From assembly GCA_030651475.1 (NCBI GenBank), contig JAUSEW010000027.1, forward strand, positions 1 to 41,552: 41,552 bases of DNA, in the 5' to 3' direction. The translations under genes were made by a program, and so were the position numbers. Below the pieces are notes generated by a model that saw nothing but the letters and a program-made list of their open reading frames with translations, searched no databases and was not told where the DNA came from. The DNA is from Candidatus Levyibacteriota bacterium. Lineage in GTDB: Bacteria; Patescibacteriota; Microgenomatia; Levybacterales; UBA12049. Below are positions 1-41,552 of the stretch, in pieces; the stretch's first letter is position 1; every line of letters starts with the position of its first letter.

Positions 1-1
1 G

Positions 2-76
2 TAGCGCCTACGGGATTCGAACCCGTGATCTTTACCTTGAGAAGGTAACGTCCTAGACCAACTAGACGAAGGCGCC
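2..76 (-). tRNA. tRNA-Glu (anticodon CTC)
   Basis: The reverse complement folds as a complete cloverleaf. The acceptor stem pairs GGCGCCT with AGGCGCT (a G-U pair at 1-72). The anticodon stem is TTACC/GGTAA around the loop TTCTCAA, giving anticodon CTC, which reads the glutamate codon GAG. The T arm has the invariant GGTTCGAATCC core. The discriminator base is A at position 2. The window begins one base later with C, so whether CCA is encoded cannot be seen. A promoter fits just upstream at 87-115, back to back with the promoter of the next gene. Confidence 0.95.
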
Positions 77-86
77 GATCCCTTGT

Positions 87-115
87 ATTTTACCTTAATT
101 GTAAATGCATCACAA
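87..115 (-). promoter_or_regulatory. Promoter of tRNA-Glu
   Basis: On the minus strand, TTGTGA (110-115) is followed by a 17-base spacer and TAAAAT (87-92). The -10 box ends 10 bases before the tRNA 5' end, leaving room for a short 5' leader removed by RNase P. Its -35 box lies two bases from the -35 box of the divergent promoter at 118-146, and together they form the inverted repeat CACAA-CA-TTGTG (111-122). Confidence 0.6.
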
Positions 116-117
116 CA

Positions 118-146
118 TTGTGCGGCCAATATTTTTCTAGTATAAT
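118..146 (+). promoter_or_regulatory. Leaderless-type promoter heading the first gene train
   Basis: TTGTGC (118-123), a 17-base spacer and a perfect TATAAT (141-146). Only six bases separate the -10 box from the ATG at 153, so transcription should start at or within a base or two of the start codon, giving an mRNA without a Shine-Dalgarno leader. It is back to back with the tRNA-Glu promoter. Confidence 0.75.
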
Positions 147-152
147 CTTTTT

Positions 153-908
153 ATGGATAAGATTTTTCTCTCCGTAGTAATTCCTTCCTATGATGAAATG
201 ACGAATCTCCAGAAGGGAGTTCTTGATAAAATCAGCTCTTTCTTGAGTAAGAAAAAATATTCTTACGAAATAATCATAGTTGATGACGGATCCAAGGACG
301 GAAGCATAGAATTTGTAGAAAAATTTCTGAAGAATAATTCTAACTTTAAACTCATAAAAAATCTTCATTTGGGTAAAGGCGGAGCAGTTACAACAGGAGT
401 GCTTGCGGCTTGCGGCGAATACATCCTTTTTACAGATATGGATCAAGCAACTCCCATAGAGGAGATTGACAGACTTCTTCCTTATTTCGATGAAGGCTAC
501 GATATTGTGATAGGTTCGCGAAACTCAAGAAGGAAGGGATCTCCATGGACAAGACTATTAATGGCAAGAGCAATGATGTTTCTTAGAACATTACTCGTTG
601 GAATTTCGAATATTTCGGATACCCAATGCGGATTCAAAATATTCCAGCATGAGATCGCCAGAAAAATATTTACAAAAATTCAATCACTTCATCATAACTT
701 TAAACAGGTTTCAGGATCAAACGTTTCCGCAGGATTTGATGTAGAGCTTCTATACTTGGCGGAAAAAATGGGATATGACATTAAAGAAGTTCCGGTTAAT
801 TGGTTATATGTAGAAACACGCAGAGTAAGTCCAATCAAAGATTCAATAGAGGGATTTATAGATTTAATAAAAATAAAAATAAACGACATCAAAGGAGCTT
901 ATTCATAG
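153..908 (+). CDS. GT2 polyprenyl-phosphate hexosyltransferase, dolichyl-phosphate glucose synthase type
   Basis: A 251-residue cytosolic or membrane-face GT-A enzyme expected to move a hexose from a nucleotide sugar to polyprenyl phosphate. Visible motifs: a Rossmann-type N-terminus with VDDGSKDG (43-50), the conserved GKGGAVTTG (74-82), the metal-binding DMDQATP (D95, D97), TQCGFKIF (157-164) and FDVELL (195-200). This set and order match the dolichyl-phosphate beta-glucosyltransferase subfamily. No C-terminal membrane helix is present, so flipping of the product needs another protein. It is the first gene of the train, read from the promoter at 118-146. Its stop overlaps the GTG start of the next gene, an outer-face GT-C enzyme that could use its product. 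The family is clear; glucose as the sugar is not proven. Confidence 0.88.
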   Translation: MDKIFLSVVIPSYDEMTNLQKGVLDKISSFLSKKKYSYEIIIVDDGSKDGSIEFVEKFLKNNSNFKLIKNLHLGKGGAVTTGVLAACGEYILFTDMDQATPIEEIDRLLPYFDEGYDIVIGSRNSRRKGSPWTRLLMARAMMFLRTLLVGISNISDTQCGFKIFQHEIARKIFTKIQSLHHNFKQVSGSNVSAGFDVELLYLAEKMGYDIKEVPVNWLYVETRRVSPIKDSIEGFIDLIKIKINDIKGAYS

Positions 909-2077
909 TGTCGAATATCAAGCTATCCAGTATTGGATATTTGATTGTAATTATAGGATTATTTCTTTATTCTTTTACCCAAGTAGATCTTAGCCTCACA
1001 TTATCGCGTTGGTCGGTTTGGCAGATTATCCAAAAATATTTTCAGCATATAGGATATTTTCAGCGGCCGCTTTCAGCCTTTCTTTATGTTGCTGTAATTT
1101 TACTGCTTTATATTTTCTATTTTTTATTTTTGTCAAAGGCCTACTCAAACAAAATTAGCAAAAGACAAGTATGGTTTCTGATTATTTCGGTAAGTATTAT
1201 TTTGGCTTTTTCCTACAATGCATTTTCCTATGATTTATTTAACTATATTTTTGATGCCAAGATTATTACTTATTACCAGCAAAATCCATACATACATAAA
1301 GCGCTCGACTATCCTGGTGATCCGATGCTTTCTTTTATGCACTGGACACACAGAGCTTATCCATATGGGCCAATATGGTTGTTGCTTACGGTTCCCTTGT
1401 CTTTTTTGGGCTTTAAAATTTTCCTGTTAACTTTTTTCCTATTTAAATTCCTTATGGCGATAAGCTTTATCGGGACAGTATTTTTTATAGGTAAAATTTT
1501 AAAAAAAATATCTCCGCAATATGAACTCTTTGGGATTGTATTCTTTGCGCTTAACCCTTTGGTTATCATAGAAAGCCTGGTATCTGCTCATAACGATATC
1601 GTAATGATGTTCTTTGCAATTCTATCGATATATCTATTTATGAACAATAAATATGCTCGTTCACTTTTGTTACTCATATTATCTATCGGAGTTAAATTCG
1701 CAAGCGCAATTCTTATTCCAATTTTCATAGCTTCGTATTTTTTTCGTAAATACAGCTGGGAAAAAATCACACTTTTAATAACCATTGGCATGATAACTAC
1801 TATAGTTGTAGCCTCGATAAGGACAAACTTTCAGCCATGGTATCTTTTATACGCGTTACCATTCGCCGCACTTTTGGCAAGAAAATATTTTATTCTGATC
1901 CCATCTTTGGTTATTACTTTTTTTTCGTTATTGCAGTACGCTCCTTTTATTTATCTTGGGAACTGGAATCCGCCTGTCCCCATGATACTTTCATACCTTA
2001 CTAACAGTTCAATACTTTTGTCTTTGCTTATTGTAATAGTTTGGTTCTCTAAGCGTCTTTTAGTCAGAAAAGTTTAA
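908..2077 (+). CDS. GT-C membrane glycosyltransferase, MptA/MptB-like
   Basis: A 389-residue polytopic protein with roughly ten or more hydrophobic helices. Motifs resemble polyprenyl-phosphomannose-dependent alpha-1,6-mannosyltransferases: SYDLFNY (107-113, D109 a candidate catalytic acid in the first outer loop), QNPYIH (125-130), YPYGPIW (151-157), and NPLVIIE followed by HND (H218-D220). It would transfer a lipid-linked sugar outside the membrane. I chose the GTG at 908: it overlaps the previous stop (TAGTG) and has AAGGAG at 892-897, ten bases upstream. An in-frame TTG at 800 would overlap the previous gene by over 100 bases and add a basic, non-conserved tail. A paralogue with the same motifs lies at 39739. 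Mannose specificity is unproven. Confidence 0.78.
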   Translation: MSNIKLSSIGYLIVIIGLFLYSFTQVDLSLTLSRWSVWQIIQKYFQHIGYFQRPLSAFLYVAVILLLYIFYFLFLSKAYSNKISKRQVWFLIISVSIILAFSYNAFSYDLFNYIFDAKIITYYQQNPYIHKALDYPGDPMLSFMHWTHRAYPYGPIWLLLTVPLSFLGFKIFLLTFFLFKFLMAISFIGTVFFIGKILKKISPQYELFGIVFFALNPLVIIESLVSAHNDIVMMFFAILSIYLFMNNKYARSLLLLILSIGVKFASAILIPIFIASYFFRKYSWEKITLLITIGMITTIVVASIRTNFQPWYLLYALPFAALLARKYFILIPSLVITFFSLLQYAPFIYLGNWNPPVPMILSYLTNSSILLSLLIVIVWFSKRLLVRKV

Positions 2078-2080
2078 AAA

Positions 2081-2089
2081 TGGTAGAAT
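2081..2089 (+). promoter_or_regulatory. Extended -10 promoter, leaderless type
   Basis: TGGTAGAAT gives an extended -10 (TG at 2081-2082, TAGAAT at 2084-2089). It lies in the 19-base gap between two genes and ends seven bases before the ATG at 2097. No convincing -35 box is seen, which is acceptable for an extended -10 promoter. It would allow the next gene to be read separately from the train. Confidence 0.5.
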
Positions 2090-2096
2090 AAAATAT

Positions 2097-3617
2097 ATGG
2101 TAGATTTTGTAAAGAAAAATAGGCTTGCAATTCTTATTTTTACTATTCTTACAGCTTTATTCTTCGCATCACGTTTGTATAATATTTTGTCTTTGCCAAT
2201 TTTTACAGATGAGGCAATCTATACGCGATGGTCCCAGATTGCCAAAAACGATGCCAATTGGAGATTTATCTCATTGACAGATGGAAAACAACCAATGTTT
2301 GTTTGGTTAGATATTGTATCTATGCGCATAATTCAGGAACCTCTTTTGGCAGGCAGATTAGTCTCTGTTTTCGGCGGATTTTTTACAATGATAGGATTGT
2401 TTTTCTTAGGACGCGAAGTATTTTACAATCGATTAGCAGGATTTACATCGGCAATAGCATATTTGATATATCCGTTTGCGCTTGTTTATGATCGCATGGC
2501 TCTTTACGATACGTTAGTTGGGACATTCGCAGTGTGGGCGCTCTATTTTTCTATAGTTTTAGTTCGAAGATTACGTTTGGACACTGCTTTGATTCTGGGA
2601 ATGGTAACTGGCGCAGGCGTACTTACGAAGACTTCGGGATTTTTTAATATATATCTTCTGCCTTTCTTTCTCTTCATTTTTAAATGGAACGAAAAAAGAA
2701 AAATGACAAGATTCTTAAGATGGGTAGGATTATCATCGATAGCTGTTGTGCTAACTTACGGATACTATTCCATAGTAAAGCTTTCTCCATTTGCCAATAT
2801 CATAGATGAAAAAAACGCAATTTTCGTTTATCCATTTAGAGATTGGTTAATTCATCCTTTCACATTTCTGTATGGGAATTTGGTGGGACAATGGGACTGG
2901 TTTACGAAATACATAACCCCTTCAGGGATTGTGCTTATAGTCTTGTCATTTTTAATAAGCTTAAAATTCTTTAGAGAAAAAATATTTTTGGTGTTGTGGT
3001 TTGCGATTCCATTTATTGCCCTAGCTCTTTTTGGCAGAGTTTTGTATCCGCGCTTTATCTTGTTTATGACTTTATCGTTATTGCCTCTTATCGGATTTTC
3101 AATTTACCAACTGATAGATATTGTAAAAAACAAATGGCTGCTGACATTATTATTTTTGCTTCTATTAATTATCCCTATCCGTGTAGATTATTTTATTCTG
3201 CAAAAATTTTCACAAGCACCAATTCCTGATTCGGATTTGAATCAATATAGCAATGATTGGCCATCAGGAGATGGAATAAGGGAGTCTATTAACTTCTTTG
3301 AAGAACAAGCAAGAAAGGGTAAAATTTATATTGCAACACAAGGAACTTTTGGCTTACTCCCTTATTCGTTGGAGATTTATCTCAATAAGAATAAAAATAT
3401 TACGATCCAAGGTTTTTGGCCAATAGAAGAGAATGTTCCAGATGAGGTTATTAAAGCAAGTAAAAAGATGCCTACTTACTTTGTGTTTTATCAACCTTGC
3501 GTGAAATGTATGGGCATTGGGCTTGCTCCGGAAACGTGGAAATCCATAGGGCTTATATATCAGAAGGAAAAGGCTAAAGGATTGCGCTTTTTTTCGATAT
3601 ATAAAATAACTCCATGA
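2097..3617 (+). CDS. GT39/ArnT-like membrane glycosyltransferase
   Basis: A 506-residue polytopic GT-C protein of the PMT_2/ArnT type. The first outer loop has TDEA (37-40) with the paired acids D38-E39 expected at the catalytic site, then DGKQPMFVW (62-70). YDRMALYDTLVG (131-142) is the conserved segment in the second outer region. Hydrophobic helices continue to about residue 370, followed by a soluble outer domain of about 130 residues. That domain contains a CxxC pair (C468, C471), unusual beside its paralogues. The family transfers sugars from polyprenyl phosphate to lipids, glycans or proteins. It starts after an extended -10 motif and overlaps the next gene by ATGA. Donor and acceptor unknown. 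Confidence 0.82.
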   Translation: MVDFVKKNRLAILIFTILTALFFASRLYNILSLPIFTDEAIYTRWSQIAKNDANWRFISLTDGKQPMFVWLDIVSMRIIQEPLLAGRLVSVFGGFFTMIGLFFLGREVFYNRLAGFTSAIAYLIYPFALVYDRMALYDTLVGTFAVWALYFSIVLVRRLRLDTALILGMVTGAGVLTKTSGFFNIYLLPFFLFIFKWNEKRKMTRFLRWVGLSSIAVVLTYGYYSIVKLSPFANIIDEKNAIFVYPFRDWLIHPFTFLYGNLVGQWDWFTKYITPSGIVLIVLSFLISLKFFREKIFLVLWFAIPFIALALFGRVLYPRFILFMTLSLLPLIGFSIYQLIDIVKNKWLLTLLFLLLLIIPIRVDYFILQKFSQAPIPDSDLNQYSNDWPSGDGIRESINFFEEQARKGKIYIATQGTFGLLPYSLEIYLNKNKNITIQGFWPIEENVPDEVIKASKKMPTYFVFYQPCVKCMGIGLAPETWKSIGLIYQKEKAKGLRFFSIYKITP

Positions 3618-5248
3618 AAATTTTTAAGCCCTATTTTTTGATTATTTTTTTGTCAATTTTTCCTATTGTACCAATATTCTTAACTACTTTGTTACCGCAT
3701 ACCCACGATGGACTCGTTCATTTAGCTAGAATAGCAGCCTATTTTAAAGCACTGTCGGATGGGCAAATTCCGGTTAGGTGGGCAGGAGATTTGAATTACG
3801 GTTACGGAATGCCTCTTTTCAATTTTATGTATCAACTGCCGTATCTTATTTCGTCATTTTTTGTATTTTTGGGATTTGGCTTAGCTGTTTCTTTCAAAAT
3901 TACTCTGGCGCTTAGCTTTATTTTGGCTGGAATCTTTATGTTGGGATTCTCCAAAGCGTTTTTCGGTGATTATAAAAGAGCTTTTGCGGTTACAATTTTT
4001 TATCAGTATATGCCTTTTAGATTAATAGAAGTTCTTATAAGGGGAAGTTTCGGAGAGGTTTATACTTACGTTTTTTTACCTTTGATTTTATGGGGTCTTA
4101 CTCTTATTTTTAAAAAAATATCTTATAAATATATTGTCGTAACATCTTTAGCGACAGCACTTCTTGTAATTTCCCACAATGCGATAAGCTTAGTCTTTTT
4201 TGGGATTTGCACAGCATTTATAATATTTTTTGGTAAAAATATCAGAAATTATGCTGCAGGGACAACATCTCTTTCATTAGGCTTACTTTTGTCATCTTTT
4301 TATTGGGTACCCGCGTTACTTGAGAGAAAGTATACATACGGAGATTTATTTATGAAGAACGTTTATCTCTCTCATTTCCCGCCAATTCAAAATTTTTTCA
4401 TTCCCAATCTTTTTAATAACATAGGATTTCAGACCGGAGGAATTTCGGTACAATTCGGACTTTTTCATACAATAGTCTTCGTCGTTTCACTTTTTGCGCT
4501 ATTTAGCTTTAAAAAAATAGAGCCAAAATTAAAAAAGTTACTTATTTTTTCACTTTTAATTTTTGCAATTTCATTATTTATGATGCAGCCTATTTCTAGT
4601 CCGATTTGGGCAAATGTAGCTTTGCTTCGCCAATTCCAATTTCCATGGAGGTTTTTATCAGTTAGCGGATTTGCATTATCCCTTTTGTCAGTTTTTATAT
4701 TCCGCTATAAATTTTTCTTAAAAAATTCGGTTTATGTTTCGTTACTTTCTTTAGTTATTTTTTCAACAATATATTACTGGAAACCCCAGCTTGGTCTGGA
4801 TAAAATTAATGAGAATTATTATTGGAATTTTCCATTAAATACAACATATTTTGGGGAAACAGATGTTATTTGGTCCAAAGGTCCTGCAGAAAATTATCCA
4901 AAGCAAAGAGTGGAATTGATCGGAGGAGATGGGGAAATTTTTAACTTCAAGAAAAAGTCCAATCTTCAAACGCTTAGCGTAAACGCAAAAACAAAGATTC
5001 AATTAGTTGATCATACTCAATATTTTCCCGGATGGAGAGTGTATGTGGACGGAATCCCTGCGTCTATTGAGTTTCAAGATCAAAATTGGCGGGGACAAAT
5101 AACATTTGTGGTTCCCAAAGGACAGCATATGATAAAAGCAGTCTTTGGGGAAAGTAGGGTGCGATTAATTGCGGACATTTTATCTGTTTTATCTCTAACA
5201 TCCTTGGTGCTTTTTGGATTTCTTAGGAAAGTAACAAAGATTATATGA
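3614..5248 (+). CDS. PTPS-related polytopic membrane protein, probable GT-C enzyme
   Basis: A 544-residue membrane protein of the family named '6-pyruvoyl-tetrahydropterin synthase-related'. The name is misleading: no pterin synthase motif is present. Family marks are HTHDG (29-33) in the first outer loop, RW (55-56), NYGYGMPLFNF (61-71), RGSFGE (143-148) and SHN (187-189). D32 sits where GT-C enzymes carry the catalytic acid, so I infer a lipid-sugar-dependent glycosyltransferase. About eleven helices are followed by an outer beta-type domain with YFPGWRVYVDG at about 469-479, then a last helix. That C-terminal unit also occurs in the YfhO proteins of this window. ATGA overlaps link it to both neighbours. 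Unlike four paralogues, it lacks the heptamer array in the loop after SHN. Confidence 0.8.
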   Translation: MKIFKPYFLIIFLSIFPIVPIFLTTLLPHTHDGLVHLARIAAYFKALSDGQIPVRWAGDLNYGYGMPLFNFMYQLPYLISSFFVFLGFGLAVSFKITLALSFILAGIFMLGFSKAFFGDYKRAFAVTIFYQYMPFRLIEVLIRGSFGEVYTYVFLPLILWGLTLIFKKISYKYIVVTSLATALLVISHNAISLVFFGICTAFIIFFGKNIRNYAAGTTSLSLGLLLSSFYWVPALLERKYTYGDLFMKNVYLSHFPPIQNFFIPNLFNNIGFQTGGISVQFGLFHTIVFVVSLFALFSFKKIEPKLKKLLIFSLLIFAISLFMMQPISSPIWANVALLRQFQFPWRFLSVSGFALSLLSVFIFRYKFFLKNSVYVSLLSLVIFSTIYYWKPQLGLDKINENYYWNFPLNTTYFGETDVIWSKGPAENYPKQRVELIGGDGEIFNFKKKSNLQTLSVNAKTKIQLVDHTQYFPGWRVYVDGIPASIEFQDQNWRGQITFVVPKGQHMIKAVFGESRVRLIADILSVLSLTSLVLFGFLRKVTKII

Positions 5249-7641
5249 GATGGAAAGAGTTAATATTCGTTTTTGTTCTGTTTCTATTAATTGGAGGAAT
5301 ATTTTTTTATAAAAATATAGCTTACGGTTATGTACCTTTTCCAGGAGATCTTTTAATTGCAGAATATAGTCCATGGAAAACTTATTCTTATTTGGGATAC
5401 AATCCTGGGTCATTTCCAAATAAGGCTCAATATTTTGATACTCTTAGACAATTATATCCGTGGAAAACATTTTCTCTCAATCAGCTTAAAATAGGACAGA
5501 TCCCATTGTGGAATCCTTATAATTTTTCCGGCGCTCCTCTTCTCGCAAATTTTCAGTCTGCTGTTTTTTATCCTTTAAATTTCATTTATTTGTTAACGGG
5601 AAAACTTAGCGCTTGGACTCTATTGGTTATGTTTCAGCCGCTTTTGGCAGGACTCTTTACATATATGTATGCTAGAAAAATTAAACTGGAAAACTTGGGG
5701 GCAATTTTTGCCGCCAGTTCTTTTGCTTTCTCCTTATTTATGAGCGTTTGGCTTGAATATAATACCATCGGTCAGGTTATTTTATGGCTGCCATTAACGC
5801 TTTTGGCAATAGAGAAGCTTTTGGAAAAAAGACAAATAAAATGGATGGTAATTTTCGTTTTCTCAATTGCATCTTCGCTTTTAGCAGGCCATATTCAGAT
5901 TTTTGTTTATCTATTTGGTTTTTCAATAATATATTTTATTTTCCGAAGCAGGATATTGGCTAAAGAAAATTTTAATCAGCAGCTTGTGTGGTTTGGCTGT
6001 TTGAGCATTTTGTCTTTGGGTTTGGGAGCAGTACAACTTATTCCGGGAATAGAATTAATTACGCAAGCAGCCAGAAGCCCTCATCAGTATGATTTTTTAG
6101 TCAATAAAATTCTTATTCAGCCTTACCAATTGATAATGTTTTTTGTTCCTGATTTTTTCGGCAATCCGGCGACCAGAAATTACTGGCTTTTGGATACTTA
6201 TGTCGGTAAAGTTACATCCATTGGCATTACGGCAATTATTTTTATTCTGTTTGGCATTTTTTCCCAAAAAAATCCTTTCAAAAAGTTTTTTCTTTGGACC
6301 GCTTTAATAGTTCTAATTTTAGTAACGAATAATCCAATAACAGCCCTTCTTTATAAAGTAAATTTACCGCTTATTTCGGGAAGCGCGCCAACACTTGCAG
6401 TATTTTTATTCTGTTTCGCAGCCAGTATTTTGGCAGGATTTGGAATTGACTTTTTGGAGAAAGAAAATATCAGACTTAAAAAATATTTTTATTTTGTCCT
6501 GCCGGTTATTTTATTCTTTTTGCTGCTATACGTTGTTACCTTATTTTTACAAAGAACTAATGCCTACGGTTTGGGAAGTCAGCTGCAAATCTCTCTGCGT
6601 AATCTCTCTTATTCCATGGCTCTTATAATTATTTCTGCTGTTTTATTGTTGATAGCGGTTTTGAGCAAAAAAATCAGATACCTTATTTTAATAATTTTAT
6701 TACTGATTAATGTTTTTGATCTATGGCGCTCATTTGAGAAATTTAATCCGTTTTCTCCCAAAGAATTGGTTTTTCCCAATGCCCAAGTTTTGAATTTCTT
6801 ACAGCAAAAAGCGGGAATTAACAGATTTTGGGGATATCAAGCCGGCAATATTGAAGCCAATTTCGCCACAGAATACCGGCTTTTTTCTCCCCAGGGTTAC
6901 GATCCCCTGTACCCGAAAAGATACGGGGAATTTATTCAGGCAGCAGCCAACGGCAGGATTGTAACCGACTTTACCAACCAAACCCGATCGGATGCGAATA
7001 TTCCCCAAACAGGAAATCTTGGTACTAGTCCTTACAGGCTGAAAATACTGGATTTGCTCGGAGTTAAATATGTTTTGGATAGAATGGAAAATGCCAGTAC
7101 GCAAAATGATTTTCCTGCCGATAGATTTAATTTAGCTTATGAGCAAAACGGCTGGAAAATATTTGAAAACATTAAGGTTTTGCCCCGCGTCTTTCTCGTA
7201 TCGGATTATAAGACTTTTAATAATAAGGAAGAGTTTGAAAAATTATTTTTCGCAAAGAGTTTCGATTTGTCAAAGACGATTATTCTTGAAGAAAATTTGA
7301 AGAAAACCCTTTCTTATCCAAATAAACAAGAGGTGTTAAATATTGTTTCCTATACCCCAAATGAAATAAATATTAATATAGAGACTGATGCAAATAGACT
7401 CCTTTTTCTATCAGATACATATTATCCCGGATGGAAAGCGTATGTAGACGGAAAAGAAACCGCGATTTATAGGTCTGACTATGCATTTAGAAGTATATAT
7501 GTACCAAACGGGGATCATAAAATAAAATTTGTTTTTATCCCTAATTCTTTTAAATTAGGTTATATAATTAGCTTGTTAAGCGTTTTTTGCCTCATTGTAT
7601 TTCTGGCCCTCTTTGTAAAAAGGCGTCCCCACGGTATATAA
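5245..7641 (+). CDS. YfhO-family membrane glycosyltransferase
   Basis: A 798-residue polytopic protein. Family hallmarks in the first outer loop: GDLL with D35, then D65-x3-Q-x-YPWK (YPWK 71-74), followed by IPLWNPYNFSG and LLANFQS. About twelve helices lead to a large outer domain with YYPGWKAYVDGKE at about 725-737 and a final helix. In Bacillus and Listeria, YfhO-type proteins use polyprenyl-phosphate sugars made by a GT2 partner to decorate teichoic acids; here the acceptor is unknown. It overlaps the previous gene by ATGA. Its stop region carries the promoter of the next gene. The part encoded by about 6840-7020 is close to 49% GC by hand count, richer than flanking sequence. Confidence 0.86.
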   Translation: MRWKELIFVFVLFLLIGGIFFYKNIAYGYVPFPGDLLIAEYSPWKTYSYLGYNPGSFPNKAQYFDTLRQLYPWKTFSLNQLKIGQIPLWNPYNFSGAPLLANFQSAVFYPLNFIYLLTGKLSAWTLLVMFQPLLAGLFTYMYARKIKLENLGAIFAASSFAFSLFMSVWLEYNTIGQVILWLPLTLLAIEKLLEKRQIKWMVIFVFSIASSLLAGHIQIFVYLFGFSIIYFIFRSRILAKENFNQQLVWFGCLSILSLGLGAVQLIPGIELITQAARSPHQYDFLVNKILIQPYQLIMFFVPDFFGNPATRNYWLLDTYVGKVTSIGITAIIFILFGIFSQKNPFKKFFLWTALIVLILVTNNPITALLYKVNLPLISGSAPTLAVFLFCFAASILAGFGIDFLEKENIRLKKYFYFVLPVILFFLLLYVVTLFLQRTNAYGLGSQLQISLRNLSYSMALIIISAVLLLIAVLSKKIRYLILIILLLINVFDLWRSFEKFNPFSPKELVFPNAQVLNFLQQKAGINRFWGYQAGNIEANFATEYRLFSPQGYDPLYPKRYGEFIQAAANGRIVTDFTNQTRSDANIPQTGNLGTSPYRLKILDLLGVKYVLDRMENASTQNDFPADRFNLAYEQNGWKIFENIKVLPRVFLVSDYKTFNNKEEFEKLFFAKSFDLSKTIILEENLKKTLSYPNKQEVLNIVSYTPNEININIETDANRLLFLSDTYYPGWKAYVDGKETAIYRSDYAFRSIYVPNGDHKIKFVFIPNSFKLGYIISLLSVFCLIVFLALFVKRRPHGI

Positions 7642-7642
7642 T
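7613..7642 (+). promoter_or_regulatory. Promoter overlapping the end of the upstream yfhO-like gene
   Basis: TTGTAA (7613-7618), an 18-base spacer and a perfect TATAAT (7637-7642). The -10 box overlaps the upstream stop codon. Ten bases separate it from the ATG at 7653, so the expected leader is only about three bases, essentially leaderless. Confidence 0.6.
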
Positions 7643-7652
7643 AGATATAGGA

Positions 7653-9293
7653 ATGAGTAAAAAATTCATTTTTTTGTTTGTCGCCATTCTTGTATTAGCT
7701 GCTTTTTTAAGGCTTTATAGATTAAATTCCATTCCCCCCGGAGTAAATCAGGATGAGGCGTCTATTGGATACACTGCTTATTCAATTTTACATACCGGGC
7801 GTGATGAATATGGGAGGCTGTTTCCGCTTTCTTTTCAGTCCTTTGGCGATTGGAAACTGCCGGTATATATCTATAGTGTTGTGCCGTTTGTGAGCCTTTT
7901 GGGACTTTCGGAATTGGCTGTCCGGCTGCCTTCGGCTTTGGTTGGCATTATTTCGGTTGGTCTGACATTCTTCTTGGTAAGACTGCTTTTCAAAAATAAT
8001 TTACTAGCTTTCTTAACCATGTTTTTGATTGCCATTGCACCGTGGCATCTGCATTTATCCAGAGTTGAGTCGGAGTCCAATACCGCAGTCCTTTTTATCA
8101 TTTTAGGAATGATTTGTTTTCTCAAAAGTTTGAAAGCCAAACATTGGTTGATAATTCCTAGCGCTTTTTTCTTCGCTTTAACCTATTTTACTTATGCAGG
8201 CAATCACGTTTTTACCACACTTTTAGTTTTAGGCTTACTTTTTATTTACCGTTCAGAGATAAAAATAACCAAGATAAGCATAATTGCTGCAGTTATTTTT
8301 TTAGGAATGTCTAGCTTTATTTTTTCTCAAACACTTTTTGGTGCAGATGCAACAAAGATTTCAGGAATTGGTATTTTTGGCGATCCCTCGGTAGTGCATG
8401 CGCAAATAGAATTGCCAAGATTAGAACATAACAATCCTAATTCTTTTTTCGCCAGATTGACGCATAACCGTGTAGTTTTCGGTTTGGAAAGATTCGGACA
8501 AAATTACATGAATGCTTTTTCCGGCCAGTTTCTATTCGTCAGCGGAGGGACCAATAAAGCGCATAATATTGCTAATTTTGGCAATATGTATTTGGTTGAA
8601 GCGCCGTTTCTTTTCTTAGGTTTGATTTATTTAATCGTACTTAAAAAAGGCAAAGAAAAGTATTTGGTGGTTTTATGGTTTTTTATTGCTCCAATTGCCG
8701 CCAGCATTACCAAAGATGCGCCGCATACGAATAGAATGTTTGCGATTTTTCCAATCCTGCCTTTGGTAGTTGCTTTTGGTTTGTCTTGGGCGGTAACGGA
8801 AATAATAGACAAACCTTGGAGAAAATTAGCAGTTGTAATAATTGCCATTTTCTTTCTTTTGAATGTCGCCATTTATATTGATCGTTATTATGCTCATTTC
8901 CCAAGAGATGAAGCACAGAATTGGGGTTTGGGATATAAAGAATTAAATCTTTTGCTGTCAAAACCCGAGTTTTCTTCCCAAAAAGTAATTATGGCAAGAC
9001 CCCAATACGAGCCTTATGTCTATCTTCTTTTTTATAGCATTTACAATCCTTCCCTATATCAAAAACAAGCTGTCAGGTATCCGCCGACAGAAGATAAATT
9101 TGTGCATGTAAAAAGTTTTGGCAGATATGAATTTAGGCCAATTGATTGGGGAAAAGATCTGGGTTTGCCAAATACGTTTTTGGTCGATTGGTCAACGAAT
9201 ATTCCTTCCTCTTTGACTTCGGGTTATAAACAAAAATTTGAAGTCTCTTTGCCAAACAGTCAGCAGATGTTTACGGTAATAGAAACTCAATAA
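7653..9293 (+). CDS. ArnT-like GT39 membrane glycosyltransferase
   Basis: A 546-residue polytopic GT-C protein. NQDEASIGY (32-40) gives the paired acids D34-E35 of the first outer loop, followed by GRDEYG (49-54). Further marks shared with four paralogues in this window are APWHLHLSR, the APHTNRM segment, and an outer C-terminal stretch ending in RYEFRPIDW. It is expected to use a polyprenyl-phosphate sugar. I chose the ATG at 7653; an upstream in-frame ATG at 7587 would overlap the previous gene by 55 bases and lies upstream of the promoter at 7613-7642. The next gene starts inside its stop codon (TAATG). Confidence 0.82.
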   Translation: MSKKFIFLFVAILVLAAFLRLYRLNSIPPGVNQDEASIGYTAYSILHTGRDEYGRLFPLSFQSFGDWKLPVYIYSVVPFVSLLGLSELAVRLPSALVGIISVGLTFFLVRLLFKNNLLAFLTMFLIAIAPWHLHLSRVESESNTAVLFIILGMICFLKSLKAKHWLIIPSAFFFALTYFTYAGNHVFTTLLVLGLLFIYRSEIKITKISIIAAVIFLGMSSFIFSQTLFGADATKISGIGIFGDPSVVHAQIELPRLEHNNPNSFFARLTHNRVVFGLERFGQNYMNAFSGQFLFVSGGTNKAHNIANFGNMYLVEAPFLFLGLIYLIVLKKGKEKYLVVLWFFIAPIAASITKDAPHTNRMFAIFPILPLVVAFGLSWAVTEIIDKPWRKLAVVIIAIFFLLNVAIYIDRYYAHFPRDEAQNWGLGYKELNLLLSKPEFSSQKVIMARPQYEPYVYLLFYSIYNPSLYQKQAVRYPPTEDKFVHVKSFGRYEFRPIDWGKDLGLPNTFLVDWSTNIPSSLTSGYKQKFEVSLPNSQQMFTVIETQ

Positions 9294-10849
9294 TGAAGAA
9301 ATTATTACTAATTTTACTTGTTATTATTCTGGCTTTGCCATCCATAACTGCACTTTTTCATCAAGGATTTTTCCAAAGCGATGATGGGGAATGGATGATT
9401 ATTCGTTTTTCCGCCTTTCACCAGACTTTAAGAGCGGGAGAATTTCCGGTGCGTTTTTTATCCAGACTTAATTACGAATACGGTTATCCGGTGGCAAATT
9501 TTTTATATCCGGGGTTTATGTATTTGGCTGAAGTACCGAAAATTTTAGGTTTTGGTTTTGTTAATTCAATCAAAATAATTTTTGGTTTGTCCATGGCTGG
9601 TTCTTTGATTTTTGTGTATCTATGGTTATCGAAATTTTTTGATAAATTTTCATCCATTGCAGGTGCTCTTTTGTATCTTTATGCGCCATATCATTTATAT
9701 GATATTTACAAAAGGGGTTCGGTTGGAGAAGTTTTGGCTTTAGCAATTATCCCATTTATTCTTTGGCAAATTGAAAGGAAAAATATTTTTTGGACAAGCA
9801 TAGGGATTGCTCTTCTAATTCTTTCCCATAATACTCTGGCAGTTTTATTTCTTCCCGTGGTTATTCTTTATATGCTTCTTGATATTCTTATTGCAAAAAA
9901 AAGCCAAAAACTATCTACTATCTACTATCTACTATTTACCGTGTTTTCGGGTTTAGGGATTTCTTCTTTTTTCTGGATACCGGCTTTAGCAGATTTGCAA
10001 TATACAGTTTTTTCCCAAACCGTTGTTTCTTCATGGAGCAGTTACTTTGCAGACACAAGTTTAATCGGACTATCAATTATTTTTGTTTTCCTTTTAACGA
10101 TAATTCTTTTTCTTACCAAAAAAATTGCAATTGCCAAACATAGATTAACAATTCTATTTTTCATTATCGGGATTTTGTCTTTATTTTTTTCCGTAGAATT
10201 AAGTAAACCTTTATGGAATTTTCTGCCGGTTTCTTTTATCCAATTTCCCTTCCGTTTTTTATCTCTGACAATTTTATGTGCGGCATTTCTGGCAGCAATG
10301 TCACTTTCATTACTGGCAAAAAATTTAAAAATTATTATGGCAGTAATTCTATTGTTGCTGTTGGGTTTTTCTGCAAAACAATTTATCAGCCCCTCTTTAT
10401 TTTTTGATAAAGGAGATTTGTTCTACGCAACCAATGAAGGGACAACAACAGTAAGGAATGAATACATGCCAAAATGGGTTAAGGCTCCTCCGTCTTTGCG
10501 GCCAAACGCAAAAGTTGAAAATTTAAACGGGAAGGAAAAAATTAATACAACCATTGTTAGTCCGAAACAAATTTCATTTGACGTTTATTTACCAGTATCA
10601 AGAGTAATTCAGGTGAATACGGTTTATTTTCCGGGATGGATGGCGGTTGTTAACGGAGAAAAAGCAGATATAGATTACAGCAATCAGCAAGGTTTAATAA
10701 GATTAAATCTTACTAAGGGACAGAATAATGTTTCAGTTGCGTTTAAAGAGACTCCAATTAGGCTGGCAAGCGATTTTATTTCGTTATTAAGCTTTTGTTT
10801 GTTAATATTGATAAGCTTAAGGCCTAAAAAGATAGTTGTTGTAACTTAA
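9293..10849 (+). CDS. PTPS-related membrane protein, probable GT-C enzyme, variant first-loop motif
   Basis: A 518-residue member of the same family as 3614. The usual THDG is replaced by SDDGEW (29-34), keeping the putative catalytic acid but losing the His, and RW becomes RF (54-55). The YEYGYPVANF segment, a KRGSVGE element and SHN are present. About eleven helices precede an outer domain with YFPGWMAVVNG at about 444-454 and one last helix. A heptamer repeat array (9912-9939) encodes the cytoplasmic loop just before GLGISSFFWIP. Linked upstream by TAATG and followed after one base by the next gene, so it is co-transcribed. Confidence 0.78.
   Translation: MKKLLLILLVIILALPSITALFHQGFFQSDDGEWMIIRFSAFHQTLRAGEFPVRFLSRLNYEYGYPVANFLYPGFMYLAEVPKILGFGFVNSIKIIFGLSMAGSLIFVYLWLSKFFDKFSSIAGALLYLYAPYHLYDIYKRGSVGEVLALAIIPFILWQIERKNIFWTSIGIALLILSHNTLAVLFLPVVILYMLLDILIAKKSQKLSTIYYLLFTVFSGLGISSFFWIPALADLQYTVFSQTVVSSWSSYFADTSLIGLSIIFVFLLTIILFLTKKIAIAKHRLTILFFIIGILSLFFSVELSKPLWNFLPVSFIQFPFRFLSLTILCAAFLAAMSLSLLAKNLKIIMAVILLLLLGFSAKQFISPSLFFDKGDLFYATNEGTTTVRNEYMPKWVKAPPSLRPNAKVENLNGKEKINTTIVSPKQISFDVYLPVSRVIQVNTVYFPGWMAVVNGEKADIDYSNQQGLIRLNLTKGQNNVSVAFKETPIRLASDFISLLSFCLLILISLRPKKIVVVT
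9912..9939 (+). repeat. In-gene heptamer array, TATCTAC x3 plus TATTTAC
   Basis: Three perfect copies of TATCTAC followed by TATTTAC, all inside the coding sequence of the gene at 9293. Three units make 21 bases, or seven codons. The array encodes the loop ahead of the GLGISSFFWIP helix, the same place as the arrays at 11590, 36437 and 41490. Confidence 0.92.
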
Positions 10850-10850
10850 G

Positions 10851-12419
10851 ATGAATTTTTTAAAAAAACATTACGGATTAATTTTAGTTTTGGTTTTATC
10901 TTTTTGGGCAATAAAACCTTTGTTTGCCCAGGGTTTTTTCCCAATGCATGATAATACTCAAGTTGCCAGAGTTTTTGAAATGGGAAAAATGCTCAAGGCG
11001 GGAATGTTTCCCGTTAGGTGGGTTCCGGACTTAGGTTATGGATATGGATATCCGATTTTTAATTTCTACGCTCCCTTAGCTTATTACGTTGGCGGAACAT
11101 TTACGTTAATGGGATTTGATGCGCTTTTAGCTACAAAAATAATGATGGCGTTGGGAGTTATTTTGAGTGGTATCTTCATGTATCTTTTAGCAAGGAATTT
11201 TTTTGGAGAATTGGGCGGGATAGTCTCAGGCTTATTTTACATTTATGCTCCTTATCACGCAGTTGATATCTATGTACGGGGAGATGTGGCAGAATTTTGG
11301 GCATACGCTTTTATTCCCTTGGCGTTTTTTGGTTTTTATAAGGTTTACCGGTTAGCTAGTGTTGTTTGGGGTCATGTCCCCAGTTTCCTTCCCGCCAGTG
11401 CTCCTTTGACTTCGTCAAAGATGCGCGCTGTCGGGAGCCCTCCCACTGGTGCCACCCCATGGATAATCCTCGGAGGGATTGGCTATGCTGGAATAATTTT
11501 GTCCCATAATTTAACTGCTTTGATGGTAACGCCGTTTTTGCTTATTGTCTGTTTGTTATTTATTATTTTATCGAAGAAAGAAACTCGTCTGCATACTACA
11601 TACTGCATACTATTTACTGCCATTTTGGGTTTGGCGATTTCTGCTTTTTATTGGCTGCCGGCACTTTCGGAAATGAAATACACTAATGTTTTATCGCAAA
11701 TCGGCGGAGGAGCAGATTTCCGTGATCATTTCGTTTGTCTTTCTCAACTTTGGACAAGTCCTTGGGGCTTTGGCGGTTCCGCAAAAAACTGTATCGATGG
11801 AATGTCTTTTATGATAGGCAAACTACACATTCTCTCTGCATTATCCATAATTCCTATTTCGCTTTATCTAGGAGCCAAGCGCAAATACTTTAATAATATA
11901 TATTATTTAAGTATTTTCAGCATTGCGGGTTTTATTATTGCTATTTTTTTAATGCTTAATCTGTCGAAATTTTTATGGGAAGCAATTCCATTTATGTCTT
12001 TTTTTCAATACCCGTGGAGATTTCTAATTATGGTTTCATTTTTTTCTTCCATACTTTCCGGAGCAATCGTTGTTCTTTCATCTCAATTCAAAATAAAACC
12101 TTATTTTACGGCATTCCTGTTAGTATTTTTTCTTTTGTTTTTCAATTTCAAGCTTTTCGTTCCTCAGACTATTTTTCCGTCAACCGCAAGCGATTTTACA
12201 AATGAAAAAGCTCTAAAATGGACAGCGTCTAGAATATCGGACGAATATTTACCTTCTAATTTCAGGAAACCCAAGTCAGAAAAGGAGATTGCAAAAAATC
12301 CTATTCCGTTTAAAGAAACTAGGCTGGAAAAGGCTTCAAATATAGTCTCTTTTATTGGCATTTTAGCTTTGATTATTGGTATAATCTTTGTTACGAATAA
12401 AAAATTACGCTATGAGTAA
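10851..12419 (+). CDS. PTPS-related membrane protein with in-frame insertion and reduced C-terminal domain
   Basis: A 522-residue member of the PTPS-related family. It has MHDN (32-35), RW (56-57), LGYGYGYPIFNF (61-72), VRGDVAE (142-148) and SHN (218-220). Two departures stand out. Residues about 169-203 form an extra Pro/Ser-rich loop with no counterpart in the paralogues; it is encoded by a GC-rich palindromic element (11355-11459). The outer C-terminal domain with the PGW motif, present in three paralogues here, is missing: a short linker runs straight into PFKETRLEKASN and the last helix, as if about 80 residues were deleted. A heptamer array lies at 11590-11617. The reading frame is intact, so it is probably expressed, but activity may differ. 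Confidence 0.76.
   Translation: MNFLKKHYGLILVLVLSFWAIKPLFAQGFFPMHDNTQVARVFEMGKMLKAGMFPVRWVPDLGYGYGYPIFNFYAPLAYYVGGTFTLMGFDALLATKIMMALGVILSGIFMYLLARNFFGELGGIVSGLFYIYAPYHAVDIYVRGDVAEFWAYAFIPLAFFGFYKVYRLASVVWGHVPSFLPASAPLTSSKMRAVGSPPTGATPWIILGGIGYAGIILSHNLTALMVTPFLLIVCLLFIILSKKETRLHTTYCILFTAILGLAISAFYWLPALSEMKYTNVLSQIGGGADFRDHFVCLSQLWTSPWGFGGSAKNCIDGMSFMIGKLHILSALSIIPISLYLGAKRKYFNNIYYLSIFSIAGFIIAIFLMLNLSKFLWEAIPFMSFFQYPWRFLIMVSFFSSILSGAIVVLSSQFKIKPYFTAFLLVFFLLFFNFKLFVPQTIFPSTASDFTNEKALKWTASRISDEYLPSNFRKPKSEKEIAKNPIPFKETRLEKASNIVSFIGILALIIGIIFVTNKKLRYE
11355..11459 (+). repeat. Palindromic GC-rich element inserted in frame
   Basis: About 105 bases (35 codons), clearly more GC-rich than the gene. 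It holds TGGGG-TCATGT-CCCCA (11367-11382), a perfect hairpin CTTTGAC-TTC-GTCAAAG (11404-11420), and nested outer arms CCAGTG (11395-11400)/CACTGG (11444-11449) with GCTCC (11400-11404)/GGAGC (11434-11438). The nested structure looks like a REP- or MITE-like palindromic unit. Boundaries are estimated by comparison with paralogous proteins. Confidence 0.65.
11590..11617 (+). repeat. In-gene heptamer array, T(G/A)CATAC x3 plus TATTTAC
   Basis: Units TGCATAC, TACATAC, TGCATAC and TATTTAC in exact seven-base register. It sits in the same loop as the array in the preceding gene and ends with the same TATTTAC unit, although the core heptamer differs. Confidence 0.88.
12355..12385 (+). promoter_or_regulatory. 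Internal promoter before the GT2/flippase block
   Basis: TTGGCA (12355-12360), a 19-base spacer and an extended -10, TGGTATAAT (TG at 12377-12378, TATAAT at 12380-12385). It lies inside the 3' end of the upstream gene and would give a leader of about 20 bases before the ATG at 12412. The long spacer makes it moderate, but the extended -10 is strong. Confidence 0.45.
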
Positions 12420-13125
12420 AAAAATTCCCGCTTTGTCCATCTTTTTCCCATTTTGGAATGAGGAAGAAAACATAGAAAAAGTTGTAAAATATGCAATTCC
12501 TGTTGCTCAAAAGGCAGCTATGAAGTGGGAAATAATAATGGTAGATGATGGATCATCAGACAACACTTTGACGATCGCAAAAAGACTCGTGAAGGAAGAT
12601 TCAAGACTTAAAATCGTGTCTCATAAACCAAACAGAGGATATGGAGCAGCATTAAAAGAAGGATTTGAAAATGCCAAATATGAATTAGTCGTTTTTAATG
12701 ACGGAGATGGCCAATTTAATTTTTCAGAAGTGTCAAAATTTATAGATAAAATCAGCAATTCAGATATTGTAGTTGGATATAGAAAAAAACGTTTGGATCA
12801 TCCATTTAGACATATCTTAATGAATCTTCTAAAAGTTTGGGATTTCATATTTTTCGGGTTTTATTATAGAGATATTGATTGTGGGTTTAAAATGTTTAGG
12901 AAAGATGCTCTTAATAGGATTATGCCTTTTAAATCAGAAGGAGCTATGATAACAACGGAGATTTTTGCAAAAGCAAAAAAGATGAATTTAAAAATTACAC
13001 AAGTTGAAGTTAATCATTACAAGCGTCAATATGGTAATCAAAGCGGAGGAAATCTAAGAGTTATAATTAGGGCAATACGTGAAAGTTTTATTCTGTGGAA
13101 GGACATAAATTATGGAAGAAATTGA
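12412..13125 (+). CDS. GT2 polyprenyl-phosphate sugar synthase-like enzyme
   Basis: A 237-residue GT-A enzyme close to dolichyl-phosphate mannose synthases and bacterial polyprenyl-phosphate glycosyltransferases. Motifs: VDDGSSD (44-50), NDGDGQF (96-102, with D97 and D99 as metal ligands), DIDCGFKMF (154-162) and HYKRQYGNQSGG (192-203). No C-terminal membrane helices are seen. I chose the ATG at 12412, which overlaps the previous stop by eight bases; a TTG at 12388 would only add eight non-conserved residues. It heads a block with a flippase and three further GT2 genes. The sugar is not predictable. Confidence 0.84.
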   Translation: MSKKIPALSIFFPFWNEEENIEKVVKYAIPVAQKAAMKWEIIMVDDGSSDNTLTIAKRLVKEDSRLKIVSHKPNRGYGAALKEGFENAKYELVVFNDGDGQFNFSEVSKFIDKISNSDIVVGYRKKRLDHPFRHILMNLLKVWDFIFFGFYYRDIDCGFKMFRKDALNRIMPFKSEGAMITTEIFAKAKKMNLKITQVEVNHYKRQYGNQSGGNLRVIIRAIRESFILWKDINYGRN

Positions 13126-14566
13126 CATAGCGTCAGTTACAAAAAGATCAATTAAGGGGGTTTTAGCATTGTCTTCCAGATCTTTTGTCATACAGCTAAT
13201 AAATTTCGTATCTAATTTGTTATTGACAATTTATTTATCGCCTTCGGTCTTTGGCGTGTTTTTTGTGGTTTCCGCAGCAATTGCATTTCTTTCCTACTTT
13301 TCCGATATCGGTCTGGCAGCAGCACTTATTCAGAAAAAAGAGCCTATTACGCAAAATGATCTTCGTACAACGTTTACTATCCAACAAGCATTAGTCATAA
13401 TAATTTCCGTGATGGCGTTGTTTTTAACAACCAGTCTTGGATCTTTTTACAATTTAAACAAAGAGGGAGTATTATTGTTTCAAGCTTTAATAATAGCTTT
13501 TTTTCTGTCGTCTCTTAAAACCATTCCCTCAATTCTATTGGAAAGAGAACTGCGTTTTGAAAAATTAGTAATACCTCAAATTATAGAAACTTTATTTTTT
13601 AGCTTGACAGCAGTTTTATTGGCAATTAAAGGATTTGGGATTACAAGTTTTACGATAGCAGTTTTGGCAAGAGGATTATCCGGCCTTATCGCCATTTATA
13701 TTATTAGACCATGGAAAATAGAGCTTGGATTTTCTAAAGAGATAGCAAGAAGACTTTTATCCTTTGGCGTACCTTTTCAAACAAATAGTTTTTTAGCATT
13801 AATAAAAGACGATTTGCTGATAGCTTATCTTGGTAAAGTTTTGCCTCTTGCTCAAGTGGGATACATAGGGTTTGCGCAGAAATGGGCATTTATGCCGCTT
13901 CGATTAGTGATGGATAATGTTATCCGCGTTACTTTTCCATCTTTTTCCAGATTGCAAACGGAAAAAGAGATACTTAAGAAAGCGATTGAGAAATCAATCT
14001 TTGCGGCATCGTTCTTTATTTTTCCATCCCTTGTCGGTCTAGTAGTTCTAGCTCCTTATTTTATTCACATCATACCAAAATATATTAAATGGGAACCTGC
14101 TGTTTTTTCTATTTCCTTTTTTGCAATTAATGCTTTATTCTCGTCAATTTCGACCCCTCTTACGAATGCATTAAATGCGATAGGTAAAATAAAAATTACT
14201 CTTTATCTAATGATATTCTGGACAGTATTGACGTGGATATTGACTCCGGTTTTTATAATTATTTTCGGTTTTAACGGTGTTTCTATGGCATCAGCATTAA
14301 TAGCAGTATCGGCAATTTTGGTTGTCTATATAGTAAGAAAATATGTAGATTTCAATGTGGTTCAATCAATAAAGCAACCTGTTGTTTCCTCTTTAATTAT
14401 GGGATTAATAATTTATTTCTTAAGCAAAAGCGTTATACTCAATATCTCTTCGTTAGTAGCGGTAATTATTTTTGGTGCTATACTGTATTTCGGTATAGCA
14501 TTTTTAATAGGAAAGCGGCAAATCCTTTCAGACATAGATCTTATTAAAAAGAATATTGCGCAATAA
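13112..14566 (+). CDS. Wzx-type polysaccharide flippase (MOP superfamily)
   Basis: A 484-residue membrane protein with about 14 hydrophobic helices and no GT motifs. The N-terminus (SSRSFVIQLINFVSN, then LSPSVFGVFFV and DIGLAAALIQKKE) is typical of O-antigen and teichuronic acid exporters. Such proteins flip undecaprenyl-diphosphate-linked repeat units to the outer face. The gene overlaps the upstream GT2 by 14 bases and has AAGGA at 13099-13103, eight bases before the ATG. It is the only flippase in the window and lies next to the GT2 enzymes that would build its substrate. No Wzy polymerase or WaaL ligase is recognisable nearby. Confidence 0.85.
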   Translation: MEEIDIASVTKRSIKGVLALSSRSFVIQLINFVSNLLLTIYLSPSVFGVFFVVSAAIAFLSYFSDIGLAAALIQKKEPITQNDLRTTFTIQQALVIIISVMALFLTTSLGSFYNLNKEGVLLFQALIIAFFLSSLKTIPSILLERELRFEKLVIPQIIETLFFSLTAVLLAIKGFGITSFTIAVLARGLSGLIAIYIIRPWKIELGFSKEIARRLLSFGVPFQTNSFLALIKDDLLIAYLGKVLPLAQVGYIGFAQKWAFMPLRLVMDNVIRVTFPSFSRLQTEKEILKKAIEKSIFAASFFIFPSLVGLVVLAPYFIHIIPKYIKWEPAVFSISFFAINALFSSISTPLTNALNAIGKIKITLYLMIFWTVLTWILTPVFIIIFGFNGVSMASALIAVSAILVVYIVRKYVDFNVVQSIKQPVVSSLIMGLIIYFLSKSVILNISSLVAVIIFGAILYFGIAFLIGKRQILSDIDLIKKNIAQ

Positions 14567-14567
14567 T

Positions 14568-15482
14568 ATGGCTAGGCTTTCTGTTGTCATATCGGCTTTT
14601 AATAGCGAAGATAAAATAAAAGACTGTTTAGAATCTGTTAAATGGGCGGATGAGATTATCTTCGTTGATAATTCGTCAACGGATAAAACTCTAGATATTA
14701 CAAAAAAATATACTTCAAAAATCTTCATTAAAACGAACAATAAAATGCTTAATATTAACAAGAATTTTGGTTTTTCAAAAGCGACGAGCGATTGGATTTT
14801 AAGCTTGGATTCGGATGAAAGAGTTACGCCATCGCTTCGCGACGAAATCAAAAATAAAATATCAAATATCAAAAATGACGATGTGAATGGTTATTGGATA
14901 CCGAGAAAAAACATAATTTTTGGTAAGTGGATGCAGCATACGGGTTGGTATCCTGATCACCAGCTTAGGCTATTTAGGAATGGTAGAGGCAGATTTAAAG
15001 AAAAACATGTTCACGAGATGATAGAAGTAGAAGGGGAAACAGCCTATTTAAATAATAATATTGTTCATTATAACTACGATACGATTATCCAATTTTTATC
15101 TAAAATGGCAAATATTTACGCGCCGAATGAAGCAGAACAAATGGTTGCCAAAGGATATGTTTTTAGTTGGCGTGATGCCATAAGATTTCCTCTTGGAGAA
15201 TTTTTAAGCAGATTTTTTGCCAGGGAGGGGTATAGGGATGGTTTTCATGGCTTAATGCTTTCAATTCTGATGGCATTTTATCATTTTATCGTTTTCGCAA
15301 ATGTATGGGAAATGCAGAAATTTAATGATCCTACAGACGATAAGCTTTTGGATGAGGTGGGAAGTGAGCTTGATAAATCACATAAGCAAATACGATTCTG
15401 GTCCTCAAAAGAGCGCATAAAGCAAATAAAAAACCCATTTAAAAAAGCGTTAAGCATTCTGATTGATAAGTTTCGTTGGTAA
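14568..15482 (+). CDS. GT2 glycosyltransferase, WaaE/KdtX-like
   Basis: A 304-residue cytosolic GT-A enzyme. VDNSSTD (33-39) and LDSDER (80-85, D81 and D83 as metal ligands) form the nucleotide-sugar site; KHVHE (146-150) is the conserved downstream motif of the WaaE/KdtX beta-glucosyltransferase-like group. The ATG at 14568 directly follows the previous stop; a TTG at 14556 would overlap it and add four residues. A seven-base repeat array (14845-14879) encodes the segment after the DER motif, the same place as in paralogues at 16399 and 37451. The C-terminal region includes a hydrophobic stretch (about 228-243) that may bind the membrane. Acceptor probably a lipid-linked glycan. Confidence 0.84.
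   Translation: MARLSVVISAFNSEDKIKDCLESVKWADEIIFVDNSSTDKTLDITKKYTSKIFIKTNNKMLNINKNFGFSKATSDWILSLDSDERVTPSLRDEIKNKISNIKNDDVNGYWIPRKNIIFGKWMQHTGWYPDHQLRLFRNGRGRFKEKHVHEMIEVEGETAYLNNNIVHYNYDTIIQFLSKMANIYAPNEAEQMVAKGYVFSWRDAIRFPLGEFLSRFFAREGYRDGFHGLMLSILMAFYHFIVFANVWEMQKFNDPTDDKLLDEVGSELDKSHKQIRFWSSKERIKQIKNPFKKALSILIDKFRW
14845..14879 (+). repeat. In-gene heptamer array, ATATCAA type
   Basis: Five units in seven-base register: AAATCAA, AAATAAA, ATATCAA, ATATCAA, AAATGAC. The array lies in coding sequence just after the metal-binding DER motif of a WaaE-like GT2. Confidence 0.75.
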
Positions 15483-15484
15483 AG

Positions 15485-16402
15485 ATGCAAAAAGTTTCAT
15501 TTATTATATTAAACTACAACGGTAAAGATAATACCATAAAGTGCCTTAAATCAATAGAAAATACTTCTCTCCCCAAAGATACAAAGATGGAAATTATAGT
15601 AGTGGATAATGCTTCGATAGATGATTCATTAAGCAACATCAAACGGCAATTTCCAAATGTTTATATAATAGCCAATAAAGAAAATCTGGGCTATTCGAAG
15701 GGCAATAATATGGGGATAAAATATGCATTGGAAAATGGAACAGACTTTATTATTGTTATGAACAATGACACGATTGTTGATAAAAATTTAATTACAGAAT
15801 TTCTAAAATCAGCTGAAAAAGACGAAAATATCGGTATCGTAGTTCCGAAGATTTATTTCGCGAAAGGATATGAATTCCATAAAGACAGGTATCAAGAAAA
15901 AGACAAGGGAAAAATTTTTTGGTACGCCGGCGGAACAATGGATTGGGCAAACGTAATTGGTCATCATAAAGGAGTAGATGAAGTCGACAGAGGGCAATAC
16001 GATAAAGAAGAAGGAACTGAATTTGCTACCGGTTGCTGTATGCTAGTAAGAAAAGATGTGTTTGGCAAGATAGGTCTATTTAATGAAAAATATTTTTTAT
16101 ATTATGAAGACAATGATTTTAGTCAAAAAGCCAAGAAAGCAGGCTATAAAATCATTTACTCGCCGAAAGCGATAATTTGGCATAAAAATGCAGCGTCAGC
16201 CGGCGGTTCAGGGTCTAGTCTTCAAGATTATTACATAACTCGCAACAGGATACTCTTTGGGATAAAATATGCTCCTTTTAAATCAAAATTAGCTCTTATC
16301 AGAGAATCAATTTCATTTCTTTTAAAAGGAAGATATTGGCAGAAAAGAGGGATTTGGGACTTTTATACGGCAAGATTTGACAAGGGGAGTTTTAATGTAT
16401 GA
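15485..16402 (+). CDS. GT2 glycosyltransferase, rhamnosyltransferase-like
   Basis: A 305-residue GT-A enzyme. It shows LNYNG (9-13), VDNAS (40-44), the metal-binding MNNDT (92-96), ATGCCMLVRK (181-190) and YYEDNDFS (206-213), where the acids contribute to catalysis. The order and the YYEDND element match the WcaE/RfbN-like group often annotated as rhamnosyltransferases. The ATG at 15485 follows the previous stop by two bases; an in-frame TTG three codons earlier overlaps that stop and is less likely. The next gene overlaps by ATGA. The role is probably one step in building the lipid-linked repeat unit exported by the flippase upstream. Confidence 0.83.
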   Translation: MQKVSFIILNYNGKDNTIKCLKSIENTSLPKDTKMEIIVVDNASIDDSLSNIKRQFPNVYIIANKENLGYSKGNNMGIKYALENGTDFIIVMNNDTIVDKNLITEFLKSAEKDENIGIVVPKIYFAKGYEFHKDRYQEKDKGKIFWYAGGTMDWANVIGHHKGVDEVDRGQYDKEEGTEFATGCCMLVRKDVFGKIGLFNEKYFLYYEDNDFSQKAKKAGYKIIYSPKAIIWHKNAASAGGSGSSLQDYYITRNRILFGIKYAPFKSKLALIRESISFLLKGRYWQKRGIWDFYTARFDKGSFNV

Positions 16403-17193
16403 GCAAAGTTTCTGCGATTGTAATAGTAAAAAACGGAGAGAATTTAATTAAAGATTGTCTGAATTCAGTTGCGTTTTGTGATGAAGTTATCGTGGTTGAT
16501 TCAGGTTCCAATGACAAAACTTTGGATATAGCAAAAAATATGGGCGCAAAAGTTTACATACTGGAATCCGATAATTTTTCAACTCTTAGAAATTTTGGTT
16601 TAGAAAAAGCAGCTGGCGAATGGGTGCTGTATGTAGATGTAGATGAAAGAGTAAGTTCTGCTTTGCAGGAGAGTATCAAGTATCAGATGCTAAACATTAA
16701 AAAGGAGTTTAGCGCATTTAGAATTAAAAGAAAGAATTTCTATCTGGGAAGCTATGAGTGGCCGTTTATTGAAAAGATAGAAAGACTTTTCAGAAAAGAT
16801 AAATTGAAAAGATGGGAAGGTAAGCTTCATGAAAGTCCTATTTTTGATGGCGAAGTTGGAATATTGGATGGATTTTTATTGCATTATTCGCATAGGGATC
16901 TTACGTCTATGCTTGATAAAACCATTAAATGGTCGGAAGTTGAAGCGCAACTGCGATTAACTGCTAATCATCCCAAGATGTCGTGGTGGAGATTTCCGCG
17001 CGTTATGTTAACCGCATTTTTTGACTCCTATATTAGACAAGGAGGTTGGAAAGCGGGAACTGTGGGGATTATAGAAAGCATATATCAATCCTTTAGCATC
17101 TTTATTACATACGCAAGATTGTGGGAAATGCAAAACAAGATAAAAAATCATCCGTTCGACAAGCTCAGGACAAAAGTTGAAAATGAGAAATAA
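16399..17193 (+). CDS. GT2 glycosyltransferase, WaaE/KdtX-like
   Basis: A 264-residue GT-A enzyme, paralogous to 14568 and 37451. Motifs: VDSGSND (33-39), VDVDER (79-84; D80 and D82 as ligands) and KLHES (142-146). The start is firm: GGGGAG at 16384-16389 lies nine bases before the ATG, one of the few good Shine-Dalgarno sites in the window. After the conserved end (ARLWEMQN) the protein carries a tail containing FDKLRT, encoded by TTCGACAAGCTCAGGAC at 17155-17171. This looks like a short dispersed repeat captured by the gene. A weak heptamer array lies at 16674-16701 in the same position as in the paralogues. Confidence 0.83.
   Translation: MSKVSAIVIVKNGENLIKDCLNSVAFCDEVIVVDSGSNDKTLDIAKNMGAKVYILESDNFSTLRNFGLEKAAGEWVLYVDVDERVSSALQESIKYQMLNIKKEFSAFRIKRKNFYLGSYEWPFIEKIERLFRKDKLKRWEGKLHESPIFDGEVGILDGFLLHYSHRDLTSMLDKTIKWSEVEAQLRLTANHPKMSWWRFPRVMLTAFFDSYIRQGGWKAGTVGIIESIYQSFSIFITYARLWEMQNKIKNHPFDKLRTKVENEK
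16674..16701 (+). repeat. Decayed in-gene heptamer array
   Basis: Units TATCAAG, TATCAGA, TGCTAAA and CATTAAA in seven-base register. Only the first two are close copies, so alone this would be weak. It is listed because it occupies the same position, after the DER motif, as the arrays at 14845 and 37747. Confidence 0.45.
17154..17173 (+). repeat. Short GC-richer repeat fragment encoding FDKLRT
   Basis: TTCGACAAGCTCAGGAC lies at the 3' end of a GT2 gene, downstream of the conserved domain. The base composition differs from the gene and the encoded tail is absent from the paralogues. I take it as a captured dispersed repeat; only one copy is seen in this window. Confidence 0.5.
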
Positions 17194-19525
17194 AATCAAA
17201 AAATTCCTATTAGTATCTTGGCCAATACTATTTATTCTCGGAGTATGGCTTATTTTCGCATCGCCTTATTTTCTTAAAAGCAAAGCTCCCTATGCATCTA
17301 CATATCAAATGAATAATTTTGCTCCGTGGAGCGCATACGAAAAATTTTGGGGGCCGGTTAAGAATGGAGCAATGCCTGATGTTATTACGCAAATATATCC
17401 GTGGAAACATTTAGCTGTAGAGGCTTGGAAAAGTAAGCAAATTCCTCTTTGGAATCCGTATAGTTTTGCCGGAACGCCTCTTTTGGCAAATTACCAATCC
17501 GGTGCATTTTCACCTTTTAATCTATTATTTTTTATTCTTCCCTTTGTTGACGCATGGAGTATTTTTGTGTTACTACAGCCTCTTTTGGCCGGAATATTTA
17601 TGTATTTCTTGGCAAGAACATTGTATAGAAGTAAATTTGCCAGCATTATCTCCTCCATCTCTTTTATGTTTTGCGGATTTTTGACTACATGGATGGGTTA
17701 CGCAACATTGGGATACGCAATATTATTCTTACCCCTTGCTATATTTGGTATAGAAAAATATTATCAAACAAACAAGACTGGATTTCTCCTATTATTTTCG
17801 TTAACCATACCTTTGTCTTTTTTTAGCGGGCATTTTCAGATAAGCCTATACTTTCTTCTCTTTGTTTTTGCATATATTCTTTATAAGTTTATATCAACAA
17901 AAAATGTACGAAGCTCATTATATCTAGGTATTTTTACGTTGTGCGGAATACTTTTATCTTTACCCCAATTATTACCATCCATAGAGTTCTACTCACAGTC
18001 TTTTAGAAGCGCTATTTTTCAGAAGGGAGAAGCAATACCTTGGGCTTATATTCCAACACTGTTAGCGCCTGACTTTTTTGGAAATCCAGTTACCCGAAAC
18101 GACTGGTATGGGCATTATGCGGAATGGAACGCATACATAGGTATTTTGCCGTTATTTCTTGCCTTATATGGCATTTCGAGCAAAAAAAAGACTCAAGTAA
18201 TTTTTTTATTCATATCCGGAACATTAACTTTGCTTTTGGCTTTCAATAGTCCTCTTTTGGATATTTTAATTAATCTTCGTATTCCAGTTCTATCTACAAG
18301 TTCTGCGAGTAGAATTGTATCTCTTTACGCTTTTGCCTTCGCATTACTTGCGGCATTCGGTTTCGACCAATTATTTTCTGACATTTCAAATAAAAAATTT
18401 AGAAAGATATTGGCTTGGATGATGAGTTTTGCCGGCATATTTGTTTTGTTGTGGATGATTATTATTTTTAGGCAGTTTATTCCGCAAGATAAAATTTTTA
18501 TAGCAAGAAGCAATCTCATACTCCCTTCTTTAATTTTCATAGCGGTTATAGGAATTATCACAGTATCTATAGCAAAAAAGAAGTTAGTAAATGTGGCCGC
18601 TTTATTATTGATAATTGTTGTGTCGTTTGATATGTTGCGATTCGCAAAGAAATGGCAGCCGTTTGATCCCAAAGATCTGGTTTTTTTGAACACTCCAACC
18701 AATATTGCATTCTCAAAAATAGCCGGGTACGAAAGGGTGGTGGGCAATTTTGGCGCAGAAGATGCTGTCTATTATCATCTGCCGTCCTTGGAAGGTTACG
18801 ACGCTTTGTACATAAAAAGGTACGGAGAATTCATAAGTTCAGTGCAGAATGGTAAGATTACAGATCTTGGTAGATCAGTTGTGGTATTTTCCAAAAGCGG
18901 AACTTATACGTCAAAAATCATAAATATTCTAAATGTAAAATATATCGCTCACAAACTAGCAGATGATAATATGGGATGGACATTCCCATTTTGGACTTAC
19001 CCAAGGGGACAATTTAAGCTTATATACAAAGATGATAAATATGAATTTTACGAAAATACAAAAGTTTTGCCTCATGCTTTCTTGGTCGGTGCATATAAAG
19101 TAGCTAAAAACCCTCAGGCAATTGTTGATATAATTTACAGCAATAACTTTAATCCGAAACAAGAGGTGGTTTTAGAAAGCGACCCCAATGTCCCCTTGTC
19201 ATTTAATAATTTTGATAATTTATCGGAGGCTAAAATTTTGGACTATAAATTAAATACAGTAAGCATCTCGACTTCATCAAAATCTACTTCTATATTATTT
19301 CTTTCAGACCCTTTTTATCCGGGATGGAGGGCTTTAGTCGATGGAGTAAATACGCCAATTTACAGAGCCAATTACGCTTTTAGAGCCATAACTCTTCCAA
19401 AAGGAAAACACAACGTAGAATTTACATATGATCCGTTGAGTTTTAGGCTGGGAGTTTACGGAGCAGTCATTGGACTTTTAACTATTATCGTACTGCAAGG
19501 ATTATTGATGAAGAAGAAGGATTAG
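17183..19525 (+). CDS. YfhO-family membrane glycosyltransferase
   Basis: A 780-residue polytopic protein. The first outer loop has D66-x3-Q-x-YPWK (YPWK 72-75), then QIPLWNPYSFAG and LLANYQSG. About twelve helices precede an outer domain with FYPGWRALVDG at about 710-720 and a C-terminal helix ending in KKKD. The acidic residue near position 35 of the other two YfhO proteins here (GD or SD) is replaced by Thr. The ATG at 17183 overlaps the previous gene by 11 bases; a TTG two codons upstream is less likely. The stop codon overlaps that of the convergent DUF5652 gene by four bases. Probable role: transfer of a polyprenyl-phosphate sugar to an outer-face glycan. Confidence 0.85.
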   Translation: MRNKIKKFLLVSWPILFILGVWLIFASPYFLKSKAPYASTYQMNNFAPWSAYEKFWGPVKNGAMPDVITQIYPWKHLAVEAWKSKQIPLWNPYSFAGTPLLANYQSGAFSPFNLLFFILPFVDAWSIFVLLQPLLAGIFMYFLARTLYRSKFASIISSISFMFCGFLTTWMGYATLGYAILFLPLAIFGIEKYYQTNKTGFLLLFSLTIPLSFFSGHFQISLYFLLFVFAYILYKFISTKNVRSSLYLGIFTLCGILLSLPQLLPSIEFYSQSFRSAIFQKGEAIPWAYIPTLLAPDFFGNPVTRNDWYGHYAEWNAYIGILPLFLALYGISSKKKTQVIFLFISGTLTLLLAFNSPLLDILINLRIPVLSTSSASRIVSLYAFAFALLAAFGFDQLFSDISNKKFRKILAWMMSFAGIFVLLWMIIIFRQFIPQDKIFIARSNLILPSLIFIAVIGIITVSIAKKKLVNVAALLLIIVVSFDMLRFAKKWQPFDPKDLVFLNTPTNIAFSKIAGYERVVGNFGAEDAVYYHLPSLEGYDALYIKRYGEFISSVQNGKITDLGRSVVVFSKSGTYTSKIINILNVKYIAHKLADDNMGWTFPFWTYPRGQFKLIYKDDKYEFYENTKVLPHAFLVGAYKVAKNPQAIVDIIYSNNFNPKQEVVLESDPNVPLSFNNFDNLSEAKILDYKLNTVSISTSSKSTSILFLSDPFYPGWRALVDGVNTPIYRANYAFRAITLPKGKHNVEFTYDPLSFRLGVYGAVIGLLTIIVLQGLLMKKKD

Positions 19526-19761
19526 GGTTTTGGCTGCCAGAATTTAAGCTCTTTAAGCTCCATTTTCTTTTTTGCGAATTTGAATAAATAGATAATTTCC
19601 AAAATGCCAAGAGTGTTAAGAACAAGGATGGCTATAAACCAATTTCTTTGATCTTGTTTTGTTGCTCTCCACAACGCCAGACCTTTCCAAACAATACCCC
19701 ATAAAACAAGAATAAAAGAAGCAATTGGAGGAACCGCCGGAAAACCTGTTAAATAATCCAT
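19522..19761 (-). CDS. Small DUF5652-like membrane protein
   Basis: A 79-residue protein with two hydrophobic helices (about 11-30 and 40-60). WKGLALWRA (25-33) and NWFIAILVLNTLGILEI (40-56) match the DUF5652 pattern as I remember it, a family seen mainly in candidate-phyla-radiation bacteria and of unknown function. I chose the ATG at 19761, six bases after a -10 box; an upstream in-frame start at 19782 lies upstream of that box. It is one of two minus-strand protein genes. It ends convergently inside the stop of the yfhO-like gene and diverges from the GT4 gene at 19825. Confidence 0.78.
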   Translation of the reverse strand: MDYLTGFPAVPPIASFILVLWGIVWKGLALWRATKQDQRNWFIAILVLNTLGILEIIYLFKFAKKKMELKELKFWQPKP

Positions 19762-19767
19762 AAAATA

Positions 19768-19796
19768 ATAGTAACATAGCAATATAGCATTTGCAA
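19768..19796 (-). promoter_or_regulatory. Leaderless promoter of the DUF5652 gene
   Basis: On the minus strand, TTGCAA (19791-19796), a 17-base spacer and TACTAT (19768-19773) with an upstream TG (extended -10). Six bases separate the -10 box from the ATG at 19761. The -35 box is palindromic and also serves the opposite promoter. Confidence 0.7.
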
Positions 19797-19818
19797 GGGG
19801 GGTTAAAATTGATAGAAT
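19791..19818 (+). promoter_or_regulatory. Leaderless promoter of the second gene train
   Basis: TTGCAA (19791-19796), a 16-base spacer and an extended -10, TGATAGAAT (TAGAAT at 19813-19818). Six bases separate it from the ATG at 19825. The same TTGCAA serves as the -35 box of the divergent DUF5652 promoter. Confidence 0.68.
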
Positions 19819-19824
19819 GGATAC

Positions 19825-20898
19825 ATGAAGATTGGGATTTTTGATCCGTACCTGGATTCATTAAGCGGAGGGGAGAAATATATGTTAACGATAGCCAAAG
19901 AGCTTTCTTCCCGCCATAAAGTTTTTATTTTTTGGAATCTTTCTGAAGAAAAAGAAATAAGAAAAAAATCTCTGGAAAAACTAGGCATAGACCTTTCTTC
20001 GGTATTTTTTTCCAAAAATATATTCTCAAAAGATACTACTTTTTTGGAACGCTTAAATTCCTCGAGGGAATATGATCTTATAATATGCTTAAGCGATGGC
20101 AGCATTCCCTTTGTGCTATCTAAATTATATCTTCATTTTCAATTTCCCGTGGAGTGGGTTAACGGAAATTCTTTATTGACAAAAATAAAACTTTTAAGGG
20201 TAAATAAAATTATCTGTAACTCTTTTTTTACAAAACAATATATAGATAAGAAATTTAATGTTGAAAGTAATGTATTATATCCGCCAATTTTTATTAAAGA
20301 TAAAAAGACCGTTAAAGAAAATATAATTTTACATGTTGGGAGATTCGGCGTAGACAAAGAAGGATCTAACTTCAAGAAACAGGATTTTATGATAGAAATG
20401 TTTAAAAAATTAATTAACCAAGGCTTAAGAGCATGGGAATTTAGATTAATAATTGGAGTAGGTAGAAAAGATGAAGGAAAATTAAATCTTTTGAAGCAGA
20501 AAGCCAAAGGTTACCCTATTTTTATTATAGATAATCCCCCAAATTCGGTTTTGTGGAAAAATTATGCAAAAGCGAAAATATATTGGCATGCTACGGGATT
20601 TGGGGAAAATTTAGAGAAATATCCTGAAAGAGCAGAGCATTTTGGAATATCAACGGTTGAGGCTATGGGGGCAGGCGTAGTGCCGGTTGTGATAAACGCG
20701 GGAGGACAAAAGGAAATTGTTGAGAACGGGAAAAATGGTTTTTTATGGGACACAAGCGAAGAATTGATTACGAAAACAGAACTTTTATCTAAAGATTTAA
20801 AATTATGGGAGACAATGTCGAAAGCGTCTGTTGAAAAGGCTAGTAAATTCAGCGGAAATAGATTTAAAGAGGAATTAGAAATGATTGTAAATAAATGA
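19825..20898 (+). CDS. GT4 glycosyltransferase, ALG11-like
   Basis: A 357-residue GT-B enzyme. The N-terminal half opens with SGGEKYM (14-20), a glycine-rich acceptor-side loop, and has CNSFFTK (131-137). The C-terminal half has VGRFG (171-175) and the GT4 E-x7-E pair in EHFGISTVEAMGAG (E271, E279) with NAGG (291-294) contacting the nucleotide sugar. The long loop around HATGFGENLEKYPERAEH resembles eukaryotic ALG11-type alpha-1,2-mannosyltransferases. It acts in the cytosol or at the inner face, probably extending a lipid-linked glycan. It is the only GT4 in the window and heads the second train; the next gene overlaps by ATGA. Confidence 0.85.
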   Translation: MKIGIFDPYLDSLSGGEKYMLTIAKELSSRHKVFIFWNLSEEKEIRKKSLEKLGIDLSSVFFSKNIFSKDTTFLERLNSSREYDLIICLSDGSIPFVLSKLYLHFQFPVEWVNGNSLLTKIKLLRVNKIICNSFFTKQYIDKKFNVESNVLYPPIFIKDKKTVKENIILHVGRFGVDKEGSNFKKQDFMIEMFKKLINQGLRAWEFRLIIGVGRKDEGKLNLLKQKAKGYPIFIIDNPPNSVLWKNYAKAKIYWHATGFGENLEKYPERAEHFGISTVEAMGAGVVPVVINAGGQKEIVENGKNGFLWDTSEELITKTELLSKDLKLWETMSKASVEKASKFSGNRFKEELEMIVNK

Positions 20899-23180
20899 AA
20901 AAGTTAATGCCTGTTGGTTTTATTTTATTAATAGTTATTGTATTTTTTTGGCAATTTTTCTTAAAAGGTTTTCTTCCTATCCCATCAGATACGATAATCG
21001 GTCTTTACCATCCGTTTCGGGATTTATATGCCAAAGATTATCCGAACGGAATTCCATTCAAAAACTTTTTAATTACAGATCCTGTTCGGCAGCAATACCC
21101 ATGGAAAGAATTAGCAATTTGGTCCGAGAAAAAGATAGAACTTCCTCTTTGGAATCCGTACAGTTTTGCAGGAACGCCACTCTTAGCGAACATGCAATCT
21201 GGCGCATTTTACCCTTTGAATATTCTATTTTTTATTTTGCCTTTTAACATAGCTTGGAGTGTTTTAATTTTCTTACAGCCTTTATTGGCTGGAGTATTTC
21301 TTTACATATATCTTAGAAACTTGAGAATGAATACGTGGGCCAGCGCCATTGGATCCATAGTCTTTGCATTTTCAGGATTCTCTACGTCTTGGCTTGAGTG
21401 GGGAACCATAGTTAATACTGCACTTTGGCTGCCTTTAATATTGCTATCCACAGACAAGATAGCATCAGGTATCAAAAATAGAAAGGTTTTTGCTTGGAGT
21501 TTGGTTTATCTATTTTCTTTGATTTTTGCTTTTTTTGCCGGTCACCTTCAAACTTTTTTTTACCTATTTATTTTTTCATCTATTTACTTTTTTGCTAAGT
21601 GGATGCAAGTTGGTTGGCAAAAAAAAATATTATTTTTATTCTTTATTCTTAATTCATTATTCATAATCTTTACTGCTGTTCAGTGGATTCCTACTCTTCG
21701 GTTTATTCTTTTGTCAACCAGAAATGTTGACCAAGTTGGTTTTAACAATCCAGGATGGTTTGTTCCCTGGCAAAATCTCATACAATTCATAGCTCCCGAT
21801 TTTTTCGGTAACCCATCCACTCTTAACTATTGGGGAATATGGAATTATGGAGAGTTTATTGCATATGTGGGCATATTGCCGTTAATAATGGCAATATTTG
21901 CTATATTTTTTCGTCATGATAGAAAGACATTGTTTTTCGGAACAGCGTTTTTTCTTTCCCTGATTTTCGCATTACCGACAATATTTGCCAAAATTCCTTT
22001 TACCCTTAATGTGCCTTTCGTTAGCACTTCTCAACCGACTCGACTTTTATTCATAACAGACTTTTCCTTAGCTATTCTTTCCGCTTTGGGATTTGATTAC
22101 TTTATTCGGTCAAAGAAAAGAGGAATGATGTATCCGTTAATTTTTATTGCCTTCATGCTATTGGGACTTTGGGTTTTTGTTTTTTTTGGAAATGAAGCTG
22201 CAAAAATTGTTTCGGCAGAAAATATATCTGTTGCCAAGCGAAATCTTCTTTTCCCAACATTAATACTGATCGTTTCTGCGACTTTATTATTTAGTCTAAT
22301 ACGGTTTCCAAAACTCCATAAACATTTCACTATAATGATATATATTATTATAGTGGCAGTTATAGCATTCGACTTACTAAGGTTTTCTTTTAAATTTACA
22401 CCTTTTACAGATAAAAATTATCTATTTCCTAACACGCGTGCTATTTCTTTTCTTCAGGAACAGAAAGGAGAATTTAGAATAATGACAACCAACTCGCAAA
22501 TTCTTCCTCCTAATTTTTCTTCCATATATAGATTGCAGAGCGTAGATGGTTATGACCCTTTATATCTGCGAAGATATGCGGAATTGATTGCCGCATCCGA
22601 AAGAAAAAAGGCAGATATCAATCCTCCATTTGGATTCAATAGAATTATTACTCCGCATAACTATGATTCAAAAATAATGGATTTACTAGGTGTTAAATAT
22701 GTCTTAAGCTTTTCAGATTTGGATTCTCCAAAGTTTAAGAAAGTTTTCCAGGAAGGTCAAACTAGGGTTTACGAAAATAAAGATTTTCTGCCAAGAGCAT
22801 TTTTTGTAGGGAAAACTATATTTTCTACAAGCAAAAATACAACAATAAAATTTATGTTTGACGATAATTTCGATCCAATAAATATGGCGATAGTTGAAGA
22901 CTCAAGCTTTCCGTATGTAAAAGGGAGGAGCGATTGGGGAATTGGCAAGGCAGAAGTTACTTATTATTCCCCAAACAAAATTATTATAGATACAGATAAC
23001 CAAAAGGAAGGATTTCTGGTTCTTGCTGATAATTTTTACCCAACATGGCACGTAAAGATTGACGCTAATGGAGATTCAATAAATACTGAACAAAAAATTT
23101 ACTTAACGAATTTTACCCTACGTGGTGTAATCGTGCCAAAAGGAAAACATACGATTTTGTTTTACGATACATTACTATGA
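20895..23180 (+). CDS. YfhO-family membrane glycosyltransferase, C-terminally truncated
   Basis: A 761-residue polytopic protein. First outer loop: SDTI (D32), D62-x3-Q-x-YPWK (YPWK 68-71), LPLWNPYSFAG and LLANMQSG. About twelve helices precede the outer domain. The end differs from the other YfhO proteins: the PGW motif reads YPTW (about 713), and the protein stops at KGKHTILFYDTLL, just where the others continue into a PxxFRLG segment and a last helix. The final membrane anchor is therefore missing. The stop overlaps the next start by four bases, so the truncation is built into the operon rather than being a frame error in mid-gene. Confidence 0.83.
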   Translation: MKKLMPVGFILLIVIVFFWQFFLKGFLPIPSDTIIGLYHPFRDLYAKDYPNGIPFKNFLITDPVRQQYPWKELAIWSEKKIELPLWNPYSFAGTPLLANMQSGAFYPLNILFFILPFNIAWSVLIFLQPLLAGVFLYIYLRNLRMNTWASAIGSIVFAFSGFSTSWLEWGTIVNTALWLPLILLSTDKIASGIKNRKVFAWSLVYLFSLIFAFFAGHLQTFFYLFIFSSIYFFAKWMQVGWQKKILFLFFILNSLFIIFTAVQWIPTLRFILLSTRNVDQVGFNNPGWFVPWQNLIQFIAPDFFGNPSTLNYWGIWNYGEFIAYVGILPLIMAIFAIFFRHDRKTLFFGTAFFLSLIFALPTIFAKIPFTLNVPFVSTSQPTRLLFITDFSLAILSALGFDYFIRSKKRGMMYPLIFIAFMLLGLWVFVFFGNEAAKIVSAENISVAKRNLLFPTLILIVSATLLFSLIRFPKLHKHFTIMIYIIIVAVIAFDLLRFSFKFTPFTDKNYLFPNTRAISFLQEQKGEFRIMTTNSQILPPNFSSIYRLQSVDGYDPLYLRRYAELIAASERKKADINPPFGFNRIITPHNYDSKIMDLLGVKYVLSFSDLDSPKFKKVFQEGQTRVYENKDFLPRAFFVGKTIFSTSKNTTIKFMFDDNFDPINMAIVEDSSFPYVKGRSDWGIGKAEVTYYSPNKIIIDTDNQKEGFLVLADNFYPTWHVKIDANGDSINTEQKIYLTNFTLRGVIVPKGKHTILFYDTLL

Positions 23181-24130
23181 ACATAAGTGTAATTATCCCG
23201 AATTATAATGGGCAAGATTTATTGAGAAAAAATTTGCCAAAGGTCTTTGAAGCGATAGATGTTTATAAAGATGGGAAAAAAGAAATTATCGTTACCGATG
23301 ATCATTCTATCGATAATTCCATTAATGTGCTTCAAGAGCTCAAGCCAGAAATGGAATCAGCGTATCCGGATATAATATTTAAAGTTATTCAAAACAATAA
23401 AAATCTTGGTTTTTCTTCAAATATTGATAGAGGAGTAGGGAATGCAGAAGGAGATATTCTAATTCTATTAAATACAGATGTAATACCGCAAAAAGATTTT
23501 CTGGAACTCCTATTAAGACATTTTTCAGATCCAAATATTTTTGCAGTAGGATGTATGGACGAAAGCAAAGAGGAGGGAAAAACCATTTTGCGGGGGAGAG
23601 GGATAGGTTCTTGGAAAAGAGGTTTTTTTGTTCATTCCCGCGGAGAAGTTGATAGGAAAAATACTCTTTGGGTGAACGGCGGAAGCGGTGCGTTTAGGAA
23701 AAGCATTTGGGGAAAACTTGGGGGATTCAATAAGCTATATAACCCTTTTTATTGGGAAGATATTGATTTGTCTTATAATGCATTAAAATCAGGATATAAA
23801 CTTATTTTCGAACCAAAAAGCATCGTTGCGCATGAACATGAAAAGGGTGTAATAAAATTACGTTATTCTAGTTTTTATATAAAGACTACTGCATATAGGA
23901 ATCAATTTATTTTCGTTTGGAAAAATATAACTGATTTTGATTTACAAATTTCGCATATCATATGGTTTCCGTATCATTTTCTCAAATCATTAATTAGGAC
24001 GGATTGGGCTTTTTTTGTTGGTTTCTTGAGAGCTTTTGTTGTATTACCAAAAATTATACAATCAAGCTTTATATCGCAAAACTATTATTCGAGGCGAGAT
24101 AAGGATGTTTTAGGAGAATTTACAGAATGA
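23177..24130 (+). CDS. GT2 glycosyltransferase, rhamnosyltransferase-like
   Basis: A 317-residue GT-A enzyme. Motifs: IPNYNG (7-12), TDDHSID (40-46), the metal-binding LNTDV (98-102), GGSGAFRK (168-175) and FYWEDIDLS (191-199). The first motif reads TDDHS rather than VDNAS, which separates it from the paralogue at 15485. The C-terminal third, with YRNQFIFVWKN and a hydrophobic stretch, probably lies on the membrane. ATGA overlaps join it to the YfhO gene before and the DPM1-like gene after. Likely task: one sugar transfer to a lipid-linked glycan; sugar unknown. Confidence 0.83.
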   Translation: MNISVIIPNYNGQDLLRKNLPKVFEAIDVYKDGKKEIIVTDDHSIDNSINVLQELKPEMESAYPDIIFKVIQNNKNLGFSSNIDRGVGNAEGDILILLNTDVIPQKDFLELLLRHFSDPNIFAVGCMDESKEEGKTILRGRGIGSWKRGFFVHSRGEVDRKNTLWVNGGSGAFRKSIWGKLGGFNKLYNPFYWEDIDLSYNALKSGYKLIFEPKSIVAHEHEKGVIKLRYSSFYIKTTAYRNQFIFVWKNITDFDLQISHIIWFPYHFLKSLIRTDWAFFVGFLRAFVVLPKIIQSSFISQNYYSRRDKDVLGEFTE

Positions 24131-24843
24131 AATTATCAATTATTATCCCTGTTTTCAATGAAGAGAAGACGATTAGTGAAGTATTAAACAAAGTTAATGA
24201 CGTTAATATTCCTGGGGTCGATAAAGAAATTATCGTTGTTGACGATGGGTCGACCGATGCGACGGCATCGGCAATTCAAACTTCAAAATTAAAAATTCAA
24301 AATTTGGAATATATAAAACATCAGAAGAATCAAGGGAAAGGTGCGGCGGTAAGAACAGGTATAAAAAATGCTACAGGCGATTACATCGTAATTCAGGATG
24401 CAGATCTTGAGTACGATCCAAAAGACATATCAAGACTAATCAAGGTTGTAGGAAATGGAAAATTAAAAGCTGTTTATGGTACAAGACTTAGGCGTTTACC
24501 TAATTTTAATAGAGACGAAAGGACTTTGGGTTTTCTGTTGCACTATTTAGGAAATAAATTTTTAAGTTTTTTAACGAGCATACTATATGGGCAATGGATT
24601 ACAGATATGGAAACAGGATATAAGCTTTTTCCTAAAGCCATAGTTGAAGATATGAAGCTTAATTCTAAAAGGTTTGATTTTGAGCCGGAAATAACAGCAA
24701 AGATCCTAAAGAAAAGGATTCGGATAATTGAGGTGCCGATCGCAACTAATCCTCGGGGATATAACGAGGGTAAAAAGCTAAATACAATTAAAGATGGTAC
24801 AATTGCACTATATACATTGCTAAAGTATAGATTTTGCGATTAA
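24127..24843 (+). CDS. GT2 dolichyl/polyprenyl-phosphate mannose synthase-like enzyme
   Basis: A 238-residue GT-A enzyme without C-terminal membrane helices. Motifs: VDDGSTD (38-44), GKGAAVRTG (70-78), QDADLEYDP (90-98; D91 and D93 as ligands), DMETGYKLF (160-168) and FDFEPE (173-178). These are the DPM1/Ppm1 family marks, so it probably makes a polyprenyl-phosphate hexose used by the GT-C enzymes. Directly downstream are three such enzymes. Residues about 49-61 are encoded by a seven-base repeat array (24273-24307) between the first two motifs. The ATG overlaps the previous stop as ATGA. Confidence 0.87.
   Translation: MKLSIIIPVFNEEKTISEVLNKVNDVNIPGVDKEIIVVDDGSTDATASAIQTSKLKIQNLEYIKHQKNQGKGAAVRTGIKNATGDYIVIQDADLEYDPKDISRLIKVVGNGKLKAVYGTRLRRLPNFNRDERTLGFLLHYLGNKFLSFLTSILYGQWITDMETGYKLFPKAIVEDMKLNSKRFDFEPEITAKILKKRIRIIEVPIATNPRGYNEGKKLNTIKDGTIALYTLLKYRFCD
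24273..24307 (+). repeat. In-gene heptamer array, AATTCAA type
   Basis: Five units in register: AATTCAA, ACTTCAA, AATTAAA, AATTCAA, AATTTGG. It encodes a Lys/Ile/Gln-rich loop in the DPM1-like GT2, between two conserved motifs. Confidence 0.75.
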
Positions 24844-24845
24844 AA

Positions 24846-26336
24846 ATGGATAAGTACAAAAAATACATATCCCATCACTGGTTCGGCATCTCTGTAGCCA
24901 TCATACTGCTTATCGCAACTGCTCTTCGTTTTAATAATTATTCAGAGAGATGGGGATTAGCTTATGATCAGGCTCGAGATGTCTTAGTTGCAAGAGAAGC
25001 TCTGAAAACATCTTCGTTACCTTTAATTGGCCCATTTGCTTCTGCGGGTCAGTTTGTTTACGGTCCGCAATGGTTTTGGATTTTAATGTATATGGTAAGC
25101 GTATATCCATATGCGGTTATGACTCCATGGATTATCCAAACACTTCTATATGTTGGTATAGTTTGGCTTATGGTGCTTATAGGCAGGGAGATAGAAGGAA
25201 AACGATTAGGGCTTATTATAGGTATTCTTACCGCCATATCTACTGCGCAGCTTGGGCAGTCGACTAATCTTTCATCTCCCTCCATGGTTGGAATTGTTTC
25301 AGCTGCTTCTTTATATTTCTTTGTGAAATACGTTAAAGCGGGATCGGTAGCTAGCGCTTTTTGGATGTCTTTTATGATCGCTACAGCTTTTAATATTCAT
25401 TTTCAAGCAATGGGACTTTTTTTACTTATCCCGATATCCTTCATTTTAAATAGCAGTAGGAACTTTAAGAAATTTCTTTATTTACTTCTTGGCGTATTGG
25501 TTCCTTTTATTCCGCTTATTTTTTTCGATATAACAAATAAATTCTTTGAAAGCAAAAATTGGTTTGAGTATTTGACTTATGGCCAATACCAAATATTTAT
25601 TCCAAATCGTTGGTTGACCTATGCGGGAACGTATTGGCCGGGAGCGTGGTCAAGAATTATAGGGGGTGAGGTATATGTTGGATATGGAATTATAGTTTTA
25701 TTAATTGCGTTTGCTATATATGCATTTATTAGTAAAAAGCTGACAAAGAATATTATTGCGATATTCTTAAGTTTTTTCTTTATATTTTTAATGTTGAGAT
25801 ATTACAGGGGGGAAAGATTCGATAGCTATCTAGTTTTTTTGCATCCTTTAGTTCTTATTTTAACAGGATGGATGATATCACAGGCGTTTAAATTGAATCG
25901 CGTTGTTGGTTTTATCCTGATATCTATAATTGTAGTTCTGACCATAAAGAGCGATTTTAATCTAATTAAAAATAGCGGAAATTTTACAAGGATTCAAGCG
26001 GCAGATTGGCAGAAATTGCTTATAGAAAAATTTCCTAATAGTAAATTTGCAGTATATGATTATGGTTATAAATTAGGGAATAAAAGTTTTCCGTTAGTTT
26101 TGTATTTAGAAAATAGTCACCTTATAGATGATAAAGGAATGAAAGTCGGATTGGTGGTTAGAACATCTAAAATGACCGCAATGACCGACTTTCATTCCGT
26201 AGTTGGGGGAGATAGGGGGGGATATGAAATTTTTAATCTCAATAGCTCAACAAGCGCTGAATTATCAAAGGAAGGGTGGGCATTTGTTAATCCAAGTCAA
26301 ATATATACATCTACAGTTTTGTGGTATAAAAAATAA
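24846..26336 (+). CDS. GT39-like membrane glycosyltransferase with YDQARD loop motif
   Basis: A 496-residue polytopic GT-C protein. The first outer loop has YDQARD (40-45), so the usual Asp-Glu pair is Asp-Gln (D41, Q42), followed by QFVYGPQWFW (69-78). About eleven helices precede an outer C-terminal domain of roughly 110 residues. I place it in the ArnT/PMT_2 superfamily by fold and loop position, less surely than its paralogues. The ATG at 24846 follows the previous stop by two bases; a TTG at 24834 would overlap it. It follows a DPM1-like gene that may supply its lipid-linked sugar. Confidence 0.72.
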   Translation: MDKYKKYISHHWFGISVAIILLIATALRFNNYSERWGLAYDQARDVLVAREALKTSSLPLIGPFASAGQFVYGPQWFWILMYMVSVYPYAVMTPWIIQTLLYVGIVWLMVLIGREIEGKRLGLIIGILTAISTAQLGQSTNLSSPSMVGIVSAASLYFFVKYVKAGSVASAFWMSFMIATAFNIHFQAMGLFLLIPISFILNSSRNFKKFLYLLLGVLVPFIPLIFFDITNKFFESKNWFEYLTYGQYQIFIPNRWLTYAGTYWPGAWSRIIGGEVYVGYGIIVLLIAFAIYAFISKKLTKNIIAIFLSFFFIFLMLRYYRGERFDSYLVFLHPLVLILTGWMISQAFKLNRVVGFILISIIVVLTIKSDFNLIKNSGNFTRIQAADWQKLLIEKFPNSKFAVYDYGYKLGNKSFPLVLYLENSHLIDDKGMKVGLVVRTSKMTAMTDFHSVVGGDRGGYEIFNLNSSTSAELSKEGWAFVNPSQIYTSTVLWYKK

Positions 26337-26341
26337 AAGAT

Positions 26342-27568
26342 ATGAAAAATATTAAACTTGATTCTATTTTACTTTTTGCACTTGTAATACCATTTATTAT
26401 GACTTACAGAATAAGTCCGGGAGATACCCCTTTCGGGCTTTTTGGAATAATTTTTTTAGGGCTTTTATTATACATAGTTCTAGACATAACAAAGATAAAG
26501 GACAATTTATATTTTAAATTGAAGCATATTATTTTATGGTTAATTATAGTGACCGTAATAGGGAGCGCATTTCTTTCTGCAATTATTGTACGGCATAATA
26601 CAGCACCTTCCTATATGATTCATGACATTATTCTCCAGCAAGAATCAGCTATTAGATTTTTTCTGGATGGAAAAAATCCTTATGCTGTAACGTATTTTGG
26701 GACGCCGCTTGAACAATGGAATTATTCTGCAACCGAGATTAATCCCGCCTTGTATCACTTCGTTATGCAGCCATTTTATCTTCTATTCGCTTTACCTTTC
26801 TATGTCCTAAGCAATAGCTTATTGGGATTTTTTGACGGAAGGATACCTCTGCTATTTTTATTTTTAATGCTGTTAGTGTTTGCAGATATATTAACCAAAG
26901 ACAAAGACAAGAAATTACTCTTTCTGATAATGCTTGCATTTAACCCGTCAATTCTTGGATATACTCTCGAGGGAAGATCGGATATCTTTATGTTTGCATT
27001 CTTATTTTTAGGTTTTTATTTTTTATACACTAAAAAATATTTTTCTGCAGGAATTCCAATTGCCTTAGCTTTTGTTGTTAAGCAATCTGCCTGGCCGATT
27101 TTACCTTTTTATTTTGCTTTTATATATTTTAAAAATAAAAATATATCAAAGACTTTACGAGATTTAGTTCCTTTTGTGATTACTTTTATTGCAATAATCT
27201 TTCCCTTTTTGCTTTGGAATCAGAAGGCTTTCTTAGACAGTACGATATTTTATCTATCAGGCACTACGATTCATAGCTATCCTATTTCCGGATATGGACT
27301 GGGAATGCTGTTGAGCCAAATAGGCGTTATTAAAGATTTACATCAATATTACCCGTTCATATTATGGCAGGCGATAATTGGAATGCCTTTAATAGCTGGA
27401 CTTATTTTTTATCTTAAAAAATCTCCAAGCGTAGGCAGACTAATATTAGTCTATGGAATTTTTCTGTTTATTTTTTGGTATTTATCCAGATATTTTAATA
27501 ACAGTCATTTAGGTTATTTGTCTGTAGTATTTATAACTGCATATTTCTGGCCTAAAGATAATAATTAA
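26342..27568 (+). CDS. GT87-like GT-C membrane glycosyltransferase
   Basis: A 408-residue polytopic protein with about ten helices and little soluble sequence. The first long outer loop holds MIHDIILQQE (92-101, with H94-D95 a candidate catalytic site), then GKNPYAVTYFG (110-120). Later are GRSDIFMF (about 207-214) and KQSAWPILPF. The arrangement resembles DUF2029/GT87 mannosyltransferases and, distantly, the MptA/B-like proteins here, which also have an NPY element and a xxDI helix. It starts five bases after the previous stop, and the next gene starts in its stop codon (TAATG). Assignment is by pattern only. Confidence 0.65.
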   Translation: MKNIKLDSILLFALVIPFIMTYRISPGDTPFGLFGIIFLGLLLYIVLDITKIKDNLYFKLKHIILWLIIVTVIGSAFLSAIIVRHNTAPSYMIHDIILQQESAIRFFLDGKNPYAVTYFGTPLEQWNYSATEINPALYHFVMQPFYLLFALPFYVLSNSLLGFFDGRIPLLFLFLMLLVFADILTKDKDKKLLFLIMLAFNPSILGYTLEGRSDIFMFAFLFLGFYFLYTKKYFSAGIPIALAFVVKQSAWPILPFYFAFIYFKNKNISKTLRDLVPFVITFIAIIFPFLLWNQKAFLDSTIFYLSGTTIHSYPISGYGLGMLLSQIGVIKDLHQYYPFILWQAIIGMPLIAGLIFYLKKSPSVGRLILVYGIFLFIFWYLSRYFNNSHLGYLSVVFITAYFWPKDNN

Positions 27569-29235
27569 TGAATAACAGATTAAAATTATTAATTATTTCA
27601 TTAATAGTGCTTCTTGGATTTTTTCTTAGATTTTATAATCTTGGACAAGTGCCCGCCGCACTTCATAGAGACGAAGCATTCTTAGGCTACAATAGCTATT
27701 CGTTACTGAAAACTTCAAGAGACATGAACGGAAATTTTTTACCTTTACACTTAGCATCTTTTATCTATAGCCCGGCAGGATACTCCTATTTATCTATACC
27801 ATTCATAATGATTTTTGACCTTAATTCTTTTTCGGTGCGTTTTGCTTCTGCCTTTTTTGGTAGTTTGACCATACTTATAACTTTTTTTCTAGCTAGGGAG
27901 CTTTTTTATAAATTTAGAAGCAAAATATGGCTTTCATTATTAAGTTCATTTTTTTTGGCAATTTCCCCATGGCACATTAATTTATCACGTACCGCAACGG
28001 AGAACACTGTTGTTGTATTTTCTATATCACTAGCAACACTGCTCTACTTAATCTGGATACGCAAAAACTCTTTATATCTTTTATTCTTATCATTTATTTT
28101 ATTTAGTTTAACACTTTTTATCTACCAAGCTCCTAGGGCATTTCTTCCTTTTTTCATACCTCTTTTAATCATTAGTTTCTTAGCGCCAAAACTAGCAAAA
28201 AAAAGAATGTTCTTAATTGTTGTTTTATTTTTATCAACAATAATAATACCATTGTTGCTAATATTTTCATCTAAAAATTTGTCTTTAAGGATAAGAACAG
28301 TAAGTATTCTGGCTGGTTCAGAAACTCAACTTACTCTCGATGAACAAATAAGAGAAGATGGGGTAGAAAAAACAAGCAATTTTATTACTAGAATTTTTCA
28401 TAATAAATTAATAGGTTATTCTAATGAAGTTTTAAGTAATTATTCTAAACATTTCTCCTACAGTTTTCTTTTTACAGATCAAGGATTGCCAGATCGTTAT
28501 CGTGTGCCTCTTTTTGGACTTTTGTACTTATTTGAATTGCCTTTCCTTATTTTAGGAGTTTGGTATTTGTTGAGCATAGATAAGAAAAACTTGTTTTTTC
28601 TGATTGGATGGATATTGCTTGCTCCCATAGGAAGTTCCTTAACCTTCGACGATGTCCCGAACCTACAAAGAACACTTATTATTTTTCCAGCATTATCTAT
28701 CGTATCAGCTTTAGGATTACTGTATATTTTATCGAAAGTTAATAAAGATAAACTCTTTGGAAAAATTATACTAGGCATACTTCCTGTAATTTTCATATTT
28801 AGCATTTTATCGTATCTGCACCAGTATTATATACACGTTAACAAATATAGACCATGGTATAGAAATGACGGATACGAAAAGTTAGCAAAAAACGTTAATA
28901 GCTTTAAGTCTTCTTATGAAAAGGTGATTGTAACAAATAGGGAATCTGCTCCTACAATATTCTTTCTTTTCTATAACAAATATAATCCTAAAGCTTTTCA
29001 GGAGGAAACCAAAAATACAACAATGCAGGATTTCGATAGGATAAATTTTGGGAAATTTGAGTTTTCTCAAGAAGAGTGTCCCCTAAAAGTTGATAAAAAT
29101 GGATTGATTGTTGGAGAAAAAGATACTCTTTACGTCAACAGCGGTTTATGCAAATCTTTTACTCAAGCGAGGGAATTAGGAATTATAACAAGGGGAGACA
29201 ATTCAGTCGTATTTCGTATTCTAGACACAAGGTAG
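27568..29235 (+). CDS. ArnT-like GT39 membrane glycosyltransferase
   Basis: A 555-residue polytopic GT-C protein of the same subgroup as 7653, 30856, 32478 and 34113. First outer loop: HRDEAFLGY (33-41; D35-E36) and SRDMNG (50-55). SPWHINLSR and an outer C-terminal region with FFLFYNKYNP and KFEFSQEE follow. The usual RPIDW that ends the EFRPIxW motif in the paralogues is altered here (EFSQEECP), so the outer domain has diverged. Last gene of the second train; its stop is 19 bases from the convergent gene, with no terminator hairpin between them. Confidence 0.8.
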   Translation: MNNRLKLLIISLIVLLGFFLRFYNLGQVPAALHRDEAFLGYNSYSLLKTSRDMNGNFLPLHLASFIYSPAGYSYLSIPFIMIFDLNSFSVRFASAFFGSLTILITFFLARELFYKFRSKIWLSLLSSFFLAISPWHINLSRTATENTVVVFSISLATLLYLIWIRKNSLYLLFLSFILFSLTLFIYQAPRAFLPFFIPLLIISFLAPKLAKKRMFLIVVLFLSTIIIPLLLIFSSKNLSLRIRTVSILAGSETQLTLDEQIREDGVEKTSNFITRIFHNKLIGYSNEVLSNYSKHFSYSFLFTDQGLPDRYRVPLFGLLYLFELPFLILGVWYLLSIDKKNLFFLIGWILLAPIGSSLTFDDVPNLQRTLIIFPALSIVSALGLLYILSKVNKDKLFGKIILGILPVIFIFSILSYLHQYYIHVNKYRPWYRNDGYEKLAKNVNSFKSSYEKVIVTNRESAPTIFFLFYNKYNPKAFQEETKNTTMQDFDRINFGKFEFSQEECPLKVDKNGLIVGEKDTLYVNSGLCKSFTQARELGIITRGDNSVVFRILDTR

Positions 29236-29254
29236 TATTTATCTTCCTCATTAA

Positions 29255-30799
29255 TTAGTATTGGCTGGCGTTATATAAATGGTTTACCTCATTGTAGATT
29301 ATTTCATAAGCAGGGGATATGGTAATCTTTTTCTTAATATAATCAACATAAGGTCTAGTTATTTTTTGCGAAGTGTAATATACAAGAAGTTCCTGGAGTA
29401 TTCTTGGGTCATTAGGATCGTTTTTTAATCTTTCTTCTATGGCCTTTAGATTTTTTTCTGTTTCTTTCGGCGGGTAGATCATTATGGCAAAAGGTGATAT
29501 GCCACGCATTGCAGAAACATCAATATAGGAAGACAATAGTATTTCTTGATAATCTTTTCGATTTTTGTATTCTACAATCTGCTGTTCTACATAAGGCAAA
29601 GTTTTATTGAATGATGCTCCATAATCTCCATTAAGTCCGCTTTGCTTTCTTATAATTACAAAAAGATAAAAATTAAAGATTATAGAATATATAATAACGG
29701 TTAGTAGTATACCTATCGAGCCATAACGTAAAGTATAATTTTTAGATTTTATTAGAGCATAGAAGGAAATTGACAGGAATAAACATAGAAAAGGAACTAA
29801 AATTACGTAGTAATGCATAAATGAACCAAGCCTGAAGATAAAATATAATATTGGTAAACCCAAAATAGCATAAACTATAAATCTTAAATCTTTATTTTTC
29901 ATCCAGAACAAAAGCATTCCTATTGGTATAAGTAAATATTCGATATAGAAAATAGACTTTAATTGGTACACGAAAGGGTAGTTAGTGAAGAAAGTGAGAG
30001 TATCATTCCTCAGGATAAATTTAAAGTTTCCCTGATTTAGTATTTGAAGTGATCTTATAAATACTTCAGGGCTTCTTATGTCAAGTTGTTTATTAAACGT
30101 CAATAATAATAAGCAGTCCGGACAACTGTTTTTAAATTCATACACAAGATAGGGCAACATTGGTAAAATTCCAAGTACAAGACCAATCATTATATATTTC
30201 CAGTTAAGTTGGGGTTTTTGAATAACAAGAAAAGCAGATATTAAAAGTATAAAAAATGCAGATGATAAATCTAGCTGTATAAGAAATAAAGACGACAAAA
30301 CAAAGGTAATCCAAAAAACTATTTTTTTCTCAATAATTATTTTATGAATACTGAAAAAAAGCAATACGGAGAAGGGAAAGATTAAATCAGGGGGCCATAT
30401 TTTTCTTGAAAAAATAATTAACCATGGTGAAAATGCCAAAATAAGACTTGCGATAAGTGCAAGAGCTGTATTGTAATATTTTTTGATTATTAAGAAGAAT
30501 AAGCCAATTGCCAGAGAATTTATTAGTGCGATAATGGCTACAATTACCTTTGGGTCCAAAGAAATAAGCGTGAAAGGAATTAAAATATAATTAAATAAAG
30601 GAGGATTAAGAATGCCTACGCTTGATGTAATTCCTCCATATGGCAAGGGATGCCCAAACATTAGCCTTGTTGCCAGAAGCAGATTGCTTGCTTCGTCAAT
30701 CTTAAATTCTATAAGATCAAGGTTGGTTATTCGAAAAATCAAAGACAAGAAAACGACCAGAAGAAAAAGATATAACGGTTTGATTTTAGATAAAACCAT
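29255..30799 (-). CDS. GT39-like membrane glycosyltransferase, inverted relative to neighbours
   Basis: A 514-residue polytopic GT-C protein. First outer loop: FKIDEASN (32-39; D35-E36), then SSVGILNPPLFNY (59-71), an element of GT39-like proteins in which the NPP segment follows the acidic pair. About eleven helices precede an outer tail of about 110 charged residues that lacks the FEFRPIxW motif of the ArnT-like group. It is the only large gene on the minus strand, convergent with 27568 and divergent from 30856 across 56 bases. A weak -10 (TACTAT at 30810-30815) lies ten bases before its ATG. Confidence 0.78.
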   Translation of the reverse strand: MVLSKIKPLYLFLLVVFLSLIFRITNLDLIEFKIDEASNLLLATRLMFGHPLPYGGITSSVGILNPPLFNYILIPFTLISLDPKVIVAIIALINSLAIGLFFLIIKKYYNTALALIASLILAFSPWLIIFSRKIWPPDLIFPFSVLLFFSIHKIIIEKKIVFWITFVLSSLFLIQLDLSSAFFILLISAFLVIQKPQLNWKYIMIGLVLGILPMLPYLVYEFKNSCPDCLLLLTFNKQLDIRSPEVFIRSLQILNQGNFKFILRNDTLTFFTNYPFVYQLKSIFYIEYLLIPIGMLLFWMKNKDLRFIVYAILGLPILYFIFRLGSFMHYYVILVPFLCLFLSISFYALIKSKNYTLRYGSIGILLTVIIYSIIFNFYLFVIIRKQSGLNGDYGASFNKTLPYVEQQIVEYKNRKDYQEILLSSYIDVSAMRGISPFAIMIYPPKETEKNLKAIEERLKNDPNDPRILQELLVYYTSQKITRPYVDYIKKKITISPAYEIIYNEVNHLYNASQY

Positions 30800-30829
30800 A
30801 CTTACTGGTATAGTATATACATTTTGCGT

Positions 30830-30835
30830 TATAAT
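30830..30835 (+). promoter_or_regulatory. Candidate -10 box for the third gene train
   Basis: A perfect TATAAT in the 56-base divergent gap, 20 bases before the ATG at 30856. A start about seven bases on would leave a short leader carrying GGTTGGTG. No good -35 box is seen; the expected -35 area overlaps the candidate -10 (30810-30815) of the opposite gene. Confidence 0.4.
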
Positions 30836-30855
30836 TAATATTGGTTGGTGAATTA

Positions 30856-32481
30856 ATGGTAAGTTTTAAAAATACAGCGTATTTATTTTTCATATTAATC
30901 ATTGCTTTCTTTTTAAGGTTTTATCAGCTGGGAAGTAATCCTCCGTCTTTAACTTGGGATGAAGCCGCATGGGGGTACAATGCGTATTCGTTGGGGATTG
31001 ACGGAAGAGATGAGTTTGGTAAATTTTTGCCTATTGACCATCTGGAATCCTTTGGAGATTTCAAACCTCCGGTTTATGCATATTTAGATATAATTCCCGT
31101 TAAAATCTTTGGACTTACGGAATTTGCTACGAGATTTCCATCAGCGCTTTTTGGCGTCCTAACGATTCTTATAACATACTTTTTGGTTAAAAGAATATTT
31201 TATAAATCTGAAAATGCTAATATTTATGGTATTTTGACATCGTTTATCCTAGCAATTTCCCCATGGCACATTATGCTTTCGCGCGCTGCATTTGAAGCAA
31301 ATATTGCCACATTTTTTATAATTACGGGAGTATGGCTATTTTTAGGAGGAGTTCAAGAAAGAAAATGGTATTTATTATTTTCTGCAATATCTTTTTCCTT
31401 CTCAATATATACATTTAATACGGCAAGAGTTGTTGCCCCTCTTATTATTTTGATGTTGGGTATAGGATTCTGGAAAATACTTTTAGAGAAATATACACAA
31501 ACTATAATGGCAGTAATTATAGGAATATTATTATTGTTGCCTACTTTGAAATTCTTATTGTCTCCGCAAGCAAGTTTACGCTTTAAAGAGGTAAATATTT
31601 TTTCCGAAAGTGGAGTTGTCGTATCCGCAAATCAGCAAATAGCCAACGATAATAATTCTTCTTGGTCAAAAATAATTCACAATAGGCGTTTAGCTTACGG
31701 CGTCGAATACATTCGACATTATTTTGATAATTTAAATCCAAGTTTTTTATTTATTAAAGGAGACGGTAATCCTAAATTTTCTACCCAAACAGTTGGCGAG
31801 ATGTACTTATGGGAATTGCCTTTTTTCATAATGGGTATTTTATTCTTATTTAAGAAGAGGGAGGGATATTGGTGGATTATACCATTATGGCTAATTTTAG
31901 GAATAGTGCCTGCTGCTACAGCACGGGAAACTCCGCATGCCCTTAGGATAGAAACGACATTGCCTACATTTCAAATTTTTACAGCAATAGGATTTTTAAC
32001 AGTTATAAATTTACTTAAAAAATACAAAAAATTGGCAATATCTATTTTATCGTTTGTTTTATTTATAAATTTTATGTATTTCTATCGCGATTACCTAGTT
32101 CATTATCCTAGAGAATTTTCCGGTGAGTGGCAGTACGGATATAAAAACTCCATAAGCTATGTAGAGAGCCAAAAAGATAATTTTGACCAGATAGACATTA
32201 CAATGGCGTTAGGTAGGCCATATATCTATTATTTGTTCTATACAAAGAAGAATCCAAAAGATTATAGGAAAGAGGCTATTATACAAAGAGAGGTTTTTGG
32301 CTTTGTTAACGTAAATGGTTTTGATAAATACAGATTTGCAAAGAACTTGTCAGATATAGATAACAGAAACAAGAAAGTTCTTTATATTGGTATTCCAAAT
32401 GGAGTTCCCAGTAGCGCCAATGTACTTAAAACTTTTTATTTACTTAATGGAGATAAGGCCTTAGTAGCATATACATTATGA
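30856..32481 (+). CDS. ArnT-like GT39 membrane glycosyltransferase (first of three tandem paralogues)
   Basis: A 541-residue polytopic GT-C protein. First outer loop: TWDEAAWGYNAYS (33-45; D35-E36) and GRDEFG (50-55). SPWHIMLSR, an ETPHALR segment and outer-domain elements such as YLFYTKKNP follow. The conserved outer motif reads FDKYRFAKN, weaker than in the next two. I chose the ATG at 30856; a TTG at 30841 would add five residues and lies next to the predicted transcription start. It overlaps the next paralogue by ATGA. Probable substrate: a polyprenyl-phosphate sugar. Confidence 0.82.
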   Translation: MVSFKNTAYLFFILIIAFFLRFYQLGSNPPSLTWDEAAWGYNAYSLGIDGRDEFGKFLPIDHLESFGDFKPPVYAYLDIIPVKIFGLTEFATRFPSALFGVLTILITYFLVKRIFYKSENANIYGILTSFILAISPWHIMLSRAAFEANIATFFIITGVWLFLGGVQERKWYLLFSAISFSFSIYTFNTARVVAPLIILMLGIGFWKILLEKYTQTIMAVIIGILLLLPTLKFLLSPQASLRFKEVNIFSESGVVVSANQQIANDNNSSWSKIIHNRRLAYGVEYIRHYFDNLNPSFLFIKGDGNPKFSTQTVGEMYLWELPFFIMGILFLFKKREGYWWIIPLWLILGIVPAATARETPHALRIETTLPTFQIFTAIGFLTVINLLKKYKKLAISILSFVLFINFMYFYRDYLVHYPREFSGEWQYGYKNSISYVESQKDNFDQIDITMALGRPYIYYLFYTKKNPKDYRKEAIIQREVFGFVNVNGFDKYRFAKNLSDIDNRNKKVLYIGIPNGVPSSANVLKTFYLLNGDKALVAYTL

Positions 32482-34112
32482 GTAAGAAGATTACGTTCAT
32501 TTTGCTTATAGGCGTTATAGTTTTAGCTTCGATATTAAGACTGTGGCAGTTAGGTAAAGTGCCGCCATCTCCTGATTGGGATGAAGCCTCTTTAGGCTAT
32601 AATGCCTATTCGATAATGCAAACAGGACGGGATGAATATGGAAAATTTTTACCTGTAGTTCTTAGGTCGTTTGATGATTACAAACCGGCTTTATATGCCT
32701 ATTTCGTAATCCCATTTATAAAATTGGTAGGGCTTAATATTTATGCAGTGCGCTTACCTGCTGTAATTTTTGGTATTCTTGCTGTTTTAGCCACATTTTT
32801 ATTAGTAAAAGAGCTATTATCCAACGTAAAAACAGCTCTTCTTGCATCATTTTTTATGGCAATTTCTCCTTGGCATTTGCAGTTTTCCAGAATAGCATTC
32901 GAATCAGGCGTTGGTATGGCATTTAATATATTTTCTGCGCTTTTTTTCATTAAAGGTCTCAAAAAGCCGCTTTATCTCTCGCTATCCTTTGCCTTAATGA
33001 GTTTAAATCTTTATATATATCAGAGCGAAAAAGTCTTTACTCCTATTTTAGCTGTAATTCTTATTATTGTTTTTAGAAAACAACTTTTTTCCATCTCTAA
33101 AAAATATTTAATGGCAGCATTGATTATTGGTGCAATAATTTCTTTGCCAATAATTAATTTTACTTTTACAGATAAGGAGGCATTGGCAAGAGCAAAAGGC
33201 GTAAGTGTGTTCGCAGATTCAACACCCCTTCTTAAAGAAAATGTGCAAAAGATAATTGAGGATAAAAAAAACAATGATTTCATAGGTCTGGTTTTAGATA
33301 ATAGAAGAATAGTTTTTGCCAAAACCACTGTATCGGGTTATCTTTCGCATTTTGATTTAAATTGGCTTTTCATCACGGGTGATATTGCTCGTCATCATGC
33401 TCCCAATATGGGCCTTTTGTATCTGTGGGATTTACTTTTTCTTTTTATAGGGATATTTGTTTTATTGTTTGGTAAATTCGATAAAAAGGTAAAGTTTCTG
33501 TTATTCCTTTGGTTTTTGGCGGCGCCAATACCGGCCTCCATAACAAGCGGAGTTCCTCATGCGGTGAGAACGCTTAATTTCTTGCCGACATTTCAAATAT
33601 TTATTGCAATTGGCGTGCTTTTTGCTGCGCAAAAAATTTCAAATTTCAAATTTCAGATTAAATATCCAATATATGTTCTCGTCCTTTTATTTTTTATATT
33701 TAATTTTTCGTATTACTTAAATCAATATTTTATTCAACAAAATTATTTTAATGCAAAAGAATGGCAATATGGCTATAAAGATGCGATTTCGATAGTAAAA
33801 AAAGTTGAAAATAATTATAAAAAAATAGTTGTTTCCAATCAACCCCCAATGGATCAATCTTACATATTTTTCCTTTTTTATCTTGAATATCCCTCTTCTT
33901 TGTATCAGAAAGAAGCGCAATATTCCTCCGGCGGTTTTCGGGAAAACCATGCATTTGGAAAATTTGAATTCCGTCCTATTGAGTGGAGCAAGGAAAATAG
34001 AAATGGAGACACTTTATATATCGGCAGGCCAAACCATTTTCAAGATTCAGCTAACGTTTTAGCTAGAATAAATTATCCAGATGGGCAGACGGCAATAGAA
34101 TTAGTTGAATAG
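32478..34112 (+). CDS. ArnT-like GT39 membrane glycosyltransferase (second tandem paralogue)
   Basis: A 544-residue polytopic GT-C protein. First outer loop: DWDEASLGYNAYS (33-45; D35-E36), GRDEYG (50-55). SPWHLQFSR, GVPHAVR, and the outer-domain signature FFLFYLEYPSSLYQ with GKFEFRPIEW follow. It is closest to the next gene: both have NLYIYQSEKVF or LYTYQSEKIF after the second helix group, and matching outer domains. A heptamer array, AAATTTC x3 plus AGATTAA (33634-33661), encodes the cytoplasmic loop before a late helix. It overlaps the previous gene by ATGA; the next starts directly after its stop. Confidence 0.83.
   Translation: MSKKITFILLIGVIVLASILRLWQLGKVPPSPDWDEASLGYNAYSIMQTGRDEYGKFLPVVLRSFDDYKPALYAYFVIPFIKLVGLNIYAVRLPAVIFGILAVLATFLLVKELLSNVKTALLASFFMAISPWHLQFSRIAFESGVGMAFNIFSALFFIKGLKKPLYLSLSFALMSLNLYIYQSEKVFTPILAVILIIVFRKQLFSISKKYLMAALIIGAIISLPIINFTFTDKEALARAKGVSVFADSTPLLKENVQKIIEDKKNNDFIGLVLDNRRIVFAKTTVSGYLSHFDLNWLFITGDIARHHAPNMGLLYLWDLLFLFIGIFVLLFGKFDKKVKFLLFLWFLAAPIPASITSGVPHAVRTLNFLPTFQIFIAIGVLFAAQKISNFKFQIKYPIYVLVLLFFIFNFSYYLNQYFIQQNYFNAKEWQYGYKDAISIVKKVENNYKKIVVSNQPPMDQSYIFFLFYLEYPSSLYQKEAQYSSGGFRENHAFGKFEFRPIEWSKENRNGDTLYIGRPNHFQDSANVLARINYPDGQTAIELVE
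33634..33661 (+). repeat. In-gene heptamer array, AAATTTC x3 plus AGATTAA
   Basis: Three perfect AAATTTC units and one degenerate unit inside the tandem GT39 gene at 32478. It encodes ISNFKFQIK, a cytoplasmic loop before a membrane helix. Confidence 0.9.
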
Positions 34113-35777
34113 ATGAATAGCAGAAAAATTATTTTAATAGGAATTATTTTACTTGCAGTTTTTTTACGGTTTTATCAATTATCCAATGTTCCTCCCAGCG
34201 TATCGCTTGATGAAGCGTCCATAGGCTACAATGCATATTCCATTATTAATACGAGTGCGGATGAATATGGGGCAAAATTCCCAATACTTCTTAGAGCATA
34301 TGACGATTGGAGGCCAGCTTTGTATGTTTATCTTGTAATCCCTTTCGTAAGGATAATTGGACTAAGTGTTTTGGCAGTTCGTTTGCCTTCGGTTATCTTA
34401 TCAATTTTAACAGTTATATCTACATATTTTTTGGTAAAAGAGCTATTCAAAAATTCAACAATTAAACAATTTAGCAATGAAGCAATCGCTCTTCTTACTT
34501 CGTTTCTTCTCGCAATCTCACCGTGGCACATTTATATTTCAAGGCTTGGGCATGAAGTAAATGCCAGTTTGACCTTTGTTATTCTTGCCATTTTGTTTTT
34601 ACTTAAGGCAATAAGCAACTCACAAAATAAATTTTTCTTATTAATTTCAACATTGTTTTTTGGATTATCTCTATATACATATCAGAGCGAAAAAATATTT
34701 GTTCCATTAATTCTATTTATTTTTGTATGTATTTTTAGAAAGCAATTATTAAAAATGAAACTAAAAGTATTCTTATCGTTAATATTTGGAATTTTACTTA
34801 TTTTGCCAATAGTCCTAGCTACTTTAACACCTCAAGGACTTTTACGTTTCAAAGGCACATCGGCATTTAATGATGATAGGGCATATAAGGAGAGCGCTGA
34901 CAAAATATTGCAATACAAAAAAGAAGGTAAGATTACTGGAGAAATCTTTTACAATAGACGTTTAGTTCCAATTAGAATACTTCTTGGTAATTATTTCTCT
35001 CATTTTAGTCCGCAGTTTCTTTTTGGTAATAGCGGTAATGAAAGCTTTAAGTCTCCGAACATAGGGCTTTTATACTGGTGGGAATTTCCTTTTATGGCTT
35101 TAGGGATAGCTTTTTTGTTTTTCGGGAGGTTTGATAAAAAGATTAAGGCTGTTATTATGCTGTGGTTTGTTGCTTCTTTCGTTGCTCCGTCTTTAACTAC
35201 GGGAGCGCCGCATGCTATGCGTGCATACAATGTATTGCCTATTCCGCAAATATTCACTTCTCTGGGAATTTACGCTATGGTGCAATTCATAGAAAAAATA
35301 AAATTTAAACCTTATATTTCAATTATTTTTTACTTCCTACTTTTTGTTACTATTCTTTTATCATTACAATATTTTTATCAGCAATATTTTACAGTTTTTC
35401 CTAAAAATCAATCGCAGTCTTTTCAGTATGTTTTATCCAAGACGATTCCTTTTATCCTAAAGAATCAAGACGCTTATGGTAAGATTATTTTTTCCAACAA
35501 AGATAATTTATACCAGTCGTATATGTTTTTTCTTTTTTATTCTAAGTATGACCCGTCTGTTTATCAGATGCAGGGCGGAACAAAATCAGGAGGATTTGCA
35601 GAAGAGCACGCATTTTCTAAATTTGAGTTTAGACCGATAAATTGGGACAAGGAACAGAAGAACAAAACAACGCTTTATATTGGTAACCCTGATGATTTTC
35701 CTCGGAATATAGAAACTCTTTTTATCGGCAGATATTTGAATGATGAGATGGGAATAAAAGCGGTTGATGGTTTATAA
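34113..35777 (+). CDS. ArnT-like GT39 membrane glycosyltransferase (third tandem paralogue)
   Basis: A 554-residue polytopic GT-C protein. First outer loop: SLDEASIGYNAYS (31-43; D33-E34), then SADEYG, where the Arg of the GRDEYG element in the paralogues is lost. SPWHIYISR, GAPHAMR, FFLFYSKYDPSVYQ and SKFEFRPINW follow. Compared with its neighbour it has about eight extra residues (STIKQFSN region) after LVKEL; these are encoded by an octamer array (34459-34488), three units making exactly 24 bases. The start is the ATG immediately after the upstream TAG. Confidence 0.83.
   Translation: MNSRKIILIGIILLAVFLRFYQLSNVPPSVSLDEASIGYNAYSIINTSADEYGAKFPILLRAYDDWRPALYVYLVIPFVRIIGLSVLAVRLPSVILSILTVISTYFLVKELFKNSTIKQFSNEAIALLTSFLLAISPWHIYISRLGHEVNASLTFVILAILFLLKAISNSQNKFFLLISTLFFGLSLYTYQSEKIFVPLILFIFVCIFRKQLLKMKLKVFLSLIFGILLILPIVLATLTPQGLLRFKGTSAFNDDRAYKESADKILQYKKEGKITGEIFYNRRLVPIRILLGNYFSHFSPQFLFGNSGNESFKSPNIGLLYWWEFPFMALGIAFLFFGRFDKKIKAVIMLWFVASFVAPSLTTGAPHAMRAYNVLPIPQIFTSLGIYAMVQFIEKIKFKPYISIIFYFLLFVTILLSLQYFYQQYFTVFPKNQSQSFQYVLSKTIPFILKNQDAYGKIIFSNKDNLYQSYMFFLFYSKYDPSVYQMQGGTKSGGFAEEHAFSKFEFRPINWDKEQKNKTTLYIGNPDDFPRNIETLFIGRYLNDEMGIKAVDGL
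34459..34488 (+). repeat. In-gene octamer array, CAATTAAA type
   Basis: Units CAATTAAA, CAATTTAG, CAATGAAG and a partial CAATCG in eight-base register. It accounts for an eight-residue insertion in this GT39 paralogue relative to the gene before it. Confidence 0.75.
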
Positions 35778-35778
35778 T
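35773..35778 (+). promoter_or_regulatory. Candidate leaderless -10 box
   Basis: A perfect TATAAT overlapping the upstream stop codon, seven bases before the GTG at 35786. No clear -35 box or extended -10 is present, so support rests on the box and its spacing. Confidence 0.4.
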
Positions 35779-35785
35779 ATAAAAT

Positions 35786-37438
35786 GTGAAAATTTTTAAA
35801 TCTAAATTAGTAATCTTATTTTTACTTACTATATTATCAATTATTCCTCTTTTGGATCTTTTTAGGTCGGGATTGCCTCTGACTCATGATGGTCAAGACC
35901 ATGTTGCAAGAATTGCCAACTTTTATCAAAACCTAAGGGAAGGAAATATAATTCCTCGATGGGCAGGAAATCTTAACTGGGGATACGGACATCCCATATT
36001 GGAATTTCTTTATCCTTTACCCTCATATTTAGCTTCATTATTTCATTTTTTTGGATTTACATTGGTTGATAGCGTAAAGTTGGTTTTTGGCACATCATTT
36101 GTTCTAAGCGGTCTGGCAATGTATATTTTTATTAAAGAATTGCTGAATGATGATGAAGCAGCATTTTTTGCAAGTGCGCTTTACATAATTGCTCCCTATA
36201 GATTTGTTGATTTATATGTCCGCGGGGCTATCGGTGAGCATGTTGCATTTATTTTTCCGCCCCTTATATTTTATTTCTTAATTAAGCTTTCGAAAAATTT
36301 TTCCTATTGGTATACGTTGGGAGGATCACTTTCATTGGCCGGTCTTATTCTATCTCATAATGCAATAACGCTTATGTTTCTGCCCTTGATACTGATATGC
36401 ATTTTTTATCTAATTTTCCAATGCTCCCATAAGAAATACTTTATACTTAGCTCTTTATATTTAATACTTCTTGGGTTTGGGTTATCTGCTTTCTTCTGGA
36501 TACCGGCATTTACGGAAGGAAAGTATACCCTTAGAGACATTGTTACGGGAGGAGGGGAATACGCAAGAAGTTTTGTAACGTGGAAGGATTTTTTTCTTTC
36601 AGCCTGGAGCTATGGAGGAGCGATAACCCTTAGCAAGCAAATAGGCATTATTCATTGGGTGAGCGTATTCGGCAGCGCTATTGCAGCTTATCATTTGTAT
36701 AAAAAAAGAAATAAATTATGGATTGTATGCTTAGGAAGCATTCTTATTTTTTGGGTAACTCTATTTTTAATGACGTCTTCCTCTAATCCAATTTGGCAAA
36801 CAATTACAACCCTTCAGAAGTTTCAGTTTCCATGGAGGTTCCTTTCCGTTACGGTCTTTTTAAGCGCATTGATGGGAGGGATTTTATTGTCTTTAATTTC
36901 AAATAAATATAAAAAGGTAGCATTGATAATACTTGTTGTAGGTTTATTGGTAGCAAATAAAGATTATTGGCATGCAAATGATTATCTGCAAAAGGAAGAG
37001 AGTTTTTATAGCGGTATCTATGATGGCACCACGGATACTGGCGAGAGCGCTCCTATATGGTCAATAAGGTTTATGGAAAAAAGGCCAAAAGCACAGCTTG
37101 AAGTAATTGACGGAGATGCAAAAATAAAAGAACTTGATAGGAAATCAACTTATCATAAATATCAAGTACAAGTTAATAAAAATACTCTGTTTGGAGAAAA
37201 TACCCTGTATTTTCCAGGCTGGGAAATAAAAGCAAACGGAAAGCCTCTTAATATAGAATTTCAGAATATGCAGTATAGGGGAATTATGACTTTTAGTTTA
37301 ACCAAAGGAAGTTATCTGGTTGAAGCAGAATATAAAGAGACCAAGCTAAGACTAATATCAGACATTATTTCTTTTACTGTACTTTTTGTCGCTATCTTTC
37401 TTTTGGTTTTTAAGTTTGTAAAACCAAAGCTTTCCTAG
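35786..37438 (+). CDS. PTPS-related membrane protein, probable GT-C enzyme
   Basis: A 550-residue member of the PTPS-related family. Marks: THDGQDHVAR (33-42), RW (58-59), LNWGYGHPILEF, RGAIGEH and SHN, then about eleven helices, an outer domain with YFPGWEIKANG at about 474-484 and a last helix. The start is GTG at 35786; the nearby ATG at 35784 is out of frame and meets a stop at once, and GTG gives the family's usual short N-terminus. A decayed heptamer array (36437-36471) encodes the loop before GFGLSAFFWIP. It follows the GT39 tandem array after eight bases. Confidence 0.8.
   Translation: MKIFKSKLVILFLLTILSIIPLLDLFRSGLPLTHDGQDHVARIANFYQNLREGNIIPRWAGNLNWGYGHPILEFLYPLPSYLASLFHFFGFTLVDSVKLVFGTSFVLSGLAMYIFIKELLNDDEAAFFASALYIIAPYRFVDLYVRGAIGEHVAFIFPPLIFYFLIKLSKNFSYWYTLGGSLSLAGLILSHNAITLMFLPLILICIFYLIFQCSHKKYFILSSLYLILLGFGLSAFFWIPAFTEGKYTLRDIVTGGGEYARSFVTWKDFFLSAWSYGGAITLSKQIGIIHWVSVFGSAIAAYHLYKKRNKLWIVCLGSILIFWVTLFLMTSSSNPIWQTITTLQKFQFPWRFLSVTVFLSALMGGILLSLISNKYKKVALIILVVGLLVANKDYWHANDYLQKEESFYSGIYDGTTDTGESAPIWSIRFMEKRPKAQLEVIDGDAKIKELDRKSTYHKYQVQVNKNTLFGENTLYFPGWEIKANGKPLNIEFQNMQYRGIMTFSLTKGSYLVEAEYKETKLRLISDIISFTVLFVAIFLLVFKFVKPKLS
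36437..36471 (+). repeat. Decayed in-gene heptamer array, TACTTTA type
   Basis: Units TACTTTA, TACTTAG, CTCTTTA, TATTTAA, TACTTCT in seven-base register. Imperfect, but in the same protein loop as the arrays at 9912, 11590 and 41490. Confidence 0.6.
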
Positions 37439-37444
37439 TATCAT
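37416..37444 (+). promoter_or_regulatory. Leaderless-type promoter
   Basis: TTGTAA (37416-37421), a 17-base spacer and TATCAT (37439-37444), six bases before the ATG at 37451. It straddles the stop codon of the upstream gene. Confidence 0.55.
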
Positions 37445-37450
37445 CATCTT

Positions 37451-38224
37451 ATGAACAAAACTCTTTCTGTTGTTCTGGCAACTTTCAACGAAGAAAAGAA
37501 TTTAGATTCATGTCTTACATCGGTTGAGGGCATAGCTGATGAGATAATTGTCGTGGATGGTGGTTCTAGAGACAAAACTATAGAAATTGCCAAAAAACAT
37601 AATGCGCGGATTCATATAACTACTAATCCGCAAAACTTCCACATCAACAAACAAATGGCAATAGATATGGCAACTTGCGACTGGATATTGCAACTTGATG
37701 CTGATGAAAGAGCTAGTCCAGAGCTTGCAAAAGAAATAAAGGAAAAAATTAGAAATTTAAAATTAGAAATTAGAAATTCCGTAAATGGCTACTGGATTCC
37801 TAGAAAAAATTGGTTTTTAGGAAGATTTCTGATGAAAGGCGGGGTGTATCCAGATTACACTTTAAGGTTATATAGGAGAGGAAAAGGAAGACTTCCTCAA
37901 AAAGACGTTCATGAGCAGGCGGTTGTTGGGGGAAGGGTTGAATATCTGACTAATTCGCTTACTCATATGGCTGACCCAACTTTTTCTCGTTATTTATCAC
38001 GGTTCAGAAGATATACGGATTTTATTTCAAAACAATATAAAGACAAAAAACTAGGGAAAGATTACTTGACTATGGTAAAATATATTCTGATACTTCCAAT
38101 ATGGTGGTTTTTTACAACTTACATACGGCATAAGGGATTTATGGATAGTTGGCAAGGATTCGTGTTTGCCTTTTTCTCGGCTTTAAGATTTCCAATTTCG
38201 TATTTAAAATATATAAAGGAGTAA
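37451..38224 (+). CDS. GT2 glycosyltransferase, WaaE/KdtX-like
   Basis: A 257-residue GT-A enzyme, paralogous to 14568 and 16399. Motifs: VDGGSRD (35-41), LDADER (82-87; D83 and D85 as ligands) and KDVHE (151-155). A heptamer array (37747-37781) encodes the IRNLKLEIRN segment after DER, as in both paralogues. A hydrophobic stretch near 210-222 may bind the membrane. It starts six bases after a -10 box, so it may be read from its own promoter. GalE follows ten bases downstream and could supply its nucleotide sugar, for example UDP-galactose, but the sugar is not proven. Confidence 0.84.
   Translation: MNKTLSVVLATFNEEKNLDSCLTSVEGIADEIIVVDGGSRDKTIEIAKKHNARIHITTNPQNFHINKQMAIDMATCDWILQLDADERASPELAKEIKEKIRNLKLEIRNSVNGYWIPRKNWFLGRFLMKGGVYPDYTLRLYRRGKGRLPQKDVHEQAVVGGRVEYLTNSLTHMADPTFSRYLSRFRRYTDFISKQYKDKKLGKDYLTMVKYILILPIWWFFTTYIRHKGFMDSWQGFVFAFFSALRFPISYLKYIKE
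37747..37781 (+). repeat. In-gene heptamer array, AATTAGA type
   Basis: Five units in register: AATTAGA, AATTTAA, AATTAGA, AATTAGA, AATTCCG. Located after the DER motif of a WaaE-like GT2, matching the arrays at 14845 and 16674. Confidence 0.85.
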
Positions 38225-38234
38225 AATTTTTACT

Positions 38235-39212
38235 ATGAAGATTTTAGTAACTGGGGGCGCAGGGTATATAGGAAGTTTTATGACAACTCTGCTTTTAGAA
38301 AAAGGCTATAAGGTTGTAGTCGTTGACAATCTTTCCAGGGGGTACAAATATGCAGTTGATAACAGAGCGGAATTTATTATTGGGGATTTAAATAAAGAAG
38401 ATTTTGTTTCCGGCATATTTTCAAACAATGAATTTGAGGGAATTATTCATTTTGCAGGATACATTTCAATGGCAGAGTCTATGGAAAATCCTTACATTTA
38501 TTTTCAGAATAATTTCTTAGCAGCATTAAACGTAATAGACGAGGCAGCAAAAAGCAAAAATCCTGTTCCTATCATTTTTTCATCAACAGCAGGAGTATAC
38601 GGAAATCCAATACGAATTCCAATCCCGGAAAATCATCCAAGAAATCCTACGAATCCATACGGAGAGAGCAAGCTAATGGTTGAAAAAGCTCTTTCATGGT
38701 ATAGAGAAATTTATGGATTGAGCTTCGTAGGTCTTCGTTATTTTAATGCTGCAGGCGCTTCTTCAGACGGTAAAATGGGAGAAAATCATAATCCCGAAAC
38801 TCATATAATTCCAAATGCAATAAAATCTGCAATCAATAATTCAGAATTTATTTTATACGGCGATGATTACAAAACAGAAGATGGTACATGCATTAGAGAC
38901 TATATCCACGTATTGGATTTAGTAGAAGCACACGTGTTGGCTCTTGAGAAATTACAAGAAAATAAGGGGGGATTTTTCTATAATGCAGGTACAGGAAAGG
39001 GATACTCAAATAGGGATATTGTAGATATGGTGAAAAAAGTAAGCGGAATTGATTTTAAGGTGAAAATTGCGCAAAGAAGGCCTGGAGACGCGGAAAGATT
39101 AGTAGCCGACCCTACGACAATCAACACAGAATTAGGATTTAAGCCAAAGTATTCAGATATCGAAACAATTGTTAGAACCGCATTTGAATGGCACAAACAA
39201 AATTCAAAATGA
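38235..39212 (+). CDS. galE: UDP-glucose 4-epimerase
   Basis: A 325-residue extended short-chain dehydrogenase. It interconverts UDP-glucose and UDP-galactose (or the N-acetyl forms) with bound NAD. Visible: the NAD-binding GGAGYIG (7-13), VDNLSRG (30-36), SST (116-118), the catalytic YGESK (Y142, K146), RYFNAAGA, and CIRDYIHV followed by AGTGKGYSN and RRPGDAERLVAD. Length and motifs are those of bacterial GalE. AAGGAG at about 38216-38221 lies 13 bases before the ATG, rather far; a TAAAAT seven bases before the ATG could also be a -10 box. It overlaps the next gene. It is the only sugar-nucleotide enzyme in the window. Confidence 0.95.
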   Translation: MKILVTGGAGYIGSFMTTLLLEKGYKVVVVDNLSRGYKYAVDNRAEFIIGDLNKEDFVSGIFSNNEFEGIIHFAGYISMAESMENPYIYFQNNFLAALNVIDEAAKSKNPVPIIFSSTAGVYGNPIRIPIPENHPRNPTNPYGESKLMVEKALSWYREIYGLSFVGLRYFNAAGASSDGKMGENHNPETHIIPNAIKSAINNSEFILYGDDYKTEDGTCIRDYIHVLDLVEAHVLALEKLQENKGGFFYNAGTGKGYSNRDIVDMVKKVSGIDFKVKIAQRRPGDAERLVADPTTINTELGFKPKYSDIETIVRTAFEWHKQNSK

Positions 39213-39742
39213 CGAATGGAAAATTTTTTGTCTTCGCAATAGCGATTTATTTATTGATTATAGTTTTTCCTCGAGCTATTTTTGCGCAGTCTAGTTACGT
39301 TTTACCTTATCCTTCCGCAATGCCAGGAAGTATTTTTTACAAAACTCATCTTGTATGGGAGGAGATAATGAAATACTGGTACTTTGGTAATTTTGGACAG
39401 TTTGCCTATAATCTAAAACAATCAGATAAATATTTAGTAGAAGCAAAAACGCTTTTTGAATACAAACAGTTTTTGCTGGCTTATACGGCATTAATGAAAT
39501 CAGATAGCTATTTCGCGCAGTCTCCTTTGTATCTTGGATTAGCAAAGAAAGAAAATAAGGATATTGAAGACAAAAAGAATATTCTTAAAAATGCGGCATT
39601 AAAGCACACAGAAGTTCTTGAATTCTTAAAGAATGAAGTTCCAGAAAAGTTTGAATGGACGCCTGAAAAATCTTCTCCAACAAAGTTAAATTTGGAAGAA
39701 GCAATTTCAAAATCGATTGAAATTAGAAAAAATAATTTATGA
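39209..39742 (+). CDS. Secreted DUF5667-like protein
   Basis: A 177-residue protein with a Sec-type signal peptide: a basic start, a hydrophobic core (FFVFAIAIYLLIIVF) and a likely cleavage after AIFAQ. The mature part has LPYPSAMPGSIFYK followed by predicted helices rich in Lys, Glu and Leu. The pattern (PG-x-x-x-Y-x-x, then helical segments with AEAKTLFEYKQF-like sequence) resembles the DUF5667 family of unknown function, common in candidate-phyla-radiation genomes; I am moderately sure. I chose the ATG at 39209 because it forms an ATGA overlap with galE; an ATG at 39188 would overlap galE by 25 bases and push the signal peptide inwards. It may be an outer-face partner or acceptor of the glycosylation machinery. 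Confidence 0.66.
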   Translation: MTNGKFFVFAIAIYLLIIVFPRAIFAQSSYVLPYPSAMPGSIFYKTHLVWEEIMKYWYFGNFGQFAYNLKQSDKYLVEAKTLFEYKQFLLAYTALMKSDSYFAQSPLYLGLAKKENKDIEDKKNILKNAALKHTEVLEFLKNEVPEKFEWTPEKSSPTKLNLEEAISKSIEIRKNNL

Positions 39743-40881
39743 AATCCGTTTTTATTTTTTTATACGTATTTTTCCTACTTTGTTTTTTAATTTTTTCTTA
39801 TCTATTTATAGACCCAAATTTTTTATATATCCATAATATTTACTCGGAATTTTCTCTTTCCAAGCGACAATTAACAACAGTTTTGTATATATTGTTTATT
39901 TTCGTATTGTTTGCATTCTATTTTCTTCTCTTGCGATTAGGTAAAAATAGCTCGTTTGATTTTAAAGATTTTAGATTGTATTTAATCCTTACAATAGCAT
40001 TATTACTTTTTTCTTACCCGGCAATGCTTTCCTATGACATTTTTAACTATACTGCAACTTCTAAAGTTTTATTTTTTTATCACGAAAACCCTTACATAAT
40101 TATGCCTATTGAATTTACAAAAGATCCATTACTTCTTTTTATGCATGCCGCCAATAAAACCGCTTTATATGGTCCGGTTTGGATATTATTAACAGGAATT
40201 CCTTATCTGTTAGGTTTTGGAAATTTCCTGCTAACGCTTTTTAATTTTAAACTTTTTATAGTTATTTTCTATATAGGAACAATATCTATCATTTGGAAAA
40301 TATCAAAAAATTTTACTACCCTTTTGTTATTTGCCCTAAATCCTTTGGTAATTATAGAAACTTTGTTGGGCGGGCACAATGATATAGTTATGATATTTTT
40401 TGCGCTTTTGGCTTTTTATTTATTGATCAAGAAGAAAATATTTTTGGCAATTATTTTTATAATACTATCTATACTTATAAAATATGCAACTTTATTCTTA
40501 CTTCCGATTTTTATATATGTTTCTATAAAGAGAATACGAAAAACAGAAATAAAATGGGATAGCGTATTCTCTTATTCGGCGATATTGATGATAATAGCAT
40601 TTTTACTTTCACCAATTAGGGAAGAGATTTATCCATGGTATGCCATATGGTTTCTGCCATTCGCGTTTCTTGTCCCAAAAAATAAAATTTTGCTATATCT
40701 TTCCATATCGTTTTCTTTTGGTTTATTATTACGTTATATTCCATTTATGTTCCTTGGTACTTATTTCGGACCTACGCCTTTGATTAAAATTTTGGTAACC
40801 TTTATTCCATCCGTTGCAGTTCTTTTATATTTTTCTATAAGAGCAAAGCTATGGCAAAAAAATTTTTCCCAATACTTTTAG
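39739..40881 (+). CDS. GT-C membrane glycosyltransferase, MptA/MptB-like
   Basis: A 380-residue polytopic protein and clear paralogue of the gene at 908. Shared marks: SYDIFNY (98-104; D100 a candidate catalytic acid), ENPYI (116-120), LYGPVW (143-148), NPLVIIE followed by GGHNDIVM (H213-D215), and PWYAIWFLPF near the end. By analogy with MptA/B it would extend an outer glycan from a polyprenyl-phosphate hexose. ATGA overlap with the upstream gene and a 31-base overlap with the downstream gene indicate one transcript. Mannose is not proven. Confidence 0.78.
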   Translation: MKSVFIFLYVFFLLCFLIFSYLFIDPNFLYIHNIYSEFSLSKRQLTTVLYILFIFVLFAFYFLLLRLGKNSSFDFKDFRLYLILTIALLLFSYPAMLSYDIFNYTATSKVLFFYHENPYIIMPIEFTKDPLLLFMHAANKTALYGPVWILLTGIPYLLGFGNFLLTLFNFKLFIVIFYIGTISIIWKISKNFTTLLLFALNPLVIIETLLGGHNDIVMIFFALLAFYLLIKKKIFLAIIFIILSILIKYATLFLLPIFIYVSIKRIRKTEIKWDSVFSYSAILMIIAFLLSPIREEIYPWYAIWFLPFAFLVPKNKILLYLSISFSFGLLLRYIPFMFLGTYFGPTPLIKILVTFIPSVAVLLYFSIRAKLWQKNFSQYF

Positions 40882-41552
40882 TTGTTATATTTTCCATTAT
40901 CGCTGGTTTTTCACTTATCCATAGGGGATTACCCCCTACTCATGATGGAGAATATCATATTATAAGATTTTATGAGTTTGATAAAGCTTTAAAGGATGGT
41001 AATTGGTATCCTCGTTGGGCGCCGGATTTAAATAACGGATATGGAGTGCCGCTTTTTAATTACGTTTATCCTTTGCCAAACTACATTGCTTCCTTTTCTC
41101 ACATTTTTGGTATAAGTTTCATAGATGCTTTTAAGCTTGAGATGTTTTTTGCTTTTATAATTGGGGGAATATTTTTTTATCTTTGGAGCAAGGAGTTTTG
41201 GGGTACATTGGGAGGCATAGTATCTTCAATATTTTATTCGTTTTCTCCTTACCATTTCGTAGATGTATATATAAGGGGTTCCGTAGGAGAGGTATGGGCG
41301 CTTGCTTTTTTCCCGGCCTTTCTATGGTCGATTACAAAATTCTTTAGAGAAAGACGAAATAAATATATTGCAATTTCAAGTATATTTTTGGCTTTGATTA
41401 TATTTTCTCATAATATCTTAGCTTTAATGTTTTTTGCTTTTTCTACTTCTTACATTATTCTCCTAATAGGTATAAATAAAAATCGTAAATACTTAATACT
41501 TAATACTTTCTACATAATACTAATTGGACTTGGATTATCGTCAATATTTTGG
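40851..41552 (+). CDS. PTPS-related membrane protein, probable GT-C enzyme (3' end beyond window)
   Basis: An open frame of 234 codons runs off the window end without a stop. It starts at the ATG at 40851, overlapping the upstream gene by 31 bases. Family marks: THDGEYH (30-36), RW (55-56), NNGYGVPLFNY (61-71), IRGSVGE and SHN, then the loop and GLGLSSIFW where the window stops. About seven helices are present, so roughly half of a 500-550-residue protein. A heptamer array (41490-41517) encodes the loop before the last helix, as in three paralogues. The C-terminal PGW domain, if any, is outside. Confidence 0.8.
   Translation, partial: MAKKFFPILLVVIFSIIAGFSLIHRGLPPTHDGEYHIIRFYEFDKALKDGNWYPRWAPDLNNGYGVPLFNYVYPLPNYIASFSHIFGISFIDAFKLEMFFAFIIGGIFFYLWSKEFWGTLGGIVSSIFYSFSPYHFVDVYIRGSVGEVWALAFFPAFLWSITKFFRERRNKYIAISSIFLALIIFSHNILALMFFAFSTSYIILLIGINKNRKYLILNTFYIILIGLGLSSIFW
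41490..41517 (+). repeat. In-gene heptamer array, TACTTAA type
   Basis: Units TACTTAA, TACTTAA, TACTTTC, TACATAA in register, inside the partial PTPS-related gene. Same loop as the arrays at 9912, 11590 and 36437. Confidence 0.82.

Follow-up and report, generated by a model that had tools for sequence, protein, structure and literature searches.

In-frame heptanucleotide arrays recur at the same sites of orthologous genes in Candidatus Levybacteria

Why should short seven-base repeat arrays stand at one place in several members of a gene family, with different letters in each? The question is raised by a window of 41,552 nucleotides (the whole stretch of DNA analysed, from contig JAUSEW010000027.1) in the 0.91 Mb genome of a Candidatus Levybacteria member (Microgenomates). 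An earlier note had described four such arrays, here B to E, at a common loop of four PTPS-related paralogues (Table 1). Its coordinates are correct, and all four stretches lie directly upstream of a helix of the G(L/F)G(I/L)S(S/A)FFW type. The family assignment holds through PF10131 for B, D and E, which pass the gathering cut-off together with gene A; gene C falls below it, yet aligns to the family. The placement in a loop is imprecise. In an AlphaFold2 model of protein B (mean pLDDT 88.5), the array residues 207-217 make up the first half of a predicted membrane helix (203-223), immediately preceded by a two-residue turn.

Table 1. Genes and heptamer arrays of the window.
Feature	Coordinates	Strand	Remarks
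Gene A, PTPS_related paralogue	3614..5248	+	PF10131 above gathering cut-off; without array (internal control)
Gene B, PTPS_related membrane protein, 518 aa; carries array B	9293..10849	+	PF10131 E 7.8e-10
Array B, (ACTATCT)4.3, residues KLSTIYYLLFT	9910..9939	+	TRF score 53, lag-7 score 20
Gene C, adjoins B in tandem	10851..12419	+	Family by alignment and tree; no Pfam match at 1e-3
Array C, TGCATAC/TACATAC/TGCATAC/TATTTAC, period 14 fits better	11589..11620	+	TRF period 14 score 50
Array in ORF 14556-15482	14845..14873	+	
Array in membrane-protein ORF 20895-23180	21635..21664	+	CP066685.1 also has an array at the matching place
Array in ORF 24127-24843	24275..24304	+	CP066685.1 orthologue also carries an array
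Array (AAATTTC)3.7 in PMT-like ORF 32478-34112, peptide ISNFKFQI	33634..33659	+	
Gene D, PTPS_related	35786..37438	+	PF10131 E 2e-11
Putative array D, degenerate	36437..36471	+	Lag-7 score 6
Array in ORF 37451-38224	37746..37778	+	
Gene E, PTPS_related; runs on to 42485 in the contig, full ORF 544 aa	40851..41552	+	PF10131 E 4e-14
Array E, (AATACTT)4.9	41488..41521	+	Lag-7 score 14

Resampling of synonymous codons separates three of the four arrays from chance. The lag-7 score has a P of about 1e-4 for B and about 0.0015 for E; the more degenerate array C reaches P about 0.005 at lag 7 (score 10) and about 0.0005 at lag 14 (score 12). Array D (P 0.06-0.14 at lag 7, 0.01 at lag 14) is absent from TRF output at score 30 and, taken alone, is inseparable from chance; it is perhaps a decayed array. 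Chance, or codon-level convergence on Tyr, Leu and Ile, is therefore compatible with D by itself but is rejected for B, C and E. On common descent of the arrays in the paralogues the indications conflict: TAC phases read by hand group B with C and D with E, but in the tree B pairs with E (support 0.76) and D with others.

Throughout the genome, seven-base units occur far above chance and far above other periods. Period 7 accounts for 76 arrays, and each of the other periods between 2 and 30, multiples of 7 aside, for 0-7. The corresponding figures are 63 against 0-8 in the related genome CP066685.1 and, for further members of the family, 62 against 0-5; Markov control sequences contain none. 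A reversed 28-mer control gave 0 matches in 73 family genomes, against 39. This excess of more than tenfold, with the resampling of B, C and E, excludes chance or codon convergence for the set as a whole and leaves it hardly credible as an explanation. Forty or more different units occur in each genome. Arrays B, C and E are thus a small sample of a clade-wide Levybacteria population, in which about 100 genes carry a stretch of roughly 32 bases, and not a peculiarity of PTPS paralogues; five further arrays, in other genes of the window, had been overlooked.

This population is not mainly intergenic, as described bacterial heptanucleotide SSRs are. About three quarters of the permissive arrays in this genome (95/127) lie inside ORFs, and over 2.57 Mb 125 of the 135 near-perfect arrays are coding. 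The length distribution has a sharp peak at 30-35 nt (4-5 units); near-perfect arrays have their mode at 31-34 nt and never exceed 40 nt, with just five clean intergenic arrays, too few to separate a frame-locked length from an intrinsic size. Housekeeping hosts include GMP synthase, phosphoglycerate kinase (PGK), RecJ, MurG, TsaD, thymidylate synthase and a PBP. These hosts bear on the proposal that the arrays serve surface glycosylation as a means of phase variation or of loop diversification, with unit gain and loss switching the frame of PTPS-related genes. A seven-base unit does not divide into whole codons, the hosts of B, C and E are membrane proteins in a glycosyltransferase cluster, and heptanucleotide repeat slippage switches HMW1A in Haemophilus (according to PMC8262952). 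However, equivalent arrays stand in essential soluble enzymes, where the off frame should be lethal, and the copy number is low and tightly held at 4-5. Among orthologues no frame-altering length variant was seen, and the hosts go beyond dispensable genes for surface proteins or antigens. The proposal thus appears highly improbable.

Array positions are conserved between genomes. Of 45 arrays, 18 have a counterpart at the matching alignment position in CP066685.1, where 1.4 are expected and none of 200 permutations gave more than 5. The counterpart mostly has another unit: (CTATACG)4.5 stands at the position of array E with gap 0, CTATACG units at the site of C, and GTGCTAC/AAGCTAC units at the site of B. 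The heptamer register is best or tied in 10 of 10 gapless pairs tested, and orthologous arrays agree at 4.9 of 7 bases in register vs 2.2 out of register. Orthologous arrays undergo concerted evolution, in which one substitution runs through all units at equal length. Between congeners (72-77% nt identity, about 27 kb compared), AAATTTC faces AAATCTC and AAATTCG faces AAATTCA in every unit, with gap 0. Units are more alike inside an array than between orthologous arrays in 16 of 19 pairs. Mismatch rises from 0.10 within arrays, a value biased down by a detection threshold that picks arrays of low internal mismatch, to 0.31 between orthologues and 0.35 in flanks. The conservation of position, unit length and copy number under changing letters, first noticed among the paralogues, therefore extends to orthologues. 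Differing letters had been read as evidence against inheritance from a common ancestor; this does not follow, because register and length stay the same in orthologous arrays even as all their units change together. The agreement in register might partly stem from repeated birth out of a conserved seed.

The same constancy of period, length and position despite changing letters would be expected if the periodicity itself were functional, with five to six sites at seven-base spacing acting in DNA or RNA, for instance in the binding of cold-shock-like or other oligomeric proteins, while the letters drift. Ligands of CspB reportedly include direct heptamer repeats (PMC4679880). Against such a role stand the great diversity of units and the many orthologues from which the array is wholly missing. 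A unit of four conserved and three variable positions, as in a binding-box array, was also tried and rejected, as conserved and variable positions did not separate consistently (0.781 vs 0.787 for shuffled phases). Functional spacing is very unlikely.

A less probable but substantial alternative to repeat turnover is a mobile element of about 31 nt, built of heptamers by happenstance, of which the arrays would be copies and which would insert in frame into genes like the Rickettsia palindromic elements (RPEs). Within one genome, identical arrays of 30-34 nt that share an internal variant occur in unrelated genes with unrelated flanks; two arrays of 31-34 nt have four copies each, LNAKRYTLNA being found in four genes and KLKIKNEKLKI at four places. 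Several AATTTTC arrays of CP066685.1 begin and finish in one phase, unit sharing between loci exceeds a letter-shuffled null, and some orthologous sites hold other dispersed elements where relatives carry arrays. The earlier suggestion of an insertion hotspot is borne out to the extent that some array sites host varied insertions. A mobile element is difficult to reconcile with 40 or more different units in each genome, or with orthologous arrays that share a register and repeat one change in all units. Clean empty sites with a constant insert size or a target-site duplication were not found: presence and absence of an array in congeners correspond to net differences of 15 nt (L217:10652), 0 (L224:2174) and 24 nt (L224:1721), and no mobilising enzyme was identified. 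The addition of three units (+21 nt) to an 11-nt seed, as sole origin of the 32-nt mode, was likewise discarded; the lengths fit, but these comparisons contain no clean step of +21 nt.

We favour, with some reserve, long-lived heptanucleotide minisatellites that arise by a strongly seven-base, slippage-like process, are homogenised internally and stand in frame at tolerant sites. A mutational process working in seven-base steps, in the simplest case slippage during replication or a template switch over a few bases of homology, would create arrays of about four to five units. Survivors would be only in-frame, stop-free arrays at places where the protein tolerates change, and such filtering may underlie the locked length. 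An established array, presumably neutral, would then outlast speciation at constant length. Its units would be kept alike by slippage or by out-of-register conversion within the array, so that a base change spreads to all units and the word drifts. The absence of MutS perhaps helps array formation: MutS_V is absent here and present in 11 of 14 control genomes. Mismatch repair of model bacteria hardly repairs 7-nt loops, so that loss of MutS alone cannot account for the number seven.

The identical arrays in unrelated genes and the shared units exceed what local slippage alone gives. A dedicated seven-base-step process, such as an unusual polymerase or a templated copier, might repeatedly rewrite fixed sites of 30-35 nt in many genes, essential ones included; this seems unlikely, but if true, protein loops and helix ends would be diversified genome-wide at constant length. 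Among specific agents, a diversity-generating retroelement was set aside: the genome has two RT genes, and nothing ties them to the heptamers. A -1 slippery heptamer was also set aside; AAATTTC has the form XXXYYYZ, which most units lack.

Since 2007, heptanucleotide repeats have been described as the favoured long repeat of bacteria and, to our knowledge, are still without an accepted cause. They are thus a known class; the coding residence, length lock and concerted turnover seen here appear new, and we found no literature on such arrays in CPR. A genome with in-frame, concertedly evolving heptamers in essential genes offers a natural test of why seven, and also bears on how tandem repeats homogenise at unchanged length. 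The arrays also give warning that, in CPR proteins, many inserts resembling low-complexity sequence (KIQNSKFKIQ-like peptides) are products of a DNA-level process and not of protein function, which affects structure prediction, alignment and annotation in these lineages.

Among known systems, the filamentous cyanobacteria (Calothrix, Anabaena) also have dispersed short tandem heptamers with several units per genome. These heptanucleotide STRRs are described mainly as intergenic, and we are not aware that they reside in coding sequence, hold a fixed length or turn over their units between orthologues. Heptanucleotide SSRs are over-represented in bacteria according to a 2007 survey (cited in PMC4692102 and PMC4679880), with GGGNATC in Xanthomonas and Nostoc and TAACTGA in Beggiatoaceae as examples. 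They resemble the Levybacteria arrays in that long repeats favour a seven-base unit, a genome contains several different units, polymerase slippage is the proposed origin and indels proceed by 7-nt steps. Unlike the Levybacteria arrays, which are mostly coding in frame, with 4-5 copies, at least 40 units per genome and concerted orthologues, they lie mostly between genes, and a single unit dominates, with copy numbers of up to 26. Phase-variable contingency loci such as Haemophilus HMW1A share slippable tandem repeats with a unit that is not a multiple of three, but have many more copies, vary between isolates and lie in surface genes, whereas the arrays described here are short, constant in length and also found in essential genes. 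RPEs are similar as small dispersed DNA tolerated in frame in proteins, conserved enzymes included; however, they are palindromes of 100-150 nt and not heptamer arrays of about 32 nt. A hairpin of roughly 91 nt inside gene C is nearer to an RPE than the arrays are. An Rfam scan of the whole window gave a tRNA as its sole match.

The earlier note described seven-base arrays as a feature of PTPS-related paralogues, but period-7 arrays occur genome-wide, in unrelated genes. The contig that opens with the 41,552 bases of the window is 252,992 bases long and belongs to a genome of 910,733 bases (96% complete) whose closest named relatives are Candidatus Levybacteria (Microgenomates). The sequence analysed comprises 881 kb of this genome, all 762,465 bases of G006 (a Levybacteria genome, CP066685.1) and parts of several others. 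When lag-p self-match runs are counted over the study genome for periods 2 to 30, period 7 has 76 arrays, period 14 has 50 and period 21 has 21, against 0-7 at each remaining period; fourth-order Markov sequence gives zero in the same count. The preference recurs in G006 (63 at period 7, 0-8 at other periods), in further family members (62 vs. 0-5) and in loci of more than 30 additional Levybacteria (28 vs. 0-8). The exact 28-mer (AATTTTC)4 is found in 20 of 73 family genomes (reversed control, 0/73) and in 18 of 240 genomes sampled from the phylum. Loci of Gottesmanbacteria and other Microgenomates (89 kb) contain no arrays, so array abundance differs among lineages.

The four arrays first reported, in PTPS-related genes B, C, D and E, were compared by lag-7 score with sequences whose codons were redrawn among synonymous ones by the genome's own usage (Table). 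Arrays B, C and E are real and D is marginal; for the three real arrays, the residues alone are insufficient as an explanation. The proposed loop location gives way, for array B, to a turn and helix start, because in the AlphaFold2 model (mean pLDDT 88.5) this array encodes the N-terminal half of a predicted membrane helix, immediately past a two-residue turn.

Under permissive scoring, 95 of 127 arrays lie inside ORFs. Host genes include GMP synthase, a Met-tRNA formyltransferase-like protein, Mur ligases, pseudouridine synthase, RecJ, phosphoglycerate kinase, a MurG-type glycosyltransferase, TsaD, thymidylate synthase, SpoU methylase and a penicillin-binding protein; given what these families are known to do, a frame switch in such housekeeping hosts should be lethal. 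Of the near-perfect arrays identified across 2.57 Mb from Levybacteria, 125 are coding, 5 intergenic and 5 at edges; their lengths peak at 31-34 nt and do not exceed 40. Suggestively, 31-34 nt is what four units would give together with a few bases matching by chance or through seed homology, and the minimum in-frame gain is three units (21 nt); a few arrays of 52-53 nt are compatible with three further units. As 7 and 3 are coprime, any stop within the unit makes an in-frame stop inevitable in a perfect array. In ORF arrays of stop-containing units, a variant takes the place of the expected stop: as read off the sequence, both in CTAAACG CTAAACG CTATACG CTAAACG (LNAKRYTLNA) and in AAATTAAAAATTAAAAATGAAAAATTA (KLKIKNEKLKI), the variant unit is the would-be stop unit.

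Between the study genome and G006 (399 reciprocal best pairs, median 56% amino-acid identity), 18 of 45 placeable arrays overlap a partner array at the aligned position, against a mean of 1.4 and a maximum of 5 in 200 trials of random placement. EYGPASL[KMGNGKWEMGN]KLP (AAATGGG) aligns with EYGPARL[EILNLKSQISN]SLP (AAATCTT/C) with gap 0, as does the gene E array (AATACTT in the window, CTATACG in G006). The unit consensus is best or tied in the actual register in 10/10 gapless pairs, mean agreement being 4.9/7 in register and 2.2 out of register. Both orthologous arrays are uniform inside yet unlike each other: in overlapping arrays, mismatch is 0.31 between orthologues, 0.35 in flanks and 0.10 between adjacent units, the last biased down by selection of arrays for low internal mismatch. 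Within one genus (G053-G057, mostly 72-77% nucleotide identity) the pattern is seen directly (Table). In these comparisons, arrays are retained without change of length as the word is replaced across all units, which is concerted evolution; one 31-nt stretch in L224 looks as if overwritten at constant length. Three array sites hold a palindromic element instead in one species and thus also tolerate insertions.

In the preferred explanation, arrays would arise by slippage or template switching that favours seven-base steps, in-frame, stop-free products would survive at tolerant sites, and slippage or out-of-register conversion would homogenise units internally. The bias toward seven must be mutational, not selective, because periods six and nine suit the frame better, yet are not enriched. 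MutS_V has no match in the study genome (96% complete) and is present in 11 of 14 control genomes. In model organisms MutS repairs loops only up to about four bases, so its loss may have raised slippage overall without fixing the number seven. Heptanucleotide repeats are an already described class, and a seven-base polymerase step has been put forward for bacteria generally, as reported in PMC4692102 and PMC4679880. Mainly coding residence (including essential genes), fixed 4-5 units, concerted orthologue turnover and CPR cases were not found in open-access papers, which does not prove absence from the literature.

The chief weakness of the preferred explanation is that local slippage does not account for identical copies and shared units at different loci. 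Certain arrays recur exactly (30-34 nt, internal variants included) in unrelated genes with unrelated flanks, and 65/88 arrays of the study genome fall in shared unit classes (letter-shuffled mean 37, maximum 52), as do 42/71 in G006 (mean 20, maximum 30). These copies and shared units are the basis of the first rival, a mobile mini-element of ~31 nt; if slippage is retained, it must be supplemented by inter-locus copying or by strong selection for a few stop-free words.

Table. Arrays and associated elements, with the fraction of synonymous draws equalling the lag-7 score
Feature	Position	Fraction	Observation
Array B	window 9910-9939	about 1e-4	
Array C	window 11589-11620	0.005	
Array D	window 36437-36471	0.06-0.14	
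Array E	window 41488-41521	0.0015	
Congener array	L217:10652		AAATTTC in G054, AAATCTC in G055, every unit, no gap; G053 and G057 without array, 15 nt shorter
Congener array	L217:13861		AAATTCG in G054, AAATTCA in G053
Congener array	L205:2993		AATTTTC in G054, AAATCTC in three relatives
Congener array	L224:2443		three different heptamers among three species
Congener array	L224:2174-2204		array in G054; unrelated equal-length sequence in two congeners, decayed array in a third
Palindromic element sites	L217:280, L217:1468, L205:5278		
Gene C hairpin	window 11368-11458		GGGGTC...CACCCC
Gene C AT palindrome	window 11883-11916		AAATACTTTAATAATATATATTATTTAAGTATTT
Reverse transcriptase L294	study genome C6:49135-49755		
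Reverse transcriptase L293	study genome C27:652-1272		

Gene C also contains an in-frame hairpin of ~91 nt (predicted -37.9 kcal/mol), which resembles the Rickettsia-type in-frame palindromic element. It is missing from 16 orthologues and has four other genomic copies, three in called ORFs; a relative occupies an array site in G056. A near-perfect AT palindrome of ~34 nt in the same gene is repeated elsewhere in the genome at several sites, both in ORFs and intergenic. Two gene B orthologues (L077, L085) carry small, recurrent-looking in-frame inserts, CHPERSEGS and SPACRQAG, at other positions; several short insert kinds therefore enter these genes. Two reverse transcriptase genes score above the Pfam cut-off, and the surroundings of L294 (a small helical ORF alongside a glycine-rich ORF that may be the target) look like a diversity-generating retroelement.
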